Source: a virus
IMG/VR virus record: IMGVR_UViG_3300042922_001475
Coordinates: 124,001-188,000 of that record
DNA: 64,000 nt
Strand: one strand, 5' to 3'
Position 1 is the stretch's first letter. Every line of letters starts with the position of its first letter. Both the position numbers and the translations under genes were made by a program. Below are positions 1 through 64,000 of this stretch, one piece after another. The notes under the pieces are model-generated. The model did no database searches. It was not told where the DNA came from and saw only the letters and a program-made list of their open reading frames with translations.

Positions 1-1
1 T

Positions 2-661
2 CACGGAGTAAGAAAGCACCCTGTAACTGGTAAGGTATCTAAACACGAGGGCACTGACTTCAATGCTCCTCCTGGAACCCGCCAGTATGCTGTTACTGCT
101 GGTACGGTACTTCAAGTTGGCTGGAACGATGCTGGAGGTCAGATTGTATCTTATGGCTGGACCGACCCTCAGGGCAAGGAACATGTCATTAAGCTTATGC
201 ACAACTCTACTGTCCACGTTAAGGCAGGAGATAAGGTTAAGGCAGGAACCCTATTAGCTAGCTCAGGTGCTTCTGGTAAAGTGAGTGGTGCACACATCCA
301 CATCGAACACTGGGTTGATAAGGTCGACCAAGGACTAGAAGAAGATAGTGACATCGCTCGTAGAACAGTCGGTATGGACTTCGGACCTATCCCAGCTCAC
401 AATCATGACCACGATCATAAACCTAAAGCTAAGCCCAAGCCTAAGAAGAAGGTGGTCGCTGCTCAGGAGAAGCCCAAGACTGTCAGAGTAGATAACAAGA
501 CTAAGCCTCTACCTAAGAGAACTAACGTCAAGGTATCAGTCAAAGATGGTATGCCACCAACCTTCTCGTTGGGCTGGTTCGAAGGTCAAGAGTTCGGAGC
601 TGCTATGGACAATAACTACAGGCCGTACTGTGGACCAGTTAGAATCGATAACTGGGGTTAA
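2..661 (+). CDS. M23-family peptidoglycan endopeptidase, 5' truncated
   Basis: Zinc peptidase of the lysostaphin (M23) type, expected to cut peptidoglycan cross-links as a lysin or virion-associated hydrolase. The frame is already open at the window edge, so the N terminus is missing. The metal-binding motifs are visible: H-E-G-T-D (HxxxD) near residue 15 of the visible part and H-I-H-I-E (HxH) near residue 100. A Lys/Pro/His-rich linker follows, then a tail of about 70 residues that I do not recognise. It is the only plus-strand gene here and ends at a bidirectional terminator facing the long minus-strand block. The M23 call is secure; whether it acts in lysis or entry is unknown. Confidence 0.88.
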   Translation, partial: HGVRKHPVTGKVSKHEGTDFNAPPGTRQYAVTAGTVLQVGWNDAGGQIVSYGWTDPQGKEHVIKLMHNSTVHVKAGDKVKAGTLLASSGASGKVSGAHIHIEHWVDKVDQGLEEDSDIARRTVGMDFGPIPAHNHDHDHKPKAKPKPKKKVVAAQEKPKTVRVDNKTKPLPKRTNVKVSVKDGMPPTFSLGWFEGQEFGAAMDNNYRPYCGPVRIDNWG

Positions 662-672
662 ACATAAAAAAG

Positions 673-696
673 GAGAGACCCTAATTAGGGTCTCTC
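673..696. terminator. Bidirectional terminator between convergent genes
   Basis: A perfect palindrome, GAGAGACCCTAA followed by its reverse complement, folds as a 10-bp stem with an AATT loop. It has six A on the left (U run for minus transcripts) and TTT on the right (for plus transcripts). It serves the M23 gene from one side and the minus-strand block from the other, and overlaps the last codons of the small gene at 681-854. Confidence 0.85.
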
Positions 697-854
697 TTTA
701 TGCTTAGAATAAACTTCTTAGCTGCTTGTATTGATTTGTCTGGATAGTCGCTGACTAGCTCGTCAATTAAGTCAGGGTCTCCTTCAAGGTCTGAGTGACC
801 GTTGTTAACCTCTTTCCATTTGCGCTTCTCTTCTTCGAACTCATTATCTTTCAT
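681..854 (-). CDS. Small acidic hypothetical protein (57 aa)
   Basis: Short ORF beginning M-K-D-N-E-F-E-E-E-K-R-K-W and ending K-R-D-P-N. It is charged, probably helical, and has no motif I recognise. Its ATG lies within the stop region of the HTH gene at 854-1396, the overlap style used throughout this strand. Its stop codon falls inside the 673-696 terminator stem, making it the last gene of the minus-strand block. Confidence 0.6.
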   Translation of the reverse strand: MKDNEFEEEKRKWKEVNNGHSDLEGDPDLIDELVSDYPDKSIQAAKKFILSIKRDPN

Positions 855-1396
855 TATCCGATAAGACCTCTGAGTTCTTTGACTGCCCCTAGCTCGTCCA
901 TAATCTGCTTACGTAGTTCAGGGGATACTCGTCTGATGCACTCTAGGATGACTTCGATAGTATGCTTCTGAGTCTCCATACGTTGTACCTTCTCCAGGAT
1001 CTCTGAAGCTAGCTTAAGTTGCATACGCTGCTCGGCTAGGTACTTAGCGTACATCTCAGGATTGTTCTCGACCAACTTAGTCATCTGCTGCGTCTGCGTG
1101 TAGATCTTCTCTAGCTGGTCTTTAAGGTTAAATACTGAATTCTCTTCCATTAGTTTAAGCTGGTCCTTTTGTTGTTTAGGGCTCAGCGCATTAAAGTTAC
1201 GGATGAACCTCTGTGTTGTGTCTTTGTTGAGGCCGAGTATTTGAGCAATCTTAGAAGCACTATACCCTAGCTTCTTCATCTTGATGATCTCTGGACCTAG
1301 GCCAAGCCTGGTAATCTTGTCAGCCTTGAGGTTAGCAAAGGACCTCTTCTCAGGGTCCATATCCTCAATCCAGGTAAAGTCATCTCTTCTTGGCAT
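854..1396 (-). CDS. HTH protein, candidate small terminase subunit
   Basis: 180-residue, mostly helical protein. A helix-turn-helix is visible at about residues 44-68 (G-Y-S-A-S-K-I-A-Q-I-L-G-L, then T-T-Q-R-F-I-R). Long helices follow (residues 75-160) that could form a coiled coil or oligomer. HTH plus helical oligomerisation is the layout of small terminase subunits, which recognise phage DNA for packaging. No large terminase lies in the window, so a transcription factor is equally possible. The ATG at 1396 is preceded by GGAG about 8 nt upstream. Confidence 0.5.
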   Translation of the reverse strand: MPRRDDFTWIEDMDPEKRSFANLKADKITRLGLGPEIIKMKKLGYSASKIAQILGLNKDTTQRFIRNFNALSPKQQKDQLKLMEENSVFNLKDQLEKIYTQTQQMTKLVENNPEMYAKYLAEQRMQLKLASEILEKVQRMETQKHTIEVILECIRRVSPELRKQIMDELGAVKELRGLIG

Positions 1397-1779
1397 TAAC
1401 CATCTCCGTAAGTTACAGGTGTATCTCTTTCCTCTATTGTACCATCTGGCTTACGGATTGAAAATAGACCCTTAGGCCACATTCTCTGGTGCTCAACAAA
1501 CTGCATAATGACGTCACAAACAACATCGAGCTTACGCTTAACTGTGGTCGGATCCATGAACAACTGCTCTGCTGCTCTGGTTCTCTTCAGTCTGGTATGC
1601 ATGTGATACCATAGTACCCTCAGTAGTTGAGGGTCGTTATCCTTTAACTTCTCTATACACTCTTTTATGCGAGCATAAGTGTATACTTTCCCGTCAGGAT
1701 CTGTGTAGTCGTATTTGTAAGGGAATGACTCTCTTAAGTACTTAAGGAAAGCTGCCCTTTTAGGATTAGGTGCTGGCAT
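1396..1779 (-). CDS. HTH-containing hypothetical protein
   Basis: About 127 residues from the ATG at 1779, which is preceded by GGAG 11 nt away. A GTG at 1806 would add nine residues but lacks a better ribosome site. Residues ~70-100 (R-T-R-A-A-E-Q-L-F-M-D-P-T-T-V-K-R-K-L-D) look like a helix-turn-helix of the sigma or transposase kind. The rest is basic and aromatic with no recognised domain. Its stop overlaps the start of the next HTH gene, so the two are probably co-translated and may work together in DNA recognition. Confidence 0.5.
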   Translation of the reverse strand: MPAPNPKRAAFLKYLRESFPYKYDYTDPDGKVYTYARIKECIEKLKDNDPQLLRVLWYHMHTRLKRTRAAEQLFMDPTTVKRKLDVVCDVIMQFVEHQRMWPKGLFSIRKPDGTIEERDTPVTYGDG

Positions 1780-1824
1780 AATAATGTGTACTCCAATAAT
1801 ATACACATTAAGATTAGCATAATT

Positions 1825-1853
1825 ATAAGGGAGAGATCAAGTCTCTCCCTTAT
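1825..1853 (-). terminator. Hairpin after the Fe-S nuclease gene
   Basis: A 12-bp perfect stem, ATAAGGGAGAGA with TCTCTCCCTTAT, and a 5-nt loop, five bases past the nuclease stop. The U run on the minus transcript is short and interrupted (TTATAATTA), so termination may be partial. Confidence 0.6.
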
Positions 1854-1857
1854 ATAA

Positions 1858-3105
1858 TTACATATTAGGTAGTAAATCTTTATGGCAAAGACTGAAGTAA
1901 GGACAATAGGTGGGTCCTTTACTACTCTGAGTAATACACATCGAACCATAACCATTAGGATCTTGTTTGATAAAGACCTTAGCGTTGATGCCCTTAATAG
2001 TACCCATCTTGTTCTTGACCACATCTATGGCCAGATCAAGATTAAACTTCGCTAGAACCAGCTTATTGGTTCGTAGGTGATTGACTCCAATAAAGTCAGG
2101 AACCTCTCCTGTTAGCCTCCACACGGCCCACCCGTACATGAGCAACTGATTATGTCTTGCAACTTCCGACATAGCAGGTGCATCACCTTTAGATGTCTTG
2201 TGGTCAATAATAGCCAGCTTACCATCGGATGTTCTACAGATAAGGTCAATAAAACCATTGAACATAACATTGTCATCGGGATACTCTACCTCCCCCTCAC
2301 TACCAACTACCAGTTCATCATTCTCATCAACCAGCGGGAAGGTAACCTTATTATCTACACCTAAGACTTCAGGCTGACGCTTATCGTCATACCACGGTCT
2401 AAACTTACCACGACCCCTAAGAGTCTTGATATAATTACCATCTTCATCTTTTAGCTTGATGGTCGGATCGTTGGGATCTGCAGCCACTACGTTAACGCTA
2501 GAGATAGGCATCTCTACCAGCAGGACCTCAGCAATATCTTTAGGGTTCTTATACCCGAACATGATAGAGCAGGAGTGAGCAAACGTATCAGCTAGCGAGA
2601 TAGCAATCCACTTGCGTGGCTGTACCTGAGCAGCTAACCTATCAATACGTCCTGCACGTTCGTCTAGCTTAAGTTCACGTACAGCCTTCTTCCACTCAGC
2701 AGTCATCTCAGGTGACTTAGGTACTGTACCAGTACTAGTCCTAATTGCGTCCTTGCCTCCGTAAGATGAGGAAGCCCTATGAGACAACCTACTAATATCA
2801 GATGCATAATGGTTAAGATCAGTGTAAAGTGCTTCAAGACCATCCTCTTCTAGTTCCCTCTTCCAGTTGGCCAGGAGAGCGTCATAGGGACTAGGACAAT
2901 CAGGATTGAGATAAAATACTTCTAATGCTTCGTGACACTTGGATCCGATAACGGTGGCCAGACTTGAAGTATCTACCCCTGAGACCTTATCTACGTACTG
3001 ATGCTTATACTGCATCGAGCACCTGTTATAGGTCTCTAGTTTGGAGTAGCTATATACAGCTACGTCCTTTATAGTTGTTTGTTTAGCCTTCTTTCTTGGC
3101 GGCAT
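1858..3105 (-). CDS. PD-(D/E)XK nuclease, Cas4/RecB-like with Fe-S cysteines
   Basis: About 415 residues from the ATG at 3105; a start at 3144 would lie deep in the upstream gene. It opens with a basic stretch, then S-Y-S-K-L-E-T-Y-N-R-C, the conserved start of the RecB/Cas4 nuclease fold. The catalytic pair is F-N-G-F-I-D-L-I and A-I-I-D-H-K-T-S-K-G (D…DxK) near residue 310. Three cysteines near the C terminus (S-M-C and Y-C-P-Y-F-S-L-C) plus the early N-R-C match the 4Fe-4S site of Cas4/AddB nucleases. Likely a 5'-3' exonuclease used in recombination or host-DNA degradation. Confidence 0.8.
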   Translation of the reverse strand: MPPRKKAKQTTIKDVAVYSYSKLETYNRCSMQYKHQYVDKVSGVDTSSLATVIGSKCHEALEVFYLNPDCPSPYDALLANWKRELEEDGLEALYTDLNHYASDISRLSHRASSSYGGKDAIRTSTGTVPKSPEMTAEWKKAVRELKLDERAGRIDRLAAQVQPRKWIAISLADTFAHSCSIMFGYKNPKDIAEVLLVEMPISSVNVVAADPNDPTIKLKDEDGNYIKTLRGRGKFRPWYDDKRQPEVLGVDNKVTFPLVDENDELVVGSEGEVEYPDDNVMFNGFIDLICRTSDGKLAIIDHKTSKGDAPAMSEVARHNQLLMYGWAVWRLTGEVPDFIGVNHLRTNKLVLAKFNLDLAIDVVKNKMGTIKGINAKVFIKQDPNGYGSMCITQSSKGPTYCPYFSLCHKDLLPNM

Positions 3106-3610
3106 TATTACTCTCTGAATTGAGTCTCTTGGATATAAACTCAAAGTTGCAATCCGGACAGTTGTGCTGTTCCAGATCCATGGCTATAGTCTTACTAGAG
3201 ACTACGGCACTACACGCTGGGCAAGACAGCTCTGCGCTGCTCTTCTTATCACCTAGGTAAGCCTTAGCTAGAATCTTAGCAAAGACATCCCCTCTCAGCG
3301 TTACCAGAAACCCTTGCTCTCCCCCACTCTTGGTGGGCAGAACTAAGAAGTCACTCTTATTCTTTACGTACTTGGCTTCACACTCTTTAAAGATGGTATG
3401 GAAAGACCATCCTCCGTTCTTGTATTTACAGTCTGACTTCATGTTAGGTATCTCAGGCAGGTTCACATCATGGTCTGAACGACCGATGTCCCCTGCACGA
3501 GAGATACGCTTAGCTTTCTTAAAGCCAACTGTCTCCAGAGTCTTGGCCCAAGCCTTCTCTAGATTCTTCCAAGCATCAGATGTTTTACCTGATTTAGTTT
3601 TGTGTGCCAT
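3083..3610 (-). CDS. Resolvase-like nuclease with C-terminal zinc ribbon
   Basis: 175 residues. Residues ~35-95 carry I-S-R-A-G-D-I-G-R-S-D-H-D-V, then M-K-S-D-C-K-Y-K and a K-x-x-x-D-F-L-V-L-P strand, the D…(D/E)xK layout of Hjc-type Holliday-junction resolvases and related phage nucleases. The C terminus has two CxxC pairs (C-P-A-C and C-P-D-C), a zinc ribbon that could bind DNA. Its tail overlaps the start of the Fe-S nuclease by 23 nt, suggesting linked roles in recombination or branch resolution. The fold call is an inference from spacing. Confidence 0.6.
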   Translation of the reverse strand: MAHKTKSGKTSDAWKNLEKAWAKTLETVGFKKAKRISRAGDIGRSDHDVNLPEIPNMKSDCKYKNGGWSFHTIFKECEAKYVKNKSDFLVLPTKSGGEQGFLVTLRGDVFAKILAKAYLGDKKSSAELSCPACSAVVSSKTIAMDLEQHNCPDCNFEFISKRLNSESNNAAKKEG

Positions 3611-3914
3611 TCAGTACTTGTTCCCATATAGATTGTCTGGCTGACCGGAACCTATCATAGCCTGGCCCCCAGAAGGTGGCATCATTACAGGTCTCTAGAT
3701 AAGGGTAAGCCTTACTTAACTTCTCAGACTCTACAAAGCTGGCACACCCCAATAGACTGATCTTCTGGTCGATGTACTTAAACGCTTGGATAAGAGTTAC
3801 TCTATCTTTATAATCCTTACTGGCCCAAGTGTCAATAGTCTCGTACAAAATGTCTTCGTACTGCTTAGCTAACTTAAGGCTGTCGGGGAAGGTACTGTCT
3901 ATGTATCGCTTCAC
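3594..3914 (-). CDS. Hypothetical protein (106 aa), GTG start
   Basis: Starts M-K-R-Y-I-D-S-T-F-P-D-S-L with a GTG codon at 3914 that overlaps the stop of the capsid-like gene. It has a helical first half and an aromatic second half with conserved-looking W-G-P-G-Y-D-R-F. No family recognised. It sits between the capsid candidate and the resolvase-like nuclease and overlaps both. Confidence 0.6.
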   Translation of the reverse strand: MKRYIDSTFPDSLKLAKQYEDILYETIDTWASKDYKDRVTLIQAFKYIDQKISLLGCASFVESEKLSKAYPYLETCNDATFWGPGYDRFRSARQSIWEQVLNGTQN

Positions 3915-4795
3915 TATTTAATCTTAATTACAGATACTCTGTTAGGATGCTTTAAGAAGGGAATACCGGCACAGCCCACCTGATAGGTATGGCTAGCAGG
4001 CCCCATTACATCTCTAATCCAGATACCAGGAACTTTACTAGGGTTCTCTCCGGGGGTTAGATATGTATACCCGACGGGCTCCGCATAGTCAGAAGCCACC
4101 ACAGAGACTGTATTAGGGTCCCAGACATATCTTCTGATAAGCTTGCCATCCTTCTGCTCATCATAAAGCATTGATGTAGCTAGCACAGGAGCACCGAAGA
4201 TCTCAGTTACCTTACCATCCACGACAACCATATCTTCAGTGGGATTCTCAGCTAACTGGTATGCTAAGTTAACATTCATAATAATCTTAGCACTAGCCGG
4301 AACGTGTAGCGCAGCTAGTCTATCTAGCTCAGCCCTGATGACTGTGGGTAGGTCGTCCCTAACAACATCAAATTTGTTCCTGATGCCTGAAGCAACATAT
4401 ACGTTTATACCGGTCTCAGGGTCTGTATAGTCGATGTCCCCCTGGAGTAGGGTACCCCGTAGAACATCAAACATCATAGCCACATCCTCAGCTAGATGCT
4501 TGTGTGACTTGGTACCTGCACTATCCCCTTTACGGAAGTAGGCTGGGGAGATAAGCATAGTCCTAGTAACAGGAGTGCTAGATAGTTTGTTAGCCATGCC
4601 AGGTTTGATAACTCCGGTGAGCCTTAAATTGCTCTCTACCCATTCAACCTTAATGTCGTACTCTTCAATATTCTTAGTAGGAAGAATGTCCTTGAATAAA
4701 GAATACTTGTTGGCCTTGACCATAGCTTCTTCCATCTCTGCTAGAAGCTTGGGGTCGTTAATAATTTCAATATAGTCTTCGTTGTTTTGAAACAT
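3914..4795 (-). CDS. Candidate major capsid protein (HK97-fold, gpE-like)
   Basis: 293 residues, the size of gpE-type major capsid proteins. The layout agrees with that family: an N-terminal helix and P-loop-like strand, a central long helix (residues ~90-115), D-D-L-P-T-V-I-R-A-E-L followed by a strand and helix H-V-P-A-S-A-K-I-I-M-N-V-N-L-A-Y, then I-F-G-A-P-V-L and a final beta region ending N-R-V-S-V-I-K-I-K. The call rests on overall pattern, not an exact signature. Stable hairpins lie on both sides of the 3914-5278 pair (1825-1853 beyond the nuclease gene and 4815-4836 directly upstream), fitting a separately controlled abundant product. Confidence 0.55.
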   Translation of the reverse strand: MFQNNEDYIEIINDPKLLAEMEEAMVKANKYSLFKDILPTKNIEEYDIKVEWVESNLRLTGVIKPGMANKLSSTPVTRTMLISPAYFRKGDSAGTKSHKHLAEDVAMMFDVLRGTLLQGDIDYTDPETGINVYVASGIRNKFDVVRDDLPTVIRAELDRLAALHVPASAKIIMNVNLAYQLAENPTEDMVVVDGKVTEIFGAPVLATSMLYDEQKDGKLIRRYVWDPNTVSVVASDYAEPVGYTYLTPGENPSKVPGIWIRDVMGPASHTYQVGCAGIPFLKHPNRVSVIKIK

Positions 4796-4814
4796 AATTA
4801 ATATCTCTGAAAGA

Positions 4815-4836
4815 GGGGAGAGCCGAAGCTCTCCCC
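4815..4836 (-). terminator. UUCG-capped hairpin terminator
   Basis: On the minus transcript GGGGAGAGC-UUCG-GCUCUCCCC, a 9-bp perfect stem closed by the extra-stable C(UUCG)G tetraloop, followed by TCTTTC. It lies just after the 4844-5278 stop and only 20 nt before the capsid-candidate ATG. Confidence 0.8.
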
Positions 4837-4843
4837 AGAATAG

Positions 4844-5278
4844 TTATACGGTCTCTTCAACCTGTGAGCCTAGGTTGCTGACAGTCTCTAGGGCCGCTAG
4901 GACCTCTACTGAAGGGCCAGGTGAAACAGCATCCTTAGGACGGATGAGTAGACCCTCTTCGGTAGCTACGACCTCTACCTCTAGCGCAGAGGCTAGAACA
5001 TCAACTGAGTTGATCTTGGAGGCTGAGATGGTGATACCCTTGGTGGTGTCCTTACGGCTTAGGACGTCACCCGCCTTACGGCCCTTGCCGCGTGAAGGCT
5101 TGTCTAGCATAACCACTAGCGCAGGGTTGGCTAGCTGGTTACGGGCAGCGTATAGACAGATGTCCATATACAGAGTAGTACGGTGCTTGTTGTACTTCTG
5201 AGCGAACTCACCTAGCCAGGTCTGGCCATTGTCGTTCATGATCTCGGTGTAGATGGACTCGATGTTGTAAGTAGTCAA
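4844..5278 (-). CDS. Hypothetical protein upstream of capsid candidate (144 aa)
   Basis: The longest frame starts with TTG at 5278; an ATG at 5236 is an alternative. Residues ~15-45 look like a compact helical domain, possibly HTH-like (F-A-Q-K-Y-N-K-H-R-T-T-L-Y). A basic linker (K-P-S-R-G-K-G-R-K-A-G) leads to a Val/Glu-rich beta region. No family recognised. The base composition is richer in GC than its neighbours and it is followed by a very stable terminator, both common for highly expressed phage genes, so a virion or nucleoid role is possible. Confidence 0.6.
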   Translation of the reverse strand: MTTYNIESIYTEIMNDNGQTWLGEFAQKYNKHRTTLYMDICLYAARNQLANPALVVMLDKPSRGKGRKAGDVLSRKDTTKGITISASKINSVDVLASALEVEVVATEEGLLIRPKDAVSPGPSVEVLAALETVSNLGSQVEETV

Positions 5279-5304
5279 AATTTATTAAACCTGTTGTGTG
5301 AAGC

Positions 5305-6090
5305 CTATAAGAGGCTAAGTACCATTTGATAATTATCTCTGAGTGTTTCGTAGCCCATCTTATTGAGCCTACCTTCCATGACCACTGGTACGTCCGGACG
5401 GGACTGTAGCATGTTCCAGAAGTAGCTCTGACGAGTTACGGGTGTATGATGGTCGTGTACGCCATCGTTCTCTGATATATGAATCTCTAACAGATTCGGT
5501 AAATCTAACATATATTGGATAAGCTTGGGAGTGGCCGTACCCTGCTGTATCATGATCTGTAGGTGAGCGAAGTCCAAGATAAATGGAATATCAGGGAACA
5601 TCTGGTTAAAGATCTTCACCTCAGTCTCACTGGATAGAACAAACTTAGCTCCAGTGCGTGTAGGGTACATAGTCTCAACAGCTACCTTAGTACCGTACTG
5701 AGCAGCCATCTGGTTGACCTTGTTTATGTTCAAGATAAACTTACCAAAGGCAACCTGTCTCTTCTCATCTGAAGAGAAACTCCCTCCATGCACCGAGTAA
5801 TGAGGTGATCCTGCGCTAATACAGAACTCAAACACATTATGAAGGTATGCTTCCGGAACATCCTTACAGAGGTCTATAGGATGACTACGGCCATCAATAG
5901 GGGCATTGTGATGAGGGATGAACTTAAAGCCCTTCTCGATGTACTTATCTAGAAGAGTAGCCGTATTCTTATCCCCAGGAGCACCTACAGATAGCTCCAC
6001 GTTAGTTATGCCTGCCATCTCGAAGTCCCTGAGGGCTTCTCTAAGGGGCACACCCCCATAGCCGCTGGTGGACATGTATAGTTTAGACAC
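5305..6090 (-). CDS. TIM-barrel sugar isomerase / endonuclease IV-like enzyme
   Basis: 261 residues matching the xylose isomerase-like TIM barrel (AP_endonuc_2 superfamily). Likely metal ligands are visible in order: H-G-G-S-F (residue ~100), V-E-T-M-Y (~140), I-L-D-F-A-H (~172), E-I-H-I-S-E-N-D-G-V-H-D-H-H (~205) and V-M-E-G-R (~238). The family includes sugar epimerases and the abasic-site nuclease endonuclease IV. A three-zinc Endo IV site seems possible given the H/D/E set, but substrate cannot be read from sequence. GTG start at 6090. A DNA repair role would fit the nearby UDG. Confidence 0.65.
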   Translation of the reverse strand: MSKLYMSTSGYGGVPLREALRDFEMAGITNVELSVGAPGDKNTATLLDKYIEKGFKFIPHHNAPIDGRSHPIDLCKDVPEAYLHNVFEFCISAGSPHYSVHGGSFSSDEKRQVAFGKFILNINKVNQMAAQYGTKVAVETMYPTRTGAKFVLSSETEVKIFNQMFPDIPFILDFAHLQIMIQQGTATPKLIQYMLDLPNLLEIHISENDGVHDHHTPVTRQSYFWNMLQSRPDVPVVMEGRLNKMGYETLRDNYQMVLSLL

Positions 6091-6440
6091 TAGTCTATCT
6101 TTCTTTCAAACCTCAGCACGTGGCTACTGTACTGACCAATACCTAATATAATAGCCATAAGATCGCAGTCTAGATCCAAGTAGTCAATAAAGGCTTCCAT
6201 ATGTTCCCACTGGTCGTCTTCATCCTCTGGACCACTATCAAGTAGATACCTAATGCTGTGCTGTCTAACTCTATAAGAGTAGTCTTGATCATCGTACTCG
6301 TGAATGATAGCAATAGAGATATGAGTAACGGTAAGGTTCTCAGATAAGTTTAACCAAGTCTGAGCTTCTTTCTCGACCTCTGCCATAATAGCTTTACCAG
6401 CAGGCTTAAGGATCTTCTGGATACGCTGGTTAAGCGACAT
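6090..6440 (-). CDS. Tandem paralogue 4 (unknown family)
   Basis: About 116 residues from the ATG at 6440, which has GGAG 7 nt upstream; the longer frame to 6458 lacks one. It shares with its three neighbours an N-terminal helix, a strand with T-H-I-S-I-A-I-I-H-E-Y-D-D-Q-D-Y-S, a central acidic helix and a terminal W/F-E-x-K-I-D element (here L-R-F-E-R-K-I-D). Function unknown. Last of the four-gene array and overlaps the TIM-barrel start. Confidence 0.65.
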   Translation of the reverse strand: MSLNQRIQKILKPAGKAIMAEVEKEAQTWLNLSENLTVTHISIAIIHEYDDQDYSYRVRQHSIRYLLDSGPEDEDDQWEHMEAFIDYLDLDCDLMAIILGIGQYSSHVLRFERKID

Positions 6441-6819
6441 CCTTAGGCTCCAAAGCATAAGGGTTGTCGAAGGTGTTACTATACCACTCGTCTAAGAACA
6501 CAGCAATGTAGTTAGCATTAGGGAGAACATAATCAATATGCTCTTTGTAGTACTCTTCAACGTCTACTTTGATCTTATCCCCACGCCAGTTCTTAGTCTC
6601 TACTTCTTCGTTTTCGTAGCCAGGGACCATATCAACAGAAACTCTGCTAACCCAGTCATAGCCACTATCGTTATATTCACTCTCTAACTCTAGAGAGAAG
6701 GACTTTACCTTAGGACATTCTTTTAGAAGGTTATTAACACCTTCATTGAAAGCTTCCTTGAAGTCATTGGTCCACTTTACCATTACCTTATCTAAGGTAT
6801 CAAATGCATTACTTTTCAT
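6430..6819 (-). CDS. Tandem paralogue 3 (unknown family)
   Basis: About 129 residues from the ATG at 6819, chosen because it overlaps the preceding stop at 6809 as elsewhere; the frame extends to 6855. It carries the array signature K-S-F-S-L-E-L-E-S-E-Y-N-D-S-G-Y and a C-terminal N-T-F-D-N-P-Y element. More diverged than copies 2 and 4 and with extra basic/acidic segments in the middle. No known domain recognised. Confidence 0.65.
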   Translation of the reverse strand: MKSNAFDTLDKVMVKWTNDFKEAFNEGVNNLLKECPKVKSFSLELESEYNDSGYDWVSRVSVDMVPGYENEEVETKNWRGDKIKVDVEEYYKEHIDYVLPNANYIAVFLDEWYSNTFDNPYALEPKDVA

Positions 6820-7168
6820 AAATCTTATTCTCGAAACGCCAGCTGTCCGTCTCACAGTAGTTCATAGCTACAGCTAGGGTTCCATATGTTTCCATGTGTT
6901 CGATAAAGCTCTCAGCTAGGCTCTCTAGCTCGAACTCGGATGCTCCGTCCTGGAAGGTAACGACTGACTCAGTTAGGTCATATGGGTCTATCTGGAAGTA
7001 CCCACTATAGCCCTCATCGTCATATTCTAACCGAGTATAACAATCGACACTAACTACAACAGGGTTCTTATCGAACCACTCTTGAGCATGCTCTTGTAGG
7101 AGAGCATCAATATTAGCCGACTGAACCAGATCGTTATACTTCTTATTTAGTTTCTCTATTGATTTCAT
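6809..7168 (-). CDS. Tandem paralogue 2 (unknown family)
   Basis: 119 residues: N-terminal helix ending Q-E-W-F-D-K-N-P, then V-V-S-V-D-C-Y-T-R-L-E-Y-D-D-E-G-Y-S-G-Y, a central acidic helix, and S-W-R-F-E-N-K-I-Y-E at the end. The same order occurs in the flanking genes, so the array arose by duplication. Overlaps both neighbours by 11-26 nt. Acidic and probably soluble. Function unknown. Confidence 0.65.
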   Translation of the reverse strand: MKSIEKLNKKYNDLVQSANIDALLQEHAQEWFDKNPVVVSVDCYTRLEYDDEGYSGYFQIDPYDLTESVVTFQDGASEFELESLAESFIEHMETYGTLAVAMNYCETDSWRFENKIYEK

Positions 7169-7517
7169 TTATTGTTTCGTAGATAGGGTTCTTCAGCTGA
7201 TACTCGCCAGACCAGTCACAACAAGGTCTAAGGATCTCCTCGTAGTTATAACTAAGGTACTGCTCAAGGTCATCGTCAAGCTCTTGCCACTTCTCTTTGG
7301 TCATAGGTTGATCGAGAATAGTAAAGTAATGCTTAAAGGTTGGCCTAGGCCAATACTGGAGAGAGCCTTCACTACTAAAATCTATGTCAACACAGATTTC
7401 AGTCACATGAGGGTTCTCACGTAACCACTGTAATAGAATCTCTCTCATGAGATCTCTAGTTAGTGCATTGGCCCGATCCCGTAATGCTTCAATCTGAGCG
7501 GTGATCTCTTTAATCAT
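7143..7517 (-). CDS. Tandem paralogue 1 (unknown family)
   Basis: 124 residues, the first translated of the four. An N-terminal helix ends Q-W-L-R-E-N-P-H-V-T, followed by I-C-V-D-I-D-F-S-S-E-G-S and a C-terminal Q-L-K-N-P-I-Y-E element that lines up with F-E-N-K-I-Y-E of copy 2. The start overlaps the UDG stop by 8 nt. The alignment is by eye; a profile search would be needed to show whether the family exists elsewhere. Confidence 0.65.
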   Translation of the reverse strand: MIKEITAQIEALRDRANALTRDLMREILLQWLRENPHVTEICVDIDFSSEGSLQYWPRPTFKHYFTILDQPMTKEKWQELDDDLEQYLSYNYEEILRPCCDWSGEYQLKNPIYETINEINRETK

Positions 7518-8100
7518 GAGAGCTTCTAAAGTTGTTATTCTTGTGTGCGTCGTAGATAGCCAGTAGATCTCTATAGGCTTGTCGGTACAGACTATTAGGC
7601 TCTAGCCTAGTGTGCTGGTTACGAAGCAAGTAAGATGGATGATAGATAGGCATGACCTTTGAGTCCTGATAGTCATACCAGCGTCCTCTGAGGCGTGTAA
7701 TGCCCGTACGTCCGGTAAAGTGTTGAAGAGCAAAGTTACCCACTGCAACAATGATAGTAGGCTTAATCAAATCTATCTGTTGGTCTAGGTAGGGTCTGCA
7801 CTCATCTAGTTCAGCAGGCTCGGGGTTACGATTACCCGGAGGCCTACACTTAACGACGTTAGTAATATAACAGTCATGATTGGTATCTAAGCTAACAGCC
7901 TGGAACATCTTATCTAGAAGTTGACCAGCCTTACCCATAAAGGGTTTACCTGATTCATCTTCGTCGGCTCCTGGAGCTTCACCAACAATCATAAGTTTAC
8001 TTTGGGGGTTCCCCCGGTAAAAGACTGTATTGGTCCTAGTCTTAGCTAGGTCACATTTCTGACAGGAAGCGCAAGCGCTCTCCATTTGTTCTAAGTTCAT
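7510..8100 (-). CDS. Uracil-DNA glycosylase, family 4 type
   Basis: About 196 residues from the ATG at 8100, which overlaps the preceding stop as ATGA. Family-4 (UDGa-like) Fe-S glycosylase that removes uracil from DNA. Motif 1 is G-E-A-P-G-A-D-E-D-E-S-G-K-P-F-M-G with G-Q-L-L-D; motif 2 is Y-H-P-S-Y-L-L-R near residue 160. Cysteines C-A-S-C-Q-K-C, C-R-P-P-G-N-R and E-C-R-P-Y provide the 4Fe-4S ligands. All active-site residues look intact. Likely keeps uracil out of phage DNA, in line with the phage's own dCMP deaminase and thymidylate pathway. Confidence 0.88.
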   Translation of the reverse strand: MNLEQMESACASCQKCDLAKTRTNTVFYRGNPQSKLMIVGEAPGADEDESGKPFMGKAGQLLDKMFQAVSLDTNHDCYITNVVKCRPPGNRNPEPAELDECRPYLDQQIDLIKPTIIVAVGNFALQHFTGRTGITRLRGRWYDYQDSKVMPIYHPSYLLRNQHTRLEPNSLYRQAYRDLLAIYDAHKNNNFRSSHD

Positions 8101-8339
8101 ATTGTAAATAGTATCTCTAGGTGCTTTTCCCAAGCATAACAAGTTGTGGAATCATGTAGTTTTAGTTCGTATCTCCAACCACACTTTTTATCATCCACGC
8201 TCAGAGGATGGATGTAGCCAGCAAATACAACCTTCCCAATAACTTCAATAGTGGTAACTTCAAAGTCGTTGGGAAGGTTATATGCTTTTGCTAGAACTAG
8301 ATCCCCATCATTAAACAGACGGGAGGTGTTCGAGGACAT
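8097..8339 (-). CDS. GDxV/FT mini-protein 1 (header of UDG)
   Basis: 80-residue member of the expanded family: N-D-G-D-L-V-L-A-K near the start, V-I-G-K-V-V-F in the middle, L-E-I-L-F-T-I at the end. The final ATA-TGA supplies the ATG of the UDG gene. Its start overlaps the HAD gene by 29 nt. Predicted by pattern to be a small SH3/KOW-like barrel; no function is known. Confidence 0.8.
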   Translation of the reverse strand: MSSNTSRLFNDGDLVLAKAYNLPNDFEVTTIEVIGKVVFAGYIHPLSVDDKKCGWRYELKLHDSTTCYAWEKHLEILFTI

Positions 8340-9006
8340 CGTGAATCTTACTGACTACAATAACGCCCGCCAGTAGGGGCTCAATCTCTGCAGACCAGGT
8401 AGTCTTGTGAGGAATGTAGATAGCACTCATGCCAGCTCTATAGGCAGGGTTAACATCTGACTTGGGGCTATTACCAATAAAGAAGCTATCACGAGCACTA
8501 GACTTGGTAGTCTTGAGTACGTCATACATCTCAAGGGTAGTCTTATGATCAAACACAAACCACCCATCTACCAGCTTATCCAGCTTGGTATCGAAGATCT
8601 TCTTCTCCTGGAACTCTACATTACCTTTGGTAACGATATACTGTTTATAGCCAAGCTTAGTCACAGCCTTGATAGTCCTAGTAGCTGAGGTAATCAACTG
8701 CACAGGCTTGGTCATAGCTGCTAGGCCAATCTGTTTGGCTTGCTCTTTAACCTTAAAGTCTGGAGTAGAGCCTACATCAAAGCATAGAGCTGTGTAGGCC
8801 TCCACCATAGAGTTACTAAACCTGAACTTATCACCAAACCCATGAGTAGCCACTGCAGTCGAGTCGATGGTCTCCATCATAGCGTCTGCGTGGTCATAGT
8901 CAAAGCCATGATTGTTCATCAACTGGGCAAACTCTCGACGAGCATCCACGAAGGCATTATTATATGTTAGGGTCTCATCGAGATCCCAAAAGACTGTCTT
9001 ATTCAT
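8311..9006 (-). CDS. HAD-family phosphatase
   Basis: 231 residues with the haloacid-dehalogenase motifs in order: F-W-D-L-D-E-T-L (residues 6-13, nucleophile D), Y-I-V-T-K-G-N near residue 125 (motif II Thr), a following Lys, and G-N-S-P-K-S-D-V near residue 175 (motif IV acid). The helical cap between motifs I and II is the C1 type seen in phosphoglycolate phosphatase-like enzymes and 5'-nucleotidases. Beside guanylate kinase, a nucleotide phosphatase role is reasonable but unproven. Confidence 0.8.
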   Translation of the reverse strand: MNKTVFWDLDETLTYNNAFVDARREFAQLMNNHGFDYDHADAMMETIDSTAVATHGFGDKFRFSNSMVEAYTALCFDVGSTPDFKVKEQAKQIGLAAMTKPVQLITSATRTIKAVTKLGYKQYIVTKGNVEFQEKKIFDTKLDKLVDGWFVFDHKTTLEMYDVLKTTKSSARDSFFIGNSPKSDVNPAYRAGMSAIYIPHKTTWSAEIEPLLAGVIVVSKIHDVLEHLPSV

Positions 9007-9553
9007 TTCTGTGTGCTTTAATTATGTGTGTAGCTTCAGCAAGTACTTCAGCAGGATTACCAGGAGCTAGCGTAAAGTCAGCCATATGAAGATAATCCAT
9101 AAAGTGATTATAAGTCTCCATACGCTTGACGATAGACTCTTCCGAGTCACCCCTAGCTTTCATGCGATCTACCAGTTCTTGCCCATCTGTGGGCCTTAGG
9201 AACAGTGATAGAGCCTCAGGATAGATTTCCTGTAGCTGCTTAACACCCTCAGGCTCAACCACAGCAAAGGCGTCGCCCTGAGCAAGCTTATTATTAATCT
9301 CACCCTTTAGTAGCCCGTAATAGTTACCTGAGTAGCTAACATACTGAAGTAACATATCTTGGTTGATAAACGAGATAAAGTCCTCTGTAGACCTATAGTA
9401 ATAGTGAACCCCCTCCTGTTCTCCAGGGCGGGGGTCTCTAGTAGTTACAGATACTGCAGGAAAGGTTTTAGGGACCGTAGCTAGAATGTTCTCAAGTAAA
9501 GTATTCTTACCCACACCAGAGGGTCCAACAATAAGGTATAGTTTATTCTTCAT
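8999..9553 (-). CDS. gmk: Guanylate kinase
   Basis: 184 residues, a typical size. P-loop G-P-S-G-V-G-K-N-T at residues 9-17, GMP-binding S-V-T-T-R-D-P-R-P-G-E and G-V-H-Y-Y-Y, and the lid region R-M-K-A-R-G-D-S-E-E-S-I-x-x-R. The usual Ser/Thr after the P-loop Lys is Asn here (G-K-N-T), with Thr next, a small deviation. It makes (d)GDP from (d)GMP for the phage dNTP pool. Start overlaps the upstream stop by 11 nt. Confidence 0.9.
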   Translation of the reverse strand: MKNKLYLIVGPSGVGKNTLLENILATVPKTFPAVSVTTRDPRPGEQEGVHYYYRSTEDFISFINQDMLLQYVSYSGNYYGLLKGEINNKLAQGDAFAVVEPEGVKQLQEIYPEALSLFLRPTDGQELVDRMKARGDSEESIVKRMETYNHFMDYLHMADFTLAPGNPAEVLAEATHIIKAHRNE

Positions 9554-9866
9554 CGTCTTCTAAGTAAAACTCCGGATGTAGGAAAGCTAGTAAGGTTACC
9601 TCATCGACGTCTTCCGGATAGTTAATCATAAACTCAGCCAAAGCGCTGAGATGATCATCTGTCCATTTATTATCTAACTTTAGAGTTAGAAGGACTCGAA
9701 CATAGAGCTTATAGACATGACCAGTCATAGTAACCGGTGGGCTCAGATGCTCAACGTCGTCCTCATCAATGTAAGGTAGTTGGATCTCTCTGACCTCTGT
9801 ATCGTTCACCCTAAAGGTGTAAAACGTATACATTAGCCAAAAGAATAGTTTCTGTATTAAATTCAA
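9543..9866 (-). CDS. Hypothetical protein (107 aa), TTG start
   Basis: Begins with a hydrophobic aromatic segment (residues 1-18, F-F-W-L-M-Y-T-F-Y) that could be a membrane anchor, then an acidic soluble part ending E-D-D-E-E. The TTG at 9866 directly follows the helicase stop, so it is probably translated by re-initiation. No family recognised. Confidence 0.6.
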   Translation of the reverse strand: MNLIQKLFFWLMYTFYTFRVNDTEVREIQLPYIDEDDVEHLSPPVTMTGHVYKLYVRVLLTLKLDNKWTDDHLSALAEFMINYPEDVDEVTLLAFLHPEFYLEDDEE

Positions 9867-11693
9867 TTATATCTCTTTATTTAAATGACGAAGAAGAGTA
9901 GAAGCTCTGTCTAGCTCAGTTACACCAATAAGTGCCAGATGGTCTTGTGCTCTAGTAACAGACACGTACAGGAGCCTAAGCTCTTCATCATGTTCACCAC
10001 TACTTAGAGGGAACATTCCATCCTTAAGACCCCAGACACCCACACAGGGCCATTCTTTACCTTTGGAGCTGTGCACAGTGTTGACCTGAACTACGTTCTG
10101 ATCATCTGTCTTACCCGCAGCTCTCATCTCAATGGTCTGGACAACTCTAAAGCCATCAGCACCATACTTAGCTACCCACTCACAGAACACTTTAGCAATG
10201 TCTAAGTGATAATCCAAAGTCTGTAGGTTGTCCCCAAACAAGTATGCCCAACGATCATATAGATCCTCAGAGATACGAGTAGCAAGCTTACCGGGATCAC
10301 CAGCAAGAGACTCATACTTGCTAAGAGTGGACATAAACTTATTCCAGGCACTGCGCCTGTCGGATCTAATGGTCTTAGGAAGATCAGCAGGGTCCCATGT
10401 TAGGGGCCTACCCTTAGTATCTTTCCACATGATCTCAGCAGTGGTGGGACCAATGCCAAAGAAGTGGTTAGTGATATGTCTGAAGTAACCGTACTCAGCC
10501 TTGGGGTGGTACATCAGATAAAAGTAAGCTAGGATGTCTTGGACTACAGTCTGCTCAAAGAACGAGTTACTGTCTACTGTGAATGGTATTCCAGCTTCTG
10601 CTAAAGCAATCTCTAGGTCTGGGGTGTGCGCTCTAGCTCTATACAAGATAGCAATGTCAGAGTAAGCAGAACCACCAGCAACCCTAGTTTTAATCCAGTC
10701 AACCAACTGGGAAGCGCCATACCTAACGTCTGGTATAGATTGAGAACGATTAGTACCAACCAACAAGTTGCTAGCCTTGATATCATTCTTAAGAACCTTG
10801 TTAGCAACTTCGAGGATCTCATCAGAACACCTATAGTTAGTAGTAAGTGGATATAAGATAGCCTGAGGGTACTGTTCTTTGATGGTCTCAAAGATACGAG
10901 CATCACAGCCCTGGAAGCTGTAGATGGACTGATGAGGATCGCCTACACCGGTAAACTGCTTAGCATGAGGAATGAACTTATAGATAAGCTGCCTCTGCTG
11001 ATGGTTCAGGTCCTGTAGTTCGTCCACTAGAACATCTTCAAAGCCCATAGACTTGTAACACTCGTCAGGTAACTTGTTAGCTAGAACCAATAGGTCGGTA
11101 AAGACTAAGTTGCCCGTCTCATACCTAAACTTCTTAAGAACATCACAGTAGTACTCTATCTCACCAATCTTCATGTTCAGCCTCATGGCTGTCCTAGAGT
11201 CTTCGGCATAGACCTGCAGGATGGTCTTGTTCAGCATGTTGCTCTTCTCTTCAAGAGCTATGAGCATCTTAATATTAGAAGCCTTAAGCTTCTTGATTCC
11301 GTTGGCATCCATCCAGTCAGAAGCCATAGTGACTAAGTGACTAGAATTACTTTGGATACCTGGCTTAGCCTTAAGCTCAGGCAAGTGGTCCTTGTAGAAC
11401 CTAAGAACCAACATATAAGAGATCCCGTGGAACGTCTTAACTAAGGTTCTCTTGAAGTCAATAACTGATAAGTCTTCTTCTAGCTTTTCCTCTAGAGTCT
11501 GCTGTACACCTTTATTGTAGGCCATGATAAGTATCTTACTACAGTACTCACCTTCAGCATCTCTAGCTCTAAGTAGATACTTGGTACGGTATCTTAGAAG
11601 AGTAGTCTTACCGGATCCGGCTAAGGCTTGAACTAGGTGAATGCCAGTGTGAGGTGCAGTAACAGCAGCCTTCTGCTGTGGATTTAGTTGCAT
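9867..11693 (-). CDS. UvrD/Rep-like SF1 DNA helicase
   Basis: 608 residues. Motif I A-L-A-G-S-G-K-T-T, motif II V-L-V-D-E-L-Q-D-L, motif III G-V-G-D-P-H-Q-S-I-Y, motif IV T-N-Y-R-C-S, motif V V-N-T-V-H-S-S-K-G-K-E-W and motif VI L-L-Y-V-S-V-T-R-A all appear in order. An ATP-driven 3'-5' helicase of the UvrD/PcrA superfamily, shorter than the ~720-residue bacterial enzymes. Likely helps fork progress or recombination. Its start overlaps RNase HII by 10 nt. Confidence 0.9.
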   Translation of the reverse strand: MQLNPQQKAAVTAPHTGIHLVQALAGSGKTTLLRYRTKYLLRARDAEGEYCSKILIMAYNKGVQQTLEEKLEEDLSVIDFKRTLVKTFHGISYMLVLRFYKDHLPELKAKPGIQSNSSHLVTMASDWMDANGIKKLKASNIKMLIALEEKSNMLNKTILQVYAEDSRTAMRLNMKIGEIEYYCDVLKKFRYETGNLVFTDLLVLANKLPDECYKSMGFEDVLVDELQDLNHQQRQLIYKFIPHAKQFTGVGDPHQSIYSFQGCDARIFETIKEQYPQAILYPLTTNYRCSDEILEVANKVLKNDIKASNLLVGTNRSQSIPDVRYGASQLVDWIKTRVAGGSAYSDIAILYRARAHTPDLEIALAEAGIPFTVDSNSFFEQTVVQDILAYFYLMYHPKAEYGYFRHITNHFFGIGPTTAEIMWKDTKGRPLTWDPADLPKTIRSDRRSAWNKFMSTLSKYESLAGDPGKLATRISEDLYDRWAYLFGDNLQTLDYHLDIAKVFCEWVAKYGADGFRVVQTIEMRAAGKTDDQNVVQVNTVHSSKGKEWPCVGVWGLKDGMFPLSSGEHDEELRLLYVSVTRAQDHLALIGVTELDRASTLLRHLNKEI

Positions 11694-12361
11694 AGTATCT
11701 TTTTAAGTTTGTCCTTTGATTGGGCCCACCTAGGGATACCCATACTATTTTTCTTACAGTAGTTTTGTATAGCCGTAAAGGTAGGGTGTAGCTTATGTAC
11801 TCCAGGTAATGGCTTCTTCTTGATAATCATTGCAACATGGTCTGGAATCGGATAACCACGATGGGTCTTAAAATCCCAATCAGGATATAGACTATCTAAC
11901 TTGGCCATCTCGATATCATGACTAAACTTAGCTACTATGCTAGCAGCCGCAATCATCGGATGTATAAGGTCACCATTAGTAATATAGGTGGCTTTAGTTC
12001 CCATCTCTTTAATACCATCGATGACCCTCAAGCCATCCACGAATATCTCAAGGTCAGTAGGATCGTGATCCTTGATAAAGTCTCTAACCTTTATATCCAG
12101 TGCCTGGTTGTGCTTGTTCCTATTGATCTCCTCCACCGAAATGATAATGGAGTGGGTCTCAGCTATCTTACCAATACTGTTGACTAAGGTTCTCCTTAGA
12201 TCTTCAGTGGTAAGCTTACTGTCACACACTCCAATATCCCATAGGCCTTCTTGATAGAAGTCGTGGGGGGCTTTAATTAAACCAATGGTCATAGGCCCAG
12301 CAATAGACCCATGACCAGACTCATCTAGAGCCAATAGATTATGCACTGGTATCTGCTGCAA
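11684..12361 (-). CDS. rnhB: Ribonuclease HII
   Basis: 225 residues. The N-terminal catalytic motif L-A-L-D-E-S-G-H-G-S-I-A-G-P corresponds to the usual DEAGRGPLAGP, with S and H replacing A and R. D-S-K-L-T and A-A-A-S-I-V-A-K are also present, and the acidic set (D, E, the D of F-V-D-G, the later D) is retained. It cleaves RNA in RNA-DNA hybrids, here probably primer removal, since the phage PolA lacks a 5' nuclease domain. Overlaps primase at one end and helicase at the other. Confidence 0.85.
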   Translation of the reverse strand: MQQIPVHNLLALDESGHGSIAGPMTIGLIKAPHDFYQEGLWDIGVCDSKLTTEDLRRTLVNSIGKIAETHSIIISVEEINRNKHNQALDIKVRDFIKDHDPTDLEIFVDGLRVIDGIKEMGTKATYITNGDLIHPMIAAASIVAKFSHDIEMAKLDSLYPDWDFKTHRGYPIPDHVAMIIKKKPLPGVHKLHPTFTAIQNYCKKNSMGIPRWAQSKDKLKKILCN

Positions 12362-13565
12362 ACCCTAACATGTCTGTAGGTATACCGGTTATGTTAGATA
12401 GGTAAGCCAGCATAGATTCTCGTCTATCAGGAATAGACCTGATCAGACTATAGATCTTACTACTGTAGGTTCTATCTTCCTTAAAGAAGGGTGCCCACTC
12501 ATCCAGGATAATATTAACAGCCTCAGGACTCTTAAGAGCTAGTTCTCCAAAGTCCTTCTTGGTCTTACTGTACTTGGCCTTATAGTCGTTTACATCTACC
12601 TTGTTGCCCTCACCAGCAAGATCTGGAAGAGTAACATTAATGATAGTGCTATTAGGCAACTTAACCTGTAGGTTGTATAGTTCGTTGACTATCTGCTTCT
12701 GACTATTAACATCGTTGTCTAGGACAAAGTAGATACGCTTAAACTTCTTGAGCTTATGAGCATGCTTAGCTATGCCTGTGTTGGTCATAACGCCTACAGC
12801 ATTGATGCCCCATGACCTAAGTGTTAGAGTATCAGGCTCCCCCTCACAGATGAAGACATAATCACTATAACTTCTTAGCTGTTCTTCTAGGTACAGACAA
12901 TCCATATGGCTATGTCTACCCCAAGGACCCTCAGCTTTAAGGGGAAGGGACTTCCTACGAGAGTCTAGATTAGGAAGGTCACCAGGATTGGCTCTACCTT
13001 TTAGACTGATTAGGTTACCGTTAACGTCCCTCACTGGAAATATAAATCTTCCACCAAGGTGGTTGGTGATGCCAAACGTAGAAGGATAGGATAAACCTAG
13101 ACCCAACATCTGTTCAGCTGTTAGGCCAGAGCTATCTAGGACATCACCTAGGACATCACAATAACCTACCTCGTGCTTCTCTAGGGTCTTGAGGTCTAAG
13201 CCTCTACCCACAAGATACTCTAACTTAGAAGGATTCTCTCTTAAATATTGTTGGCTAGACTGCAAGAATCTCTCTAAGAGCATAGTTCTCTCAGGGTGAG
13301 GCTCTAGAGCTACTCCAGCATGATCAGCTAGAGTTCTCAAGGCAGTGCCAAAGTTACATGATTGAGTTAACATTACCCAACTGAAAATGTCCCCACGGGA
13401 CTTACACATAAAGCAGTACCAGCTATCCTCGTAGGGCTGACAGTCTGCTTTTCTTCCTTTACCATCACACAGAGGTTCAGGACAGTCAGTACGCCTGTTA
13501 GAGCCTATGTACTGACTGACCTTAACGATCTGTTTGATCTCGTCTTTTATAACGGAGAGATCCAT
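12339..13565 (-). CDS. dnaG: DnaG-type primase
   Basis: 408 residues. An N-terminal zinc-binding domain has C-P-E-P-L-C, a further C and W-Y-C-F-M-C (residues ~28-55). The TOPRIM core has F-I-C-E-G-E-P-D-T-L (Glu motif, ~residue 240) and F-V-L-D-N-D (Asp motif, ~285). The C-terminal helicase-interacting domain of bacterial DnaG is short or replaced by an unrecognised segment. Makes RNA primers. No replicative DnaB helicase is visible in the window. Confidence 0.88.
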   Translation of the reverse strand: MDLSVIKDEIKQIVKVSQYIGSNRRTDCPEPLCDGKGRKADCQPYEDSWYCFMCKSRGDIFSWVMLTQSCNFGTALRTLADHAGVALEPHPERTMLLERFLQSSQQYLRENPSKLEYLVGRGLDLKTLEKHEVGYCDVLGDVLDSSGLTAEQMLGLGLSYPSTFGITNHLGGRFIFPVRDVNGNLISLKGRANPGDLPNLDSRRKSLPLKAEGPWGRHSHMDCLYLEEQLRSYSDYVFICEGEPDTLTLRSWGINAVGVMTNTGIAKHAHKLKKFKRIYFVLDNDVNSQKQIVNELYNLQVKLPNSTIINVTLPDLAGEGNKVDVNDYKAKYSKTKKDFGELALKSPEAVNIILDEWAPFFKEDRTYSSKIYSLIRSIPDRRESMLAYLSNITGIPTDMLGFAADTSA

Positions 13566-14197
13566 TAGAGCGACCTTAGTTTATCCTTCAAATCTTTGAG
13601 TTCTTCTCGGGTACGGATAACTTGTTTAGCTAAACTCATAATAGCTTTATCTGGATTGCTAGCATAGAAGTTCTTAAATGAACTCATACCCTGAGCTATC
13701 CTGCTCTCCAAGTCACTAATCTCTTGGATAGCGATACTAACTACTTCTGGCCCTTCATCTACCACAACCTGTTCAGGGATATTATAGATGTTCTCCGTTA
13801 GAGTAACTTCTTTACGCCTGACGTTGATGGCTGGGTTAGGAGGAGCATGTTTAACATTTACCTTAGGGATAATCTTATCAGGTTCGTCGTTACTTTCCTG
13901 AGCAGTATCAAATACTCTTAGTACTGGCATAGTGAGGGGTTTGTGGAACTCTCCCACTAACTTACGACCCTTGGGGGTTAGCCAGTATCTTGTCCGGGTA
14001 TGCCCTTTAGGTTTATAGCTTCTAAGTATACCATCATACACCAGGTCACCGACAGTATGACGAATCTTACGTTTACCGAGCTTATCGTTATACGATTGCT
14101 TACCTAGAAGCGTAGCTACTTCTTCAGCAGTGATAGAGCCCTCTGCACCTGCAAAGACTCTCAACATCTTCTTGTTCTTCTCTGAATACTTAGACAT
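13565..14197 (-). CDS. Winged-helix protein with coiled-coil C terminus
   Basis: 210 residues. The first ~75 look like a winged helix (I-T-A-E-E-V-A-T-L-L-G-K, then R-K-I-R-H-T-V-G-D-L-V-Y-D-G-I-L, then a basic wing and W-L-T-P-K-G-R-K). The last ~60 are predicted helical (I-S-D-L-E-S-R-I-A-Q … L-K-D-L-K-D-K-L). Between the UvsW-like helicase and primase genes and overlapping both, it could be a replication accessory or helicase loader. That is inference from position only. Confidence 0.6.
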   Translation of the reverse strand: MSKYSEKNKKMLRVFAGAEGSITAEEVATLLGKQSYNDKLGKRKIRHTVGDLVYDGILRSYKPKGHTRTRYWLTPKGRKLVGEFHKPLTMPVLRVFDTAQESNDEPDKIIPKVNVKHAPPNPAINVRRKEVTLTENIYNIPEQVVVDEGPEVVSIAIQEISDLESRIAQGMSSFKNFYASNPDKAIMSLAKQVIRTREELKDLKDKLRSL

Positions 14198-15612
14198 TAT
14201 CGTAGTGGCTCAATTGTTATTTCTTTTACGTTACTGAAATACTTCGTATAGAAGAACTTACGGGTGTTAGCGTGGTCTTCTATATGTAGGGGCTGGTGGT
14301 CTATGTAATCCACAAACGTTACTTCAGTCTTACTAGGGTGAATACGTAAGGCTCTACCGATACGCTGTAGGAGTAGGATTAGGCTCTTACCAGAGGCTGC
14401 ATTAATCATAGACTTGATTGTAGGAACGTCAACACCTACGTTCATAACTGAAGAGCCGATCAGCACAGGAGTCTTACCTGATTCAAAGTCATCAAGCATA
14501 GCCTGACGCTTCTCTCGTGACTTCTCTTGACCAGAAATGAAAGGGGCCCCTAGTAGTTTACTAAGTCTCTTACCGTGCTCAATCTCATTAACAATAACCA
14601 AACAAGGTGTCTTACCGGCTGTAATCAGATCAGCTACATCCATAGCAACAACTAGGTCTGACCTTAGATCGTTCTCAGTAATGGCAGTCTTGTAGACCTG
14701 CTTATACGTAGGCTTCTTATCCCCTTTGGGGATGGGCTTATGATCTACGTGTCTGAGCATGATGTTCACAGGACATAGGTATCCATCAGCCATAGCCTGT
14801 TTAAGGCTGTACTCATAGATGACCCTACCTAAGATGCCTTGCATTAGCATCTCTTTACCGTCTTCACGCATCCAGGTAGCTGTTACACCAAACCTGATAT
14901 TACAGTTGACCAGTAGTTTAGATAGGTCTGTATAGCTGTCAGCAGCGGTGCCGTGACACTCGTCAGCAACCCATACAGTAGTGCCCTTTAGAAAGGAAGC
15001 CACTACAGGCTCTGAGTGCTTACTAACCAGTGACTGAATAGTAGCAACAGTTATACGTCTGATGTCGGTTTGGTTATCACCTAAGATACCGATGGGAATC
15101 CCCATCATCTTCTCCAACTCGTCACGAGACTGGTTAAGGAGATTCAGGTTGGGTACTGTAATTAGAATATTCTGGTCGGGCCAGCTCGAAGCTAACTTAG
15201 CACAGAGTAGTGTCTTACCTGTACCTGTAGGTAAGATAATAACACCTCTGTTATGGGCCTTGGCAGCCTCATGAGCCTCACTCTGATAGTACCTAGGTGT
15301 TCTGCTAAGTTCTATCTCTTCTCGTGTCTCAGGGTATTCAGGATAGCTTACTTGAGCATCGGGAATAACCTGGAGTACAAGGTCTATCAATCCTGCCGGA
15401 AACTTACGAGTACGCTTATCGTACAAGTACTTGCGAGTGTCTGCCATGTATCGGGGGTTATACTTAACCTTGCCGTTTACACGAGTAAACTTACTTCCAG
15501 CAAACTCTGCCCCAGGCAGCTCATAACTTAGCTTGTTTCTTAACTTGGTCTCCAGGGCACTGTCTGGAGTATCCAGAAGCTTACCGTAGTGGGGACCGAT
15601 TTCAATTCTCAT
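14197..15612 (-). CDS. UvsW/XPB-like SF2 DNA helicase
   Basis: 471 residues. Motif I P-T-G-T-G-K-T-L, motif II V-A-D-E-C-H-G (DECH), motif III V-T-A-T-W, and the C-terminal motifs I-G-S-S-V-M-N-V-G-V-D-V-P and Q-R-I-G-R-A-L-R. An N-terminal region of ~110 residues precedes the motor, as in T4 UvsW. Such enzymes remodel branched DNA and help switch to recombination-dependent replication. The ATG overlaps the stop of mini-protein 2. Confidence 0.88.
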   Translation of the reverse strand: MRIEIGPHYGKLLDTPDSALETKLRNKLSYELPGAEFAGSKFTRVNGKVKYNPRYMADTRKYLYDKRTRKFPAGLIDLVLQVIPDAQVSYPEYPETREEIELSRTPRYYQSEAHEAAKAHNRGVIILPTGTGKTLLCAKLASSWPDQNILITVPNLNLLNQSRDELEKMMGIPIGILGDNQTDIRRITVATIQSLVSKHSEPVVASFLKGTTVWVADECHGTAADSYTDLSKLLVNCNIRFGVTATWMREDGKEMLMQGILGRVIYEYSLKQAMADGYLCPVNIMLRHVDHKPIPKGDKKPTYKQVYKTAITENDLRSDLVVAMDVADLITAGKTPCLVIVNEIEHGKRLSKLLGAPFISGQEKSREKRQAMLDDFESGKTPVLIGSSVMNVGVDVPTIKSMINAASGKSLILLLQRIGRALRIHPSKTEVTFVDYIDHQPLHIEDHANTRKFFYTKYFSNVKEITIEPLR

Positions 15613-15887
15613 ATTGTAAAGTATATCTCTAAGAATTCCCCAGAGAAATATACTCCCTCGGGGTTGACTTCACTATCAATAATATCAGTACCGTAAAGAG
15701 GCTCATCAGAATTATAAAATCCCTCATCCTCTTCGTCAGCCGTAGTGATGTAAGTAATCTTAGCTAGTTTGTTCTCAAACTTCTCATACTGTTCATAACT
15801 AATACTGATACGTCTCTTGGTGTCTCTACGGCCCCTAGGCTGAATCATGACAATGTCGCCGATTTGTGGTGTTCTCTTACTACTCAT
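15609..15887 (-). CDS. GDxV/FT mini-protein 2 (header of UvsW-like helicase)
   Basis: 92 residues, Q-I-G-D-I-V-M-I-Q near the start and F-L-E-I-Y-F-T-I at the end. A longer acidic middle (D-E-E-D-E-G-F-Y) replaces the I-G-K-I motif with K-L-A-K-I-T-Y-I. Ends ATA-TGA, giving the helicase ATG. Confidence 0.8.
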   Translation of the reverse strand: MSSKRTPQIGDIVMIQPRGRRDTKRRISISYEQYEKFENKLAKITYITTADEEDEGFYNSDEPLYGTDIIDSEVNPEGVYFSGEFLEIYFTI

Positions 15888-16135
15888 TTTGTAAACATAA
15901 CCTCTAAGAAGTCAGCTGTAAAGAAGACGCCATCAAAGTTCAATCCGTTTACAATATCGGTGTGATAGAAGACTGGGTCTGTATCTAGGGATACGGACTT
16001 TATAGTTGCCAACTTGTTAGCCAACTCAAAGGTCTCATAATGATTGGGTTTAATGTGCATCTCTCGGGGAGAGGCATCAGTTTCTTCCAATGCCAGTACT
16101 CTGACAATATCCCCTACTTGTGGTTTCTGTTTCAT
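15884..16135 (-). CDS. GDxV/FT mini-protein 3
   Basis: 83 residues, P-Q-V-G-D-I-V-R-V at the start and F-L-E-V-M-F-T-K at the end. Closest in appearance to copy 2: both share N-K-L-A-x-I and D-I-V/I near the C terminus, so they may be a recent tandem duplication. Ends AAA-TGA, giving the ATG of copy 2. It is the first gene after the hairpin at 16149-16170. Confidence 0.8.
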   Translation of the reverse strand: MKQKPQVGDIVRVLALEETDASPREMHIKPNHYETFELANKLATIKSVSLDTDPVFYHTDIVNGLNFDGVFFTADFLEVMFTK

Positions 16136-16148
16136 GTTAAGCCTAAAA

Positions 16149-16170
16149 AGGGAGAGCCGAAGCTCTCCCT
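16149..16170 (-). terminator. UUCG-capped terminator of the SSB-like gene
   Basis: Minus transcript AGGGAGAGC-UUCG-GCUCUCCCU followed by TTTTA: a classic intrinsic terminator. Nearly the same stem as 4815-4836. The next ATG is only 14 nt beyond it. Confidence 0.85.
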
Positions 16171-16185
16171 CAAATTAATCAAGAT

Positions 16186-17064
16186 TTAGAAAGGAATCTC
16201 GTCGTCACCAGCGGCTGAACCACCAGAACCACCCTTAGGAGGGTTCTTGGCCTTCCAAGCCTCGAAGTCCTTAGCGCGCTTCTCTTCGATGCGCTTTAGC
16301 TCGACTTCTAGAATTCTCTTAGCCACGTCGGGAGTGGAGTAGTGATCCCCGATATCTACCTTAAGCATCTTAACAGGAGCCTTAGGGTTCTCCTGGCTGG
16401 AGAAGATAGCCTCAACCTCAGTGGGATTGGACCTAGCCTTGTTCACCTGGAATAGGAAGTTAGCGTACTGGAACGCTGACATACCAGAAGTAGAGATGTG
16501 GGCTACGAAAGGCTCACAGTCTACCATACCGATGAAGTCGTCGTTCTCGTCAACATCACCGTGGTCTAGACCAGTAACCACAATGTAGATGGCACCAGTC
16601 TGCTTGCAGCCTTCGTTCTCGTTAGCGGCAATACAGTCGCCACAAGACATGCCCTTGAAACCCTGAGGGTTAAGGTTGTTAACTAGCTTCTCACGGCCAA
16701 CAGGAATCTGCCATAGGCCGTTACCAGCTGAACCGTCAGGCTTAGTGTGGCCAATGCTTGAGCACACGACCTTAGCCTTACCATCAGGCTTACCCCACTG
16801 CTGCATTAGGAATACAGAGTCTAGTACAATGGCTCTGACCTGGATTGCAGTCTTGGGAACCATTACGCCCTTCTTGTTGGGCTTGGAGTAGTTAAGACCA
16901 CCCTGAGGACCGTTGTTAACGGCAAACTTAATGCCGGGGTGCTCTAGATAGTGCTGACGAGGCTTCTTAGCACCACCGCCACCGCTGTTATTGTTGTTCT
17001 TTGATGAAGAAGACGCTAGCTCTAGCTCTTGGGCGAATAGATCAGCATCAAAACCGAATGTCAT
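16186..17064 (-). CDS. Single-stranded DNA-binding protein-like
   Basis: 292 residues. The C-terminal tail is Gly/Ser-rich and ends G-D-D-E-I-P-F, the acidic tip by which SSB proteins recruit partners. The central region holds beta-rich sequence and a possible zinc site (S-C-G-D-C, then E-G-C). The N terminus has a Ser/Asn/Gly linker. It does not look like a simple E. coli SSB OB fold; the larger size and cysteines recall T4 gp32-type proteins. Followed by a strong terminator, which fits an abundant protein. The SSB role is an inference from the tail and neighbourhood. Confidence 0.65.
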   Translation of the reverse strand: MTFGFDADLFAQELELASSSSKNNNNSGGGGAKKPRQHYLEHPGIKFAVNNGPQGGLNYSKPNKKGVMVPKTAIQVRAIVLDSVFLMQQWGKPDGKAKVVCSSIGHTKPDGSAGNGLWQIPVGREKLVNNLNPQGFKGMSCGDCIAANENEGCKQTGAIYIVVTGLDHGDVDENDDFIGMVDCEPFVAHISTSGMSAFQYANFLFQVNKARSNPTEVEAIFSSQENPKAPVKMLKVDIGDHYSTPDVAKRILEVELKRIEEKRAKDFEAWKAKNPPKGGSGGSAAGDDEIPF

Positions 17065-17075
17065 AAGTTAAAAGT

Positions 17076-17375
17076 TTATCCTTGTTTTATTGTTTGAAGC
17101 ACGTCACGTACCCCAAATCTGTTTCTTAAATGTGGTTTGAGAACCATGCCAGCCCCACCCGGTACTGGAAAGTAAATGTACTCAGCTTTAGTAAAGTGTA
17201 GTACGTCTTCGTACAGATAATAAGCTATCTTGTTATTACAGTACGGTAACTTGTCAGTGGTCCAGACAGCGAGTATGAGTTTATCTTTAACAACTAGTGT
17301 CTTAATCAAGTCGTACTCTAGGTCTGGGTGATTCTCTGTCTTAAATGTAATTGTCTTATCAGTCAGTTCAAACAC
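17076..17375 (-). CDS. Hypothetical protein (99 aa), GTG start
   Basis: Begins M-F-E-L-T-D-K-T-I-T-F-K, beta-rich with aromatic residues and V-P-G-G-A-G-M-V near residue 73. No known domain. The GTG at 17375 lies within the last codons of mini-protein 4 (8-nt overlap), and the SSB-like gene follows 11 nt after its stop. Confidence 0.6.
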   Translation of the reverse strand: MFELTDKTITFKTENHPDLEYDLIKTLVVKDKLILAVWTTDKLPYCNNKIAYYLYEDVLHFTKAEYIYFPVPGGAGMVLKPHLRNRFGVRDVLQTIKQG

Positions 17376-17619
17376 TGAACATCAACTCTAAATCTTCTTC
17401 GATGACATTAGTACGACCATAGTCATCAGCCATGACTACATACCACCAAGTCATAAAGCCCTCAGGAGAGCCCTTGCTATCAAACTTATCGTAGTAGTCT
17501 ATAGTCTCTATTTTAGCAATCTTACCTATTAGATTTGTAGGCACAGGTTCGTAGGGTTCCGGGCACTTAACAATAGTTACCAGGTCATTGACCGAATATT
17601 TCGGTAGCGGTTGATTCAT
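17368..17619 (-). CDS. GDxV/FT mini-protein 4
   Basis: 83 residues, V-N-D-L-V-T-I-V at the start (N replaces the family G), L-I-G-K-I-A-K-I in the middle and E-E-D-L-E-L-M-F-S-V at the end. The AGT-GTT of the S-V end carries the GTG start of the next gene. Overlaps the preceding delta-like gene by 35 nt. Confidence 0.8.
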   Translation of the reverse strand: MNQPLPKYSVNDLVTIVKCPEPYEPVPTNLIGKIAKIETIDYYDKFDSKGSPEGFMTWWYVVMADDYGRTNVIEEDLELMFSV

Positions 17620-18349
17620 GTAGGCATGCCATAGTGAATAGTATCAGGGCCATCTTAGGGGACCATCTCTTAGAGACAATACCTTGTTTGGCCAGGTCTA
17701 AGTACTCTAGGTATAGAGGATTCTTGATCATCTTCTCTAAAATAAATAGACCTCCCCAAGCTTTCTTGGGTTGAGTCTTATAGGCCAGAATACAGGCTCT
17801 AGTAGTTCCGATGGACAGTTTAATATCATGAGCGTCCACCTCATCTCTAATAGGCCAATGACCCATCATATCGTCCAAGGTAATTGGTTGAGGTAAGTTC
17901 ATATCTATTAGCTGCTGTACCGGCCAGTATAGACTCTGTAGGTTACGCCCCCTAAGCTCTAGCATCATATCAGCCGCTTTGGGGTGAAAGGTCAGACCCA
18001 GCTTACCAGAAACTAGTAGGCTCCTCATCTGACCTTTTGTCAGGGCCACAGACTTAAAAGTATTCACCTTAGGCTTCTTAGACCACTTGGTCAGATTAGC
18101 TGTCAGGGTCTCTTTATCTAGCTGAGCTATGTGTCTGTCGGCTCTTGGTACCAGAGTACTAAGGTCCCACGTAGCAGGTACATCTATAAAGACTATATGT
18201 TGAGGTGGCATAAGTGGAGTAGTCCACTGCCTAAAGAAGTCAGCCTCAGACTCAAGGTTGCCCTTTTCAAGTCTCACTAACTTAGCATTAGGAATCTTAG
18301 CCACATCAGCCATTACCTGCTGACGAGGACCATAGTAAATATTACTCAT
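17585..18349 (-). CDS. Possible clamp-loader delta-like protein
   Basis: 254 residues, no P-loop. The middle (G-L-T-F-H-P-K-A-A-D-M-M-L-E-L, then N-L-Q-S-L-Y-W-P-V-Q-Q-L) resembles domain II of DNA polymerase III delta (HolA), where a domain closes with x-L-x-x-E-x-x-K-L. The last ~90 residues are helical, as in the delta collar. It sits close to the DnaX-like ATPase, and a clamp loader needs a delta-type wrench subunit. The match is weak and by eye; it may be an unrelated helical protein. Confidence 0.4.
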   Translation of the reverse strand: MSNIYYGPRQQVMADVAKIPNAKLVRLEKGNLESEADFFRQWTTPLMPPQHIVFIDVPATWDLSTLVPRADRHIAQLDKETLTANLTKWSKKPKVNTFKSVALTKGQMRSLLVSGKLGLTFHPKAADMMLELRGRNLQSLYWPVQQLIDMNLPQPITLDDMMGHWPIRDEVDAHDIKLSIGTTRACILAYKTQPKKAWGGLFILEKMIKNPLYLEYLDLAKQGIVSKRWSPKMALILFTMACLHESTATEIFGQ

Positions 18350-18512
18350 TCAGAAGGCCGAGGTGCCCAGCAATAAATGCGGTAGCTCCGGCCCCTAGTA
18401 CAAACAATACAGCTCCAGTAATCACACCGAAGGCTGCACAGAGAACGGTCAGAGCGATAAACACCGCTACACCGATACCACCAGTAACAACCATCTTATC
18501 TTCTTTTTTCAT
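18342..18512 (-). CDS. Small two-helix membrane protein (56 aa)
   Basis: Starts M-K-K-E-D-K-M-V-V-T-G-G-I-G and has two hydrophobic segments at about residues 8-28 and 30-52, rich in Gly/Ala/Val. Its stop overlaps the ATG of the delta-like gene. Basic/charged N terminus suggests the start stays cytoplasmic. A small phage membrane protein of unknown role, possibly linked to the Cys-rich membrane protein just upstream. Confidence 0.6.
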   Translation of the reverse strand: MKKEDKMVVTGGIGVAVFIALTVLCAAFGVITGAVLFVLGAGATAFIAGHLGLLNE

Positions 18513-18789
18513 TACTCATTTTACCTTTGAAACTATTCCATGAACCGTCGTCACAAGCTATACAATCTTCTTTATGCGTATGACTACCAAACCCTACAGG
18601 TATCCAGCCATACCAAATTAGACCTTTAGTCTTAACTACTACTTCTCGGTAACCTTCACACAAAGGACATACTTGGCTAATCATACACGCTTGGGCAAAC
18701 TCACCAAGCTTCTTAAACAACATAAAAGCGGCACCGGTGACCACAGCACCGAGTAGCATTACATTAGTAAAGATTCCGATATCAATCAC
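18496..18789 (-). CDS. Membrane-anchored protein with DnaJ-like cysteine pairs
   Basis: 97 residues. An N-terminal transmembrane segment (residues ~7-25, V-M-L-L-G-A-V-V-T-G-A-A-F-M-L-F) is followed by C-P-L-C-E-G-Y and, later, C-I-A-C-D-D-G, a pair of CxxCxG-type sites that probably bind zinc. The C terminus is basic. It overlaps the DnaX-like start by 8 nt. A small zinc protein facing the cytoplasm; function unknown. Confidence 0.6.
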   Translation of the reverse strand: MIDIGIFTNVMLLGAVVTGAAFMLFKKLGEFAQACMISQVCPLCEGYREVVVKTKGLIWYGWIPVGFGSHTHKEDCIACDDGSWNSFKGKMSNEKRR

Positions 18790-19837
18790 TGAATATCCCC
18801 TTATACATCTGTTCTGGCGTGGGTAGCGTTACATCAACCTTAACTGGTTTATCTTCAGGAAGCATCAATAGAGACCTCCTGAACATCTCAGGCTTACCTA
18901 GTACAGCAGCTTGGGACAGGATCTTCAAACCCTTTGTGTACTGAATATTGTTGGGGCTCTTGATAGACAGTTTACAGAGATCCTCTAGTAACTGTTCACC
19001 AATGCCAGTGACGTCGTGACCTTTCTTAAGCCAACTAGACCAGATTCTATCAACTCTAGCAAAGTCTCTTTTAAAAGCACTATGTAGAATATCAAGTCTC
19101 TCAGACTCGTCACACCCACCAATAACCGCATTAAGGGTCTCTTTACTGAAGTCCCCGTCAAGCCTATCAATCATAGACCAAAGTCTACGTTGAGTTCCCC
19201 CAGAGTTCTTAGCTAAGAAGGTTATCTCTTCAAGATAGTCTTCTAGCTCTGGTTCGAATTTTAATACACCCTTGACCTGATCCTCGACAGGGATAGGTCC
19301 GAAGTCGATCTCATAAGCTCTATCTCTAAGAGCTTCATGAATAGACTTCACGTCGGTGGTCGTACAGATAATAACAGATCTACTAGATAACTCTTCAAAG
19401 ATAACTAGTAGAGCACTCTTAGCGGCTCCGCTGAATGCTTGAAACTCATCAATGATGCAGGCTTTATACCTGGACCCCATAGCTGGAGCGTACTCCATAG
19501 TTGTTTTAAGATCGTTTCTAACCAGGTCTGCTAAGTCACCCATACCACCGTCCATAAACATAAAGTTCATACCAGAACCGTCGTCTACAGATCTACACCC
19601 ATCACAGGCATTACAGGGGTTGTGCTCACCATTCTGTCTGACCATACACACTAGACTCTTAGCTACAATCTTAGCTGTAGTAGTTTTACCTGTGCCGGAG
19701 GGCCCTCCAATAATAATTACACTAGGTAGTCTATCTTCAGCTATGCGTTTAGCTAGCTTCGGAACCCATATAGACTGCCCTAGGACATCCTCAAAGACTT
19801 GAGGACGATAAATGTTTGCTTTGGTCTGACTAGACAC
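18782..19837 (-). CDS. dnaX: DnaX-like clamp-loader ATPase
   Basis: 351 residues, AAA+ clamp loader. Walker A G-G-P-S-G-T-G-K-T-T-T (~residue 45), a zinc module C-M-V-R-Q-N-G-E-H-N-P-C-N-A-C-D-G-C typical of bacterial gamma/tau, Walker B C-I-I-D-E-F-Q-A-F and sensor residues I-I-C-T-T-T. It lacks the extra tau domains. Loads the DnaN clamp encoded at 26191-27342. The GTG start at 19837 lies inside the A-F-S-V end of mini-protein 5. Confidence 0.88.
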   Translation of the reverse strand: MSSQTKANIYRPQVFEDVLGQSIWVPKLAKRIAEDRLPSVIIIGGPSGTGKTTTAKIVAKSLVCMVRQNGEHNPCNACDGCRSVDDGSGMNFMFMDGGMGDLADLVRNDLKTTMEYAPAMGSRYKACIIDEFQAFSGAAKSALLVIFEELSSRSVIICTTTDVKSIHEALRDRAYEIDFGPIPVEDQVKGVLKFEPELEDYLEEITFLAKNSGGTQRRLWSMIDRLDGDFSKETLNAVIGGCDESERLDILHSAFKRDFARVDRIWSSWLKKGHDVTGIGEQLLEDLCKLSIKSPNNIQYTKGLKILSQAAVLGKPEMFRRSLLMLPEDKPVKVDVTLPTPEQMYKGIFSD

Positions 19838-20042
19838 TAAACGCTAACTCCAGCTCTTCCTCAGTAAACCAGTCAGTAAGAGAATCATCTATATCAACCT
19901 TATACCATTGAAGTTTATCAGGCATAGCTAAAGCTATTACTTTACCTAATTTACCTACCCTTTGTCTGGCGTAGGCTTCATGAAGACCATTGAGGACTAC
20001 ATTGACAGATTTAATAATTACAATATCACCAACCTGGATCAT
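19830..20042 (-). CDS. GDxV/FT mini-protein 5 (header of DnaX)
   Basis: 70 residues, M-I-Q-V-G-D-I-V-I-I-K, K-L-G-K-V-I-A-L and E-E-E-L-E-L-A-F-S-V. One of the cleanest matches to the family consensus. The end AGT-GTC-TAG embeds the DnaX GTG start (8-nt overlap). Confidence 0.85.
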   Translation of the reverse strand: MIQVGDIVIIKSVNVVLNGLHEAYARQRVGKLGKVIALAMPDKLQWYKVDIDDSLTDWFTEEELELAFSV

Positions 20043-20308
20043 AGAGTGAACATGACCTGTAATTCGTCATCCCAGAAGGTCTCCCGATCAGAGGTACCGT
20101 CCAGAGTGACCTTGTACCAGTGATACTTGTTCTCGTCCATACCTGAATAGGTAATGGTTCCAGTCTTGTTATAGTACTTACCAGGTTTAGTCACCGAGAC
20201 AATGTCGTTGACATTTAGTGGGGGCTTAGGGGGTAGCAGTCTCGTAGAGATAGCCTGAGGGGCTAGAAAGTACACAGCTCGCTTTAGATAATACTTAAAC
20301 TTATACAC
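20039..20308 (-). CDS. GDxV/FT mini-protein 6
   Basis: 89 residues with an extra basic/hydrophobic N-terminal stretch (Y-Y-L-K-R-A-V-Y-F-L-A-P) before V-N-D-I-V-S-V-T. Ends D-E-L-Q-V-M-F-T-L with CTA-TGA giving the ATG of copy 5. GTG start inside copy 7. Confidence 0.78.
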   Translation of the reverse strand: MYKFKYYLKRAVYFLAPQAISTRLLPPKPPLNVNDIVSVTKPGKYYNKTGTITYSGMDENKYHWYKVTLDGTSDRETFWDDELQVMFTL

Positions 20309-20570
20309 TGAACATTAATTCCAATTCTTCTTCATAGAACCAGTCACCACCAGTTACACGACCAAACCTATCTCTAGCTAGGGGATTAGTATCTAGCTTG
20401 TAGTTAAACGAACCGTTCGGTTGAAGGGACACCCTAACAATCGAGAATAGTCCATTAACATACCTACGTAGGTTCCTATCAGTTACGCTATCCCCAGACT
20501 TAGTTCTGTCAGCTACATAATTAATTCTAACAATATCTCCGACATTATATTTAGGATGTGGTTTATTCAT
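20301..20570 (-). CDS. GDxV/FT mini-protein 7
   Basis: 89 residues, Y-N-V-G-D-I-V-R-I-N at the start and E-E-E-L-E-L-M-F-S-V at the end; the middle is longer and basic. AGT-GTA-TAA carries the GTG of copy 6. Its ATG lies 8 nt after the hairpin at 20579-20596 with no clear Shine-Dalgarno. Confidence 0.8.
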   Translation of the reverse strand: MNKPHPKYNVGDIVRINYVADRTKSGDSVTDRNLRRYVNGLFSIVRVSLQPNGSFNYKLDTNPLARDRFGRVTGGDWFYEEELELMFSV

Positions 20571-20578
20571 AAATAGAA

Positions 20579-20596
20579 AGGGACCCGAAGGTCCCT
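20579..20596 (-). terminator. UUCG-capped hairpin after mini-protein 8
   Basis: Minus transcript AGGGACC-UUCG-GGUCCCU then TTCTATTT: 7-bp stem with C(UUCG)G loop. It overlaps the stop of copy 8 by two bases and closes the SNF2 transcription unit. Confidence 0.75.
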
Positions 20597-20783
20597 AGAT
20601 AGTAAACATGGGAGTAAGCTTAAACTCGAACTGAGGTATATCTATTCCCTTAAGTCTGTAGAGGTAATCCATTTTGTTCTTGTAACCGTGGACATGCATA
20701 AGGTTAGGTAGTACCCATATAATCTCAAAGATTCCATCATAACCTCTACAGGTAACTAGGTCCCCCGGACTATATTTAGGCAT
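20595..20783 (-). CDS. GDxV/FT mini-protein 8 (uncoupled)
   Basis: 62 residues, the shortest copy: S-P-G-D-L-V-T-C-R, then a compact beta region and F-K-L-T-P-M-F-T-I. The C-terminal Ile codon is ATC followed by TAG, not ATA-TGA, and no gene start overlaps it; a terminator follows directly. Its own start overlaps the SNF2 stop by 8 nt. Confidence 0.75.
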   Translation of the reverse strand: MPKYSPGDLVTCRGYDGIFEIIWVLPNLMHVHGYKNKMDYLYRLKGIDIPQFEFKLTPMFTI

Positions 20784-22632
20784 TGGACAGCATCTCAGCT
20801 AGTTCAAATGGATCAAGTGAAGCGTTCTGTAGGTCGTCCTGCTTAGAGAAGTCCCTATCGATAAAGGCTGACGTGGCAGTGATCTTAGCATTAAGTAACT
20901 GTTCGATGTAGATATCAATCGTACCATCGTTGACTAGATCATACACGTCCACATGGGTATGTACTTGACCAGGCCTGATAGCTCTAGCGAGTCCTTGCCA
21001 ATCTAGTGCTGCTCTCCAAGGTCTTGATGGTCTAACAATACCAGAGGCTTCTGTAAGGGTGAGTCCCTCACTAACAAGCTCTAGCGATGCTACGAGACAG
21101 ACCACATTAGGGTCTTCCTGGAAGTATTCTAGCACTTCCTCACGAGCAGCCTGAGACATCATCTTGGGCTTTACTGTAGGATCTGATGCATACAGCCTGG
21201 CAGTTACTATACCAGCAGCATTTAGCTTCTGATGGATGATTCTACCTTCTTCGATGAAGTTGGTGTAGATTAGTAACTTACGACCTTCAGCTTTAAACTT
21301 CTCAGCAATAGTTATAATTGCGTCTATCTTGGCTATAGGTCCTGAATAGTCTAGGGCTGTAGGGGCACTACTGGCTAGTCTTAAATTGGTAATCAACTCT
21401 AACATGTTCTTACGTTGAGCTGCTTTGTTACCGCCCTTAAAGACCATGTTCTCTAACTGCCTCTTACCACTCAAGTGGAGACTATCATAGAACACTTGCT
21501 GATCAAGGTCCATACTAACCAGAACCCTATGGAAGTTGGCTGGAGGGAAGACTACGTTACCCTTAACTTCAGGGTCAGATAGGTTAAGCCTATGCATGAG
21601 AGGCTTGATGATCTTAATAAAGTTAGGTATCTGTAGTTGGCTCACACCCGGTACAGGTCTCTCACGACCTACAGTCTCTCCGCCTGTGGCGATATCTGTA
21701 GTGACGACCTTGGTACGGGTAAACTTGTTAGCAAACTCTTTACTAGTAAACGGAAACGCTGGAGTGTTAGGTCCGTAGATAAACTCTAGGATAGTGCCTA
21801 GGTGCTCTACCCAGCCATCCATAGGAGTACCTGAGAGGCCCAGGACACGCTTTGCTTTAGTTCGTAGATGCGAGACTACTCTAGTACGGTCAGACCCACT
21901 ACGGAGTCTGTGGACCTCATCTACAATCATAAAGCTCGGAGGACGCTTCTTAGCAATTAGCTTATACATCTGCTTACCTAAGAAGTAAGTACCTTCCCCG
22001 TCATCTTTGATTCTGAACCCTAGGCTCTTAGTCTTCATGACTTTACCATCATGGGTTTGCTGCTTCAAGAAATCAAAGTGATAAATCCAAATGGGCGCTG
22101 TGGAGTTATGTACCTGAGACTCAGATTCGATTACTTCAGCTAGGTGGGATATCCCCACCATCTTGAGGTGCTCCATCCAGACATGATTAAGGGTGTGCTT
22201 GGGGGCTAATACTTGGATGCTACCAGGGGGCAGGTTAGACTCAGCAAACATGAGTCCCTTCTTTACAACAGCCTGGTGACCAATCTCATTGAGCTTCTTG
22301 GCGCTCTCCCAATCAGTTTTGTAAAACAGTTGGTCGCCATACCAGCCTAGTATATGTAAGATGGCCGTAAGGGTCTTACCAACACCCATAGTCCATGACA
22401 GGAAGTTATGACGCCTACATAAGCCTAAACTGGCATACATAAGCTGGTGTTCTTTAGGAGGGATTCCTCCTTGGCCTCTGGGCTTGAATGGGGTGTGGAG
22501 GCCAGGTAATCTGGCACACCACTCCTCAAGCAACGCCCTAGACCTGCTGTAGTCATAAGTGTTGAGTAGTGTCTTACTACCAACAACCTCTAGATTGTTA
22601 TCTAGTAGATCTTGGGGTGTCTTTAGTATCAT
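20776..22632 (-). CDS. SNF2-family SF2 helicase/translocase
   Basis: 618 residues. Motif I M-G-V-G-K-T-L-T (~residue 82), motif II I-V-D-E-V-H-R-L, motif III G-L-S-G-T-P-M-D-G, motif V S-E-G-L-T-L-T-E-A and motif VI W-Q-G-L-A-R-A-I-R-P-G-Q, the Q-x-x-x-R-x-x-R-x-G-Q ending typical of SNF2 proteins. A dsDNA translocase that strips proteins or remodels forks. It follows the coiled-coil gene 22632-23048 with the start and stop touching. Confidence 0.88.
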   Translation of the reverse strand: MILKTPQDLLDNNLEVVGSKTLLNTYDYSRSRALLEEWCARLPGLHTPFKPRGQGGIPPKEHQLMYASLGLCRRHNFLSWTMGVGKTLTAILHILGWYGDQLFYKTDWESAKKLNEIGHQAVVKKGLMFAESNLPPGSIQVLAPKHTLNHVWMEHLKMVGISHLAEVIESESQVHNSTAPIWIYHFDFLKQQTHDGKVMKTKSLGFRIKDDGEGTYFLGKQMYKLIAKKRPPSFMIVDEVHRLRSGSDRTRVVSHLRTKAKRVLGLSGTPMDGWVEHLGTILEFIYGPNTPAFPFTSKEFANKFTRTKVVTTDIATGGETVGRERPVPGVSQLQIPNFIKIIKPLMHRLNLSDPEVKGNVVFPPANFHRVLVSMDLDQQVFYDSLHLSGKRQLENMVFKGGNKAAQRKNMLELITNLRLASSAPTALDYSGPIAKIDAIITIAEKFKAEGRKLLIYTNFIEEGRIIHQKLNAAGIVTARLYASDPTVKPKMMSQAAREEVLEYFQEDPNVVCLVASLELVSEGLTLTEASGIVRPSRPWRAALDWQGLARAIRPGQVHTHVDVYDLVNDGTIDIYIEQLLNAKITATSAFIDRDFSKQDDLQNASLDPFELAEMLSNA

Positions 22633-23048
22633 TATTTCTTGCGGCTCTCAACGAGCTTAGTTACTGCATCATCAAATAGTTTAACTGCATCAGTGAATCG
22701 GTTAACCATACCAGCAACCGTAGTCATGCCATCTATCATCTTTTGACGATGTTCAAAGTTGATTTCAGAAAGGGTATTCTCAAGAAACCTTAGCTCAGAC
22801 TTAGTCTGTTTGATAGACTTATCCAAACCAGAAACTTCAACGTCCTGATTACACAGGATAGTAAATTCATAGCCACGCGCCTTTAGGTCTGACTTAGTCG
22901 AGACAAAGGTATGGCCATCCCACAGCTTAGCTTTAGCTAGTTCTAGCTGACCTGTAAGGTCTTCTAGATACTGCTGCTTCTCAAGTATGCTCTTCTTGAC
23001 TTCAACCCTATCTGGGTAAAGTCTACTTATATCTTTAATATCAATCAT
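22632..23048 (-). CDS. Coiled-coil hypothetical protein (138 aa)
   Basis: Two long helical stretches (residues ~15-45, K-S-I-L-E-K-Q-Q-Y-L-E-D-L; and ~75-100, K-S-I-K-Q-T-K-S-E-L-R-F-L-E) flank a short beta region. No enzyme motif. It lies directly before the SNF2 gene and after mini-protein 9, so it may be a helicase partner, but nothing in the sequence proves this. Confidence 0.6.
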   Translation of the reverse strand: MIDIKDISRLYPDRVEVKKSILEKQQYLEDLTGQLELAKAKLWDGHTFVSTKSDLKARGYEFTILCNQDVEVSGLDKSIKQTKSELRFLENTLSEINFEHRQKMIDGMTTVAGMVNRFTDAVKLFDDAVTKLVESRKK

Positions 23049-23311
23049 ATCGTAAATACTAACTCTAAGTCTTCAGAGTACAGGGACAAAACGTTATAAG
23101 GGTAACCTGGAACGGTAACAGTCTCGAACTCAACAGCGAAGAGCTTGCTATCATCTATCCATGGGTCATCATAGATAGACTTTATTTTACCTACCTGACC
23201 TACAAAGTAATCCCTTACAGCAGGCACACCAGGCTCTCCATATTCGTTTTGTCTATATATGTTTTTGGGCCCTAAAGGCTTTAGAATAACAAGATCCCCA
23301 TCTCTAAACAT
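23045..23311 (-). CDS. GDxV/FT mini-protein 9
   Basis: 88 residues, F-R-D-G-D-L-V-I-L-K, Q-V-G-K-I-K-S-I and S-E-D-L-E-L-V-F-T-I. The ends match the consensus closely; the loop between strands is extended (P-K-N-I-Y-R-Q-N-E-Y-G). ATA-TGA gives the start of the coiled-coil gene. Its own ATG overlaps the UDG-like stop by one base (TAATG). Confidence 0.83.
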   Translation of the reverse strand: MFRDGDLVILKPLGPKNIYRQNEYGEPGVPAVRDYFVGQVGKIKSIYDDPWIDDSKLFAVEFETVTVPGYPYNVLSLYSEDLELVFTI

Positions 23312-23964
23312 TAGAGTAGTCCTAGCTCCTTGAGCTTAGCTTGTAGTTTGACCATATCGTCCATAAAGAACTTAGGACCAGTACCAGGCAGCATCAATCT
23401 AGTAGATCTCTCAATCTCGATATTGATGTCACCCTTACGGTCCACTACTTGATGTTCGATGGCCTTGTATATACTGTTACGCTCTACCTGGTTAACACTA
23501 AGAGTAACCATAGCTGTCCTAGCCTGGTTACCTAGGTTGATGTGGTGCCAGCCTAGTCGGTTACCAGTAACACCGCCCTTCTGCCCAGACAGGACAGATT
23601 GGACGGCTACTGGACCAGCAACAAGGACTAAGGGAGCAGTAACATCAGTTAGCTCAGAGTTAAGGTTGTTATTACACATCTTAACGTCCGCAGGCCTAAC
23701 TGACTTAGCTTTCTTGTATGGGTTACACCTAAGTGAGTATACCCAGTATACATCATTGTCGGGGTCCAAGCCAATATATTTGAGAGCCTTTCGCATCACA
23801 ATGCTAGGGCTCTCTTTATTGACTCTGCCTGGGTGAAACGCTTTGTTATACTCCTCAGCGGACTTGTCGGGGAATTCACCCACAACAATTAACTTAGCGT
23901 TCTTAGGACCGTGCCCAGATACCTGCTTAGTAGAACTTAGAGGACATCTGGAACATAGGCTCAT
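23311..23964 (-). CDS. Degenerate UDG-superfamily protein
   Basis: 217 residues with the family-4 UDG cysteine layout (C-S-R-C, L-R-C, K-M-C) and fold landmarks (L-I-V-V-G-E-F-P, V-Y-S-L-R-C-N-P, L-V-L-V-A-G-P-V-A-V). The catalytic motif 1 is altered (G-E-F-P-D-K-S instead of G-E-A-P-G), and the region that should hold H-P-S reads L-S-V-N-Q-V-E-R-N. It probably keeps the Fe-S fold but not uracil excision. In other phages, UDG-like proteins sit near polA as accessory factors. A binding or decoy role is possible. Confidence 0.6.
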   Translation of the reverse strand: MSLCSRCPLSSTKQVSGHGPKNAKLIVVGEFPDKSAEEYNKAFHPGRVNKESPSIVMRKALKYIGLDPDNDVYWVYSLRCNPYKKAKSVRPADVKMCNNNLNSELTDVTAPLVLVAGPVAVQSVLSGQKGGVTGNRLGWHHINLGNQARTAMVTLSVNQVERNSIYKAIEHQVVDRKGDINIEIERSTRLMLPGTGPKFFMDDMVKLQAKLKELGLL

Positions 23965-24176
23965 GATAGTAGTTTATTCCTATCGGGGCTGATACCCGCT
24001 ACAGCAGCATCCACGATCTCTTTAAGACGAACTAGCTCGTTAGTCTTCATACCTGTACCAGTAACAGCATCCGCCTTACCTAGCAGGTAGTCGATACCAT
24101 GGGTCTCAGACTCTGTGACTTGTAGCTGCCACATGTCGTTGCTGTACTTGATTACTTCTTCTTTCTGAACTGACAT
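23961..24176 (-). CDS. Hypothetical protein (71 aa)
   Basis: From the ATG at 24176: M-S-V-Q-K-E-E-V-I-K-Y-S-N-D-M-W-Q-L. Mostly helical and polar with no motif recognised. Stop overlaps the UDG-like ATG by 4 nt. The open frame runs further upstream but that part lies inside the previous gene. Confidence 0.55.
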   Translation of the reverse strand: MSVQKEEVIKYSNDMWQLQVTESETHGIDYLLGKADAVTGTGMKTNELVRLKEIVDAAVAGISPDRNKLLS

Positions 24177-24180
24177 TATA

Positions 24181-24372
24181 TTACTTCTTTGCGTAGATAG
24201 CCTTGACAGTGCCGTTAGCCCTACGGAGGTTAACAATCTGTCTGCGGGAAGTCATGGTAGATATTACTCTACGAATGCTAGCATCAGGACTATTAGGCAT
24301 TAGGGCTTTAACGTCATCAAAGATGAAGTAGATAGGTAGTTCAGTTACGATGTTGTTAATGTTTGTTCTCAT
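24181..24372 (-). CDS. Small basic protein, possible winged helix (63 aa)
   Basis: From the ATG at 24372. A helical start (I-N-N-I-V-T-E-L-P-I-Y-F-I-F-D-D-V), then S-I-R-R-V-I-S-T-M-T-S-R-R-Q-I-V-N-L-R-R and a basic beta tail ending Y-A-K-K. The order (helices, then basic strand-turn-strand) would suit a mini winged helix that binds DNA. Overlaps the macro-domain gene by 17 nt. Confidence 0.5.
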   Translation of the reverse strand: MRTNINNIVTELPIYFIFDDVKALMPNSPDASIRRVISTMTSRRQIVNLRRANGTVKAIYAKK

Positions 24373-24871
24373 AATACTCTTGTGCAACCTGCACAAACTC
24401 GGAACTGACATCACAGATAGTAATGTCAAAGTCATCTTTATATTGTTGAAGGATGTTAACCATCTTAATAGCAACATCCTTTTTGGAGAGTCCACCCACA
24501 CCCGTGCCCAAAGCAGGGAAAGCAATAGACTTGACTCCTAGGGATCTGGCTAACTTAATAGAGCTTAGAAGAGCACTACTAATAATTTCCATCCCCTCGT
24601 GTTCATAGCCACGATAGCTGGTACCAGGATACATCATAGTTACAGCATGAATGATATAACTAGCATCAAGGTCACCAGCAGTAGTAAAGTAAGCGCTACC
24701 ATCAGGCATCATGGTACGACAGGCTTCACGAGCCTCTTTGTCGACTTCAGGGCCACCGGCACGTCTAATAGCACCGGCCACACCTGAACCCATGATACCA
24801 ACACCGTTGGCAGCATTAACGATAGCATCCACCTGGAGAGTAGTGATATCTTCTCTAACGATATTTAGCAT
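24356..24871 (-). CDS. Macro-domain (ADP-ribose-binding) protein
   Basis: 171 residues from the ATG at 24871. Characteristic macro-domain elements: V-D-A-I-V-N-A-A-N (residues ~14-22), the G-V-G-I-M-G-S-G-V-A loop, I-H-A-V, and A-F-P-A-L-G-T-G-V-G-G-L. These bind ADP-ribose, and many such proteins remove it from protein, DNA or RNA ends. In a phage this could reverse host ADP-ribosylation (for example DarT-type DNA modification) or process ADP-ribose phosphate from RNA repair. The exact substrate is not readable. Confidence 0.88.
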   Translation of the reverse strand: MLNIVREDITTLQVDAIVNAANGVGIMGSGVAGAIRRAGGPEVDKEAREACRTMMPDGSAYFTTAGDLDASYIIHAVTMMYPGTSYRGYEHEGMEIISSALLSSIKLARSLGVKSIAFPALGTGVGGLSKKDVAIKMVNILQQYKDDFDITICDVSSEFVQVAQEYYENKH

Positions 24872-25154
24872 TGAACACCTCAAATACTTCAGGGTACATC
24901 TCTTCGAATACATTGACTTGATAGTCAAGTAGCTGAATGTAATCAGACTTAATGTTATCGTAGATCTTCTCAAGAAGATTGTCGGCTAGGTCAATGACCC
25001 TAGGATGCTCGATAAAAGCTGGGAATGTATCATAGACCCAATCGAACACATCTCTAGCCATAAAGGCAAAGAAGGACCCATCCTCTACTTTGAGTAGATA
25101 GGTCCTATCTCCAGTGTTATTATCTCGCCTCATGGCAAGGTTAAATGTCTTCAT
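24855..25154 (-). CDS. Hypothetical protein (99 aa)
   Basis: From the ATG at 25154, which overlaps the preceding stop by 14 nt. Beta-rich start (T-Y-L-L-K-V-E-D-G-S-F-F-A-F-M), then acidic helices (V-I-D-L-A-D-N-L-L-E-K-I-Y). No family recognised. Its last codons overlap the macro-domain start by 17 nt, so the two are probably made together. Confidence 0.6.
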   Translation of the reverse strand: MKTFNLAMRRDNNTGDRTYLLKVEDGSFFAFMARDVFDWVYDTFPAFIEHPRVIDLADNLLEKIYDNIKSDYIQLLDYQVNVFEEMYPEVFEVFNAKYR

Positions 25155-25794
25155 TCTCTTCCAATACGATAGTAGGAGGGGCATCCAACATAGGCTTAAC
25201 CTGCTTAACAGTGTAGACTTTACTAGAGACTCTATCTCTAATATTATCCCCTATTTGGAGCCCCCAGTACTTCTTATGCTCTTCAGAGTTATCTGGAAGA
25301 GGCATCTTAATGTTGTCTATCTGCTTCAGCTTACGCTCAAGCTCGACAGAAGGATAGGTGGAAGTGAACATACCCACTTTACGGGTGTTCAGATACTGTT
25401 TGTAAGTATCCTCCCAACTAACTTTACTGTCTTGTACAAGACCAACTGCAAACTCAATTGCTTCATCTATGGTGTGATGTCTAACCTTGATAACACCCTT
25501 AGAGATGTAATCACGGGTCATCTTAGGATCTAACCTTAAACCATTAGACTTAAACTTAATCTCTAGACCAATGTTAGTGCTAACATCAGTATAGAAAGCA
25601 GGGTGCACCTTCATTAGGGTCTCCTGCTTTAGGACCTTAACTAAATCAGATATCTGCTTGTTATTGAGGTCTACCGTACTAAACTGCTGCTTAGCCAGGG
25701 CAACTATATCCTGATTAGACCAGGTGGATAGATGCTTAAGAGTTGACTTGAGTTTAGGAATAGGCTGCCTGTTTATCCAAATGTTAGGCTTCAT
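25141..25794 (-). CDS. Hypothetical protein with possible C-terminal barrel (217 aa)
   Basis: Mixed helical protein with basic stretches. The final ~45 residues (L-Q-I-G-D-N-I-R-D-R, then V-Y-T-V-K-Q-V-K-P) resemble the first strands of the mini-protein domain, though the F-T ending is absent (it ends E-E-N-E-D-I). It follows mini-proteins 10 and 11 through an ATGA overlap. Function unknown. Confidence 0.6.
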   Translation of the reverse strand: MKPNIWINRQPIPKLKSTLKHLSTWSNQDIVALAKQQFSTVDLNNKQISDLVKVLKQETLMKVHPAFYTDVSTNIGLEIKFKSNGLRLDPKMTRDYISKGVIKVRHHTIDEAIEFAVGLVQDSKVSWEDTYKQYLNTRKVGMFTSTYPSVELERKLKQIDNIKMPLPDNSEEHKKYWGLQIGDNIRDRVSSKVYTVKQVKPMLDAPPTIVLEENEDI

Positions 25795-25994
25795 ATTGTG
25801 AACATTACCTCAAGCTCTTCTTCTAGAAACGTATCACTACTCTTAGAGCAATCAGCAAAATCTACGGTAACGGGATACTGATCACTCGGATCTATAGCCC
25901 TAACAACACCAATCAAATTAATGTGCTCGGTATGAATAGCGTTAGTACCGGGAGCCTGACCAATCACTCTAACCATGTCACCAATATTTATCAT
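25791..25994 (-). CDS. GDxV/FT mini-protein 10
   Basis: 67 residues, N-I-G-D-M-V-R-V-I, L-I-G-V-V-R-A-I and E-E-E-L-E-V-M-F-T-I. Compact and close to the consensus. ATA-TGA gives the ATG of the 217-aa protein. Confidence 0.83.
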   Translation of the reverse strand: MINIGDMVRVIGQAPGTNAIHTEHINLIGVVRAIDPSDQYPVTVDFADCSKSSDTFLEEELEVMFTI

Positions 25995-26191
25995 ATTGTG
26001 AACACTAACTCCAGATCAGCCACACGATAGTAGTGGGCTTCGGCTCCATCCTCAGTCTCAAACTGCACCATAGCTTCGTAATCTAAGTCTATGTCCATGA
26101 TCTGGCCTACCTGTCCTATAAACTTAGCACTATCAGGACCACAGCAATCGTTAGTATCCCTAACGAGAAGAACTAGATCACCCCTACTCAT
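25991..26191 (-). CDS. GDxV/FT mini-protein 11
   Basis: 66 residues, S-R-G-D-L-V-L-L-V, Q-V-G-Q-I-M-D-I and V-A-D-L-E-L-V-F-T-I. Lies immediately after the DnaN gene (start and stop touch), and its ATA-TGA starts copy 10. A C-C-G-P near residue 17 is the only cysteine pair in the compact copies. Confidence 0.83.
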   Translation of the reverse strand: MSRGDLVLLVRDTNDCCGPDSAKFIGQVGQIMDIDLDYEAMVQFETEDGAEAHYYRVADLELVFTI

Positions 26192-27342
26192 TAGGTTACC
26201 GCCAACGTGGTCATGATAATCTGCCTGAACTCAGGTTGGTCTTCGTCCTGGATTCTAAGGTTGTAGAAGATGTCAGGCTCTTCATTAGGGTCGATACTAG
26301 GAATCTCAGTCTTAAGCTGTTCGATAACTAGGGTGTTAGCTCCCAGACCACCTAGGGCTCTAGACAGAACCTTAGGGTCAATATTAACTACCTCAAGGTC
26401 ACCATCTTGATAGTTGATATCGTAATAGGAGCCTCTGATGTGGGCCTTACCTGCTGTGCCACAGGTAGCCTTAATGCGCTGGCCGTCAGGACTAAGCTTA
26501 AGACCTCTGCGGTCATTAATAAACATAGCTCTCTTGATGTCTTGGTTTAGGGCATCGGACTTGATAACAAAGGATCCAGTGGGCTGCATATCAATAATGG
26601 TATCGATATGGGTGCTGGTGTTATCTGTAGCAAAGTTATGGATAACTAGATGCTCAGGACCAGACACAATGGCAAAGTCTTTAGTTTTGTTATCAATACA
26701 CAGCTCTGCCTCTCCCACCATATTACGGGGGAGCTTACCAAACAGATAAGTCGGAATAGCTACGGACCAGTCGTATGACTCTTCAAGAGCCTGAACAGTG
26801 GTTCTGGAGAATAGTCTACCCTCGTGGGAGGTATAGATATCTACAGAGCTGTTAGCTGTGTTGGCCTTGATGGTAATAAACTCATTCTTGTTACCACTGA
26901 GTAGCATAGCCTTCTTGATACACTCAGAGAACCTCTCACCATCAATAGTGGTTACCATTGGAGGTAGGTCTAGGTTAACTGGAAACGCTGAAGGCGGTTC
27001 GTTAAATAGTTCGATGTCTGTAGTAACGTTACCCACCTGTAGGGTCAGAAGATTCTTCTGTTCGTCTACTGATAGAGTAATAGGTTCATCAGGGAAAGTA
27101 CTCAAGAGGTGATTGAGAGTATCAGCATTAACCAATGCTCTACCCACCTGGAAGGTTACAGCCTCTGGAACCTTTAGTGTAAGCTGTGAGGTCCTTGTAT
27201 CTAGAGCTGTGATTGTGAAAGTCTCTTCTGTAGCGTGTAGCAGCAGACAAGACTGTAGGGGTGTGTTTTTATTTATAGCCGATGTACATTGCTGCACGGG
27301 CATCTTTAGATTTCGTACGCTTGGTACTTCTACTGTTAACAT
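26191..27342 (-). CDS. dnaN: Sliding clamp, DnaN-like
   Basis: 383 residues, close to the ~366 of bacterial beta clamps, with three repeated domains. Recognisable segments: T-P-L-Q-S-C-L-L-L-H-A (domain 1), L-F-N-E-P-P-S-A-F-P (domain 1/2 link), A-M-L-L-S-G and E-G-R-L-F-S-R (domain 2), I-K-R-A-M-F-I-N-D-R-R-G-L-K-L-S (domain 3). The bacterial C-terminal partner-binding tail (usually M-P-M-R-L) is replaced by T-T-L-A-V-T. Tethers the phage polymerase. A DnaN clamp in a phage is unusual; most use a T4 gp45-type clamp. Confidence 0.85.
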   Translation of the reverse strand: MLTVEVPSVRNLKMPVQQCTSAINKNTPLQSCLLLHATEETFTITALDTRTSQLTLKVPEAVTFQVGRALVNADTLNHLLSTFPDEPITLSVDEQKNLLTLQVGNVTTDIELFNEPPSAFPVNLDLPPMVTTIDGERFSECIKKAMLLSGNKNEFITIKANTANSSVDIYTSHEGRLFSRTTVQALEESYDWSVAIPTYLFGKLPRNMVGEAELCIDNKTKDFAIVSGPEHLVIHNFATDNTSTHIDTIIDMQPTGSFVIKSDALNQDIKRAMFINDRRGLKLSPDGQRIKATCGTAGKAHIRGSYYDINYQDGDLEVVNIDPKVLSRALGGLGANTLVIEQLKTEIPSIDPNEEPDIFYNLRIQDEDQPEFRQIIMTTLAVT

Positions 27343-27549
27343 TTATACCGTATATATTAATTCAAAGGCTTTGTCATCGTACCAGCCAGCAAGGTCTCCA
27401 TCACTGAGTTTAATCAGATATGTTGAGAGGGTTTCGTTTAGCTCTAGATTCACGTAGACTATCTCAGCTATCTCGCCGATACCATACTTCTTACCCTTAA
27501 GGGTGGGGCCGACCACAATAACCAGATCGCCTTCGTTAAACTTATTCAT
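27343..27549 (-). CDS. GDxV/FT mini-protein 12 (header of DnaN)
   Basis: 68 residues, N-E-G-D-L-V-I-V-V, G-I-G-E-I-A-E-I and A-F-E-L-I-Y-T-V. Its TAA is followed with no gap by the DnaN ATG. The Tyr in Y-T replaces the usual Phe. Confidence 0.83.
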   Translation of the reverse strand: MNKFNEGDLVIVVGPTLKGKKYGIGEIAEIVYVNLELNETLSTYLIKLSDGDLAGWYDDKAFELIYTV

Positions 27550-27782
27550 AACTTGAATATTGCTTCTAACTCTTCTTCCGCTACCTGGAAGACCTTACCG
27601 TTGGGGAACCTTACCCAGTAATCAAAATGAATGCTCTCGTTGGGCCAGATATAGTCTGTAATCTCAACAATACAACCAGGAGGGAGGTCATCTTCAGTAA
27701 CTGGGTTACCGTGCTTGTCCTCCCCCTCATAATAGTCATCAGGCCTGAATATAGCCAGGTCACCAATCATCAACTTCTTCAC
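27546..27782 (-). CDS. GDxV/FT mini-protein 13
   Basis: 78 residues from GTG at 27782 (GGAGG 9 nt upstream). M-I-G-D-L-A-I-F-R at the start; the middle has G-C-I-V-E-I-T-D; the end is E-E-E-L-E-A-I-F-K-L, with K-L in place of T-x. TTA-TGA gives the ATG of copy 12. Confidence 0.8.
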   Translation of the reverse strand: MKKLMIGDLAIFRPDDYYEGEDKHGNPVTEDDLPPGCIVEITDYIWPNESIHFDYWVRFPNGKVFQVAEEELEAIFKL

Positions 27783-27830
27783 TTGTCGGGTCCTCCATTA
27801 GGGGTGTGCTCCGACTATAGGATAACTTAT

Positions 27831-28046
27831 TTACTTGGTGAAAACTAGGTTGAGTTGGGTAGTCATAACCCAATCCACGTACCCATTAGGGTACTTAATT
27901 TTATAGGGATACTTGTAGTCTTCTAGGGGATAGAGAACGCCCATCACCTCTACGATATAGCCGTTAAACTGTCTCTCGTAGAAAGAAGACATTCCCTCTA
28001 TATAGGAGAATACTACTAGATCTCCTGATTGTATATCTTGTGTCAT
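27831..28046 (-). CDS. GDxV/FT mini-protein 14 (uncoupled)
   Basis: 71 residues, Q-S-G-D-L-V-V-F-S, G-Y-I-V-E-V-M-G and Q-L-N-L-V-F-T-K. The last codon is AAG followed by TAA, and the next start lies 48 nt downstream, so it is one of the few copies without an overlap. Confidence 0.8.
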   Translation of the reverse strand: MTQDIQSGDLVVFSYIEGMSSFYERQFNGYIVEVMGVLYPLEDYKYPYKIKYPNGYVDWVMTTQLNLVFTK

Positions 28047-28246
28047 AGTGTGTAGATTGTTTCTAACTCGTCAGGTTCAGCGTACACTAGCAAGTTTTCA
28101 TACTCTAGTTCGTATACAGCCAAATCTGAGTTACCGGCATGGAAGATATTAACTATCTTACAGATCTTACCTTCAGCTTCAATATCTGCGGGCATGTCGT
28201 AACTGGTTGGATTAAAGATAACTAGGTCATCTAGATTAAACGTCAT
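28043..28246 (-). CDS. GDxV/FT mini-protein 15
   Basis: 67 residues, N-L-D-D-L-V-I-F-N at the start (D for G), K-I-C-K-I-V-N-I in the middle and D-E-L-E-T-I-Y-T-L at the end. CTA-TGA gives the ATG of copy 14. Confidence 0.8.
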   Translation of the reverse strand: MTFNLDDLVIFNPTSYDMPADIEAEGKICKIVNIFHAGNSDLAVYELEYENLLVYAEPDELETIYTL

Positions 28247-28458
28247 CGGGTAAACATGACCTCCAGGAAGCGTTCACCTGCGTAGGTTTTAGCTTTGGTC
28301 CCGTTGGTATCCGTATACTCAATTGAGTATTGCCAGATACGGTCATGATCTCTGTAACCAGTGATCTCAGCCAACACAGGACCGTATACTCCCGTATACA
28401 AAACTATGTCCCCAATATGGTGTTTATACTTTATTGATGATTTCGATGATGTGTTCAT
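28243..28458 (-). CDS. GDxV/FT mini-protein 16
   Basis: About 71 residues from the ATG at 28458; a GTG at 28470 would add four. A Ser/Lys-rich lead (N-T-S-S-K-S-S) precedes H-I-G-D-I-V-L-Y. Ends F-L-E-V-M-F-T-R, the only copy ending in Arg (CGA-TGA). Starts about 35 nt inside the AAA_28-like gene. Confidence 0.78.
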   Translation of the reverse strand: MNTSSKSSIKYKHHIGDIVLYTGVYGPVLAEITGYRDHDRIWQYSIEYTDTNGTKAKTYAGERFLEVMFTR

Positions 28459-28954
28459 GTGCGTCGTCACTCACTGCCACTTCCACGTAAGGGATGCTGT
28501 GAGCCTCTAGAAGAGCTTTGATATGTTCGTCAATCTCTTGAGACTGCTCAAGTGTCTGAGAGCGTCCTGCGGGATTGTAGGGGTGTTTATCTAAGTTTCT
28601 GGTTAGGAAGATGTTCAGGTTGTTAAATGACTTGAAGGTCTCTAGTAACCATCTATCAAAATTCTCACCAGTATAATGTCCACTATAGATAAGACCATTA
28701 AGGAGAGGGCTATCGGTAATAGCAATGTCAACTTTGTCTAGAATCCTGTGTTGGCGTAGTAACTGTTTAGCGCTGATATAGGGCTGACAGCTTAAAGTAA
28801 AAGCATTGTCCTCCCAAGTCTTGTCCTTAGCATACTCTTGGATGTACTCACAGTTAGTACCTAAGGTCTTAAGCTTATGAAACACACCAGCAGCAGTGGT
28901 AGACTTACCAGTACCCGGTCCACCAAATAGATTAACAATTAATGTCTTACTCAT
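28424..28954 (-). CDS. AAA_28/NadR-like P-loop kinase
   Basis: 176 residues from the ATG at 28954, which overlaps mini-protein 17 (ATGA). Walker A F-G-G-P-G-T-G-K-S-T-T (residues ~8-18), then C-E-Y-I-Q-E-Y-A-K-D-K-T-W-E, which fits the E-x-x-R/K-x motif of AAA_28 proteins, I-T-D-S-P-L-L as Walker B, and a lid with R-N-L-D-K-H-P. Related proteins phosphorylate nucleosides or nicotinamide riboside (NadR). In this setting a nucleoside or NAD-salvage kinase is plausible; the acceptor is not known. Confidence 0.7.
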   Translation of the reverse strand: MSKTLIVNLFGGPGTGKSTTAAGVFHKLKTLGTNCEYIQEYAKDKTWEDNAFTLSCQPYISAKQLLRQHRILDKVDIAITDSPLLNGLIYSGHYTGENFDRWLLETFKSFNNLNIFLTRNLDKHPYNPAGRSQTLEQSQEIDEHIKALLEAHSIPYVEVAVSDDAHEHIIEIINKV

Positions 28955-29154
28955 ACCGTGAACACCGTAGCAACCCTCCAGGACATACAAGCCAGGGTAG
29001 GTAGGGGAGCATCCTCACCAAACTTAAGATAAACAAAATCACCATTGTCTTCGATCTGAGTAACCTCTGCAATCTTACCTTTGTTACCGTGAGTGTGGTC
29101 ACCGAAGGGTTCGTTGTAAATAACCAGGTCACCGACCTGAAACTTGTGCTTCAT
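28951..29154 (-). CDS. GDxV/FT mini-protein 17 (header of AAA_28-like kinase)
   Basis: 67 residues, Q-V-G-D-L-V-I-Y-N, N-K-G-K-I-A-E-V and a shortened, less regular end R-V-A-T-V-F-T-V. GTA-TGA gives the kinase ATG. Confidence 0.8.
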   Translation of the reverse strand: MKHKFQVGDLVIYNEPFGDHTHGNKGKIAEVTQIEDNGDFVYLKFGEDAPLPTLACMSWRVATVFTV

Positions 29155-29417
29155 GTTGTGTAAAATAATTCCATTTGGTCACTTCGGACCATTATACAGT
29201 GAGACATGTCAGCCTCCCAGACTCCCCAGTCTACATCCCAAGGGACCGTACCTGGAAAGTGTAGCATGTTCATTTCAATCTCTAGGATCTGATTAACATG
29301 TCTCTCTTCAACAAAGCCTTCAAGACCAGTAATGTCTGGATCGTCATCCCTAATGCCAAGCTCTTCACGAGACAGGACTTTGGTAATCCTCACTAGGTCA
29401 CCTGGTTTAAAACTCAT
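29151..29417 (-). CDS. GDxV/FT mini-protein 18
   Basis: 88 residues, K-P-G-D-L-V-R-I-T-K, H-V-N-Q-I-L-E-I and S-D-Q-M-E-L-F-Y-T-T. The middle has two extra acidic loops (D-D-D-P-D-I and W-E-A-D-M). ACA-TGA gives the ATG of copy 17. Confidence 0.8.
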   Translation of the reverse strand: MSFKPGDLVRITKVLSREELGIRDDDPDITGLEGFVEERHVNQILEIEMNMLHFPGTVPWDVDWGVWEADMSHCIMVRSDQMELFYTT

Positions 29418-29653
29418 ATAGTAAACAGAGCCTCTCCCTTTATGAATCTGGTACTTAGCCAGACTACAGGGGTATCTGCTGAATCGAAAGAAGTAAGATA
29501 ACCATAGCCATCATGATAGAAGCGATCTTCTTTTACTTCAGTTATTACCCCTAGAAGCCCATGACAAGGATGGTCCGTAGTCCAGTTATGATAACCAGCA
29601 GGGAGATACATCTCAACTATATCTCCAACACAGAACTTAGGTGGATTGTTCAT
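29414..29653 (-). CDS. GDxV/FT mini-protein 19
   Basis: 79 residues, C-V-G-D-I-V-E-M-Y, L-L-G-V-I-T-E-V and I-K-G-E-A-L-F-T-I. First of three chained copies (19, 18, 17) leading to the AAA_28-like gene. The start lies one base after the PolA stop. Confidence 0.8.
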   Translation of the reverse strand: MNNPPKFCVGDIVEMYLPAGYHNWTTDHPCHGLLGVITEVKEDRFYHDGYGYLTSFDSADTPVVWLSTRFIKGEALFTI

Positions 29654-29654
29654 A

Positions 29655-31709
29655 TTAGTGTGCCCAATACCTTTTAGTAGCTAGGGAGAATCCAGCAGGA
29701 ACGATGCCCTTCAAGAAGTACTCTCCAGCATCCTTCATACACTCACCAACAATAGTCTCGTACCTGGTTACACAGTCTTCAACACCGTTCTCGTGACAAT
29801 GATCTTTACAGTCCTGTTCACGCTTAGCGATATGCTCGGGATCTGTAATGTGACCTTCACGTACAAACTTTAGAGGACAGTTATCATCAGTCCTGAAGGT
29901 TACTAGTAACTCATCATGGATACAAGCAATAAGCTGCATCGGTAGATTATTATCCTGAATAACCTGGTCTAGCTTAATCATAGCTAGTCTGGTCATCCAA
30001 CTAGACAGTCCCTGAATCTGGAAGTTCATAGCAGCTCTATAGGCTGCATCTTTGTCACGGGTGTTCTCCGCAACAAACCTCATAGCGCCATTGGCTAACT
30101 TAGAGAAGCCCTGAGCTACACCTAGTTCACCATGGTACTTAAGCCACTTGGTAAGCTGAGGGAAGCGCTTCTCAAAACCTTTGATAAGGTCCTTGGCTTC
30201 CTTCTCGGAGATACCCCAATCATCAGCAAAGCCCTTAGCAGTCTTACCATAGGCTAGCGAGAACATTACGATCTTGCCACGATCCCTATAGGTCTGCCCG
30301 TTACCGCCAGGAATCTTGTCTCTGACTTCGGCTAGAGAGATGTTAAACATACCCGCAGCAGCCTCACCATGTAAATCACCATTCTCATTGAGAATCTTAC
30401 ACATAGCTTCGTCACCAGACATGGCAGCCATTACAGCTAGCTCTTGTCCTGAGAAGTCAGCGGAGCAAATAAGCCAACCCGGATCAGCCTCGAAACAGTA
30501 ACGATAGTTAACGCTAGTCCCTGTAGACTTGTGTACCATGGTAACTTTTGAGGGGACCTGTTGGACGTTAGGAGAAGTGCAGCTAAATCTTCCGGTCGTA
30601 GCTCCTGAGATCTTAAAACCTGGATGGATTCGTCCAGTGACCGGATGGATATATTTCTCATAGTCAAACTGGGCCTGCTTGACCAGATTGTAAAAGTCAA
30701 TAAGAGACGCAACGCCAGGATTGTTCTCTTTATACGCTTCCAGAGTTGTCTTCTGAACATTATCAATGTCTAGTCCTAGTTCCTGTAGCATGGGCAAGAC
30801 CATTGCGGTCTTAGACATAAGTAGGTCCTTACCTGCTTTGCCTCCACCCCAAGGTAACTTAAAAGGTACAACCTCTGTGCCGTCATTATGTAAATCTACA
30901 TAAGTGATAGCAATGGTCTGGCCGATCTTCTCATGGAAGAACTTACCAATCTGCTGCAACAAGCCAGGAATAGCGAAGTTAGCTGCTTCCTGACACATCG
31001 TATACATGTCTTTGTTAAAGGGGATCCCGTTATACTCCATACGAGCGGTAGGTAGGATTACCCCCATCTCTAGCTGGACTACTTCAGGCATCTTGTAATC
31101 ATTTACAAGAGTCCCATTTAGGATGTCCTTTAGCTCATGCAGGTTAACAACATCTAGGGCAGCATACTCTAGCTGTTCGTCTCTGAGGTCTGTAATAGAC
31201 CAGTCAGAGATCTGTTCAGTCTTGTCTAGATTCAAACTCAAGAAGTCTCTTGAGATATCAGCTAGACCGTTACCGCGCTCCATGAATCCTACACCATTTC
31301 TGATTAGGATAGAAGCCTGCATGGTACACCAGACCTTTTTTAACCACACCCCAAGGGTGCCAGCAAACATCTTGATATCAAACTTAATGTTATGGCCAAT
31401 CCACAAGACGTCATCTCTTACAAGAAGAGTCTTGAGTAGACTATGGTCTTCAAGTCTTAGTAGGTCTACCACATAGGGTATAGTATCACGGCCCTTAAGT
31501 TGAATAAGTCTCACTCGGGCAGTATGGGGATCGAAAGCTGCAGGACCGGTCTTAGAACGATTATATTGATTATCGCAGTTAGGGTCTGAAGTCAGATATG
31601 TCTCAGAGTCGATAGCGATCTCTGTTTCTTTCTCCAGAGCAGCACACATATCTTTTAGCTGCTCAAGGGTCTCTACGTAAATATAATCTTGGTTCTTAAT
31701 TAGGTCCAT
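29655..31709 (-). CDS. polA: Family A DNA polymerase
   Basis: 684 residues: 3'-5' exonuclease (residues ~1-215) and polymerase, no 5' nuclease. Exo motifs: A-I-D-S-E-T-Y (Exo I), G-H-N-I-K-F-D (Exo II), Y-A-A-L-D-V-V (Exo III). Polymerase motif A S-A-D-F-S-G-Q-E-L, motif B R-D-R-G-K-I-V-M-F-S-L-A-Y-G and motif C C-I-H-D-E-L. In motif B the usual K-A-x-N-F-G is K-I-V-M-F-S, a moderate change. The intact exo site predicts proofreading. Main replicative polymerase of this phage, presumably held by its DnaN clamp. The ATG overlaps the stop of mini-protein 20. Confidence 0.93.
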   Translation of the reverse strand: MDLIKNQDYIYVETLEQLKDMCAALEKETEIAIDSETYLTSDPNCDNQYNRSKTGPAAFDPHTARVRLIQLKGRDTIPYVVDLLRLEDHSLLKTLLVRDDVLWIGHNIKFDIKMFAGTLGVWLKKVWCTMQASILIRNGVGFMERGNGLADISRDFLSLNLDKTEQISDWSITDLRDEQLEYAALDVVNLHELKDILNGTLVNDYKMPEVVQLEMGVILPTARMEYNGIPFNKDMYTMCQEAANFAIPGLLQQIGKFFHEKIGQTIAITYVDLHNDGTEVVPFKLPWGGGKAGKDLLMSKTAMVLPMLQELGLDIDNVQKTTLEAYKENNPGVASLIDFYNLVKQAQFDYEKYIHPVTGRIHPGFKISGATTGRFSCTSPNVQQVPSKVTMVHKSTGTSVNYRYCFEADPGWLICSADFSGQELAVMAAMSGDEAMCKILNENGDLHGEAAAGMFNISLAEVRDKIPGGNGQTYRDRGKIVMFSLAYGKTAKGFADDWGISEKEAKDLIKGFEKRFPQLTKWLKYHGELGVAQGFSKLANGAMRFVAENTRDKDAAYRAAMNFQIQGLSSWMTRLAMIKLDQVIQDNNLPMQLIACIHDELLVTFRTDDNCPLKFVREGHITDPEHIAKREQDCKDHCHENGVEDCVTRYETIVGECMKDAGEYFLKGIVPAGFSLATKRYWAH

Positions 31710-32035
31710 TAAACTGTAAATGCTAGTTCTAGCTCATCTTCTTTGAAACAAATATAATTGGAGGATACTGGACCATCTTTAACAATATAGATATGTCCGT
31801 CTTCAGTGTAGTAAGCATCATACTCATCCGAGTGATCAGCAAAGAATCCATAGGGCTCATCTAGCTCAAAGACCTTACCAATCATGGCAAGCTTTAGCTC
31901 ATAGTTGTTCTTCTGGTCTTCTTTGGAAATGTCCGGATCAATACTAGCTGCCTTAACTATAACTAGGTCACCCTCCCGGAACTTATATCTACTTACCCAT
32001 GTGCTTCTTGTAAAGGTCTCTTGCTTGGTATGCAT
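31709..32035 (-). CDS. GDxV/FT mini-protein 20 (header of PolA)
   Basis: Up to 108 residues. The ATG at 32035 overlaps the upstream gene by 47 nt, and the first ~16 residues fall in that overlap. F-R-E-G-D-L-V-I-V-K, M-I-G-K-V-F-E-L and E-D-E-L-E-L-A-F-T-V give a near-perfect match. Its TAATG overlaps the PolA start by one base. The longest single-domain copy, with acidic loops (D-I-S-K-E-D-Q-K). Confidence 0.82.
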   Translation of the reverse strand: MHTKQETFTRSTWVSRYKFREGDLVIVKAASIDPDISKEDQKNNYELKLAMIGKVFELDEPYGFFADHSDEYDAYYTEDGHIYIVKDGPVSSNYICFKEDELELAFTV

Positions 32036-32201
32036 AGTCTCTTGTCATACCGATAATCTTAGCTACATACTCCATATCACTATCCGTTAGGTGAATAGCG
32101 TATGCTGTTAGGTAGTCCATTACCGCTTGGTGTTGGGCATCAGTAAGAACATCATTCATATTCTTAATGGCCAGTATTAAATCTTTCTTGCTATCGCTCA
32201 T
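31989..32201 (-). CDS. Small helical protein (70 aa)
   Basis: M-S-D-S-K-K-D-L-I-L-A-I-K then helices (V-M-D-Y-L-T-A-Y-A-I-H-L, M-E-Y-V-A-K-I-I-G-M-T-R-D-Y-A-Y-Q). The second half resembles a helix-turn-helix but is too short to be sure. Starts 8 nt after the UUCG hairpin without a visible Shine-Dalgarno and leads the PolA transcription unit. Confidence 0.55.
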   Translation of the reverse strand: MSDSKKDLILAIKNMNDVLTDAQHQAVMDYLTAYAIHLTDSDMEYVAKIIGMTRDYAYQARDLYKKHMGK

Positions 32202-32209
32202 AATATAAA

Positions 32210-32231
32210 GGGAGCCCCCGAAGGGGCTCCC
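32210..32231 (-). terminator. UUCG-capped terminator of the MoxR gene
   Basis: Minus transcript GGGAGCCCC-UUCG-GGGGCUCCC followed by TTTATATT, a 9-bp GC-rich stem. It sits 14 nt after the MoxR stop and 8 nt before the next ATG. Confidence 0.85.
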
Positions 32232-32245
32232 ATAAAACTCTCTGA

Positions 32246-33685
32246 TTACTTCTTAGAAGACTTCTTAGAAGAAGCGGGCTTGCTTAGAGCCTCAGCAGCG
32301 TTAGCGATGTTAGTCGCATCTAGGCTGCTCTTCTTGTGCTGATCCATGAACTTCTTGGCTAGAGGACCCGCCTGGGTACCATCAGCGCTCTTGTAGCGTA
32401 GGAGCTTGTCTCTCCAGAAACCGGCATTACCGTTCTCGTTGTAAAGCATCTTGCGCATCACGTCCATACCGATGTCCTCGGGGATGTACTCAATGAAGTT
32501 GCAGAGGTTCTCGACCTGCTGGGTGTCGAACTTCAGCTCTCTGTCGTTACAGACCTGAGCCATACGGAAACCAGTCATCACGACTAGATCGTGCTTACGG
32601 GCCTTGATGTACTCTTCGAGCTTCTTCTTGGCTTCGGGCCAGGACTTGGAAGGCTTGGGAATCTCGTTCTCGTGCTGAGGATCGTTAGAACCAAGAATCT
32701 CCCAGGGCTCGACGGGTAGATCACCCTCAAGAATCTGAGCGAGATTAGCCATCATGTTGGTGCCGAACATGGCCTCAGCGAAGTGGTTAAGCACGATACG
32801 GTCGTTCTTGATAACCGGGTACATGTGGTTGAACATCATGCGAGTACGGTCGTTGACCACGGGCTGAGGGAGGCTCTCCATGACGGAGGGACAGGTCAGC
32901 TCGTCCTTGAACTTGTGGTAGTAGGTCTGGAGGTTGGGATCAACGTGCTGCTTGTAGAGCTGCTCGAAGTACGCCTCAAGGCTACGGCTGTAGGGAAGGT
33001 TAATGGAACGCGACATCTGCGCACCATCCAGTGAAGTGACCTTGTTACCCTTCACACCAGCAGGGTTGCTGGCTAGAGCAATACCCCAAGTGGTGGGAAG
33101 CTTGGCATCGTTCCAGATACCAGTGTTCACAAACTCCATGAGACCGCCCAGGATGAAGCCCTGAGCACGGTTGTAGTCGTCCAGGAATAGGAGACCCATT
33201 GAATTCTCATTCATGGGGAAGCTTGAGGGAGTAGCAAGCGAAGTACGCTTGTTGCCCTGCTCGTCCTCGGTGACGGTGACTAGACCGAATAGGTCAGCCA
33301 CGTCAGTGATGGCACCGACGGTACGAACTAGGATCTTAAACTCGATGGGCTCGTCGCCCTCTTCACAGAAAGTCTCAGTCAGCCAATCCGACATGGTGTT
33401 ACCGAATGCGTAGGTGATGGCTGACTTACCGTAGCCAGGAGCACCAACGAAGTTTAGAGGATAGATCTTAGGGTTGATCTCGCGAATGACACGATTGGTG
33501 ATGGTACGGGTGTAGGTGTAGAATAGGGCTCTCTGATGCCAGTGAGCATTACCAGGGAATAGGTGCTGAGCAATGGCGGTGATCTCACCGGGGTTCATAG
33601 CACGAATGGCGGTTACAGCGCGTGAAACGGGAGTGGATGATACTGACGACACGGCCTTCTTAGCCTCCGATAGAGTGATGTTCAT
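32246..33685 (-). CDS. MoxR-type AAA+ ATPase
   Basis: 479 residues. Walker A G-A-P-G-Y-G-K-S-A-I (~residue 80), Walker B L-L-F-L-D-D-Y-N-R-A, sensor I A-L-A-S-N-P-A-G, and a clear arginine region M-S-R-S-I-N-L-P. MoxR ATPases act as chaperones for vWA proteins; a vWA gene lies just upstream in the same direction (34559-36274). The C terminus has F-W-R-D-K-L-L-R-Y-K-S-A-D-G and A-K-K-F-M-D-Q-H-K, repeated in the protein at 43923-44399. Base composition is GC-rich compared with flanking genes, perhaps due to high expression. Confidence 0.85.
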   Translation of the reverse strand: MNITLSEAKKAVSSVSSTPVSRAVTAIRAMNPGEITAIAQHLFPGNAHWHQRALFYTYTRTITNRVIREINPKIYPLNFVGAPGYGKSAITYAFGNTMSDWLTETFCEEGDEPIEFKILVRTVGAITDVADLFGLVTVTEDEQGNKRTSLATPSSFPMNENSMGLLFLDDYNRAQGFILGGLMEFVNTGIWNDAKLPTTWGIALASNPAGVKGNKVTSLDGAQMSRSINLPYSRSLEAYFEQLYKQHVDPNLQTYYHKFKDELTCPSVMESLPQPVVNDRTRMMFNHMYPVIKNDRIVLNHFAEAMFGTNMMANLAQILEGDLPVEPWEILGSNDPQHENEIPKPSKSWPEAKKKLEEYIKARKHDLVVMTGFRMAQVCNDRELKFDTQQVENLCNFIEYIPEDIGMDVMRKMLYNENGNAGFWRDKLLRYKSADGTQAGPLAKKFMDQHKKSSLDATNIANAAEALSKPASSKKSSKK

Positions 33686-33696
33686 TTTCTGTTAAA

Positions 33697-33942
33697 TTAC
33701 TTTCTTCTGTTGTAGTTACGAGCCGCTTCAAGGGCCTCTAACTTAGAGTTGAAAAACTTGTAGAGTAGAGTTCGGTTACCCAGTAACCTTTGAGCCTCTA
33801 GTTCTTTCCAATGTACTGTTCTAGTACCCGAAGGTGAACCATACCTTGAGATGTAAGCTCCCAGAGCTTTAGCGTACTCCTCCCTAGACTGGGGGAGTGT
33901 TACAGACTTACCAAGAAGTCTATTGATTAAGTCTTTGATCAA
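33697..33942 (-). CDS. Small basic hypothetical protein (81 aa)
   Basis: M-I-K-D-L-I-N-R-L-L-G-K-S-V-T-L-P, then a helical part ending in A-A-R-N-Y-N-R-R-K. Basic and possibly nucleic-acid binding. Lies between the zinc-ribbon gene and the MoxR gene in the same unit, with an ATGA-type overlap to the former. No known family recognised. Confidence 0.6.
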   Translation of the reverse strand: MIKDLINRLLGKSVTLPQSREEYAKALGAYISRYGSPSGTRTVHWKELEAQRLLGNRTLLYKFFNSKLEALEAARNYNRRK

Positions 33943-34364
33943 ATGTTAATAGAACCGTTGTTGATGTAATCGTAGACCTGCTTGAGGCTAGGAAGCTTCT
34001 TGAGGTTTAGTCTACGCTTAGCGTGCTTTCTGATAGTTAGGGGATTAGGAAGCTCATCGGTAGCGGATTGGTCTTTGTATGCCCAACCAGCAGCAACCTT
34101 AGGAACACCGTTAACATCCGAGTATTCTTTAAAGACCAGGAATACATCGTTACTGAAGTTAGTGTAGTGACAGGCAGAACAGGCTGCTACGTTATAACCA
34201 AACGAGTCAGACCTAGTATTATACTTCCTTCTGCTAGTGTCCCCACAGTAGCCACAGGGCTCAGTGTAAGACACTACACCACCACCAGGGAGTCTACCAA
34301 TATATCTCTGAGCGTGAGTGTTACCCGCAACTGGGGTAGAAGGGAAATTTGATAGTACAGCCAT
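33939..34364 (-). CDS. Zinc-ribbon hypothetical protein (141 aa)
   Basis: From the ATG at 34364 (AGAAGAAGA upstream). C-G-Y-C-G-D near residue 37 and C-S-A-C-H-Y near residue 62 form a likely zinc ribbon. The second half is basic (I-R-K-H-A-K-R-R-L-N-L-K-K). Might bind nucleic acid. First gene after the hairpin at 34386-34404, upstream of MoxR. Confidence 0.6.
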   Translation of the reverse strand: MAVLSNFPSTPVAGNTHAQRYIGRLPGGGVVSYTEPCGYCGDTSRRKYNTRSDSFGYNVAACSACHYTNFSNDVFLVFKEYSDVNGVPKVAAGWAYKDQSATDELPNPLTIRKHAKRRLNLKKLPSLKQVYDYINNGSINI

Positions 34365-34385
34365 TCTTCTTCTTTCTGTTTTAGA

Positions 34386-34404
34386 GGAGGGGACGAGCCC
34401 CTCC
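34386..34404 (-). terminator. Hairpin terminator after the 41-aa gene
   Basis: GGAGGGG and CCCCTCC pair as a 7-bp stem with a 5-nt loop. The minus transcript then reads TCTAAAAC, so the U run is poor and read-through is likely. Confidence 0.6.
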
Positions 34405-34419
34405 AATATTAGTTACCGT

Positions 34420-34545
34420 TTAGAGCTTGGAGTTGAGCTTGTCCATGACGTCCTTTACAGACACCATGACCCTTGTCACAAACTTAGTGACAATGGACTT
34501 ACCCGTATCAACGATCTGGGTAGCAAGATCTTTAACTTGATCCAT
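34420..34545 (-). CDS. Short amphipathic-helix protein (41 aa)
   Basis: M-D-Q-V-K-D-L-A-T-Q-I-V-D-T-G-K-S-I-V-T and K-D-V-M-D-K-L-N-S-K-L: one long helix with a Val/Ile/Met face and a Lys/Asp face. It lies directly after the vWA/metallopeptidase stop and before a hairpin. Could be a membrane-surface or partner peptide; not recognised. Confidence 0.5.
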   Translation of the reverse strand: MDQVKDLATQIVDTGKSIVTKFVTRVMVSVKDVMDKLNSKL

Positions 34546-34558
34546 TTAGATTACCTTT

Positions 34559-36274
34559 TTAGGTGCCTAGCTTCTTGGCCTTGTTCTTGAAGTAGATAAG
34601 GTCTCCAACATATTTCTCGTTAGTGATCTCTTTACTGCCGTCAGGCCATTTGCTAGTCTCACGTGTAAACACGTATAGTAGGGGAAGGTCGAAGTTACCC
34701 TTAGACATGAAGCTGCTCTGAGGCAGCTCACCATCTGTAAAGTTAACAACACCACCAATATCGAGAGAACCGTTCCCTCTCATTTCCTGAATCATGTTGA
34801 ATGCGTCAGACATGCAGGTACCGCCATAACCGTGACGGTCAAAGTTCTCAACGTCACCGTCGCCTTCCTCGTCAAACCAGTATGCAGACTGAACAGCCGC
34901 ATCACAGTTGATAAGGTAAACAGCAGTGTTGAACGTAGAAGTTAGCTCTACCAGCTCGGCCATGAACTTACCGAACTCTGCATCGCTTACTGATCCAGAG
35001 GTATCACAGACCACAGCAATAGCTGAGTTGGGCTGCATTACAAACTTACCAGGAAGGTCATACTTATTTAGACGGGTACGCTTAGACTTAAGATCACAAG
35101 TACCGATACCGCCGACGAACCTTCTTAGGTTCTCCTGCCAATCAATCTCAGGCTCTAGAGCTTTGATCTTATTACCGATCTGACCAGCAATATCGCCGGG
35201 AAGACCAGTCATACCTTCGTGGTGGGACTTAGCATGAGCAGCAGCTTGAGCCTCGTACTGACGTACAATCTCCTTCTCCTCAGGGCTTAGGTCTTCCCAG
35301 TGCTTGTGGTTGGTGTAACCGTTAAGCTCGTCTAGTAGTTCATCTACCGTAGAGCCGCCGCCAGATCCTCCCTGGCCTCCGGGCTGCTGGCCAGAACCAT
35401 TGCAGCAATCACAAGGTTCACTACCGCCAGCACCATGCCCGCCAGGACTAGAACCACCAGAGCCACCTTGGCCCTGACCTTCCCCGCTGCCGTCGCCGTC
35501 TCCAGGCTGGTCACCAGAGTCTCCGCCCTGCTGTCCATCTTGAGAATCACCCTTGTCACCAGGCTGTTGACCATCCTGACCCTGCTGACCTTCCTGGGAG
35601 TCTTGACCATCTTTCTTCTCTTTCTTACCAGTACCGCCACACTCTTGGCACGGACCAGGCTTCTGCTTTTGGCGCTTCTTGTTCTCTTCCTCTAGCTTCT
35701 CTAGAAGCCAGTTGAAGTAGAATAGAGCATTCTCATCAGCCTTAGGAGGGGCACACTTAAACGCTTCTCCTAGCACCTCGGGAGTAATACACTTAACGTC
35801 TTGCTCAGGAGCTTCGTTTAGAATACCCTTACCTGCGGGCAGAGCGTACTTCATCGCTACTACCTGCTGGTTGATAGTACAGTCGGTAGCAATGTTCCAA
35901 ATCTTAGGGTGAGTACGAGCCTGCTCATAATGCAGGTGGTCATACACGATATGAAGAATCTCGTGCACCACTAGCCCTGAGGCCTGTAGCAGGTCTAGAT
36001 TCATAAAGTTATCAGGATTAATAAATAGTTTACCAATGGGACTTGAAGGAGTGAAGCCCACCGCAGCCAGGGCTAGAGGACTCTTACCACCCATAGGCAG
36101 ATCAAATCCATCAGTTTCTGTATATCTTAGACTCTGAGCAAAGGTGTGGAAGAATGCGTGTGCAGGCTTCTTAACCTCGTTGCTACCCTCTACTCTCCAG
36201 CTCAGCATGATAAACGCTAGAGCTTCAGAATAACGGTCACGTGCGCTCTGAAGAGACTCTTCATCGAAGAACAT
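34559..36274 (-). CDS. vWA protein with predicted metallopeptidase domain
   Basis: 571 residues. N-terminal ~190: predicted zincin-like metallopeptidase (DUF2201 type) with V-V-H-E-I-L-H-I-V-Y-D-H, an HExxH motif near residue 105. Middle ~200-300: Gly/Ser/Gln/Asp-rich linker flanked by two DnaJ-like sites, C-Q-E-C-G-G-T-G and C-D-C-C-N-G-S-G. C-terminal ~185: vWA domain with MIDAS V-C-D-T-S-G-S-V-S, a Thr motif in Y-G-G-T-C-M-S and F-T-D-G-E. With the MoxR ATPase at 32246 it forms a MoxR-vWA pair, like RavA-ViaA. The client is unknown. Confidence 0.82.
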   Translation of the reverse strand: MFFDEESLQSARDRYSEALAFIMLSWRVEGSNEVKKPAHAFFHTFAQSLRYTETDGFDLPMGGKSPLALAAVGFTPSSPIGKLFINPDNFMNLDLLQASGLVVHEILHIVYDHLHYEQARTHPKIWNIATDCTINQQVVAMKYALPAGKGILNEAPEQDVKCITPEVLGEAFKCAPPKADENALFYFNWLLEKLEEENKKRQKQKPGPCQECGGTGKKEKKDGQDSQEGQQGQDGQQPGDKGDSQDGQQGGDSGDQPGDGDGSGEGQGQGGSGGSSPGGHGAGGSEPCDCCNGSGQQPGGQGGSGGGSTVDELLDELNGYTNHKHWEDLSPEEKEIVRQYEAQAAAHAKSHHEGMTGLPGDIAGQIGNKIKALEPEIDWQENLRRFVGGIGTCDLKSKRTRLNKYDLPGKFVMQPNSAIAVVCDTSGSVSDAEFGKFMAELVELTSTFNTAVYLINCDAAVQSAYWFDEEGDGDVENFDRHGYGGTCMSDAFNMIQEMRGNGSLDIGGVVNFTDGELPQSSFMSKGNFDLPLLYVFTRETSKWPDGSKEITNEKYVGDLIYFKNKAKKLGT

Positions 36275-36295
36275 GTATTTAGTTTCTACCTTTTC

Positions 36296-36931
36296 TTAGT
36301 TGTAATAATAATAGTTGTTTAAGAGCTTACCAGGTAAGAAGCTATCTAGAGCTGCGACGATCTCTAGTAAGACTTCTTTAGGCTCTTGGTAACCATCCAC
36401 CCTGATGATTCTGTGTTTGAATTGTTCTGCCAAGTAATCGTAACCACGATCTACCCTGTCAGCAAAGTCTTCACCATACTTCTCGGCTAACCTAGGGGTC
36501 TCTCCCCTCTCTTTAAGCCTTCTGATTGATTCAGCCTTAGTTATATCCAAAAGTATAGTCTTCTGGGGCCTATAGTTACCTATAGCAAAGTCAGTAACCT
36601 TTACAATCTCATGTAGAGGCAGACCTCTAACAAGACCCTGGTATACATAACTAGAGTCAACGTACCTATCTAGGACAACCCATTGACCCTGATCTAGGAG
36701 AGGTATGATCTTCTCTTCTAGGCACTGAGCAAAGTCAGCATGATATAGTAACATCTGGGCTTTAGCTGTGAGGTCCTGACTTAGCAGAACATCTCTAAAA
36801 GACCCATATGGGAACTTAATGTAAGATGCTCGCACACCACACTTGTTCATGTGATCTACGAGCATCTTGGCTTGTGTTGTTTTACCGGCACCTTCGCGGC
36901 CAGCTTCGAAACTGATTATATTATGAATCAT
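36296..36931 (-). CDS. tmk: Thymidylate kinase
   Basis: 211 residues. P-loop E-A-G-R-E-G-A-G-K-T-T-Q, the D-R-Y-V-D-S-S-Y-V-Y-Q-G motif (DRY…S) and the lid R-R-L-K-E-R-G. Converts dTMP to dTDP, following the phage thymidylate synthase. The N-terminal F-E-A-G-R-E-G carries one extra residue relative to the usual F-E-G-x-D-G. The ATG is shared with the end of mini-protein 21. The tail Y-Y-Y-Y-N is odd. Confidence 0.88.
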   Translation of the reverse strand: MIHNIISFEAGREGAGKTTQAKMLVDHMNKCGVRASYIKFPYGSFRDVLLSQDLTAKAQMLLYHADFAQCLEEKIIPLLDQGQWVVLDRYVDSSYVYQGLVRGLPLHEIVKVTDFAIGNYRPQKTILLDITKAESIRRLKERGETPRLAEKYGEDFADRVDRGYDYLAEQFKHRIIRVDGYQEPKEVLLEIVAALDSFLPGKLLNNYYYYN

Positions 36932-37122
36932 ATTGTAAACATCGGTTCAAGGTCTTTGGGCTTATACCAGCTACCTTTAGATGGCTTCTCTAGTTCGATG
37001 TCGCCATCAGTGTAGATATAGGAAATCTGAAAGATCTTACCTATATCCGTAGCTATACCATAAGCACAATAACTCTTAACTAAGACTAAATCTCCGACGT
37101 TATACCTCGCGGAAGGTGACAA
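36928..37122 (-). CDS. GDxV/FT mini-protein 21 (header of thymidylate kinase)
   Basis: 64 residues from a TTG at 37122 that overlaps the HIRAN gene by 23 nt. N-V-G-D-L-V-L-V-K, D-I-G-K-I-F-Q-I and K-D-L-E-P-M-F-T-I. ATA-TGA gives the kinase ATG. Confidence 0.8.
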   Translation of the reverse strand: MSPSARYNVGDLVLVKSYCAYGIATDIGKIFQISYIYTDGDIELEKPSKGSWYKPKDLEPMFTI

Positions 37123-37516
37123 GTATATCTACCCCATAATGAAAATCATCATAGCCACCCTTAATCTCGAAGATATTAGCTTCAGCAGATAGAATCTCTT
37201 CAGCTAAGTACTTAAAGACATGCTTGGCTTGGTCCCTAGCCAAATAGGCTATGTGATTGTCCTCATCATCAAAGACAGCAACCGCAGTGGGGTCATCATG
37301 CTTATTAGTCTTAATCCCTAAAGGATCTAGACGTAACACAACCTTCTGACCTCTGGTTAAGGTTTCGAAGTTATAACCAGACTTGGTGGTCCCTGCAAGA
37401 GTGAAGACTCTCTTGATGGTCTGCTTAGCTTTAGGAATAGGACTCTTAGCTACTGCAGGCTCGTTGCTATCAAACTTTCTGCCGGACTTACCGCCGGTTA
37501 ATTTATCAAAACTCAA
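37100..37516 (-). CDS. HIRAN-domain protein
   Basis: 138 residues from a TTG at 37516. After a basic lead (~40 residues), the pattern T-R-G-Q-K-V-V-L-R-L-D-P, D-D-P-T-A-V-A-V-F-D, H-I-A-Y-L-A-R-D-Q-A-K matches the HIRAN domain, which recognises 3' DNA ends or damaged DNA in Rad5/HLTF and occurs as single-domain proteins in bacteria and phages. Likely a DNA-end binding accessory. Its last 23 nt overlap mini-protein 21. Confidence 0.72.
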   Translation of the reverse strand: MSFDKLTGGKSGRKFDSNEPAVAKSPIPKAKQTIKRVFTLAGTTKSGYNFETLTRGQKVVLRLDPLGIKTNKHDDPTAVAVFDDEDNHIAYLARDQAKHVFKYLAEEILSAEANIFEIKGGYDDFHYGVDILVTFREV

Positions 37517-37546
37517 TTTAATTAATATCTCTGATTAGTAATAATA

Positions 37547-38074
37547 TTACATTGTGAAGACTGGCTTCACGCTTGAGGGCCAGCACACAACTGTGTTAGG
37601 CTTACCGTTGCGGGGACCCTTAATTTCGATCTGGAAGTGTGTGTAGCCGCTATTATTACCGCCACCATACACCTTTGTGATCTCACCAACCTTGCCCTTG
37701 AACCTGTCTGTACCCCCACTAGTGGGTTCGTTCCAGTAGTAGCTTGAGTACTTACCATTACGAGTATTTACAGGCCCGATGATCTGAACAATGTCCTTCT
37801 CATTAAGGCTGTCAGAGTCCTTAGCTTCCTCGGGATAGCTTAGACTCTCTAGGTTGAAGATAAGCTTTTTATAGGAGTAGACTTCATGAAAATCATGGTA
37901 GACTATCCCAGTACCTATGTTTTTACTAAGTTGGGTTCTAATAAGAACCTCTTTACCTTGGAAGAACTCTAGCTCTTCCCCAACAGGTGTATAGATAAGT
38001 CCTAGGTTATCATCCATTAACTGAAATGGCCCTGTGAGGACTAGATGCTCACCCGGTCTAATTCTTTCAATCAT
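37547..38074 (-). CDS. GDxV/FT mini-protein 22, double-length
   Basis: 175 residues with two related halves. The C-terminal half has L-N-E-K-D-I-V-Q-I-I-G-P-V, F-K-G-K-V-G-E-I-T and V-K-P-V-F-T-M, the family layout. The N-terminal half (I-R-P-G-E-H-L-V-L-T-G-P-F) keeps only the first strand pattern. Very similar in build to copy 23, including V-C-W-P-S-S-V. Ends ATG-TAA, so not overlapped; the next start is 30 nt away. Confidence 0.8.
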   Translation of the reverse strand: MIERIRPGEHLVLTGPFQLMDDNLGLIYTPVGEELEFFQGKEVLIRTQLSKNIGTGIVYHDFHEVYSYKKLIFNLESLSYPEEAKDSDSLNEKDIVQIIGPVNTRNGKYSSYYWNEPTSGGTDRFKGKVGEITKVYGGGNNSGYTHFQIEIKGPRNGKPNTVVCWPSSVKPVFTM

Positions 38075-38601
38075 ATACTAAACATGACCTCCACTGATGA
38101 AGGCCAACATATAGCATAACTATCGAAACTACCGTTCTTCTTAAAGATCTTTAGAGATAGATGCTGACTCAGGTTCTTAGCTGAATCAGGGTTCTTCTCA
38201 AACCAAGCTTTATGGGAGGGAGACATATAGTTCTCGACCACTTCAGCTAGCCTACCTATATACCGATTAGTATATCGATCGTCAGGCCTATCATGGTATT
38301 GGGGCGGGCCACTTCGCGTGGACACCGGTCCAGTAATTGTTACTAGTGCTCCAATCCCCAGGAAGTTGGTATCAACCTGGTCGTTGGCCTTTGTTACGTG
38401 TTGCTTGCCAGCGTAGACTCTGGTCTTTTCTTTCTTGCTAAACAGTTCTAACGTTAGTACAGGTAAGTCATATACGCTCTTCACGAATGCTCTACGGCCC
38501 TTATACTTGTCCGTTGTAATAAACATGTCGGTAGTCTCATCATATTCGTGAACTAGGTTCTCGACTATAACAATGTCACCGTTACTTAAATCTAAACTCA
38601 C
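38071..38601 (-). CDS. GDxV/FT mini-protein 23, double-length
   Basis: 176 residues, two halves: N-G-D-I-V-I-V-E-N at the start, and a second unit with G-A-L-V-T-I-T-G-P-V-S-T-R, Y-I-G-R-L-A-E-V and W-P-S-S-V-E-V-M-F-S-I. Shares G-P-V-x-T-R and W-P-S-S-V with copy 22, so the pair arose by duplication of an already doubled gene. ATA-TGA gives the start of copy 22. Confidence 0.82.
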   Translation of the reverse strand: MSLDLSNGDIVIVENLVHEYDETTDMFITTDKYKGRRAFVKSVYDLPVLTLELFSKKEKTRVYAGKQHVTKANDQVDTNFLGIGALVTITGPVSTRSGPPQYHDRPDDRYTNRYIGRLAEVVENYMSPSHKAWFEKNPDSAKNLSQHLSLKIFKKNGSFDSYAICWPSSVEVMFSI

Positions 38602-39002
38602 TCTTTACCGAGTACCCTTAGGTGTAGTCGTTCGACAGTCCGAATGATACGCCTGTAATTTTCTATCTGTAACTTCTTATAGGGGTCCTCAAGAGTATGT
38701 AGTAGCCGCTTGAAGCCCTCTAACATCTTAGCTGTATCCTTTATGGATTGAGCTTTCTGTTCCTCATTAAGGTGGGGCTTCTCTTTGACCGGTCTTCTAA
38801 GCTTCTGCTTAGTCTCTCGAAGGACAACGTGCAGTTCTTTCTTACTGTGCACACAATCATGACACGCACGACACAGTAAAACTTTATTAGCTGGTTCGTT
38901 AATGTTCTCTGATCCATTGGGATATGACTCCCTAAAGTTCTCAGGATGAATGTGATGCTCAGTAAGGAATTGAATACTGAAACAGACTGCACACTGTCTC
39001 AT
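38598..39002 (-). CDS. HNH endonuclease-like protein
   Basis: 134 residues. C-A-V-C near residue 4, T-E-H-H-I-H-P-E-N (~residue 15), then N-K-V-L-L-C-R-A-C-H-D-C-V-H: the two CxxC pairs and H-H…N…H of a zinc-supported HNH nuclease. The C-terminal part is a basic helix. Could be a free-standing homing nuclease or a packaging/repair nuclease. Its stop overlaps the ATG of mini-protein 23 by 4 nt. Confidence 0.8.
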   Translation of the reverse strand: MRQCAVCFSIQFLTEHHIHPENFRESYPNGSENINEPANKVLLCRACHDCVHSKKELHVVLRETKQKLRRPVKEKPHLNEEQKAQSIKDTAKMLEGFKRLLHTLEDPYKKLQIENYRRIIRTVERLHLRVLGKE

Positions 39003-39021
39003 TTTTACCTACCGTCCGCAG

Positions 39022-39183
39022 TTATTGCTGATCATTGGTCTTGACCCTTTTGTTGTTAGTGATAGACTTAGCAAAAGTCTTGAAGCCTTGCTGTAGCTCA
39101 TCTAGAGTTACAGTCTTACCGGTATTAGCCTTTAGGAACCTAGCGGCTAGTTTCTGATTATTCTTCTCTCTCTTATCGGTCAT
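39022..39183 (-). CDS. Small basic hypothetical protein (53 aa)
   Basis: M-T-D-K-R-E-K-N-N-Q-K-L-A-A-R-F-L, then a K-T-V-T-L-D-E-L-Q-Q-G-F-K-T-F-A helix and a Lys/Asn-rich end. Its ATG overlaps the DHFR stop, typical of this strand. Probably real; no function recognised. Confidence 0.55.
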   Translation of the reverse strand: MTDKREKNNQKLAARFLKANTGKTVTLDELQQGFKTFAKSITNNKRVKTNDQQ

Positions 39184-39674
39184 TATTTCTTCTTCTTAGC
39201 GTATGTGTAGGCGTATACGCCCTCTTCACGATTAAGAGTCTCTATACCCTTAACGTAGAAGCCTTCTTCAAACTCAGGTAGCTTAACGTCGCCGTCCACA
39301 GTATTCTTAGTTAGAACAGTAAGCTCCACTTCAGAGATATAGGGCAGCGCCTCTTTAAAGACTCCAGCTCCACCGATAACCCAGCCAGTGTTATTAGCTA
39401 GCGTTAAGGCCTCTTGTAGATCCTTAGCTACGACTAGACGCTGACCAGCTTTAAGCTTAGCATCAATCTTACCAGACGAGATGACAATGTTCAAGCGCCC
39501 AGGAAGGGGCCTGTAAGCCTCAGGAAGGCTCTCCCAAGTCTTCCTACCCATGATGACAGTCTGACCAAGAGTAAGTCTCTTGAACCTAGCCAGGTCTTCA
39601 GGACAGTGCCAGGGTAGTGTGTTGTTATGACCAATAGTACGTAGTTCGTTCATGGCCAGGATAGCTTTAATCAT
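39183..39674 (-). CDS. folA: Dihydrofolate reductase
   Basis: 163 residues, normal length. I-G-H-N-N-T-L-P-W-H-C-P-E-D (substrate loop with W and the acidic D/E), M-G-R-K-T-W-E-S-L-P, P-L-P-G-R-L-N-I-V-I-S and W-V-I-G-G-A-G are all present. Reduces dihydrofolate to tetrahydrofolate, regenerating the cofactor used by the phage thymidylate synthase 1.2 kb further upstream. The ATG is shared with the end of mini-protein 24. Confidence 0.93.
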   Translation of the reverse strand: MIKAILAMNELRTIGHNNTLPWHCPEDLARFKRLTLGQTVIMGRKTWESLPEAYRPLPGRLNIVISSGKIDAKLKAGQRLVVAKDLQEALTLANNTGWVIGGAGVFKEALPYISEVELTVLTKNTVDGDVKLPEFEEGFYVKGIETLNREEGVYAYTYAKKKK

Positions 39675-39967
39675 TTAGTAAATACCAACTCTATTTGTTC
39701 TGCACAGACATAGACCCAACCGACTTCATCACCATCATAATCTACCCTACCAGGGTCTGTTAGACAGATTATGTGTTCATCCTCGTCGTGTAGAGCATAC
39801 TCTTCATCAATAGATTCTATCTCTAGAATTCTACCAATCTCTCCAGGGCTAGGATAACAGGTTGTATCACTTACCTTTTCACCCTTACGGTGGTGGTCTT
39901 GGGGAAATGGGGGAATAGGGACAAACTTAGTTATTGTAACTAGGTCCCCGACTTGAAACTTAGACAC
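39671..39967 (-). CDS. GDxV/FT mini-protein 24 (header of DHFR)
   Basis: 98 residues from GTG at 39967, overlapping the deaminase by 28 nt. Q-V-G-D-L-V-T-I-T-K, E-I-G-R-I-L-E-I and A-E-Q-I-E-L-V-F-T-K. Long acidic insert (H-D-E-D-E-H). AAA-TGA gives the DHFR ATG. Confidence 0.82.
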   Translation of the reverse strand: MSKFQVGDLVTITKFVPIPPFPQDHHRKGEKVSDTTCYPSPGEIGRILEIESIDEEYALHDEDEHIICLTDPGRVDYDGDEVGWVYVCAEQIELVFTK

Positions 39968-40332
39968 TCAATGTCACCTTCTTTATTTTGATAATAGACA
40001 GCCCGTATGCCTGTCTCAGCCAGCATCTCCTGACAGATAGGACAGGGCTTAGAGCAGACTGTATTATCTGCTTTACTCAAACCTGTGACATAGAGTATAG
40101 CCCCATCTAGAGAGATACCTAGTCGTTGAGCCTGTAGCACAGCGTTCAGCTCTGCATGTATAGATCTACCAAGGTTGTATCTACTATCCTTAGCTTCAGC
40201 AATAGACTGCTTGTTAACTCCTCGTGATACTACCTTGCCAGACTTAACGATAATACAGCCCATCTTATAGGGCCAGAATTCACTTTGTCTAGCTAGTCTC
40301 AGAGAAGTATTAATCCAAGCGTTATGTCTCAT
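39940..40332 (-). CDS. dCMP/cytidine deaminase-family protein
   Basis: 130 residues. Zinc motifs H-A-E-L-N-A-V (HxE, ~residue 60) and C-S-K-P-C-P-I-C (PCxxC, ~residue 94) define the cytidine/deoxycytidylate deaminase fold. In context most likely converts dCMP to dUMP for thymidylate synthase; RNA/tRNA-type deaminases cannot be excluded. Start shared with the end of mini-protein 25. Confidence 0.85.
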   Translation of the reverse strand: MRHNAWINTSLRLARQSEFWPYKMGCIIVKSGKVVSRGVNKQSIAEAKDSRYNLGRSIHAELNAVLQAQRLGISLDGAILYVTGLSKADNTVCSKPCPICQEMLAETGIRAVYYQNKEGDIECLSFKSGT

Positions 40333-40586
40333 TTAGTAAATGCTGGCTCCAGGAATTCATTGGGGACCAGGAAGTAAGAGGTCCCCTCAAAGCTATCAGA
40401 TATAACCCAGGTGTAGGTGTTATCATTATAGTAAGGGCTATTCACTTCTACTACCTTATTGATAACTGCCTGATACCTTCGAAGCCTATACTCGGGACCG
40501 AGAATATCGTAATGCTTCAGAGTGGCTCCGGGTTTAACTATTACCAGATCCCCTGGTCTTAGGTTTGATCCAGATGTAGTTGCCAT
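40329..40586 (-). CDS. GDxV/FT mini-protein 25 (header of deaminase)
   Basis: 85 residues, R-P-G-D-L-V-I-V-K-P-G-A, A-V-I-N-K-V-V-E-V and N-E-F-L-E-P-A-F-T-K. Shares P-G-A and V-P-N/T-x-x-L with copy 26, its upstream neighbour. AAA-TGA gives the deaminase ATG. Confidence 0.82.
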   Translation of the reverse strand: MATTSGSNLRPGDLVIVKPGATLKHYDILGPEYRLRRYQAVINKVVEVNSPYYNDNTYTWVISDSFEGTSYFLVPNEFLEPAFTK

Positions 40587-40604
40587 TTCTATCTCTTTCG
40601 AAAG

Positions 40605-40850
40605 TCATATAGTAAATACTACCTGTAAATAATTAGTGGGTACAAGTACAGTCCGGTCCCCGTCAGGATGTTTAATTTGATCTTTAAGCTTAAGGTGACG
40701 CATCTTCCAATCAGAACTTACACCAGACATAAAGTCTACTTCAAAGACCTTACCGATACATTCGAGATAACAGTCGTAGTCAGAAGGAATGGTAGAGTAA
40801 GGTTCTATTGGAGCGCCAGGAAGCACTAGTACTAGATCGCCATTGTTCAT
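40605..40850 (-). CDS. GDxV/FT mini-protein 26
   Basis: 81 residues, N-N-G-D-L-V-L-V-L-P-G-A, C-I-G-K-V-F-E-V and T-N-Y-L-Q-V-V-F-T-I. Ends ATA-TGA like the coupled copies, but that ATG opens only a 24-codon frame; the real next start (copy 25) is 18 nt further on. The thymidylate synthase stop overlaps its ATG. Confidence 0.8.
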   Translation of the reverse strand: MNNGDLVLVLPGAPIEPYSTIPSDYDCYLECIGKVFEVDFMSGVSSDWKMRHLKLKDQIKHPDGDRTVLVPTNYLQVVFTI

Positions 40851-41674
40851 ACACTCACATCCATCTTGATATGAGAATGGGGGTTGTAGTCCTCTAGAAT
40901 AAAGTCTTCCATCCTAAAGTCATTCATAGTAGTCACTGGTCTAATAATACTGAGAGTAGGTAGCGGCTTGGGCTTACGTGTTAGCTGAAGTTCCAACTGT
41001 TCAACATGGTTGAGGTAAGCATGAACGTCACCAAGAGTAATAACAAGCTCCCCAGGTTGCAACCCAGCAACGTGACTATACATATGCAGTAGCAAAGCAT
41101 ACTGAGCAATATTGAAAGGTAAACCGAGTCCAATGTCTGATGACCTCTGGTACAGCATCAAGTCTAACTTACCGTTAGCTACGTATAGCTGGTGTGACTT
41201 GTGACAAGGGGGTAGAGCCATCTCTGATAGCTCGCCAACGTTCCAGCCCTCAACAATAATCCTACGTGAGGTTGGATTCTCTTTGAGCTGTCTGACTGCC
41301 TCAGCTACCTGGTCGATATAGCCATCCTTCTTGTAGAGAGTGGTATCACCCATCTTCCTGAACTTAGGCCAGAAGCGCCACTGACGACCATAGATAGGTC
41401 CTAGGTCACCAGTAACAGGATCAGCCCATTCATTCCAGATGTTGATGTTCTTCTCAGTAAGCTGCTTGTTGTTGCAGTCTCCCTTGAGGAACCATAGCAT
41501 CTCTTCAGCGGGCAATCTGAAGGGTACCTTCTTGGTTGTCAGTAATGGAAATCCATTATCCATAGAAAACCTAATAGTCCTGCCAAAAACAGACCTAGTG
41601 CCGGTACCTGTCCTATCTGATCTATCGGTGCCATTGTCTAACACGTCCTTAACTAGTTTTAGGTATTCATTCAT
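40847..41674 (-). CDS. thyA: Thymidylate synthase (ThyA type)
   Basis: 275 residues, near the usual 264. R-T-G-T-G-T-R-S-V-F-G at the start, F-P-L-L-T-T-K-K, the active-site L-P-P-C-H-K-S-H-Q (catalytic Cys), Y-Q-R-S-S-D-I-G-L-G-L-P-F-N-I-A and G-D-V-H-A-Y-L-N-H. All motifs intact. Converts dUMP to dTMP using methylene-THF. Part of a complete phage chain: deaminase, ThyA, DHFR, Tmk. The ATG overlaps the stop of mini-protein 27. Confidence 0.95.
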   Translation of the reverse strand: MNEYLKLVKDVLDNGTDRSDRTGTGTRSVFGRTIRFSMDNGFPLLTTKKVPFRLPAEEMLWFLKGDCNNKQLTEKNINIWNEWADPVTGDLGPIYGRQWRFWPKFRKMGDTTLYKKDGYIDQVAEAVRQLKENPTSRRIIVEGWNVGELSEMALPPCHKSHQLYVANGKLDLMLYQRSSDIGLGLPFNIAQYALLLHMYSHVAGLQPGELVITLGDVHAYLNHVEQLELQLTRKPKPLPTLSIIRPVTTMNDFRMEDFILEDYNPHSHIKMDVSV

Positions 41675-41898
41675 ATAGTAAACATTAATTCCAATTGATC
41701 GGGAGTAGCATAGTAAACCTTGTTAGAGTCTATCTTAATAATGATATGGTACTCCGGGTATTGATTCTCTAAAAAGTAATCATAACCTAAGTTCTTTACA
41801 ACCTCAGCTATAGAGTTAAGAAAATCTGGAGGAACGGTGTCCAGCTCAGGAACAAGTTCTACTGAGATAATCCTAACTATGTCACCCGCATTAAACAC
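41671..41898 (-). CDS. GDxV/FT mini-protein 27 (header of ThyA)
   Basis: 75 residues from GTG at 41898. N-A-G-D-I-V-R-I-I, S-I-A-E-V-V-K-N and P-D-Q-L-E-L-M-F-T-I. ATA-TGA gives the ThyA ATG. Confidence 0.83.
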   Translation of the reverse strand: MFNAGDIVRIISVELVPELDTVPPDFLNSIAEVVKNLGYDYFLENQYPEYHIIIKIDSNKVYYATPDQLELMFTI

Positions 41899-42142
41899 TA
41901 AACATTAATTCCAATTGCTCTGCACAAGCAAAGACAGGTGAGGTGTTAACAAACCCTATTACGTAAATAAACGGGTCTCCATGCCACACTAGGGATCCAG
42001 GATATACTTTAAGTATCTCGTAGATACCGTCCACATAATCATGACCAGGGCCACCCTCAATATAGTGGGTGACCCTTATAATATCGCCTTTAACAAACGG
42101 TGTGGGAGATAACTTAGACTCGTCGTAGTTATTCAGTGTCAT
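41891..42142 (-). CDS. GDxV/FT mini-protein 28
   Basis: 83 residues, V-K-G-D-I-I-R-V-T-H, G-I-Y-E-I-L-K-V and A-E-Q-L-E-L-M-F-S-V. Shares the Q-L-E-L-M-F end with copy 27, so they look like a local duplication. AGT-GTT carries the GTG of copy 27. Overlaps the gene before by 14 nt. Confidence 0.82.
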   Translation of the reverse strand: MTLNNYDESKLSPTPFVKGDIIRVTHYIEGGPGHDYVDGIYEILKVYPGSLVWHGDPFIYVIGFVNTSPVFACAEQLELMFSV

Positions 42143-42575
42143 CTAAATCAAAGCGTTGGTTGCGCTTCAGTTTATTCTCTAACTCGTCCAAGAACTTCAT
42201 GATGTCTTCCTGGGTACTGAACCCGCCACCAGCCATAAAGAAGTCTGCACCAGGAGCAACGCCGTTAAACTTGGAAGTCTTAGGAGCTGCAGGCTTAGGA
42301 GGGTTAGGGTTATTGGGATCCAGCTTTAGCTGTTTCTCAAGAGCAATAATCTCTGCGTCAACCTCAGCCCCTAGTTCAATAAAGTGATTTACCTTAGCTT
42401 GAGATTCACACCATACATCGATCCACCTGGATCCTTCAATAGCTAGGTCTTTGGGACCCGAACCGATTCGATACTTAAGAGGAAAGTCATTATTGATTTC
42501 GTTTAGTTTATCTAGTACAGATACCATACGCAGGAAATCAGCTACGTCTCTACATTTAATTGATACCGGGTGCAT
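42129..42575 (-). CDS. Hypothetical protein (148 aa)
   Basis: A folded first part (~90 residues, helical and beta, with W-I-D-V-W-C-E-S-Q-A-K), a Pro/Asn/Lys linker (L-D-P-N-N-P-N-P-P-K-P-A-A-P-K) and an acidic helix (I-M-K-F-L-D-E-L-E-N-K-L) ending D-L-D-D-T-E. The acidic tail is SSB-like in character but lacks the terminal Phe. No family recognised. Confidence 0.6.
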   Translation of the reverse strand: MHPVSIKCRDVADFLRMVSVLDKLNEINNDFPLKYRIGSGPKDLAIEGSRWIDVWCESQAKVNHFIELGAEVDAEIIALEKQLKLDPNNPNPPKPAAPKTSKFNGVAPGADFFMAGGGFSTQEDIMKFLDELENKLKRNQRFDLDDTE

Positions 42576-42590
42576 TATGTTCTTTCTTGT

Positions 42591-42779
42591 TTATTTAGTG
42601 AATGCAGGCTCAAGTCGAGCCTCGTATTGATGTGTCCAGTAATGTAACCAGCCAGTGTTAATTTCAAAGGTATAGTACCAGTCCCCATCACGCCATACGG
42701 CTTCTGATTCGATCTCTCGGATAGTGCCGTCATCTATTACAAGGTCACCGACCTTATATTTAGGGCTTGGTGCATTCAT
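42591..42779 (-). CDS. GDxV/FT mini-protein 29 (uncoupled)
   Basis: About 62 residues from the ATG at 42779, the start that gives the usual short lead. K-V-G-D-L-V-I-D-D, I-R-E-I-E-S-E-A and A-R-L-E-P-A-F-T-K. Ends AAA-TAA and the next start is 15 nt away, so not overlapped. Confidence 0.8.
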   Translation of the reverse strand: MNAPSPKYKVGDLVIDDGTIREIESEAVWRDGDWYYTFEINTGWLHYWTHQYEARLEPAFTK

Positions 42780-42909
42780 CGAGCTTGTGCATCTTTGAAC
42801 CACCGAAGAATACTACTTCTCCGAGGGGTTCAAGATCCTCTAGTTCTAGGTTATACTCTAGGGCCATTTCTTCTACTGTCTTCACTAACTCTTTATCCTT
42901 GTTCTGCAT
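42760..42909 (-). CDS. Short acidic hypothetical protein (49 aa)
   Basis: M-Q-N-K-D-K-E-L-V-K-T-V-E-E-M-A-L-E-Y and E-P-L-G-E-V-V-F-F-G-G-S-K-M-H-K. Its ATG lies in the last codons of the DHH gene and its last codons overlap mini-protein 29 by 20 nt, filling a gap that would otherwise be empty. Helix then a short beta element; function unknown. Confidence 0.5.
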   Translation of the reverse strand: MQNKDKELVKTVEEMALEYNLELEDLEPLGEVVFFGGSKMHKLDECTKP

Positions 42910-43930
42910 ACTTCACCATCTCAGCGATGATAGTGTCTAAAGTTTGATCAGAAGGTATTCCCATACCTGCTGCATTCTTATGTCCACCACCACCATACTT
43001 CTTACAAAAGAGACCCAAGTGAACCTTAACGTCTTCATGACACCTAAAGCTAATCTTGGGTTTATCCTGGGTAACTAATGCTACAATTCCACCGGTCTCT
43101 GTATAGATAGCGTGTGACACAAGTGACACATACTTACCGGCTTCAACTACAACAACGTTATTAGAATATTCTACCATAGATTTACGTGCAGTAGCAATAG
43201 CTCCTGTTAGTTCATTCTTGGCTAGACGCATGTAATAAGAGAGTACGGGGTGAGAGTTAAATACTTGTGACCAGGTAAGACCATTCCTGATGGTCTTTTC
43301 TTCGATGCACCAATTAAGGTATTCCATAAAGCTATAGCTGTCATGAAGAAGCTCACCCGCAAGTCCCAGATCGCCTGCAAGGCCTAGAGGATCTCTCCAG
43401 CAGTCTACATCTCCACAGAGTCTCATGAGGTCTATTACAGCCTCCTGGTAGTCTTTAGTGATGTTAGGGCAGTTATCTAAGAAGTACCTGCCTGCCAGCT
43501 CAGAGCCAGCTCTTGGCGTTCCTTCTGAGTCATGAGTCTCCAGGATGCTCCCTTCGTCCAGGGTATCGTGGTAGAACTCGGCCATGGGTACCGCCGTGGG
43601 ATGATGGTCCAGAACGATAAACCTCCCACCAGACTCGACAAAGTTAGTGAGGGCTTCCGGGAGGGCATAATTAATGACTTCGTACTCAGAGAGTTCACCC
43701 TCGAAGCGGGTTTCAGAATTACATCTATCTCCAGGGATCTTGATTGAGCAGTCTGAGAGAATAACGATGTCATACTTCCTAGTCTCTAGTTCTCTTAACA
43801 GTTTAAACGCTACCTGATGTACCCCTACAGGGATGGTTCTAACGTGATCGTTAGGGTGGGCTAGTCTAATAGCCACACCAGCAGCATTACCGTCAAGGTC
43901 GTCATGCGTGATGTTTAGAATTCTAAGCAT
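42893..43930 (-). CDS. DHH/DHHA1 phosphoesterase (NrnA-like)
   Basis: 345 residues from the ATG at 43930. T-H-D-D-L-D-G (motif I), L-S-D-C-S (motif II), V-L-D-H-H-P (DHH motif), D-V-D-C-W (motif IV) and the DHHA1 signature Y-G-G-G-G-H-K-N-A-A-G near the end. Mn-dependent; family members degrade nanoRNA, pAp or cyclic-dinucleotide products such as pGpG/pApA. In a phage it could recycle short RNAs or destroy nucleotide second messengers. The substrate cannot be chosen from sequence. Confidence 0.88.
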   Translation of the reverse strand: MLRILNITHDDLDGNAAGVAIRLAHPNDHVRTIPVGVHQVAFKLLRELETRKYDIVILSDCSIKIPGDRCNSETRFEGELSEYEVINYALPEALTNFVESGGRFIVLDHHPTAVPMAEFYHDTLDEGSILETHDSEGTPRAGSELAGRYFLDNCPNITKDYQEAVIDLMRLCGDVDCWRDPLGLAGDLGLAGELLHDSYSFMEYLNWCIEEKTIRNGLTWSQVFNSHPVLSYYMRLAKNELTGAIATARKSMVEYSNNVVVVEAGKYVSLVSHAIYTETGGIVALVTQDKPKISFRCHEDVKVHLGLFCKKYGGGGHKNAAGMGIPSDQTLDTIIAEMVKYAEQG

Positions 43931-44399
43931 CAACAGTCACCATATTAGTTTCGTTGAAGTTATTCCAAGTCTCAGCTTTATACACCCACTGACCTGCAAA
44001 CTCACTATAGAAAAGCATCTCAACAGTGTGTTCAACTTTAACACCATAAGCTAGAGTAGTATCTAGATACTCGGTTGAAGTAAACTTGTCACCCTTACTA
44101 AACTTAGGCTGGATGGGATAGTCTTCCAAACGGTAAGGGCCGCTCTTATGAATATCCATAGCACGCTTGGCTAGAGAACCTGAAGCATAGCCATCAAGAC
44201 TCTCATATCTCAGAACAGTTGCTCGCCAAAACGTAGTAGATGGGCTACTTTCTGTGTACAGTAAGTGCTGCATAGCTGCCATAAACTGGTACTCATTGGT
44301 TTCACTTACCATAGCTTGGACAAAGTCATCAATCTCTGCCTGTGACAAGGTTTCATGATTCTTGGTTGCTAGTTCTCTAGCTCTTTCAAGTAGTGTCAT
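43923..44399 (-). CDS. Stand-alone copy of the MoxR C-terminal module
   Basis: 158 residues. Residues ~55-85 read T-F-W-R-A-T-V-L-R-Y-E-S-L-D-G, then S-L-A-K-R-A-M-D-I-H-K-S, closely matching the MoxR ATPase C terminus (F-W-R-D-K-L-L-R-Y-K-S-A-D-G, L-A-K-K-F-M-D-Q-H-K). The preceding helices also line up by type. The remainder (P-K-F-S-K-G-D-K-F-T onward) is a beta-rich domain that looks like a relative of the mini-protein fold. It may be an adaptor that competes with or extends the ATPase. No independent family known to me. Confidence 0.6.
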   Translation of the reverse strand: MTLLERARELATKNHETLSQAEIDDFVQAMVSETNEYQFMAAMQHLLYTESSPSTTFWRATVLRYESLDGYASGSLAKRAMDIHKSGPYRLEDYPIQPKFSKGDKFTSTEYLDTTLAYGVKVEHTVEMLFYSEFAGQWVYKAETWNNFNETNMVTVDA

Positions 44400-44614
44400 T
44401 AGCTGGCCAACGCAATAGGCATCTGAGACTCAAGGACCTTCACACGTGCCTCTAGGGCAATGTAGTCAGCCCTTAGAGCATCTAGATCATCAAAGACCTT
44501 TACGAATACTTCTTCTGCTTTGGGGTCCGGAGTACCGTCTAGCTTCTTGCTGTTAAGAAACGCATTCAGCCTTTGGGTATTCATCTTCCAAAAGATACCA
44601 AGTTTCTCAAGCAT
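44399..44614 (-). CDS. Small coiled-coil protein (71 aa)
   Basis: M-L-E-K-L-G-I-F-W-K-M-N-T-Q-R-L, then an acidic helix (F-D-D-L-D-A-L-R-A-D-Y-I-A-L-E) continuing to E-A-R-V-K-V-L-E-S-Q. Likely an alpha-helical dimer. The ATG overlaps the previous TAA (TAATG). An internal ATG at 44581 is possible. Function unknown. Confidence 0.6.
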   Translation of the reverse strand: MLEKLGIFWKMNTQRLNAFLNSKKLDGTPDPKAEEVFVKVFDDLDALRADYIALEARVKVLESQMPIALAS

Positions 44615-44817
44615 TACTTAGACACCAGGTAATCTACCCACAGTAGCCAGTGCTCCTGACGGGCCGTAAACTTAGCTGTGTTATCTTTATCAATAAACAA
44701 TACAAGATCGTTAGGATGTTCTTGATCAAGACTCTCGAACAGAACCTTCTGCTCTTCTGTAATATTTTCAAAGACCCTACTGAGGGTCATGTCGTTAGGA
44801 CGTCCTTGTTTCTTCAT
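44614..44817 (-). CDS. Small hypothetical protein (67 aa)
   Basis: M-K-K-Q-G-R-P-N-D-M-T-L-S-R-V-F-E-N-I, then an acidic helix and a tryptophan-rich end (E-H-W-L-L-W-V-D-Y-L-V-S-K). No family recognised. Its ATG is shared with the end of mini-protein 30. Confidence 0.6.
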   Translation of the reverse strand: MKKQGRPNDMTLSRVFENITEEQKVLFESLDQEHPNDLVLFIDKDNTAKFTARQEHWLLWVDYLVSK

Positions 44818-45128
44818 ACCGTAAATATTAATTCCAATTCATGTGCTTCACAGGACCACCCATCGTGGGACTGTTCCTGACCGTAACCCTTTTTTCCAGA
44901 ACCCAATATAAGACTATTAGGGTAAAGATCAATTCTGTATAGTAGTTTACCGGGATCAGCCCCTAGCCAATCTTCAAATATCTCTACGACCTTACCGATC
45001 GAGCCAATCACTTTATCGTAGTTGATACAATAAAGCCCACCATCAACCTTAGTGTCTAGTTGTGTGCCATCACTAAATGACATAGCTTTAACCACAACCA
45101 GGTCACCGACTTTAAATGCTGAAGACAA
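44814..45128 (-). CDS. GDxV/FT mini-protein 30
   Basis: 104 residues from TTG at 45128. K-V-G-D-L-V-V-V-K-A, S-I-G-K-V-V-E-I and A-H-E-L-E-L-I-F-T-V. Has a Gly/Ser/Lys insert before the last strand. GTA-TGA gives the next ATG. Overlaps copy 31 by 17 nt. Confidence 0.82.
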   Translation of the reverse strand: MSSAFKVGDLVVVKAMSFSDGTQLDTKVDGGLYCINYDKVIGSIGKVVEIFEDWLGADPGKLLYRIDLYPNSLILGSGKKGYGQEQSHDGWSCEAHELELIFTV

Positions 45129-45339
45129 GCGTTAGTTCCTCATGCTTGAAGTGAGCTTTTCTGTCCCCCTCAAAACATACAGTATAATCGTATGTGTTAT
45201 CGGCCTTAAAGAGATAGATTATCTCCCCAACAGGTCCTAAGTAATAAGGCTCTAGTGCTTTAGATAAGACCCCACCAGGAGTTATAGCGTGGGCAACCAC
45301 CAGGTCACCCACTTGATATTTAGACTTTGAAGTATTCAT
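45112..45339 (-). CDS. GDxV/FT mini-protein 31
   Basis: 75 residues, Q-V-G-D-L-V-V-A-H, P-V-G-E-I-I-Y-L and H-E-E-L-T-L-V-F-S-I. Its end carries the TTG of copy 30. Starts 20 nt inside the nucleotidyltransferase gene. Confidence 0.82.
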   Translation of the reverse strand: MNTSKSKYQVGDLVVAHAITPGGVLSKALEPYYLGPVGEIIYLFKADNTYDYTVCFEGDRKAHFKHEELTLVFSI

Positions 45340-46039
45340 GATTGCGCCTGATCTTACCTAAGATCTCTTCAGCCTTAGTTACGTTAGCCTTCTTACGAAG
45401 CACACTGTGTTCGTGACACTCAGCTAAGAACCTAAGTCTTAGGTCTAGAGCCCTGAGCATAGCAGTAGGGGATACTTCTCCATGCTTGATACTGAGATAG
45501 AAGTCTACATCTGAGGATGCAACCTTAGGGTTCATGACACGAGTAGTCAGAAACTTACAACCTAGGTCAACAACACGGATAGCGTGCATGACTTCTTTGC
45601 CCGTTACTTTCTTACTATAGTCACCCATATGAATGTCTTCTAGGGTCTTACGAACCTTAGAGGCGTGTCCACGAACACAATTAAAGTAATCATCTCTGGG
45701 AACAATATGAGGGACAACCCTCTGAATCTCATTGTAGATCTTTACGTGACCGATATGCTGTGGCTCAAAGAAGAGCATCTCAAGACATCCGTGGTTACCC
45801 TTAGAGACTAGCCTCAAGAACTTCTCAATCTCATGGAACTCAACATCAGCGGGTTCGTGTAGGCAGACAGTCTCAGCAGGTTTACTAAACCTAAAGAAGT
45901 CTACTGTAGGAGCAACATAGACTCCCTTATAGTCATAATCACTGGTCTCTGTAGCTAGACCAAACCCATGACTACCGCCAACTCCCCAGAAGAGGATCTT
46001 GCCTGGTAGCTGGTCTTCATTGATTGGTAGTTTATCCAT
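45320..46039 (-). CDS. RlaP-type nucleotidyltransferase
   Basis: 239 residues. G-V-G-G-S-H-G-F-G-L-A-T-E-T-S-D-Y-D-Y-K-G-V near residue 20 is the G-S-x-x-x-G…S-D-x-D-x-(K/R)-G-V motif of the pol-beta superfamily clade called RlaP (PF10127 type), which is linked to RNA repair ligases in bacteria and phages. The third acidic residue is probably in E-F-H-E-I-E. The C-terminal half is helical. Expected to add nucleotides to RNA ends or modify a partner. Its partner ligase is likely the fusion at 47074. Confidence 0.8.
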   Translation of the reverse strand: MDKLPINEDQLPGKILFWGVGGSHGFGLATETSDYDYKGVYVAPTVDFFRFSKPAETVCLHEPADVEFHEIEKFLRLVSKGNHGCLEMLFFEPQHIGHVKIYNEIQRVVPHIVPRDDYFNCVRGHASKVRKTLEDIHMGDYSKKVTGKEVMHAIRVVDLGCKFLTTRVMNPKVASSDVDFYLSIKHGEVSPTAMLRALDLRLRFLAECHEHSVLRKKANVTKAEEILGKIRRNHEYFKV

Positions 46040-46049
46040 GGTTACTTTC

Positions 46050-46298
46050 TTATAGAGAGAACATCAGTTCAATCTCATCTTGTTTAACATTCCAGTTACG
46101 TTGGGTACCTGTTTTGTAGGTAAACGTAACTACATAAGGATATGTTGCTCCCTTACGTACTCGTTTGACCTCACCAATAGATCCAATAAACCTAACTATA
46201 GTTGACCCCCTAACTCTACCTGTACCGTATGTACCTGGAGTTACGTTGGTCATTACTACGATGTCGCCAACCTTGTACTTACAAGACTGCTTACCCAC
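46050..46298 (-). CDS. GDxV/FT mini-protein 32 (uncoupled)
   Basis: 82 residues from GTG at 46298 (TAGTG with copy 33). K-V-G-D-I-V-V-M-T, S-I-G-E-V-K-R-V and D-E-I-E-L-M-F-S-L. Basic overall. Ends CTA-TAA, 10 nt before the RlaP ATG, so close but not overlapping. Confidence 0.82.
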   Translation of the reverse strand: MGKQSCKYKVGDIVVMTNVTPGTYGTGRVRGSTIVRFIGSIGEVKRVRKGATYPYVVTFTYKTGTQRNWNVKQDEIELMFSL

Positions 46299-46564
46299 TA
46301 GACGGTAAACACCGGCTCAATCTCAGCTTCAGCCAAACAATAGGACTTATCGATCTGTCTGCCAGACTTAGCTGTAAACTTGAATCTTACATAGTAAGGG
46401 TACTTAGGACTGGAACTGCGTAGATACACAATCTCTCCAAACTCGCCCTCAAAGAAGGGAAGAGCTGAATCTCTTACCGTACCCTTACCATCACCAAAGT
46501 TCTCAGTGATCTTCTTAAAGAGAACCAGGTCTCCTTTATTATATTTACGAGGCTTCTTAGCCAA
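46298..46564 (-). CDS. GDxV/FT mini-protein 33
   Basis: 88 residues, N-K-G-D-L-V-L-F-K-K, E-F-G-E-I-V-Y-L and A-E-I-E-P-V-F-T-V. Like copy 32 it has a basic lead and an Arg/Lys-rich strand, so the two are probably duplicates. TAG-TG overlaps the GTG of copy 32. Confidence 0.82.
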   Translation of the reverse strand: MAKKPRKYNKGDLVLFKKITENFGDGKGTVRDSALPFFEGEFGEIVYLRSSSPKYPYYVRFKFTAKSGRQIDKSYCLAEAEIEPVFTV

Positions 46565-46569
46565 TTAGT

Positions 46570-46881
46570 TTATTCCTCTGGTTTAGCTTTAGATGCCAGA
46601 ATAAACTTCTTGGTGAGACCCGTCACATGACAATCAATCATATACATACAAAAGTTACAGCAGTCCCAGCCTGTTGCAACCTTTCCTTCTACAATTATGT
46701 AGCCATCGATGTTGTCGCGGGGACAGTTAAGTGTCTTTGAATAGTTATCAGAGTCCACCAAGGATTCAATCCTGGTAGCTTTATTAGTTGGGTTATGCTG
46801 GACCATAGCATAACTAAACTTAGAGCTTAGGTATGGTAGGTCCAGCTTACCCTTTAGTAGAATAGGACGACTATCGTCCAT
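46570..46881 (-). CDS. Cysteine-containing hypothetical protein (103 aa)
   Basis: Starts M-D-D-S-R-P-I-L-L-K-G-K-L. Contains L-N-C-P-R-D-N, W-D-C-C-N-F-C-M-Y-M-I-D-C-H near residue 73, a cluster that could bind a metal. Beta-rich. Its start overlaps the membrane-protein gene by 11 nt. Not recognised. Confidence 0.6.
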   Translation of the reverse strand: MDDSRPILLKGKLDLPYLSSKFSYAMVQHNPTNKATRIESLVDSDNYSKTLNCPRDNIDGYIIVEGKVATGWDCCNFCMYMIDCHVTGLTKKFILASKAKPEE

Positions 46882-47074
46882 ACATAGATGCTAGTAACAT
46901 ACCAGCGATGCAGATTAAGTGCAACCAGAACCGAAGTCCTGGCTGCTCAACAATCTTAGCCTCAATGGTAGGGTAGAAGAGAAGTGCTGAGACAGCACAG
47001 AAGAAAGCCACCCCGTATGACCCAAACAACAAGTTTAGGATACAGAGGACAGCCATAAGAACTGAGGAGAACAT
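46871..47074 (-). CDS. Small membrane protein (67 aa)
   Basis: Hydrophobic segments at about residues 3-20 (V-L-M-A-V-L-C-I-L-N-L-L-F), 20-38 and 48-64 (W-L-H-L-I-C-I-A-G-M-L-L-A), so two or three membrane helices. Its start lies on the stop of the RNA repair fusion. A small inner-membrane protein of unknown role. Confidence 0.6.
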   Translation of the reverse strand: MFSSVLMAVLCILNLLFGSYGVAFFCAVSALLFYPTIEAKIVEQPGLRFWLHLICIAGMLLASMYGR

Positions 47075-49317
47075 TATGTCTTTCCTTCATACTTGTTGCG
47101 GACATCTATAACAGACATCTCTTTCAGCTGCTCCGGGTCAAGCGTCTTGATAAACGCGTAGACCTGGGTGTGCTTAGGGGTATACAGTTTAGCTAGGTCA
47201 ACCTTACGATTGTTAGCTACAGCATCCTTAACGGTACGAATCTGTTTCCAGAAGTTGTACCAGGGTAGCTTAATCTTCACCATGAAGCCGGCGCTGTCTT
47301 CAATGACGTAGCCTTCTTCACGAATCATCTCATTCTCAGCATGAAGCTGGTACCACCTCAAGAAGTCCTGCCAGTTACTAATGGTCTCGATCTTCTCCTT
47401 ACAGGTGAAGCCATACCTATTAGCAGTGACCTGGGTCTCCTTGAAGTCTACCTTAGAGTAGTTCTGAGTCCTATGAACAAAGTCCAATAGGATAATCTCA
47501 GGCTTCTTGTATTCAACAATATGAGGATCGTTGACAGGCTCGATAACCTCAAACACCGCAGAGATGTTATTGGTCTTGAGCAGGTCCTTGAACTCAGTCT
47601 GAAGGTTCCAAGCTATCAGATGGTCGTTTAGCTGTTTAGTAAACCACTCAGCAAACGGACCAGTCAGACTTGTCTTGCTGGCGGTAATAACACTATCAGA
47701 AGCATTATCAAAACCTGCAAGACCTAGGAAGCCATTGGACTTAGCGTAGATCCTAATAGGGAACTGGAGAGAGTTCTCCAAGCTATGTAGCTTCGTCTCT
47801 TCTCTCTCGTTCATGTTGAAGAACTTATTGTATGACCGAATAACAATATCTTCGGTCTGAGTGTTCATGAACAACCCACGAGCTTCGATGGTAGTATCAT
47901 TCCACTTCTTATCGTAAAATACATCACGAGTAAAATGAAAACTACTGATATCTCCGAACTTCTTCTCCTGAACCAACTTACTGGATCTTAGTCTCTCCAA
48001 CAGACTACTAGAAGTAGTGTCTGCATTCTGAGCCTTACCAACGGTTGCTTTAAAAGTGTTGTTCTTGATTTCGTGAGTTGTAGGAGCACCTGTTTTGTTG
48101 AATATGACGACCCTCAAGTGGCCACCGAATTCAATCTTTCCCTCTAGGTTAAATGACCTGTCCGCAGCTTGCACGGGGAAGCTTTGGATATTACGGTGTC
48201 CGTGTACCTGGTAGATATTAGATACAGGATCTTTGTCTTTAACTATAAACTGACTGATATCTGTGTATAGCTGTCCCTTGGGGGAGACCCACATGTTAGA
48301 GGTATTGTCAGTAAACAACTGATCAATATGGTCTTTGTAGTTACCTACACCCTTAACCATCTGTTCAGTAGCAATGTAGATGAGATTCTCGGGTAGAGTG
48401 CTCAGGCCACCATGAGTGACCAGCACAGCTTTATCTCCGTGAAGGAAGTACACAATCTGTACTAGCTTACGGCTAAATTCTCTGAGTTCTTTCTTAGTGA
48501 TACCCGCAGCCTCAAGCTGGGGCTGGGTGCTGTTAGTAAAGACACCACTGGTAACCGGATAGTCAAACGCATAGTTCTCGATATGGTCATCGTGGTTACC
48601 GCGTACGAACCTAACGTTAGGCTGGTCGTACATCTTAAGTGCCCACTGAACAACCTTATCGTTTTGAATACCACGGTCTACTAGGTCGCCTGCAAAGATA
48701 TACATCTCGTTAGGGTTCTCTTTAGGATTACCATGAACATTCAAGTACTCTGAGAGGGGATCCCAGCAACCCTGAAGGTCGCCAAAGATGTGAACCTTAT
48801 CGTACTGATTAAAGTCAGTGGGCTTGTAATTGAATACACTTTCCCACTCATAAGGCTTAACTACTGTAACCCAGCCGGGCACAGGGGAGACCTTGAATCT
48901 CTCATAAGCATTGAGAATAACATTCTCAGGTACTTGCTTGTGTTCGGGTCTCAGAAGGTTCTGGACAAGAGCGGTGTCCTTATCGACATCCGAGAAGTCC
49001 AGTACGTAACATCTATAGCGGTAACGCTCACAGAGCTTCTTGTATTGGTTAATCTGATCAGCTTTCTGGTGAGTGGCATCAATAATGGTGAACTCACCCC
49101 GCTTCATGCGCTCTTCGAGAAGCTTGAATAGAAGCTCCCACACCTGTCTGTCGTGCTTCTGACTGATCTGGTACTTACCATCGAGACCTAGCACAGGTCC
49201 CTGGTACATCATACGAATATCGTCAGCGCACAGAGCATACTGACTAAGGTTGTTATTTCTCAGAAAGGTAGACTTACCTGCGCCAGGCGCTCCACGTAAC
49301 AGGACTAGTTGCTTCAT
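47074..49317 (-). CDS. RNA repair fusion: polynucleotide kinase, phosphatase, RNA ligase
   Basis: 747 residues, three domains. Residues ~1-150: kinase with P-loop R-G-A-P-G-A-G-K-S-T-F, C-A-D-D-I-R and I-D-A-T-H. Residues ~175-400: calcineurin-type phosphatase with F-G-D-L-Q-G (GDxxG), A-G-D-L-V-D-R-G, R-G-N-H-D-D and T-H-G-G. Residues ~440-747: RNA ligase with motif I Y-A-K-S-N-G-F-L-G (Lys as AMP acceptor), F-E-V-I-E-P and E-G-Y-V-I…K-I-K. The domain set matches bacterial Pnkp (kinase-phosphatase-ligase), but the ligase looks nearer to T4 Rnl1. Would heal and seal cut tRNA or other RNA, countering host RNA-cleaving defences. Confidence 0.88.
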   Translation of the reverse strand: MKQLVLLRGAPGAGKSTFLRNNNLSQYALCADDIRMMYQGPVLGLDGKYQISQKHDRQVWELLFKLLEERMKRGEFTIIDATHQKADQINQYKKLCERYRYRCYVLDFSDVDKDTALVQNLLRPEHKQVPENVILNAYERFKVSPVPGWVTVVKPYEWESVFNYKPTDFNQYDKVHIFGDLQGCWDPLSEYLNVHGNPKENPNEMYIFAGDLVDRGIQNDKVVQWALKMYDQPNVRFVRGNHDDHIENYAFDYPVTSGVFTNSTQPQLEAAGITKKELREFSRKLVQIVYFLHGDKAVLVTHGGLSTLPENLIYIATEQMVKGVGNYKDHIDQLFTDNTSNMWVSPKGQLYTDISQFIVKDKDPVSNIYQVHGHRNIQSFPVQAADRSFNLEGKIEFGGHLRVVIFNKTGAPTTHEIKNNTFKATVGKAQNADTTSSSLLERLRSSKLVQEKKFGDISSFHFTRDVFYDKKWNDTTIEARGLFMNTQTEDIVIRSYNKFFNMNEREETKLHSLENSLQFPIRIYAKSNGFLGLAGFDNASDSVITASKTSLTGPFAEWFTKQLNDHLIAWNLQTEFKDLLKTNNISAVFEVIEPVNDPHIVEYKKPEIILLDFVHRTQNYSKVDFKETQVTANRYGFTCKEKIETISNWQDFLRWYQLHAENEMIREEGYVIEDSAGFMVKIKLPWYNFWKQIRTVKDAVANNRKVDLAKLYTPKHTQVYAFIKTLDPEQLKEMSVIDVRNKYEGKT

Positions 49318-49332
49318 ATTATACTTTCTTAT

Positions 49333-49683
49333 TTAGTAATAACCCGAATAGCTTGAATATATTTCATTACATTCTGAACAGGTTCCCCAGTTAAAGGTAA
49401 CCATCTTACCATCAATCTCAACAACTACATCAGCGCCCATGTAGACAGTGCATAACTGAGGGCCAGTGTACTGGACTATCAGAGTACCGTTAACATCGAC
49501 GTTCTTCCTATTCTTCTTACCAACACAGTCACACATCACAGAAGAGTTGGTTACACAATAGCCGGTCTTAGTAACGTGCAAAGGTTTATCAGTATTGGTT
49601 CTAGCCCTAATATAGTTAGCTATGATCTCTGTAGTCGAAGGCTTAAACTTAATGCCCAGCTTGGTCAGTAAAGACTTAAACAT
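49333..49683 (-). CDS. Hypothetical protein with cysteine pairs (116 aa)
   Basis: After a helical start (residues 1-30), M-C-D-C-V-G near residue 49, then a beta region (V-V-V-E-I-D-G-K-M-V-T-F), and C-S-E-C-N-E-I-Y at the end: two CxxC/CxC pairs, probably one zinc site. Located between the RNA repair fusion and a secreted-type protein. Function unknown. Confidence 0.6.
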   Translation of the reverse strand: MFKSLLTKLGIKFKPSTTEIIANYIRARTNTDKPLHVTKTGYCVTNSSVMCDCVGKKNRKNVDVNGTLIVQYTGPQLCTVYMGADVVVEIDGKMVTFNWGTCSECNEIYSSYSGYY

Positions 49684-50005
49684 CTTTCTTCCACCTTAGC
49701 CAGTTGTTCTTGAATAGGGACCCTTTGAACAGATAGAATGATCTCTTATCTCCAAGCTTGAATCCGTCATAGTTAGACTTAGTATCTATAGGGTAAGTTA
49801 GTTTACCGTACTTGAAGACAACCTCCCATCGGGCAGGATGATTAACAGTATCTCCATCATCGTCGGTAGTCTTGTAAGGCTTGTAATAATTGGTATCAGC
49901 TACTACAGCGTCCACTACAGTTCTAGTCGCTTGAGCATCATTGATGGCAAACGGAGCAATAGTTAGAGCTATAAAGAGAAGCCACAGAGGCATCAAGAGT
50001 CGCAT
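49676..50005 (-). CDS. Exported protein with signal peptide (109 aa)
   Basis: Residues 1-27 are a signal peptide: M-R-L-L-M-P-L-W-L-L-F-I-A-L-T-I-A-P-F, with likely cleavage after A-Q-A (or nearby A-N-D-A-Q-A). The mature part is ~80 residues of beta-rich sequence. AAGGGACTAT precedes the ATG. Likely periplasmic or extracytoplasmic; possibly superinfection-related, but that is a guess. Confidence 0.65.
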   Translation of the reverse strand: MRLLMPLWLLFIALTIAPFAINDAQATRTVVDAVVADTNYYKPYKTTDDDGDTVNHPARWEVVFKYGKLTYPIDTKSNYDGFKLGDKRSFYLFKGSLFKNNWLRWKKDV

Positions 50006-50017
50006 ATAGTCCCTTTC

Positions 50018-50476
50018 TTATAGGGTGAACATGGTTTCGAAGTCTATGTATTCTAATCCATAAATACCTGGACTAGTATGGTACTTACTTTGGGGAGGGC
50101 CTTGTACAGATACCAAAAAGGTAGAACTCCACTTAGAGAATTCTACCTTCTTAACTTCTGCTATAGAGCCATGCATAATGTGTTTGGGGTTAACTATCTG
50201 AATTAGATCTCCAGGAACCGGGTAGTCTGTTTCTTTTACAAGGGTCAGTCCCATAATTGCTGCCCTACGATAGAAGTTAGTATAGTTACACTGTTGGTAA
50301 AAGATATTACCATCGTGCATAGACCGTTGTCTGTAATATACATTGACGTGATCTTCTCCAGAGAGTCTCTCAAGAAGATCGGTCCTGATTATACTGACCA
50401 TAGTTTTACGATCTTTGGAGACCCACGTCTGACCTGCTTTCAGGTCTTTGTTATAGGTCATCGTAGTCTTCTTCAT
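50018..50476 (-). CDS. GDxV/FT mini-protein 34, fused to an N-terminal domain
   Basis: 152 residues. The N-terminal ~85 (A-G-Q-T-W-V-S-K-D-R-K-T-M-V-S-I) are a different beta-rich segment; the last ~65 have V-P-G-D-L-I-Q-I-V, S-I-A-E-V-K-K-V and D-F-E-T-M-F-T-L. Ends CTA-TAA, 12 nt before the exported-protein start. ATG at 50476 or 50461. Confidence 0.75.
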   Translation of the reverse strand: MKKTTMTYNKDLKAGQTWVSKDRKTMVSIIRTDLLERLSGEDHVNVYYRQRSMHDGNIFYQQCNYTNFYRRAAIMGLTLVKETDYPVPGDLIQIVNPKHIMHGSIAEVKKVEFSKWSSTFLVSVQGPPQSKYHTSPGIYGLEYIDFETMFTL

Positions 50477-50624
50477 CTAACTCGTCTTCTATAAGCTTCT
50501 TGTCGTTGTGACGGCGGTTAGACCTACGGTCCTGCTTGTTGATCTCATCTTCAAAATAGGTTGAACGAGGACGGGACCTACCCTTCATGTTCCTCATTAA
50601 CTTCTCTGTTTGCTTATCCCACAT
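50451..50624 (-). CDS. Small Arg/Asp-rich protein (57 aa)
   Basis: M-W-D-K-Q-T-E-K-L-M-R-N-M-K-G-R-S-R-P-R, then R-R-S-N-R-R-H-N-D-K-K and an acidic end E-E-D-Y-D-D-L. A basic-then-acidic, likely disordered protein. AAGGG lies 5 nt before the ATG. The end overlaps mini-protein 34. Could bind nucleic acid; not recognised. Confidence 0.55.
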   Translation of the reverse strand: MWDKQTEKLMRNMKGRSRPRSTYFEDEINKQDRRSNRRHNDKKLIEDELDEEDYDDL

Positions 50625-50629
50625 GGCCC

Positions 50630-51010
50630 TTATTCAATTTCGTAGGTAGGAGCGGTGTGAGGCGTACCCCAGTTAGTCCAGGTAGCCGGCGGCTCTTTAT
50701 ATCCAGGAAACATAGTCTGGTGGTAAGTAGTGATAAGTCCAGTAAGTACATCTAGGTGATAGCCTACATTGACCCTTACAGCAGGATCTAGGGACTGCTC
50801 TACCTGCATAGCATTGTACTCATCCCTATGAGCATCAAGAGCAGTCTGAGCCTCTAAGAGGGTCTTACCTGGCCAAGGCTTAGGAATTAGTATCTCCCCT
50901 TTAAGGGGAACCGTAACATTATACTTAGGCCTACCGTCTAGGTACTGCCCGTTAATGTCCGGTACGTCTGTGAACTGGGTAAAGACCCAAGTCGATAAAT
51001 CTATTGGCAT
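50630..51010 (-). CDS. Hypothetical protein behind a sigma70-like promoter (126 aa)
   Basis: Starts M-P-I-D-L-S-T-W-V-F-T-Q-F, beta-rich with aromatic residues and Pro-Gly turns (K-P-W-P-G-K-T, F-P-G-Y-K-E-P-P-A). No family recognised. Good ribosome site (GGAG, 7 nt before the ATG). First gene of a long unit that starts at the promoter at 51048-51076. Confidence 0.6.
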   Translation of the reverse strand: MPIDLSTWVFTQFTDVPDINGQYLDGRPKYNVTVPLKGEILIPKPWPGKTLLEAQTALDAHRDEYNAMQVEQSLDPAVRVNVGYHLDVLTGLITTYHQTMFPGYKEPPATWTNWGTPHTAPTYEIE

Positions 51011-51047
51011 TTATATCTCCGAAATAACAATAATGTCATAGTATAGC

Positions 51048-51076
51048 ATAATATCCTATGAGATTATAGTTATCAA
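51048..51076 (-). promoter_or_regulatory. Sigma70-like promoter
   Basis: On the minus strand TTGATA (51071-51076), a 17-bp spacer, then TATTAT (51048-51053). Both hexamers are one change or so from consensus with ideal spacing. It begins right after the terminator at 51077-51098 and leaves about 30-40 nt of leader before the ATG at 51010. Confidence 0.6.
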
Positions 51077-51098
51077 GGGAGAGGCCTAAGCCCCTCCC
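51077..51098 (-). terminator. Terminator of the PRTase gene
   Basis: The minus transcript pairs GGGAGGGGC with GCCTCTCCC through one G-U pair, with loop TTAG. The same pair would be A-C on a plus transcript, showing the minus orientation. The TTGATA promoter hexamer follows directly. The stem overlaps the PRTase stop codon. Confidence 0.7.
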
Positions 51099-51922
51099 AC
51101 CTCACGCATGTTAGCAAATCCGTTATCGTGCCTGAACCTGATCAGTTCAAACCCTTTACGGAACTTATCTTCCTTGTCATACTCTTGCGAGATGCAAGCA
51201 TGATAAAGCTTATCAACGAAGCCATCACTGACTCTGTTGAGGACGACCTCCAGCTCACAGAGCTGAATATCGAGGAGGTATCTAGTAGCACGCACTACCA
51301 ATTGATGGCCGGGCTGTTGAATGAGATTCAGGTAATCCTCAATGGATTGCATACCACAGAAGTTCAACTGGTTCTCGATCTTGGCCATACCGCCCTTATA
51401 GGTAGTGAAGTAGCAGAAGACCGTAGGATTCTCGATTCCCTGCTGGTGCATATACTGTCTGATCTTGGCTTCATGTTTACCGGTGATCAAGCAATCATCA
51501 ACAAACAGCAGGACCTTATCTTGGATGAAGTCCTTATTGAGGTAGAACTCATCAGCCATGATAAGGGCTTCCCTTTTCTCTTCAGGAAGGGTCGAGTAGT
51601 CATCGGTGTAGGAAAGTGTTCTCTGCATGAGAGTCCAATCCAACATCGTGTAACCCTCTCGGGTGAGCTTGTCGTTCAATTCATTTCTGAAGTGACGAGC
51701 AAGAATGGTTGCTGCGATCTCCACAACCTTGAAGGCCGAAGGGATAACAACACATCTCTGAGTGGTTAGTAAGGTCTTGTGCTCTTCCCAGAACTTCTTA
51801 GCCATCTGACGACCAAGCAGACGAGCTGCTCTATCAGAACCAAACTTCAGCTCAGAGTAGTCTCTGGGGTCGAAGTTGGCGGTCTCAATGGATTCGAAGG
51901 TATGGGCGGTGAACTGTTTCAT
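51086..51922 (-). CDS. Phosphoribosyltransferase of the Ter-associated type
   Basis: 278 residues. K-V-L-L-F-V-D-D-C-L-I-T-G-K-H-E near residue 140 is the PRPP-binding motif of type I phosphoribosyltransferases. An early Y-S-E-L-K-F-G-S motif recalls PRTases found in tellurite-resistance (Ter) gene clusters, where they are thought to help make a nucleoside-like metabolite. It overlaps the HAD gene (ATGA), which is the usual partner in such clusters, and lies 0.7 kb from the TerC-superfamily gene. Substrate unknown. Confidence 0.72.
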   Translation of the reverse strand: MKQFTAHTFESIETANFDPRDYSELKFGSDRAARLLGRQMAKKFWEEHKTLLTTQRCVVIPSAFKVVEIAATILARHFRNELNDKLTREGYTMLDWTLMQRTLSYTDDYSTLPEEKREALIMADEFYLNKDFIQDKVLLFVDDCLITGKHEAKIRQYMHQQGIENPTVFCYFTTYKGGMAKIENQLNFCGMQSIEDYLNLIQQPGHQLVVRATRYLLDIQLCELEVVLNRVSDGFVDKLYHACISQEYDKEDKFRKGFELIRFRHDNGFANMREVGGA

Positions 51923-52575
51923 ATCTCTGCTAACACTCTCTTAATATCTTTAGGGCCATTAACGTGTCTGTAGTGCATGCCATACTGGATAGCCGAACCA
52001 TCACAGATGACATTATCGCCTATATGAAGGATCTCTTGAGGCTCTGCCATGGCCAAACTGTCTGCATCACAGGAGACTTTCTCCCAGAACACAGGACTAG
52101 GCTTAGCAGCACCTATTACATCGGAGAAAACCTTGAAGGCCCACTCTACCCCTAATTGGTTCAGCACAGCTTCTGACAGAACCTTGCCTCTAACAAAGTT
52201 AGTATTAGAAGCAATGGACAGCAAGATGTCTTTGTTGGCCTCCTGGAAGACCTGCAAGACCTCTCGAAGGCCTGGCTGGACAGTCGGAGGATAGGCTCTG
52301 AACAAAGCCTCTACGCCTGCACGGATAGGCTCTATAGGCATGCCCTCTCTGCCTGTGTACTTCAGAAACTGATTGTACACTCCCACAGAGCTAAGACCGA
52401 TGCCTTGCTGTTCAGCGTCTTCATCCAGGGCACTCTTAAGAGCTTTGTAGACATTACCCACCTGGACAATGTCTCTACCCAAAGCTTCACCCAAGAATCT
52501 ATTTCTAGCTTGGCCGAACTCAGGGTTAGGGCTTATTAGAGTATTCCAGACATCAAACGACACCACTTTAATCAT
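51919..52575 (-). CDS. HAD-family hydrolase, Ter-module type
   Basis: 218 residues. V-S-F-D-V-W-N-T-L at residues 5-13 (nucleophile D; second D of the usual DxD is W here, D-V-W), I-A-S-N-T-N (motif II), A-K-P-S-P (motif III Lys) and I-G-D-N-V-I-C-D (motif IV). The missing second Asp suggests a dehalogenase-like or altered chemistry rather than a standard phosphatase. HAD enzymes regularly accompany PRTase and TerC/TerD genes. It is co-translated with the PRTase through an ATGA overlap. Confidence 0.8.
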   Translation of the reverse strand: MIKVVSFDVWNTLISPNPEFGQARNRFLGEALGRDIVQVGNVYKALKSALDEDAEQQGIGLSSVGVYNQFLKYTGREGMPIEPIRAGVEALFRAYPPTVQPGLREVLQVFQEANKDILLSIASNTNFVRGKVLSEAVLNQLGVEWAFKVFSDVIGAAKPSPVFWEKVSCDADSLAMAEPQEILHIGDNVICDGSAIQYGMHYRHVNGPKDIKRVLAEI

Positions 52576-52598
52576 ACTAGGGCCTTTCTTCTCTGAAA

Positions 52599-52620
52599 GG
52601 GGAGAGCCTTAGCCCTCCCC
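52599..52620 (-). terminator. Terminator after the TerC-superfamily gene
   Basis: Minus transcript GGGGAGGGC-UAAG-GCUCUCCCC (one G-U pair) followed by TTTCAG. Only 24 nt before the HAD ATG, so HAD-PRTase needs read-through or a promoter further upstream. Confidence 0.75.
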
Positions 52621-52631
52621 CGAATGGCTGG

Positions 52632-53657
52632 TTAGGTAGCTGCTTCGAGCTTCTTAGCCTTGAGGCTACTCATGAAAGCAAACGCAATGAACGCTGCTCC
52701 CACAAGGCCTGTAAAGACCTCAGGTACTCGAACAAACAAACTACCAAGCATGGCAAATGCCAAGAAACCGATACCCCAATGGGCACCATGCTCCAAGTAC
52801 TGGTACTCAGAAAGCGTACCCAGCTCGACCAGCATGATGGTCATAGACCGTACGAACATCGCACCGATCATCAGACCAATCATAATAATCAAAACTAGGT
52901 TAGTCACTGCAAACGCACCAATCACTCCATCAAAAGAGAATGATGCATCCAGGACTTCCAGGTACAAGAAGGACATGGCTCCGCTACGAGTAACTACACC
53001 TGCAGCGTCTTCCTGTTCGAAGACCCCACTGAGCACATCGATGAGGCGCTTGAGACCAAGGCCAGCTACCGAAGCAACAGCAACAGTAAGCTGATGCTGA
53101 GCAGGAGCCAACAAAGCTAGGGAAGCACAAACCAACAGTGAGAAGCCCAAGAGAGCATTCTGATACTGGCCAGCCTTAACTAGCAACTGTTCGATAGGCT
53201 CAAGCCAGTGATGGTCCTTCTCGGGATCAGCAGCCCATGCCATGAACACTTCGAACAAGAACATGCCACCGAATGCCGAAATAGCAGGGTGGGCTTCATG
53301 TAGCTTGTGAGCATACTCGTTAGGATTGGTCAGAGCCATATGAACAACTTCATACGGATTCATCCAAGCTGTGACACAGACAATGAGAATCGGGAACACC
53401 AATCTCATGCCGAACACAGCAATGACCATACCCCAGGTCAAGAACCTACGACGCCATACAGCGTCCATCTTCTTAAGCTCTTTAGCGTTGACGACAGCAT
53501 TATCAAAAGACAAGCTTACTTCGAGTACCGCCAGAATAGCCGCAGAGACAACTGCTGAGATAGCCCCAGCAAGGGCCCCGCCCTGCCATCCGTAAACAGC
53601 AGCCAGAATCAATCCGATAACTGAAACAATGTAAGACCACTTGAAGAACTTTAGCAA
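52632..53657 (-). CDS. TerC-superfamily membrane protein (DUF475-like)
   Basis: 341 residues, about eight membrane helices. Two diagnostic acidic motifs are visible: L-E-V-S-L-S-F-D-N-A-V-V (~residue 45) and L-E-V-L-D-A-S-F-S-F-D-G-V (~residue 233), as in TerC/DUF475 proteins, where they probably form the metal path in the membrane. The best start is TTG at 53657 (GAGAGACGAGC upstream). TerC proteins act with TerD in metal and stress responses and can load manganese onto exported enzymes. Rare in phages. It heads the HAD-PRTase genes. Confidence 0.85.
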   Translation of the reverse strand: MLKFFKWSYIVSVIGLILAAVYGWQGGALAGAISAVVSAAILAVLEVSLSFDNAVVNAKELKKMDAVWRRRFLTWGMVIAVFGMRLVFPILIVCVTAWMNPYEVVHMALTNPNEYAHKLHEAHPAISAFGGMFLFEVFMAWAADPEKDHHWLEPIEQLLVKAGQYQNALLGFSLLVCASLALLAPAQHQLTVAVASVAGLGLKRLIDVLSGVFEQEDAAGVVTRSGAMSFLYLEVLDASFSFDGVIGAFAVTNLVLIIMIGLMIGAMFVRSMTIMLVELGTLSEYQYLEHGAHWGIGFLAFAMLGSLFVRVPEVFTGLVGAAFIAFAFMSSLKAKKLEAAT

Positions 53658-53701
53658 GCTCGTCTCTCTTTCTTATGTTGAGAAGAATAGCTGTCTCTGA
53701 A

Positions 53702-53839
53702 TTAGGTTAGTTTCTTTATAGCCTGGATAACTTCATTAAGCTCCTGCTTAAGCTCATCGTAAGTCTCTTCTGGAATGATTAGATCATCCCACATGACATC
53801 TATATTTTTAAGCTTACTAAGAATCTCTTTAAAAGTCAT
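53702..53839 (-). CDS. Small acidic helical protein (45 aa)
   Basis: M-T-F-K-E-I-L-S-K-L-K-N-I-D-V-M-W-D-D-L, then a helix E-E-T-Y-D-E-L-K-Q-E-L-N-E-V-I. Lies between TerD1 and the TerC-type gene; its ATG overlaps the TerD1 stop. Could be a small regulator of the module, but nothing proves this. Confidence 0.5.
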   Translation of the reverse strand: MTFKEILSKLKNIDVMWDDLIIPEETYDELKQELNEVIQAIKKLT

Positions 53840-54444
53840 TAGCCGATGTTAACACCGTAGTTACGTGCTAGAGTACCAAGGTCCCAATCCTGAGGGAAGC
53901 CCTGACCAACAGCATGGAAGTTCCACTCACCAGCTCCATTCTTACGAAGCTCAGCAAAGATAACCACAGCCAGTCCAGTAAACTCGTCAGCTAGGTCATA
54001 GCGACACAAGGTATTACCTGTGTTCTCATCTACAACCTGCACAAAGGCTCTACCTACATCACCAAAGCTCTGCCTACGGGCCTTGGCTTCATGAATGGTC
54101 ACAGGTAGCACAATCTTATCAATCTTAGAATCAACACGTGATAGAGAAATCTTTAGGGTCTCGCACACATCGGTGCCTGAACCACCCTTAAGGTCATCAC
54201 CCATAGTCTCGACAGAGAGGTCAATGGTCTTAGGCTGACCATAATAACAGAAATAACCGTTAGTAGGGACCTTATCATTGCTCTGCACAAGAATAGCAGA
54301 TGCATCAAGGTCAAAGTCATCACCAGAGGTAACACGAGCCTTCCAACCTAGCTCGACACGAATCTTATCAAGGTTAGCAACAGTCTTCGAAAGGTTAAGC
54401 TTCTCGCTCTTCTTGAGCGTCAGTGCAACAGCGTTAGTAGTCAT
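53839..54444 (-). CDS. terD: TerD-domain stress protein 1
   Basis: 201 residues, one TerD domain. N-L-S-K-T at the start, D-D-F-D-L-D-A-S-A (~residue 42) and G-D-D-L-K-G-G-S-G-T-D followed by I-S-L: the calcium-binding pattern of TerD/TerE/TerZ proteins. L-P-V-T-I-H-E-A and N-T-L-C-R-Y-D-L are also conserved. Base composition matches the surrounding genes, unlike TerD2. Ca2+-binding sensor or scaffold of the Ter stress system. Confidence 0.9.
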   Translation of the reverse strand: MTTNAVALTLKKSEKLNLSKTVANLDKIRVELGWKARVTSGDDFDLDASAILVQSNDKVPTNGYFCYYGQPKTIDLSVETMGDDLKGGSGTDVCETLKISLSRVDSKIDKIVLPVTIHEAKARRQSFGDVGRAFVQVVDENTGNTLCRYDLADEFTGLAVVIFAELRKNGAGEWNFHAVGQGFPQDWDLGTLARNYGVNIG

Positions 54445-54454
54445 GGTTCTTTCT

Positions 54455-54733
54455 TTAGTTATAGGTAATTATGTTGTTAGGCTCTATGATTTTATAGCTT
54501 GTCTTGTTGATAGAATCCCAAATAGTCATCCCTCTAAGATGACCGTGATGATCATACTCTCTATAGGAAATTCTACCTATAATAGTTGTCCGACCCGGAA
54601 CCATTATATTATATGTTTCCTCTGGAGCTTTTGTAGTCTCAGCTTTAGCTTGCTTTGTATTATCACAACTGGCAGCAAGTAAGAGGGTGGCCACTAGGAC
54701 CACCCCCACCAGTTTACTGCGCTTAGCTGCCAT
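54455..54733 (-). CDS. Lipoprotein inside the Ter module (92 aa)
   Basis: From the ATG at 54733: M-A-A-K-R-S-K-L-V-G-V-V-L-V-A-T-L-L-L-A-A-S-C, a basic start, hydrophobic core and a lipobox (L-A-A-S-C) with Cys at 23. The mature part is ~70 residues, beta-rich. The start overlaps the TerD2 stop. Exported and probably anchored in the membrane; its placement between the two TerD genes suggests a link to envelope stress, which is inference. Confidence 0.65.
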   Translation of the reverse strand: MAAKRSKLVGVVLVATLLLAASCDNTKQAKAETTKAPEETYNIMVPGRTTIIGRISYREYDHHGHLRGMTIWDSINKTSYKIIEPNNIITYN

Positions 54734-55334
54734 ACCCGTAGGTCTGGGCGATGTCAGCCAGCGTACCAGGCAGGGCAGCACCCTGAACCTTGGCACGCCA
54801 CTCACCGTTGGAGTCCTTGTACAGCTCGCCGAACAGGAGGGCCTGTGCAGTGGGCACGTCGTCGGACAATGGAACTGACTCAGCCAGCTTGGTGCCGGTG
54901 TCCGCATCACGGAACATGATGACAGCATCCGTGACCTGGCCGAACGTCTGGTTGCGGGTAGCAGCCTCGTGAATGGTCACAGGGAAGACCACCTTGTCAG
55001 CACCCAGAGCTTCGAGCTTCTGGAGGTCGATCGTCAGCACCTCGTCGGGACCATCAGCAGCACCATCCAGGCTGTCGCCCGAGTGCACCACCGAGCCGTC
55101 AGCGTTGCTGAAGCTGCCGTCAGGATTCTTGTTCAGGCCGTAGTAGATGACCTGATCCTTGTCCAAGAGCTTGTTGCCCTTGAGCACCATGGCCGAGGCA
55201 TCCAAGTCGAACTTGGTACCGGGGCTCACCGAAGGCTCCCAGGACAGCTCCACAGCAACCTTCTTGAGGCCAGGAGCAGCTTTGGCAAGGTTGAGGTTCT
55301 CGCCCTTACCGAGGGGAAGAGTGGCAATAGTCAA
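54723..55334 (-). CDS. terD: TerD-domain stress protein 2 (GC-rich)
   Basis: 203 residues from a TTG start at 55334. K-F-D-L-D-A-S-A, G-D-S-L-D-G-A-A-D-G-P-D-E (calcium motif, a better match to consensus than TerD1), F-P-V-T-I-H-E-A and L-F-G-E-L-Y-K form a clean TerD domain. GC content is clearly higher than in TerD1 and neighbours, with C/G-ending codons, so it was either acquired separately or is adapted for strong expression. Overlaps the genes on both sides. Confidence 0.92.
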   Translation of the reverse strand: MTIATLPLGKGENLNLAKAAPGLKKVAVELSWEPSVSPGTKFDLDASAMVLKGNKLLDKDQVIYYGLNKNPDGSFSNADGSVVHSGDSLDGAADGPDEVLTIDLQKLEALGADKVVFPVTIHEAATRNQTFGQVTDAVIMFRDADTGTKLAESVPLSDDVPTAQALLFGELYKDSNGEWRAKVQGAALPGTLADIAQTYGYGS

Positions 55335-55618
55335 CTGAATTCTCCTTCTAGACGCTCAAGCTCTGCTCGTAGCATCATGAGTTGGGATTGGGTAATACAG
55401 CGGTCCTTACGATAAGCCCACCATAGGTCGGAACCTATCTGGTTATCTGGATCTAATCCACGGACCCGGTTAAGAGGTTTCTCGACTATAGGTCCCCAGA
55501 ATGTCGGCTCTGGACCCTCAGGGTCAGGCAGAAGAAACTCTGGAGGCCCAGGGACTGATGCTAGGTCTCGTATATTACGAATCCATTCATCAATCTCTTC
55601 ATCATCAAGATCACTCAT
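55331..55618 (-). CDS. Acidic hypothetical protein (95 aa)
   Basis: From the ATG at 55618, preceded by AAGGAGGG, one of the strongest ribosome sites in the window. M-S-D-L-D-D-E-E-I-D-E-W, a Pro-rich middle (P-G-P-P-E-F-L-L-P-D-P-E-G-P-E-P) and a helical end M-L-R-A-E-L-E-R-L-E. The AGTTGA end overlaps the TTG of TerD2. Not recognised. Confidence 0.6.
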   Translation of the reverse strand: MSDLDDEEIDEWIRNIRDLASVPGPPEFLLPDPEGPEPTFWGPIVEKPLNRVRGLDPDNQIGSDLWWAYRKDRCITQSQLMMLRAELERLEGEFS

Positions 55619-55646
55619 GCGACCCTCCTTCTTGTTCAGTCGGAGT

Positions 55647-55826
55647 TTACTTGGCCTTCTTGAATCGACCAAGTAGCTTGTTGGCGAAGTAGATCCCCAC
55701 CCCAATGGCCGCAATGACCAAGATGGGTAGAAGAGCTACAGCAGCCTTAAAGACGGTATGAGCGAGAACTAGACAACCAATAATGGTTGCTACACCCAGA
55801 GCCGCTTTAAACTTATTCTTAAACAT
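55647..55826 (-). CDS. Small two-helix membrane protein (59 aa)
   Basis: M-F-K-N-K-F-K-A-A-L, then hydrophobic segments at ~11-31 and 31-50 (A-L-L-P-I-L-V-I-A-A-I-G-V-G-I-Y-F) and a basic end R-F-K-K-A-K. Starts directly after the stop of mini-protein 35. A small membrane protein next to the Ter genes; role unknown. Confidence 0.6.
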   Translation of the reverse strand: MFKNKFKAALGVATIIGCLVLAHTVFKAAVALLPILVIAAIGVGIYFANKLLGRFKKAK

Positions 55827-56123
55827 TTACACTCCAAATATCTTTTCTATGTCTCTAGCTCTAGCTGTAAAGTAGTGGTCACCGTACTTCAAAACATACG
55901 GTCTATCTCCCCAACTACGATGGTCTATAATCTCAGCTATCTGACCTATGGCAGCTTTAGCTTCAGCAGAGAGGGTATTAATACGTGCCCAATCGAGAGT
56001 ATTACTAACTACTACAGAACTATTAAAGTCACTCAAGTATTCTGTACCCATACCATTAACTCCAGCCTGTAGGTGTTTGATTATAACTAGGTCTCCGACC
56101 TGGAATCTCTTATAATAAGGCAT
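55827..56123 (-). CDS. GDxV/FT mini-protein 35
   Basis: 98 residues from the ATG at 56123. Q-V-G-D-L-V-I-I-K, A-I-G-Q-I-A-E-I-I and R-D-I-E-K-I-F-G-V, where G-V replaces T-x, the most divergent ending. TAA is followed immediately by the ATG of the membrane-protein gene. Starts 6 nt after the hairpin. Confidence 0.78.
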   Translation of the reverse strand: MPYYKRFQVGDLVIIKHLQAGVNGMGTEYLSDFNSSVVVSNTLDWARINTLSAEAKAAIGQIAEIIDHRSWGDRPYVLKYGDHYFTARARDIEKIFGV

Positions 56124-56129
56124 AATAAA

Positions 56130-56152
56130 AAGGACCCCTACATGGGGTCCTT
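56130..56152 (-). terminator. Hairpin terminator overlapping the 56138 stop
   Basis: Minus transcript AAGGACCCC / GGGGTCCTT (9 bp, 5-nt loop) followed by TTTTATT. It includes the stop codon of the 56138-56491 gene and is 6 nt from the next ATG. Confidence 0.8.
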
Positions 56153-56491
56153 GAATCTCTTCCAACTGTTTAAGTATAGTTCGGCTGGTGCAAACGTAGT
56201 CAGCTCCCAGTCTGGGTGGTAAAACATAAATGGTCCGTAGTCCTGCATCAAGTAGAACTTGGAGTACTGGGGCCACTTACTTACATTGTTGATAGTTATC
56301 TTTTGAGGAGAAACTAAGTCTAACTTAGGGCTGTACTGTCCGGTGACAATAAAGCCAGGTAGAGCTTCATACTCTACAGTTTCTTCCTCTAGTGTGCCGA
56401 TTTTACAGGGAGTCCACACCTTACACTTAAACTGAATACTGTCAGTGGTTGGGCTGTAATCTGATTCCCATATTTGGCAAGTAACAGACAT
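56138..56491 (-). CDS. Beta-rich hypothetical protein (117 aa)
   Basis: M-S-V-T-C-Q-I-W-E-S-D-Y, then strands (V-E-Y-E-A-L-P-G-F-I-V-T-G, K-I-T-I-N-N-V) and an aromatic end (L-Y-L-N-S-W-K-R-F). It could be a stand-alone barrel, but it lacks the GDxV and F-T signatures. Ends inside the terminator stem. Confidence 0.55.
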   Translation of the reverse strand: MSVTCQIWESDYSPTTDSIQFKCKVWTPCKIGTLEEETVEYEALPGFIVTGQYSPKLDLVSPQKITINNVSKWPQYSKFYLMQDYGPFMFYHPDWELTTFAPAELYLNSWKRFKDPM

Positions 56492-56494
56492 AAC

Positions 56495-56662
56495 TTAGTC
56501 AGGCTCTACTTCAATATTGATTCTGTAGAATTCATAACACGAATTACATTCGATAGGATTAACAAACCTACCTGTAATGTTTAAGACTTCTTGGGCATCC
56601 CCACAGTGGGGGCATTCTAGTAGGAAGTCTTCAGTTGAAATATATAGCTCTGAGTTGCTCAT
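56495..56662 (-). CDS. Small zinc-ribbon protein (55 aa)
   Basis: M-S-N-S-E-L-Y-I-S-T-E-D-F-L-L-E, C-P-H-C-G-D near residue 17 and C-N-S-C-Y-E near residue 39: two CxxC pairs 22 residues apart, a classic zinc ribbon. Very likely a real gene. Possibly binds nucleic acid or a polymerase. About 70 bp of empty sequence separates it from the gene upstream. Confidence 0.7.
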   Translation of the reverse strand: MSNSELYISTEDFLLECPHCGDAQEVLNITGRFVNPIECNSCYEFYRINIEVEPD

Positions 56663-56731
56663 GATCGGTTACCTAGGGATTGCTGTACACTACTTTAAGA
56701 TAATCTATCTGACATGTGTTTACTAGGCATG

Positions 56732-57154
56732 TTAGTCTATTAAGGGCTTATAGATGAGCCCCTGACAGTTACCCTTCACAGCTCTGTTAAGTCTGTGGAC
56801 ACACGTATCACATAGATTATTGCTAGCCACTACAACCTCAGGTTTATGTGAAACCATCTTGGGAGGGAAGCACGCAGCAGAGGGAACCGGTCTAGGCTCA
56901 GCGGTCTGCTCGAAATAGGCTTTATCAGCATCCTGAGGACAAGTGAATGACTGTTGCATGTAAGTCATTCTATCTTTGGACTCTACCTTATAGTTGGGCT
57001 GTCCATCGACTTCTTCGTAATAGAGTATATACGGCTGGTTATTGATAATAGCCGCAGCGGATGCTGTACTTATACTGGCCTTGATAGAATCGGTTATATC
57101 AAAGCCTACATTAAAATGAATGCTAGAAGGGTCTAGCTCAAACTCTGGTAACAT
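56732..57154 (-). CDS. Hypothetical protein behind an inverted repeat (140 aa)
   Basis: M-L-P-E-F-E-L-D-P-S-S-I-H-F, a beta-rich region with D-G-Q-P-N-Y-K-V, and a C-terminal C-D-T-C near residue 115 with H-R-L-N and a later C (possible C-C-H-C zinc site). The ATG lies in the 3' arm of a perfect 14-bp inverted repeat, suggesting regulated expression. Not recognised. Confidence 0.6.
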   Translation of the reverse strand: MLPEFELDPSSIHFNVGFDITDSIKASISTASAAAIINNQPYILYYEEVDGQPNYKVESKDRMTYMQQSFTCPQDADKAYFEQTAEPRPVPSAACFPPKMVSHKPEVVVASNNLCDTCVHRLNRAVKGNCQGLIYKPLID

Positions 57155-57204
57155 TAGTGGTGAACCTCATATCTGATTTGATACAAGTATACCACTAATG
57201 TTAC
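57148..57204 (-). promoter_or_regulatory. 14-bp inverted repeat covering a start codon
   Basis: Arms GTAACATTAGTGGT (57148-57161) and ACCACTAATGTTAC (57191-57204) are exact reverse complements, 29 bases apart. In the minus transcript the second arm contains the ATG (57152-57154) and the GAGG ribosome site is in the loop, so a folded RNA would hide the start. The DNA also holds a possible promoter (TTCTCA, 17 bp, TATACT), so the repeat could be an operator instead. Confidence 0.65.
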
Positions 57205-57216
57205 GCGATGAGAAGA

Positions 57217-57873
57217 TTATTCTCTTCTCCTTTTGATGACGGTGGTCTCTGTTTCTTGCAGGTGAAAGATACAGTTGCTTAGGGTACTGACATCAACAGC
57301 AGTGAACGGAGTAGTAGGGGCTATTAGCTCTACTATTCTCGTAACGTTCTTGTCATCAGTAAAGTAGAATTCGATTCTGTATCTTCGTTCCACACTAGAA
57401 CTTGATGGGATCAGGTCTAGTATGTCCATCATCAGCTTATTGTTACGAGACACGGCGTAGTGATAGGCCCCCCGGCCATTCTCATCTACTATCTCGGTGT
57501 TGGCTCCACAATCAACAAGCTTCTGAACCATTCTTATTCTGTCACGCCTAACCGCTAGGATGAGAGCTGTCTCACCTTTGTGATTGATTGTATCCAGTTC
57601 AATGTTTGGTTCATGTAAGAGCCTATCGAACATGTAGTCTTGGTCGTTGAGTACCGCCAGCATTAATGGGGTAACGTGATCGTGGTTACCGATGTTAGGG
57701 TTTGCCCCGGCATCTAGTAGTCCATCAAACAGTTCTTCGTTACCAGCAATAACAGCTTTGATGAGAGGCGTCTCCCCCGAGTTGCTTCTCTTGTCTAAGC
57801 GTTCAGGATGTTTTCTGACATCCTTTAGGTATTGCTTTAATGCATCTCCAGTTAGATTAGGATCGTCTAACAT
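57217..57873 (-). CDS. Ankyrin-repeat protein 1
   Basis: 218 residues from the ATG at 57873 (AGGAG 8 nt upstream). At least three ankyrin repeats: G-E-T-P-L-I-K-A-V-I-A-G-N, V-T-P-L-M-L-A-V-L-N-D and G-E-T-A-L-I-L-A-V-R-R-D, with G-A-N-P-N and G-A-N-T-E turns. A beta-rich ~60-residue tail (I-E-F-Y-F-T-D-D-K-N-V) follows. Ankyrins bind proteins, often host ones; no fused enzyme. Function unknown. Confidence 0.88.
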   Translation of the reverse strand: MLDDPNLTGDALKQYLKDVRKHPERLDKRSNSGETPLIKAVIAGNEELFDGLLDAGANPNIGNHDHVTPLMLAVLNDQDYMFDRLLHEPNIELDTINHKGETALILAVRRDRIRMVQKLVDCGANTEIVDENGRGAYHYAVSRNNKLMMDILDLIPSSSSVERRYRIEFYFTDDKNVTRIVELIAPTTPFTAVDVSTLSNCIFHLQETETTVIKRRRE

Positions 57874-57907
57874 AGTTTGCACTCCTATCTCTGATATCTC
57901 TGAATAG

Positions 57908-58180
57908 CTAGGTGGTAAAGAGAACCTCTACCTGGTCCTCACGAACAGTAAACTTATCTTCTATCCAATAAATGGTATGAATACTATCTGGGTACTTAGC
58001 AAGGTCAGGCTCCAACATATCAGTGATCTTACCTATATAGCCTATATACTTACTAAAGTAGGGCTCATCCTTTAGGCTTCCGTGATCTAGATCTGGACCT
58101 CTTGCCGGATCCCCCGTTATGTCTAGTACTCGCACTAGATCGTTTAAATTGATCGACAATGTATCTCCCTGAAAGGTCAT
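57908..58180 (-). CDS. GDxV/FT mini-protein 36 (uncoupled)
   Basis: 90 residues from the ATG at 58180. N-L-N-D-L-V-R-V-L (N for G), Y-I-G-K-I-T-D-M and E-D-Q-V-E-V-L-F-T-T. Ends ACC-TAG with no start overlapping, 34 nt before the ankyrin gene. Overlaps the upstream zinc-type gene by an unusual 116 nt. Confidence 0.78.
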   Translation of the reverse strand: MTFQGDTLSINLNDLVRVLDITGDPARGPDLDHGSLKDEPYFSKYIGYIGKITDMLEPDLAKYPDSIHTIYWIEDKFTVREDQVEVLFTT

Positions 58181-58382
58181 TAAGAGGACTATTGTTAGGA
58201 GGCAACTTCTTAGCATTGGCATGCTGATTGCAGAACCTACAGGGGTACAGCATAGCTTCTCGCTGAGACTGAATGTCTCTTATGTCTGTGTACCACCTGC
58301 GGTCAGCGCAGCCCCAACACTGTTTCTTATCTAACTTCTCAGACAACAGCCCGAGTCCGAACAACACACTGTCCGTCTTCAT
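58065..58382 (-). CDS. Zinc-type protein with long antiparallel-free overlap (105 aa)
   Basis: From the ATG at 58382: K-Q-C-W-G-C near residue 20 and Y-P-C-R-F-C-N-Q-H near residue 47 give two CxxC pairs, a likely zinc site. The last ~37 residues are Ser/Arg/Lys-rich (G-S-G-K-R-S-R-S-R-S-R-K) and are encoded by the same DNA as the start of mini-protein 36 in another frame. Either this tail is real, giving a basic disordered end, or a recent frameshift extended the gene into its neighbour. Confidence 0.5.
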   Translation of the reverse strand: MKTDSVLFGLGLLSEKLDKKQCWGCADRRWYTDIRDIQSQREAMLYPCRFCNQHANAKKLPPNNSPLNDLSGRYIVDQFKRSSASTRHNGGSGKRSRSRSRKPKG

Positions 58383-58518
58383 TGAGCATTTCTTGCTTGG
58401 TATACTCAACCAACTGATCTAGGAGTTTTTGTGTAGTTAGGCCAGGCTGTCTGTACATAGAATTGAAGATCAACTCTCCGTTACGTTCAATCGTGCCTAC
58501 TAGTATATTAGCAACCAT
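58339..58518 (-). CDS. Small hypothetical protein (59 aa)
   Basis: M-V-A-N-I-L-V-G-T-I-E-R-N-G-E-L-I-F-N-S, then a helix (Q-K-L-L-D-Q-L-V-E-Y-T-K-Q-E-M). GAGGG lies about 13 nt before the ATG. The last 44 nt overlap the start of the zinc-type gene. Possibly a small beta-alpha regulator; not recognised. Confidence 0.5.
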   Translation of the reverse strand: MVANILVGTIERNGELIFNSMYRQPGLTTQKLLDQLVEYTKQEMLNEDGQCVVRTRAVV

Positions 58519-58542
58519 GTTCCAGCTTACCCTCAGGAATGT

Positions 58543-58560
58543 AGACTAGCCATCTAGTCT
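58543..58560. repeat. Small inverted repeat in a 77-bp gap
   Basis: AGACTAG and CTAGTCT with a 4-nt centre, between mini-protein 37 and the 59-aa gene. Too weak for a terminator by itself and without a U run. The rest of this gap (58519-58595) shows no gene. Confidence 0.35.
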
Positions 58561-58595
58561 TATGTGTTTAGCTGTCTCGTAGCTCTGAAGAAGTT

Positions 58596-58844
58596 CTATA
58601 CCGAAAAGATTAACTCTAGTTCATATTTGTGAGCCCAAAGGCCCAGACCATCGAATACTATCCAGTACCAACTGTTTATCATGGGGTCGCCCATTGGCCC
58701 ACGAGGCATGATAACCTCAGCTATCTGACCTACGTATCGGCTAATGTAACGACCCCTACCTGTGTTATAGACTTGACCTGGTGTACGAACAGCAGTATTA
58801 ACTCTCTTGATTACAACAAGGTCACCCTTATGGAATAAAGTCAT
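58596..58844 (-). CDS. GDxV/FT mini-protein 37 (uncoupled)
   Basis: 82 residues, H-K-G-D-L-V-V-I-K-R, Y-V-G-Q-I-A-E-V and K-Y-E-L-E-L-I-F-S-V. Strong family match. Ends GTA-TAG with no start overlapping; the next gene begins 77 nt downstream. Confidence 0.83.
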   Translation of the reverse strand: MTLFHKGDLVVIKRVNTAVRTPGQVYNTGRGRYISRYVGQIAEVIMPRGPMGDPMINSWYWIVFDGLGLWAHKYELELIFSV

Positions 58845-59071
58845 TTAGTAAAGAAGAGTTCTATCTCTTCTCTCCCAAAGTAATCGGCCTCATAGTCGTT
58901 ATAGTCCTTATCAAACTTTAGAAAGTACTCTAGGCCTTGACGACAGCCAAGGTCTAGATGCTCAACCTCATAGATTTTGCCTATGTGGGTGCCCTTCCAG
59001 TCGTCTCTTCCAGACCTGGGGCCATCAGATAGAACTATAACCAGATCACCAGGTTTAATGTTATTCGTCAT
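58841..59071 (-). CDS. GDxV/FT mini-protein 38
   Basis: 76 residues, K-P-G-D-L-V-I-V-L, H-I-G-K-I-Y-E-V and R-E-E-I-E-L-F-F-T-K. AAA-TGA gives the ATG of copy 37. Starts 11 nt inside the end of the RNA ligase gene. Confidence 0.83.
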   Translation of the reverse strand: MTNNIKPGDLVIVLSDGPRSGRDDWKGTHIGKIYEVEHLDLGCRQGLEYFLKFDKDYNDYEADYFGREEIELFFTK

Positions 59072-60284
59072 ACTTGAGGTTAAACTTAGGGCTGATAACC
59101 TTGAAGCTTACGAAGCCAGCGTTTAGATCACCCAGATCAAAATCGAACTTAGGCTCGACTAGTCTGTAGACATCACCTTCACGCTCAGTCTTCTTGTTAT
59201 GAACCGACTTACCTTCGGCCATAGCCACAAGCTCGTCCACTGTGTGATTGAGAACAAAGTCTCTATCGATGATAGGAACCATGTTAAGGCCTAGAGCTCT
59301 AACAAGCTTCTCAGTTTCTTCAAGACTATAATAGGTAAGGCTATCCGGATCGAATGCCTGAAAGACGAATAGATCCTTCTTCTTAAAGTCATACTTGTTA
59401 CCCTGAATACCGGGACCACACATCTCACCCTGAATAACCAGATTGGTTCCAAAAGGAGTGCAGAGTGACCTCATCTTAGTTTCCAGGTCCAGCTCAAGGG
59501 CTAGCTCCCAGAAGGTAGGATCAACTCCAGCATCAATGTCCACAAGAGCTAGCAGCTCGTTGAAGAACTTCTTACGAACAATACCAGTCCACTTAGGATT
59601 GTACTTGTCCATAAAGATAGTCCACTTGTACTCAGCCATCTTAATCTTCTTACGAAGGTTAAACTTAGTACAGACCTTGGACCACCAATCATCACCAGGA
59701 CGCGCTAGCTCTAGGTTACGAGAAGCAATACCGAACTTACCATCTTTGAGGTAGGCAGTGAAGCTGGAACCGTCCATCTTCTCAGCCCTATAGAATCTAT
59801 GACCTCTGTACTTCTCCAGGAGCTTCTCCAAGATCTGTACACGAGTCTCGTCAGTCTTATAGATGAACGAGGGGAAGGGCATACCAGACTTCTTCCGGAA
59901 GACACCAGCCAACTTAGGCTGACCCTTCTGAGGCTTCTGGTAGGGCTCCCACTTCTTGATACCGATGACATCAGTCACGTCAGTACCCTCAGGGCAGCCT
60001 TGCATGTTTTTAGGTAGAATAGTTACAGGGAAGCAGATACCCTGAGAGATCTGACCACGGAGCTTAATAGTCTGGACTCTGAACTTACGCTGACGCATAA
60101 ACTCAAACTCAGGCTTCTCCGGTAGGAGAGAATCGATCTCAACGTAAACACACTTATCACCAGGTTTAAACTCGTCAAGTTTTACAACTACGTTCCAACC
60201 AAGTACCCTAGCTCTCTGAATAGCATCAGCGCCCTCAATGGGCTGAATATCTTTGATAGTCTGAATAGAGGCTAGTTTTCTCAT
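59061..60284 (-). CDS. RNA ligase, Rnl5/DRB0094-like
   Basis: 407 residues. An N-terminal ~125-residue OB-like domain (I-K-D-I-Q-P-I-E-G-A-D, then G-D-K-C-V-Y-V-E-I-D) precedes the ligase core, the order seen in Deinococcus RNA ligase (Rnl5 family), which joins a 3'-OH RNA end to a 5'-phosphate in a nicked duplex. Motif I Y-R-A-E-K-M-D-G-S-S (Lys AMP acceptor, ~residue 168), F-G-I-A-S-R-N, I-Q-G-E-M-C-G-P-G and E-G-D-V-Y-R-L with a later F-K-V are present. A second, different RNA ligase beside the fusion at 47074. Confidence 0.88.
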   Translation of the reverse strand: MRKLASIQTIKDIQPIEGADAIQRARVLGWNVVVKLDEFKPGDKCVYVEIDSLLPEKPEFEFMRQRKFRVQTIKLRGQISQGICFPVTILPKNMQGCPEGTDVTDVIGIKKWEPYQKPQKGQPKLAGVFRKKSGMPFPSFIYKTDETRVQILEKLLEKYRGHRFYRAEKMDGSSFTAYLKDGKFGIASRNLELARPGDDWWSKVCTKFNLRKKIKMAEYKWTIFMDKYNPKWTGIVRKKFFNELLALVDIDAGVDPTFWELALELDLETKMRSLCTPFGTNLVIQGEMCGPGIQGNKYDFKKKDLFVFQAFDPDSLTYYSLEETEKLVRALGLNMVPIIDRDFVLNHTVDELVAMAEGKSVHNKKTEREGDVYRLVEPKFDFDLGDLNAGFVSFKVISPKFNLKYDE

Positions 60285-60547
60285 TTAGTAAATACCAATT
60301 CCAAATCATCTGGGTGTACCAGTCTAGTATTATCCGAACGTCCAGGGTATGCACCCAGTGTAATATACACATGGTCTTCCCAGAGAGTAGAGCCAGTTGG
60401 ATACAGATATTCGAACACAGCCCCTATATCTGCTTCTGTTGGAGCATAAGAAGTTGCTTTTCTGTATCTGCAATTATCTAGACGGGTTAGTATAACCAAG
60501 TCACCACTAGAGAAGTTCTTCGAGGCTCTCACGAATAGCTGCCTCAA
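60281..60547 (-). CDS. GDxV/FT mini-protein 39 (header of RNA ligase)
   Basis: 88 residues from TTG at 60547, or fewer from GTG at 60532. S-S-G-D-L-V-I-L-T, D-I-G-A-V-F-E-Y and P-D-D-L-E-L-V-F-T-K. AAA-TGA gives the ligase ATG. Overlaps the ankyrin gene by up to 41 nt. Confidence 0.8.
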   Translation of the reverse strand: MRQLFVRASKNFSSGDLVILTRLDNCRYRKATSYAPTEADIGAVFEYLYPTGSTLWEDHVYITLGAYPGRSDNTRLVHPDDLELVFTK

Positions 60548-60833
60548 CTTCTAGAGTGTCGATGTAATAATCCTCGTTTGCATCAAGGTAACTCAACGCA
60601 GTCATACCAAAGTTATCTTCGAGTTTAGGGTTAGCACCCTGCTGTTTGAGATAAGCATAGACAGTAATGTCAGTACTTAGGGCAGCTAGTACTAGAGGTG
60701 TTGCTCCATCACTATCAGTACAGTTAATATCTGCACCAAGAGTTAGAGCTTCGATAACATCTTCTATATTGTTCTCTGAGGCCGCTTTTAGCAGCATAGC
60801 GTTATACGCTTCTTGAAGGATTTGTTGATTCAT
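60507..60833 (-). CDS. Ankyrin-repeat protein 2
   Basis: 108 residues, about two and a half ankyrin repeats: A-M-L-L-K-A-A-S-E-N-N-I-E-D-V, G-A-D-I-N-C-T-D-S-D-G-A-T-P-L-V-L-A-A, and G-A-N-P-K-L-E-D-N-F-G-M-T-A-L. The end is an acidic helix (E-A-A-I-R-E-S-L-E-E-L-L). Small protein-binding module; partner unknown. Confidence 0.85.
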   Translation of the reverse strand: MNQQILQEAYNAMLLKAASENNIEDVIEALTLGADINCTDSDGATPLVLAALSTDITVYAYLKQQGANPKLEDNFGMTALSYLDANEDYYIDTLEVEAAIRESLEELL

Positions 60834-60847
60834 AGTTTTAAGGCTTC

Positions 60848-60863
60848 GGGGGCTTAAGCCCCC
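60848..60863 (-). terminator. GC-rich hairpin after 60884-61444
   Basis: GGGGGC-TTAA-GCCCCC, a 6-bp GC stem, just past the stop of the 186-aa gene. No U run follows on the minus strand, so it may act weakly or only stabilise the RNA. Confidence 0.5.
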
Positions 60864-60883
60864 TCAGCTCGTATCTTTCTTTG

Positions 60884-61444
60884 TTAGATTAGCACGTTGG
60901 GCTCAAGGTTCTCGATCTGCTCAGCTGCTCGCTTAGCGTGCTCGAAAGCCTTGGAGGCGATCTGGCTCACCTTCTGGGTGGGGTCAATCTTAAACCCTTC
61001 GTGTAGCGCAACTGACTCGGGGTTGAACCCGATGAGACAGTTGATAGGAGTGATACCCTTGGCGAGGAAAAGGTCGCCGTTGATCCCGTAGTGGGCCAGG
61101 TAATCCGTATTCGCCCATTCCTTGAGTGAGCCAAAGAAGCGGTGAGGCTCCTGAGACAACTTAGGGAAGTAGTACTTGGGATTGTCCTTATCGTTGGACT
61201 GCTTCTCACCAATGAATCGGTCTTCACCGATACGCCACTGATGGAACCCGCAAGCTTCGAAAGCGATGACAGAAGCGTAGTCAATGTTCTCCAGCTTCAC
61301 GTAATCCGTGTTGATGGCTAGATTGACATGCTTGGGAATGATGCGCTCACCATCCTCACCGTCCACGAAGACCAAAAGCGAAGAGCGACCCTCTTTAAAG
61401 TCGATACGCTTCTTTACTCGGCCGGTGTACATCTTCTTGTTCAT
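60884..61444 (-). CDS. GC-rich hypothetical protein (186 aa)
   Basis: M-N-K-K-M-Y-T-G-R-V-K-K-R-I-D-F, a beta/alpha core with I-A-F-E-A-C-G-F-H-Q-W and E-S-V-A-L-H-E-G-F, and a helical end (I-A-S-K-A-F-E-H-A-K-R-A-A-E-Q). No domain I recognise. Shares with TerD2 and the vWA gene a high GC content and C/G-ending codons, and has a clear GGGGG-type site before the ATG. Probably highly expressed, and perhaps a partner of those Ter-type proteins. Confidence 0.65.
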   Translation of the reverse strand: MNKKMYTGRVKKRIDFKEGRSSLLVFVDGEDGERIIPKHVNLAINTDYVKLENIDYASVIAFEACGFHQWRIGEDRFIGEKQSNDKDNPKYYFPKLSQEPHRFFGSLKEWANTDYLAHYGINGDLFLAKGITPINCLIGFNPESVALHEGFKIDPTQKVSQIASKAFEHAKRAAEQIENLEPNVLI

Positions 61445-61486
61445 CTGGGAGTTCCCCCTAATTCTTAAAATAACAAGACTAGGTAT

Positions 61487-61834
61487 CTAGTCCTTCAGGA
61501 ATATTCTCGCTATCTCAGATATAAGTTTGGGGGCTTCAGTCATTAAACCTCCGGTAGACAACCATTTGATTAAACAAACGTACTTAGGCAACCTGTGGTG
61601 CTCTAAGTCTTGGATAATGGTTGCTACGACAGGTACCTCCAGTAACTCATTAGTTTTATGGTTACAATAGACCTTCCTATTTTGGCCTGCGTACACCCCA
61701 ATCTCTTTAGCAAGGATATCCTTCTCTTTAGTGGTCCAAGGTTTGCCTGGATCTTTATGGAGTTGGGCTACCGCTCTGCTGAAGTACAGGGAGTAATTAG
61801 GAAGGCTATCTGGAACTTGTAGTTCATCAATCAT
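61487..61834 (-). CDS. Hypothetical protein (115 aa)
   Basis: M-I-D-E-L-Q-V-P-D-S-L-P-N-Y-S, a helical region with W-T-T-K-E-K-D-I-L-A-K-E-I-G-V-Y, and V-V-A-T-I-I-Q-D-L. The middle helix pair could be Myb/SANT-like. The ATG is shared with the end of the short Cys-rich ORF (ATGA). Not recognised. Confidence 0.6.
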   Translation of the reverse strand: MIDELQVPDSLPNYSLYFSRAVAQLHKDPGKPWTTKEKDILAKEIGVYAGQNRKVYCNHKTNELLEVPVVATIIQDLEHHRLPKYVCLIKWLSTGGLMTEAPKLISEIARIFLKD

Positions 61835-61923
61835 GTAGTATTAAGTAATTCTCCGGTTAAACAGACATAACAGTGACCATGTAGGGTCTGCTGTCTGTTA
61901 GGTTGGATGCACACGTAACACAT
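61831..61923 (-). CDS. Tiny CxxC peptide (30 aa)
   Basis: M-C-Y-V-C-I-Q-P-N-R-Q-Q-T-L-H-G and H-C-Y-V-C-L-T-G: two C-Y-V-C knuckles 14 residues apart, a minimal zinc finger. Ends ACA-TGA, supplying the ATG of the next gene in the style of the other coupled genes. No clear Shine-Dalgarno, so it may be missed or not made. Confidence 0.4.
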   Translation of the reverse strand: MCYVCIQPNRQQTLHGHCYVCLTGELLNTT

Positions 61924-61937
61924 ACAAGAATGACTAG

Positions 61938-61960
61938 AGGGAGGCTATAACGGCTTCCCT
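61938..61960 (-). terminator. Hairpin after the vWA gene
   Basis: AGGGAGGC and GGCTTCCCT fold as an imperfect stem with a small TATAAC loop, 12 nt past the vWA stop. Imperfect and without a strong U run. Confidence 0.5.
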
Positions 61961-61971
61961 GAGATTAGTTG

Positions 61972-62730
61972 TTAAGCGACGAGGCCTTTGGCACGAGCCT
62001 GCTTGAGCCAGCCGGGGAACTCGGTGAGGATCTTCCCATAGAGCTTAGGCCCATCGAGGGTCGGCTCCATGTGGAAGAAGTCAGCATTGTCCAGGAAGCG
62101 ACCAGTCAGGTCGTCCAGCTTCTGGAGGAACTTGAACTGCTCGTTGCCGATGCCCACGAACTGGAAGAAGATGGCATGAGTCGAGGCGTCACGAAGAGCC
62201 TTCTCAGTCTCGGGGTGATCGAAGTTCTCACCATCGGTCAGGAAGAACACGAAGGTAGGAACCTCCGGAGTGCGCTCCTCGCTAGACACGTGGGTGACAG
62301 TCTCGGTCTTACCGAAGAAGCCCATGATGCCCTTAGCCTTCTCAGTGGTCGTGGTGATCTGCTGCTGCTTGTTGCCCATGTCAGCCACGATGGCGTTGAT
62401 GGTGTAAGCAAACATGGTACCACCACTGGCACGGATGTTCTTGTTGATCCAGCCATCCGAGTTGGAGACGGACATGGTACCAACCTTACCATGGTTGATG
62501 GTGTAGACGTCGATCTGCTGATCCGGATCCCAATGGGCCGACAAGGCGAGCAGACGGTCAGCAACGTTCTGGACCTGGCCAGACGAATACTCACCACCCA
62601 TGCTACCGGAGTCGTCCAGGACAACCACAACGTTCGCTCTCAGAGTGTCGAGGTTCTTCTTCTCCAAGGTCAGCTTGACTTCCTTCTGGAGGGTCAGCTG
62701 GTCTTCCTTCTTGAGAGAAAGCATAGTCAT
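61972..62730 (-). CDS. TerF/TerY-like vWA-domain protein
   Basis: 252 residues. A charged helical lead (~30 residues) precedes a vWA domain: V-V-V-V-L-D-D-S-G-S-M-G (MIDAS DxSxS), A-S-G-G-T-M (Thr), and F-F-L-T-D-G-E-N-F. This is the domain at the end of TerF and alone in TerY of tellurite-resistance operons; metal-dependent binding of partner proteins is expected. GC-rich like TerD2. Lies next to a Met-rich protein. Confidence 0.85.
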   Translation of the reverse strand: MTMLSLKKEDQLTLQKEVKLTLEKKNLDTLRANVVVVLDDSGSMGGEYSSGQVQNVADRLLALSAHWDPDQQIDVYTINHGKVGTMSVSNSDGWINKNIRASGGTMFAYTINAIVADMGNKQQQITTTTEKAKGIMGFFGKTETVTHVSSEERTPEVPTFVFFLTDGENFDHPETEKALRDASTHAIFFQFVGIGNEQFKFLQKLDDLTGRFLDNADFFHMEPTLDGPKLYGKILTEFPGWLKQARAKGLVA

Positions 62731-62738
62731 GTAGATTA

Positions 62739-63989
62739 CTACTCCTTTTGACTTCCGAAGAAGTTATTACCAGACATAAGCTGGGTAAGCATTAGCATCT
62801 CTGAAAGGTCAGACTTACCTTCACCCTTGCCCATGAACATCATCATAGCCATAGGGTTCTTGGAGAAGTCCATAGTAGTATTGCCGCCACCCATGAACTG
62901 AGACAACATCATCATCTCAAGTGGATCGGACTTTCCTTCGCCCATCATGCCAAACATCATGAGCTGGTTAAGGTTAGCGTTGTTATCGCCACCAAAATTC
63001 ATCATAGAGACGACCTTAGTAAATAGCTTCATACCAAACATGTTGGAGCTAGGTACTAGAGTCTCTTCTTTACTGTTACGAGGATTGATACCTACAATGT
63101 TACCATTCTTCTTGATATCAGTTACAAATAGATACAGATCAGAACCACCATTACCACCACTGTTGTTTAGGATTAGATCACCCTTCTTAACGTCAGTAGC
63201 CTGGACAGGCATATTGTATAGAAAGTCACCACCCATAGCCATCCCAGCGGGTACACGAGTAAGCTCTGAACCATTAAACGCAGCATACTCTTGATTACCT
63301 GCTAGAGCTACAGCTACGCCTGCAGCAGTGAGGCTAACTTCATTAGAAGTGTTCTTACCAAAGGTGACACCCAGAAGCTTCTTAAAGTTCATATTGTTCT
63401 TGCTTTCTTCCTTGGGCGCTTCAGCCCCAATAGTAGTCTTGTCTGTACCATTAAGAGTTGTATTAGCCGCTAGCTTAGTACCGGTAGATTCAACTTTCCA
63501 CTTACCATCTTCACCCTTAACAATACGTTTGGGGTCAGTTGGGTTTGCTCTGAGACCAAGCCAACCGACATGGTCATCTTTCTCAACAATAGTTAGTTCT
63601 AGGTCGTCAGGGTCGTCGGCACATTGTCCCCGAATATTATAACAATAAGCTGTGCCATCGCCGTCTTCAGCAGTGACTGCCCAAGGCCAGTCTTTTAGCT
63701 CATCACTGATACCAGTTACTGTAACAAAGGTGCCGTCATCATCACCAAGAACATAGGTATCACCCACACTCCAGTCAAACTTAGGTTTAGGAATCTTGGC
63801 TGTAGGCCCGACTACACGCATAGGATCTAACATTGAATCGTAACGACCCTGTCTTCCATCCTCCATGTGCCACTCTTCGTAGGTCCCATGAATATCTTTC
63901 ATTAGATATGGATATTGATCATCGTCGTCATCGTATTCTACGTATCTCAGAACGGTACCATCGACGGTCTCGTAGTACCGCCCTAGCAT
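62739..63989 (-). CDS. Met-rich protein with barrel-like N terminus; frame open to window edge
   Basis: 416 residues from the ATG at 63989; the frame continues past the window end, so more may be missing. Residues ~1-150: beta-rich, with W-S-V-G-D-T-Y-V-L and D-D-L-E-L-T-I-V, echoing the mini-protein ends. Residues ~200-330: a second domain starting M-N-F-K-K-L-L-G with K-K-G-D-L-I-L-N. Residues ~335-416: two repeats rich in Met/Gly (M-M-F-G-M-M-G-E-G-K-S-D-P-L-E-M-M-M and G-E-G-K-S-D-L-S-E-M-L-M). Similar Met-rich tails occur in bacterial proteins of unknown role. Possibly a chaperone-like or metal-binding partner of the vWA protein. Confidence 0.6.
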   Translation of the reverse strand: MLGRYYETVDGTVLRYVEYDDDDDQYPYLMKDIHGTYEEWHMEDGRQGRYDSMLDPMRVVGPTAKIPKPKFDWSVGDTYVLGDDDGTFVTVTGISDELKDWPWAVTAEDGDGTAYCYNIRGQCADDPDDLELTIVEKDDHVGWLGLRANPTDPKRIVKGEDGKWKVESTGTKLAANTTLNGTDKTTIGAEAPKEESKNNMNFKKLLGVTFGKNTSNEVSLTAAGVAVALAGNQEYAAFNGSELTRVPAGMAMGGDFLYNMPVQATDVKKGDLILNNSGGNGGSDLYLFVTDIKKNGNIVGINPRNSKEETLVPSSNMFGMKLFTKVVSMMNFGGDNNANLNQLMMFGMMGEGKSDPLEMMMLSQFMGGGNTTMDFSKNPMAMMMFMGKGEGKSDLSEMLMLTQLMSGNNFFGSQKE

Positions 63990-64000
63990 CCAGTTAATCT

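Follow-up and report, generated by a model that had tools for sequence, protein, structure and literature searches.

The genome of a tailed phage, a virus of bacteria, codes for 74 intact copies of a family of small proteins with a predicted SH3-like barrel fold. At least that many are present, which makes the family unusually large for a phage. The full record (IMG/VR IMGVR_UViG_3300042922_001475) is 200,185 bases long, and the window analyzed is the 64,000 nt at positions 124,001-188,000. All 39 mini-protein genes that a preliminary description had placed in the window were found where it put them, on the minus strand and inside 8097-60547 (Table 1). While all 39 are real, the family size of about 39 given there was too low, as the true number is about twice that genome-wide. 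The 74 copies, and one broken copy, are all on the minus strand of the whole record, at 4.2-28.3 kb, 107.0-111.6 kb, and 132.1-195.9 kb. By gene call, the family makes up 73 of 248 genes on the minus strand versus none of 92 on the plus strand. It represents about one third of the minus-strand (early-type) genes, the part of the genome for replication, nucleotide metabolism, and tRNAs. The late/structural block encodes no copy. Nearly all 74 members are single-domain. The extra length of copy 35 is due only to an over-extended ORF, and starting at an internal Met gives an ordinary single domain.

Table 1. Family copies in the window (window coordinates) and the evidence for each.
Copy	Position	Strand	Remark	Evidence
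1	8097..8339	-		HMM
2	15609..15887	-		HMM
3	15884..16135	-		HMM
4	17368..17619	-		HMM
5	19830..20042	-		HMM
6	20039..20308	-	N-terminal extension	HMM
7	20301..20570	-		HMM
8	20595..20783	-		HMM
9	23045..23311	-		HMM
10	25791..25994	-		HMM
11	25991..26191	-		HMM; AlphaFold2 SH3-like barrel, pLDDT 94; PDB fold search
12	27343..27549	-		HMM
13	27546..27782	-		HMM
14	27831..28046	-		HMM
15	28043..28246	-		HMM
16	28243..28470	-		HMM
17	28951..29154	-	Sub-threshold KOW match	HMM; Pfam
18	29151..29417	-		HMM
19	29414..29653	-	Weakest in window	HMM E 0.03; AlphaFold2 same topology, pLDDT 83; PDB fold search
20	31709..32035	-		HMM
21	36928..37122	-		HMM
22	37547..38074	-	Double length, C-terminal domain detected	HMM
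23	38071..38601	-	Double length, two domains detected, tail on second only	HMM
24	39671..39967	-		HMM
25	40329..40586	-		HMM
26	40605..40850	-		HMM
27	41671..41898	-		HMM
28	41891..42142	-		HMM
29	42591..42803	-		HMM
30	44814..45128	-		HMM
31	45112..45339	-		HMM
32	46050..46298	-		HMM
33	46298..46564	-		HMM
34	50018..50476	-	N-terminal fused domain, ~85 aa	HMM; sequence
35	55827..56276	-	Over-extended ORF, likely start ~56123, single domain	HMM; sequence
36	57908..58222	-		HMM
37	58596..58844	-		HMM
38	58841..59071	-		HMM
39	60281..60547	-		HMM

The C-terminal motif on its own, searched as a regular expression, matched 36 of 228 minus-strand ORFs versus 0 of 259 on the plus strand. HMMs trained on half of the motif-bearing ORFs regained every held-out copy and not just a few (28/28 and 29/29 at E<0.01), against a best plus-strand match of E 0.8-1.5 and a best reversed-sequence match of 0.62. 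In a blind test, a family was grown from each small gene as a single seed without motif preselection. The iteration converged on 73 genes, all within the motif-defined set, with no extras and none on the plus strand. All other small genes of the genome gave sets of 2 at most, and in two related phages the largest paralogue set was 3-4. The earlier claim that the expansion is far beyond ordinary phage paralogy is thus supported, and the held-out, reversed-sequence, and blind tests rule out chance motif similarity.

The barrel core consists of a G-D-L-V strand, a G-x-I-x-E-V strand, a Tyr, and an L-E strand. Core positions carry 2-4.3 bits in the column profile versus about 0.5 bit for loop columns. 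The core strands are constant while the RT-like loop ranges from 2 to 52 residues, with 29 distinct lengths. The third-last residue is aromatic in all 74 copies and is followed by Thr or Ser in 72, so that 72 of the 74 end with an aromatic-[Thr/Ser]-x tail directly at the stop. No copy has a C-terminal extension though N-terminal fusions exist, and copy 23 has the tail on its second domain but not on its internal one. The proteins are acidic (median net charge -4). Third codon positions are free to vary, and sequence conservation ends at the stop. The constraint is thus on the protein and not on the DNA, which speaks against a DNA or RNA element, including the translational leader that had been suggested. 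With 74 of 75 copies intact at a median identity of 26%, purifying selection on the protein is needed. The loop variability could reflect drift under weak constraint, and the tail conservation could have a structural cause.

AlphaFold2 models of the copy with the strongest support (copy 11) and of the weakest in the window (copy 19) share one predicted topology and not different folds, a five-stranded SH3-like barrel with a 3-10 turn preceding the last strand. Both models matched SH3-like barrels in a PDB fold search, with NusG, Spt5, L24, and eL21 among the matches of copy 11. The proposed SH3/KOW/Tudor barrel was therefore right as to fold class; the nearest profiles, however, appear to be PsaE, FtrV, and PetP rather than KOW. 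In hhalign comparisons, mostly of single sequences, PsaE scored 94-96%, the PetP alignment 95%, and FtrV 91%, with NusG at 62%, L24 at 20%, and unrelated ribosomal controls at up to 4%. Thiocyanate hydrolase was a PDB profile match (E 4e-4). By profile, the family appears nearest to the PsaE/FtrV/PetP/nitrile hydratase group with KOW behind. The SH3-like electron-transport accessory proteins (PsaE, FtrV, PetP/Tsr0524, nitrile hydratase beta, and thiocyanate hydrolase) likewise have a five-stranded barrel, with G-D-x-V in the first strand and E-L-E in the last. Unlike the phage proteins, they are single-copy subunits of enzymes or complexes and as a rule lack the aromatic-[T/S]-x tail. The KOW domains of NusG, Spt5, and L24 have the fold class in common with lower profile similarity.

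No model in Pfam, PHROGs, or NCBIfam clearly recognizes the family, and none of the curated cut-offs of the electron-transport accessory group is reached. The best scores were 17.7 bits for PsaE (PF02427, cut-off 27 bits), 16 bits for KOW (PF00467, cut-off 22.3 bits), and 16.1 bits, in one member, for YorP (PF09629, cut-off 25 bits). Against the Pfam models for eukaryotic-type, PxxP-binding SH3 domains, only one of 52 members gave a weak match, to SH3_2 (E 0.025). The PADLOC anti-phage defence models had no clear match, the best being E 0.02 in single members. YorP, from Bacillus phage SPbeta, is likewise small, shares the fold, and is encoded in an early-type nucleotide-metabolism neighbourhood, but carries a C-terminal extension. 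Other phages also have small SH3-like proteins of this fold, in single copy. The family profile had no match in SPbeta, phiPsa300, or PAK_P4.

Pairwise identity among the copies has a median of 26% and a maximum of 53%. None of the pairs previously taken for recent duplicates (2/3, 22/23, 25/26, 27/28, and 32/33) is among the top 25 pairs (at least 42% identity). The 4.2-28.3 kb region of the record includes 16 consecutive family genes, compared to a mean longest run of 4.5 on permutation, and 21 of 74 copies have their best match within two family ranks versus 4 expected. Both point to tandem birth of copies, and the broken copy, with an internal TGA (21,672-21,881 of the whole record), is consistent with occasional loss. 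Elsewhere, family genes are intermixed with replication and dNTP genes, and some lie among tRNA genes. A tRNA with a CTA anticodon raised the possibility of amber read-through, which we rejected as no plus-strand gene has a long extension beyond TAG.

We also looked for other genomes with the family, as had been proposed for related phages. None was found in 45 distinct IMG/VR records from capsid and terminase alignments, in 12 phage records, or in 116 cyanobacteria. Two IMG/VR DNA-pattern scans based on the C-terminal motif returned 82 and 48 stretches, and a PNKP-ligase scan returned three contigs, all without the family. Single-protein scans with the polymerase, terminase, and capsid provided no usable relatives. 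The whole genomes of the two closest relatives carry no family gene and no concealed set of paralogues larger than 4. A tblastn search of phages with a consensus query also came back empty, which says little since so artificial and low-complexity a query may be filtered. A literature search, mainly of openly accessible papers, found no paper on such an expansion.

Our preferred reading, a tentative one, is that the copies may form a repertoire of variable binders that share a constant tail, are expressed early, and serve in host takeover or counter-defence. Early timing is suggested by gene content and strand. The barrel core would be the constant scaffold of every copy, and the RT-like and distal loops, which are fixed in neither sequence nor length, would direct each copy to a separate target in the host (or phage). 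The tail would dock all copies on one common partner or, alternatively, act as a shared assembly or turnover signal. Copies may act by blocking host proteins or redirecting them, defence proteins among these, and new copies would arise by tandem duplication followed by divergence and sometimes loss. If so, a single phage carries 74 small scaffolds that differ in their loops, a natural library, together with a defined, conserved tail that can be tested directly for its role. Lineage-specific paralogue expansions (ankyrin, F-box, MORN) occur in eukaryotic giant viruses and poxviruses. There too one interaction domain exists in many diverged copies, partly tandem-born; here, in contrast, the virus is a bacterial one of 200 kb, and a single-domain barrel makes up about a third of its early-type genes. 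Such massive expansion would then also be open to bacterial viruses. Even under the rival explanations, one family without a clear database match accounts for that third.

Each mini-barrel could instead be an accessory subunit docking on the replication or nucleotide-metabolism enzyme encoded beside it, as PsaE, FtrV, and PetP dock on their own partners, which we consider unlikely. In cells, the nearest families consist of small subunits that dock on larger complexes, copies are found among genes for DHFR, dCMP deaminase, thymidylate synthase, polymerase, helicase, and ligase, often with 4-base overlaps (ATGA), and yorP is near polymerase and thymidylate kinase genes in SPbeta. However, the run of 16 family genes is uninterrupted by any enzyme gene, which argues against a fixed partner enzyme per copy. 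The copies among tRNA genes and the absence of the family from related phages also count against this reading. Within the variable-binder reading, a system in which the tail recruits one shared effector (e.g. a host protease or the replication compartment) while dozens of loop variants select targets, giving one genome a modular means of redirecting many host proteins, is an unlikely specific form. Also quite unlikely is a hetero-oligomeric ring, shell, or condensate of many non-identical barrels in contact through the last strand and tail. Small barrels such as Sm/Lsm proteins oligomerize, and the constant strands, C-terminal strand with tail, single-domain architecture, and many paralogues would fit, but assembly subunits usually show less variation in loops and length.

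An adaptor or binder role is likewise preferred over that of a KOW/NusG/L24-type regulator of transcription or translation acting on RNA polymerase or ribosomes. The fold matches and weak KOW matches would suit such regulators; yet the KOW cut-off is never attained, NusG and L24 fall below PsaE and FtrV by profile, and the acidic charge is unlike typical RNA-binding KOW proteins, making this improbable. By capsid and terminase, the relatives are phages of Microcystis and Microcoleus along with one contig in Elainella. With PsaE- and PetP-type proteins as best cellular profile matches and FtrV marginal, in a search set of cyanobacterial genomes alone, this could be a cyanophage whose copies imitate accessory proteins of photosynthetic electron transport and act on photosystem I, cytochrome b6f, or NDH. 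This is decidedly improbable since psbA is absent, the cyanobacterial host is putative, PsaE stays under its cut-off, LMM01-like cyanophages lack the family, and a single function would not require 74 diverged copies. A small gene amplified selfishly or without adaptive benefit, or else an RNA or translational-leader element, which the tandem array, dispersal, and frequent ATGA overlaps might suggest, is very improbable given the free wobble positions, the lack of conservation beyond the stop, and the intactness of nearly every copy at such divergence.

All 39 genes of the preliminary description, which had proposed a family of SH3/KOW-like mini-proteins, were found in the window. Its C-terminal motif by itself picked 36 minus-strand ORFs and no plus-strand ORFs there. 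HMMs built from half of the motif-bearing ORFs recovered all held-out ones (28/28 and 29/29, E<0.01), with no match below E 0.6 among plus-strand and reversed sequences. Because the HMM training set had been picked by motif, we also ran a blind test in which each gene of 40-200 aa served as a single seed, followed by iteration. The largest family had 73 genes, all within the motif-defined set and with no extra members. At least 50 members were reached from 32 of the 73 family seeds; non-family seeds never rose above 2. The same blind procedure gave at most 3 and 4 genes in two related phages (205 and 167 kb). Adding the weak copy 19 brings the intact copies to 74. The one broken copy (Table) is evidence for loss of copies as well as gain. 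Genes were called as the longest ORF, so several family starts may be too early, very likely in copy 35 and possibly in copies 29 and 36.

The proteins have a median length of 78 aa (range 58-193). Conserved columns are G6 D7 L8 V9, G29-x-I31-x-E33-V34, Y47, and L66-E67-[LV]-[VM]-F70-[TS]71-x, and the family alignment holds about 0.5 bit in columns 12-28 and in most of 38-60. The RT-like loop comes in 29 different lengths of 2-52 residues. The third-last residue is Phe or Tyr in every copy and the next is Thr or Ser in 72 of 74; no copy extends past this tail. N-terminal additions occur in copies 6 and 34 and at 26,344, 26,742, 110,323, and 111,259 of the whole record (G000). In the double copy 23 the internal domain lacks the tail. 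We infer that the conserved tail is functional. Median net charge is -4, versus 0 in other small minus-strand genes.

The proposed barrel was borne out in predicted structures. The copy 11 model, built with a 52-member alignment, has pLDDT 94 and pTM 0.81; that of copy 19 has pLDDT 83 and an identical predicted strand order. PDB fold matches are SH3-like barrels (Ssl0352/NdhS, PsaE, PetP, Spt5, NusG, ribosomal L24, eL21, nitrile hydratase, and YorP), with modest Foldseek E-values in line with a 66-residue barrel. Against PDB sequences, the family profile (A1) matched thiocyanate hydrolase (E 4e-4), followed at around 0.01-0.03 by MIB1, PsaE, and nitrile hydratase. Profile comparison gave 94-96% for PsaE, 91% for FtrV, 62% for NusG, 28% for YorP, and 20% for L24; PetP reached 95% as an alignment versus 48% as a single sequence. 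Unrelated ribosomal proteins scored up to 4% and the reversed family 0.2-0.4%. On these data the SH3-like fold class is firm, and PsaE/PetP/FtrV is, by profile comparison, the likely nearest subgroup. In cyanobacterial genomes, by comparison, PetP and PsaE proteins terminate with the ELE strand or shortly beyond it, and most lack the aromatic-[T/S]-x. One PetP-type protein, at cyanobacterial locus L267, ends ELEPVFS at the stop, near the family motif, whereas most other PetP proteins examined stop earlier.

At E<=0.1 the family profile matched neither the 36 virus records carrying related capsid genes nor the 10 with related terminases (one already in the capsid set); it also had no match in LMM01-like phages, T4, SPbeta, PAK_P4, phiPsa300, or BillNye. 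Phage G gave one match (E 0.009) inside a 429-residue frame, and the sole match in the Elainella genome was a marginal FtrV-like protein. Among 116 cyanobacterial genomes, seven matches passed E 0.001; those examined were PsaE-type (5) and PetP-type (1). DNA-pattern scans of IMG/VR for the family have low sensitivity, and the family is unique among the records and genomes searched.

Pairwise identity among copies reaches at most 53%, with a median of 26%; that so many remain intact at this median requires purifying selection on the protein. For 21 of 74 copies the best match is no more than two family ranks away, against a mean of 4 and a maximum of 15 in 2000 permutations. None of 5000 permutations produced a run as long as the observed 16 copies, and clustering beyond this array is weak (P 0.07). 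Old tandem duplication followed by dispersal and strong divergence fits these data. At the DNA level, stop-aligned copies vary at third codon positions and information falls to background directly after the stop; there is no sign of RNA elements, recombination sites, or insertion sequences. The stop overlaps the following start by 4 bases in 31 cases, and this overlap accounts for the surplus of TGA stops.

The family thus described combines a constant scaffold, free loops, a constant end, and an acidic bias with confinement to the replication/nucleotide strand. It may be a repertoire of variable binders, a reading we hold tentatively and rate somewhat short of probable. Such proteins would be expressed early, would bind targets through their loops, and would use the tail for recruitment or assembly; the targets could be host or defence components.

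Coordinates of selected family copies and other features (G000, whole record; L001, L002, L005, L006, and L008, stretches of it)
Feature	Coordinates	Strand	Remarks
Copy 11	window 25991-26191	-	strongly supported
Copy 19	window 29414-29653	-	weakest window member
Copy 23	window 38071-38601	-	double length
Copy 34	window 50018-50476	-	N-terminal fusion
Copy 35	window 55827-56276	-	
Broken copy	G000 21672-21881 (L002)		one internal TGA
Putative NAD salvage pair	G000 22074-24776 (L001/L002)		adjoining; resemble nicotinamide phosphoribosyltransferase and NMN adenylyltransferase, named by eye
Second small paralogue set	G000 91759-99935 (L005/L006)	+	4 tail-region genes, about 310-330 aa each
tRNA, anticodon CTA	G000 189059-189132 (L008:6059-6132)		amber-reading type; ARAGORN label Pyl
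Capsid-like gene	window 3914-4795	-	similar by eye to a portion of the capsid protein that this phage encodes at G000 64471-65649
RNA repair genes	window 47074-49317, 59061-60284		fused kinase-phosphatase-ligase (phrog_8238) and separate RNA ligase
Putative TerD-like pair, 2 ankyrin-repeat proteins	window 53839-55334, 57217-57882, 60507-60833		named by eye

The virus record is metagenomic and comprises 200,185 bases, of which the window covers 124,001-188,000; a search of the record for a terminal repeat found none. Capsid, sheath, tail, and terminase genes, assigned by position, size, and distant similarity, form a structural block on the plus strand at about 60-107 kb. The minus strand carries replication, nucleotide-metabolism, RNA-ligase, and NAD-salvage genes with about 30 tRNAs, the CTA tRNA among them. 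TAG still serves as a stop codon, and long extensions past TAG are absent from the plus-strand genes. The capsid and terminase proteins share 24-26% identity with their counterparts in Microcystis phage LMM01 and related phages, and a cyanobacterial host is plausible. The fused kinase-phosphatase-ligase protein is common to three IMG/VR contigs, at 40% identity.

Follow-up and report, generated by a model that had tools for sequence, protein, structure and literature searches.

The window, a 64,000-nt stretch of a viral record, carries a phage-borne Ter gene cluster on its minus strand (51086-55334), which consists of a PRTase_3 phosphoribosyltransferase, a HAD-superfamily hydrolase, a DUF475/TerC-superfamily membrane protein, two TerD proteins, and a lipoprotein-like ORF. 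With the two TerD proteins, the TerC-superfamily protein, and a TerF-type vWA protein with a MIDAS, the window contains components of a Ter system. The initial annotation had proposed this gene set together with a TerF-like vWA protein 7 kb away; the domain matches of the Pfam scan bear out both, with the lipoprotein being read from the sequence only. The phage itself bears the set, as was also proposed, since the Ter-family genes lie on the record of a myovirus, in which terminase, portal, and tail-sheath genes mark a large tailed phage. Part of its genome may be missing from the record (end repeats were searched for and none was found), and a comparison with 50,697 phage records gave no DNA-level relative. 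Ter systems borne by phages are known from the literature: those of jumbo phages were reported along with superinfection and xenobiotic hypotheses (Iyer et al. 2021, PMC7824862), and the module, described in outline, occurs in many large phages. The reading as a phage Ter module is well supported by co-occurrence and is not new, the window being a good further example and not a new kind of system.

Our preferred reading, held with slightly less than even confidence, is a Ter stress/defence module of two cooperating units. The first would be a membrane/metal unit, in which, by analogy with the respective families, the DUF475/TerC protein is a predicted divalent-metal transporter, the two TerD proteins are predicted Ca2+-dependent cytoplasmic proteins, and the TerF-type vWA protein 7 kb away is a predicted Mg2+/MIDAS adaptor. 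In the literature, TerC proteins handle metals in the membrane (PMC10550928, PMC12096827), which speaks for this reading. The second would be the translationally overlapped HAD-PRTase unit: the PRTase may ribosylate a base-like or glycan acceptor using PRPP, and the HAD may process the resulting compound. The product would act on, or be sensed by, the membrane/metal unit, and the envelope of the infected cell would be hardened against superinfecting phages or chemical stress. The two-enzyme unit probably makes a ribose-containing small molecule. ATP-grasp and aldolase-like genes are companions in the enterobacterial ter biosynthetic operon.

The HAD gene (51919-52575, 218 aa; PF00702, E=1.6e-8; phrog_14393, E=2e-53) and the PRTase gene (51086-51922, 278 aa; PF15610, E=2.7e-47; phrog_13415, E=4e-96) form a single conserved unit of overlapping genes, which in many cases lies far from terCD and which occurs by itself on rhizobial plasmids; the HAD stop overlaps the PRTase start by 4 nt (ATGA). 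The PRPP loop of the PRTase, LLFVDDCLITGKHE, is intact, and its residues D142, D143, T147, and G148 are invariant in 16 homologues. According to the AlphaFold2 model (pLDDT 91.6), the protein is a type I PRTase with a ComF/HGPRT-like fold; the best re-aligned PDB match is ComF (7p0h, Z 12.0 over 152 residues), and HGPRT/PyrR are also among the structural matches. The HAD model (pLDDT 96.6) has a Rossmann fold. Residues D8 (nucleophile), S123 (motif II), K158 (motif III), and G186-D187 with D192 (motif IV, GDxxxxD) are invariant, as in the HAD superfamily, but in motif I (FDVWNT) the second Asp, the general acid/base of the DxDxT class of HAD phosphatases, is missing. DxW replaces it in all 30 distinct homologues, the bacterial ones included. 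The protein belongs to the HAD superfamily but departs from the phosphatase-type motif I, so that it is at most a putative phosphatase. The HAD and PRTase distance matrices are weakly correlated (r=0.26, p=0.06), and strict co-evolution of the two is therefore not claimed.

The HAD is also similar to the phosphatase domain of polysaccharide ribofuranosyltransferases, published enzymes (gPRT + HAD phosphatase) that couple a PRPP-using transferase domain to a HAD phosphatase domain of similar fold (PMC11127046, PMC12096443); in the window, the two enzymes are separate polypeptides. The pair could accordingly be an independent two-step unit of this kind, in which the PRTase puts ribose-5-phosphate from PRPP on a cell-surface glycan or another acceptor, with the HAD then cleaving off the phosphate; the host surface would be altered and rivals excluded, with the ter genes forming a separate stress cassette. 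We consider this unlikely. The HAD does match the phosphatase domain of 7shg (profile E=8e-6; model Z 17.7, rmsd 3.6, 201 residues), and the pair occurs by itself in rhizobia and is separated from terCD in several phages; however, 2om6 (Z 20.8, with 7shg one of the closest solved structures to the HAD model) and several generic HADs score at least as high as 7shg. ComF and HGPRT/PyrR are structural matches of the PRTase, whereas the 50 matches listed for it include neither 7shg nor any other glycan PRTase. Glycosyltransferases do not recur as neighbours of the pair in the neighbourhood comparison, and independence would leave the constant co-occurrence with ter genes, described below, unexplained.

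All 13 large phage records tested that have PRTase_3 also carry TerC and TerD, and 12 of them TerF; 11 of the 13 had been retrieved solely through their PRTase or HAD. Around the pair in unrelated phages, the only recurring gene families are TerD, TerF, TerC, and TelA, and on a Bacteroidota plasmid the pair lies beside ter genes. Thus, the PRTase and the HAD group with ter-linked genes, as the initial annotation had anticipated. Their association with ter genes holds for the 13 phages and not for rhizobial plasmids, where the pair is present with no ter genes nearby; TerD is absent from six of seven Sinorhizobium/Ensifer genomes having the pair, and HAD-PRTase can therefore work without Ter. 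Across nine lineages (window excluded) the PRTase is nearer to TerD than expected by chance (Fisher p=0.012), with a few lineages driving the signal. In several phages the distance between the pair and TerD is 28-165 kb, so that the two are not always physically linked. ME3 and CcrBL9 are phages that carry ter genes and no PRTase_3. In Pseudomonadota, PRTase_3 is very rare (one of 398 genomes above the cut-off, namely the one used as centre), which precludes a broad count of bacterial linkage. Scanning IMG/VR with the single PRTase sequence gave no relative, while the profile scan did. An Enterobacter plasmid match in a defence-like island (28% over two thirds) was too distant to be used.

The same co-occurrence bears on the possibility that the PRTase serves in conflict, as an effector or in counter-defence, with PRPP or nucleotides as its target and the HAD modulating it, the ter link then reflecting conflict genes piling up in large phages. 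PADLOC gave no Ter match, and its sole match was a weak one of the PRTase to ShosT (E=0.0038); a match to PRTase-CE (E=0.0018) is below the cut-off. These similarities, the position of ComF as the best re-aligned structural match, and the ComFC-like PRTases of invasive elements, proposed by Aravind's group to produce or sense nucleotides during DNA entry (PMC5512222), would agree with such a role. We nevertheless regard it as quite unlikely, as both scores are weak, no antitoxin-like partner is seen, and the invariant co-occurrence is with TerC and TerD specifically.

The published jumbo-phage Ter systems (ME3, Caulobacter phages) likewise have TerC, TerD, and TerF-vWA in a large tailed phage, together with a predicted PRTase+HAD biosynthetic arm, and the functional proposal is the same (competition with superinfecting phages, xenobiotic resistance). 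The ME3 PRTases and HAD belong to other families than those of the window (15-19% identity; the ME3 HAD has DLDLT), and a search of ME3 for PRTase_3 found none. The window also differs from these systems in its two TerDs. For TelA, an accessory protein of some Ter clusters, no match (PF05816) was found in the possibly incomplete record. CcrColossus, from a group cited as having an abbreviated system, has the same HAD-PRTase pair as the window, 28 kb from its terD. In Stephanstirmvirinae (phi92, phAPEC8, FKP3) the HAD is followed by the overlapping PRTase about 8-10 kb from TerD, with many small genes in between, unlike in the window. These records also carry TerC (canonical in phi92 and phAPEC8, versus DUF475 in the window) and TerF, and TelA is annotated in phi92 and FKP3. 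On the Hymenobacter monticola plasmid NZ_CP094537 (Bacteroidota), HAD-PRTase_3 lies beside vWA-vWA-TerD-TerD-TerD in divergent orientation, with no TerC annotated within 6 kb on either side. The Rhizobium/Sinorhizobium plasmids show the same overlapping pair and the same DxW motif as the window, in their case without ter genes nearby.

A further reading is a distinct two-enzyme pathway, HAD(DxW)-PRTase_3, shared between many unrelated large phages and rhizobial plasmids, which would make a previously unknown ribosylated molecule (a free nucleoside-like signal or a surface glycan change) with a non-standard HAD acid/base, the Ter proteins serving as its receptors or effectors in phages; we rate this as rather improbable. 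The Ter product and the anti-phage role are questions dating from the 1990s. The compact phage version, with its conserved two-gene enzyme unit, makes the Ter question testable, as the unit can be purified and can be removed from the model phages phi92 and CcrColossus. In every large phage tested the pair comes with ter genes, on plasmids it can persist without them, and its HAD lacks a catalytic Asp; these findings sharpen what is to be tested.

In the predicted membrane/metal unit of the preferred reading, the DUF475/TerC protein (52632-53657, 341 aa, TTG start; PF04332, E=3e-98; PF03741, E=1.6e-17; phrog_30252, E=4e-91) has both acidic motifs, LEVSLSFDN and EVLDASFSFDG. NCBIfam named it, like the HAD, only below the cut-off. 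The first TerD (53839-54444, 201 aa; PF02342, E=8e-54) matches the solved TerD 2kxt/2kxv (phmmer E=1.4e-42), and its acidic residues D45, D47, D83, and E95 are conserved in 8/8 aligned TerDs. The second TerD (54723-55334, 203 aa; PF02342, E=9e-44) has a TTG start overlapping the upstream stop. In the TerF-like vWA protein (61972-62730, minus strand, 252 aa; PF10138, E=7e-50) the MIDAS pattern is intact (DDSGS, GGT, TDG), and these motifs are invariant in five phage homologues. The second terD and the terF gene are outliers in GC3 (0.74 and 0.76, respectively), which may reflect strong expression or, equally, foreign origin; a scan of the other high-GC3 genes of the record for structural functions gave no clear answer.

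The cluster could instead serve mainly for metal, oxidative, or xenobiotic tolerance of the infected (pseudolysogenic) cell, with no anti-phage role, which has a minor but real chance of being correct. Bacterial terC gives tellurite and zinc tolerance (PMC12054061), TerC proteins have roles with Mn (PMC10550928), and the terD regions of Jug phages are highly transcribed, which was interpreted as stress (PMC12363816). The GC3 values would fit as a sign of strong expression, but foreign origin explains them equally well, and no metal-specific regulator was seen in an unsystematic look. Bacterial Ter mutations, moreover, affect phages too: insertions in terC, terD, and terZ lower the inhibition of phages (Whelan 1995, cited by PMC12054061), and in Klebsiella the plaques of eight phages are larger when terC is deleted (PMC12054061), both of which speak for the preferred reading.

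A MoxR/vWA pair at 32-36 kb, which the initial annotation had counted as part of the set, was set aside: it corresponds to a DUF2201 metallopeptidase and vWA-like protein at 34559-36274 and a PHROG "ATPase" at 32246-33685, and both genes match non-Ter families. Between the two TerD genes, the 92-codon ORF (54455-54733) starts MAAKRSKLVGVVLVATLLLAASC, which reads as a signal peptide whose lipobox (LLLAASC) is plausible though not ideal. The ORF has no Pfam or PHROG match and no homologues at comparable loci in the neighbourhood comparison, and it was not retained as a conserved module component. The spacer between terC and the HAD-PRTase unit (52576-52631) contains a strong hairpin, GGGGAGGGCTAAGGCTCTCCCC, and the 60-nt stretch that includes it has a predicted fold of -23.4 kcal/mol.

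The window covers positions 124001-188000 of a 200,185 bp IMG/VR virus record, whose genes for the large terminase subunit, the portal protein, and a tail sheath show that it belongs to a contractile-tailed phage. All features of the Ter-type cluster named in the initial annotation were located in the window by Pfam matches and sequence. In transcription order, on the minus strand, they are a TerD (54723-55334), a lipoprotein-like ORF (54455-54733), a second TerD (53839-54444), a DUF475/TerC-superfamily membrane protein (52632-53657), a HAD hydrolase (51919-52575), and a PRTase_3 phosphoribosyltransferase (51086-51922); a TerF-type vWA protein (61972-62730, minus strand) lies apart from the main cluster. 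With E-values between 1e-8 and 1e-98, the family assignments are beyond doubt. Every cluster protein except the lipoprotein-like ORF matches existing phage protein families and is thus known in phages, and the comparison of neighboring ORFs revealed no relatives of the lipoprotein-like ORF at comparable loci. No TelA was found in the record. The gene spacing is operon-like, with overlaps between the HAD and PRTase genes (ATGA) and between the lipoprotein and TerD genes. Two hairpins, 3' of terC and 3' of the PRTase gene, flank the HAD-PRTase pair and may mark it as a separate transcription or processing unit.

The TerD proteins align to the solved TerD structure 2kxt (E = 1.4e-42) and retain the acidic residues, and the MIDAS pattern is retained in the vWA protein. 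The GC3 values of the first terD gene (0.74) and of the terF-like gene (0.76) are outliers with respect to the mean of 0.48 for 154 ORFs, which may reflect recent acquisition or foreign origin, or strong expression. TerC-family proteins have a role in metal handling (PMC10550928, PMC12096827). In Klebsiella, resistance to tellurite and zinc is partly due to terC, and deletion of this gene results in larger plaques with eight phages (PMC12054061).

The question was whether the PRTase and HAD truly belong with the ter genes, a grouping that the initial annotation had proposed to check. Among 50,697 phage records searched with tblastn, relatives of the PRTase are present in 154, TerD in 175, and TerC/DUF475 in 37. 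In the large records bearing PRTase_3 (at least 140 kb, the window's own record included), whole-record searches with Pfam models found TerD and TerC in 13 of 13 and TerF in 12 of 13. This co-occurrence was not built in by choice, since 11 of the 13 were picked by PRTase or HAD alone. Records of 55 kb or less were treated as fragments and left out of the count (TerD in one of four, 17–55 kb). In an all-against-all comparison of neighboring ORFs, with some loci chosen through TerC hits (L011, L013, L015, L016, L033) and others without (L018, L035, L040, L042, L050, and a Hymenobacter plasmid), the only families recurring near HAD-PRTase in unrelated phages were the ter genes TerD, TerF, TerC/DUF475, and TelA. 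The PRTase-TerD distance is shorter than under random placement (Fisher p = 0.012 for nine lineages, only roughly independent of one another, with the window left out; p = 0.003 with it), and is 10 kb or less in 4/9 lineages, window left out; this proximity is moderate evidence. The check did not refute the proposed grouping, and in large phages HAD-PRTase_3 looks obligately associated with TerC/TerD. The converse fails, as the phages ME3 and CcrBL9 carry ter genes without PRTase_3.

The HAD-then-PRTase order, with the genes overlapping or abutting, is kept in Caulobacter, Brevundimonas, Rhizobium, Xanthomonas, and enterobacterial phages, as well as in IMG/VR contigs and on Rhizobium/Sinorhizobium plasmids, several with repA and phaCE nearby. 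No ter genes are annotated near the pair on these plasmids, tblastn around it in eight Sinorhizobium/Ensifer contigs detected no ter gene, and TerD is absent from six of seven Sinorhizobium/Ensifer genomes carrying it. On the Hymenobacter plasmid, the pair directly adjoins vWA-vWA-TerD-TerD-TerD. Given the rhizobial plasmids without ter genes and the Hymenobacter plasmid with them, HAD-PRTase is a movable unit, associated with Ter yet not dependent on it in every case. A distant PRTase relative was noted on the Enterobacter plasmid pAR0468_1 (L054), together with radical SAM and histidinol-phosphatase-like genes; its surroundings (WYL regulator, AbpA) resemble a defence island.

The PRPP loop of the PRTase is intact: neither D142-D143 nor T147-G148 varies across 16 sequences. 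AlphaFold2 models the protein with high confidence (pLDDT 91.6), and HGPRT and PyrR are among the Foldseek matches listed; on realignment the top match is ComF 7p0h (Z 12.0, rmsd 3.0, 152 residues), followed by HGPRTs with Z near 9.7. The HAD retains the nucleophile D8, motif II, K158, and GDxxxxD, but in motif I the second Asp, the usual general acid/base in HAD phosphatases, is replaced by Trp in each of 30 distinct homologues, among them bacterial proteins. Phosphatase activity therefore should not be taken for granted. Among solved structures the closest is 2om6, which has the identical FDVWNTL sequence and is annotated merely as a probable phosphoserine phosphatase; since the motif is shared, the Trp-bearing active site is an existing HAD variant, not damage. 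The HAD is also close to the HAD part of the polysaccharide ribofuranosyltransferase 7shg (Z 17.7), and enzymes of this kind couple a PRPP-using transferase to a HAD phosphatase (PMC11127046, PMC12096443). By analogy, the HAD-PRTase pair might work like a ribofuranosyltransferase, a concrete rival to the production of a nucleoside-like metabolite.

Ter systems in jumbo phages were described by Iyer et al. 2021 (PMC7824862), including an ME3 system with PRTase and HAD biosynthesis, Caulobacter phages whose Ter operons are abbreviated, and superinfection and xenobiotic hypotheses, so the idea of the initial annotation is in essence already published. The ME3 enzymes, however, belong to other families than those in the window, and at least one Caulobacter phage, CcrColossus, has a biosynthetic pair at another locus. 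The cluster is a real phage Ter module of an already known sort, secure in its identity, with an inferred mechanism. The new points of most use are that HAD-PRTase_3 looks obligately tied to TerC/TerD in large phages, that the pair is independent of Ter in rhizobia, and that the active site of the HAD is unusual. Separately, L003, apparently the window's full record, encodes at 10986-13112 (minus strand) a 709-aa homologue (38%) of ME3 gp284 in PHROG 1735, of unknown function; gp284 adjoins the Ter PRTase of ME3, while more than 150 kb of the linear record separate the homologue from the ter genes.

The genes at 32246-36274, initially counted as a MoxR/vWA part of the Ter set, matched other families: they encode a PHROG 'ATPase' and a DUF2201 metallopeptidase+vWA protein, a MoxR/vWA-like pair that does not belong to the Ter families. 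RNA-repair genes (45320-49317) encode a kinase/phosphoesterase/RNA-ligase fusion and an RlaP-type nucleotidyltransferase, and the protein at 59061-60284 is related to the one annotated as an RNA ligase close to the PRTase in phage XaC1. At least nine small paralogues, all on the minus strand (23045-23335, 27343-27594, 31709-32044, 40329-40604, 44814-45131, 55827-56276, 58596-58844, 58841-59107, and 60281-60550), share an N-terminal GDLVI(V/L) stretch, and most also have LELxFT(V/K/I) at the C-terminal end. None of the three tested has a PHROG match; the paralogues together form an expanded phage gene family. Judged by eye, the proteins at 57217-57882 and 60507-60833 are ankyrin-repeat-like.
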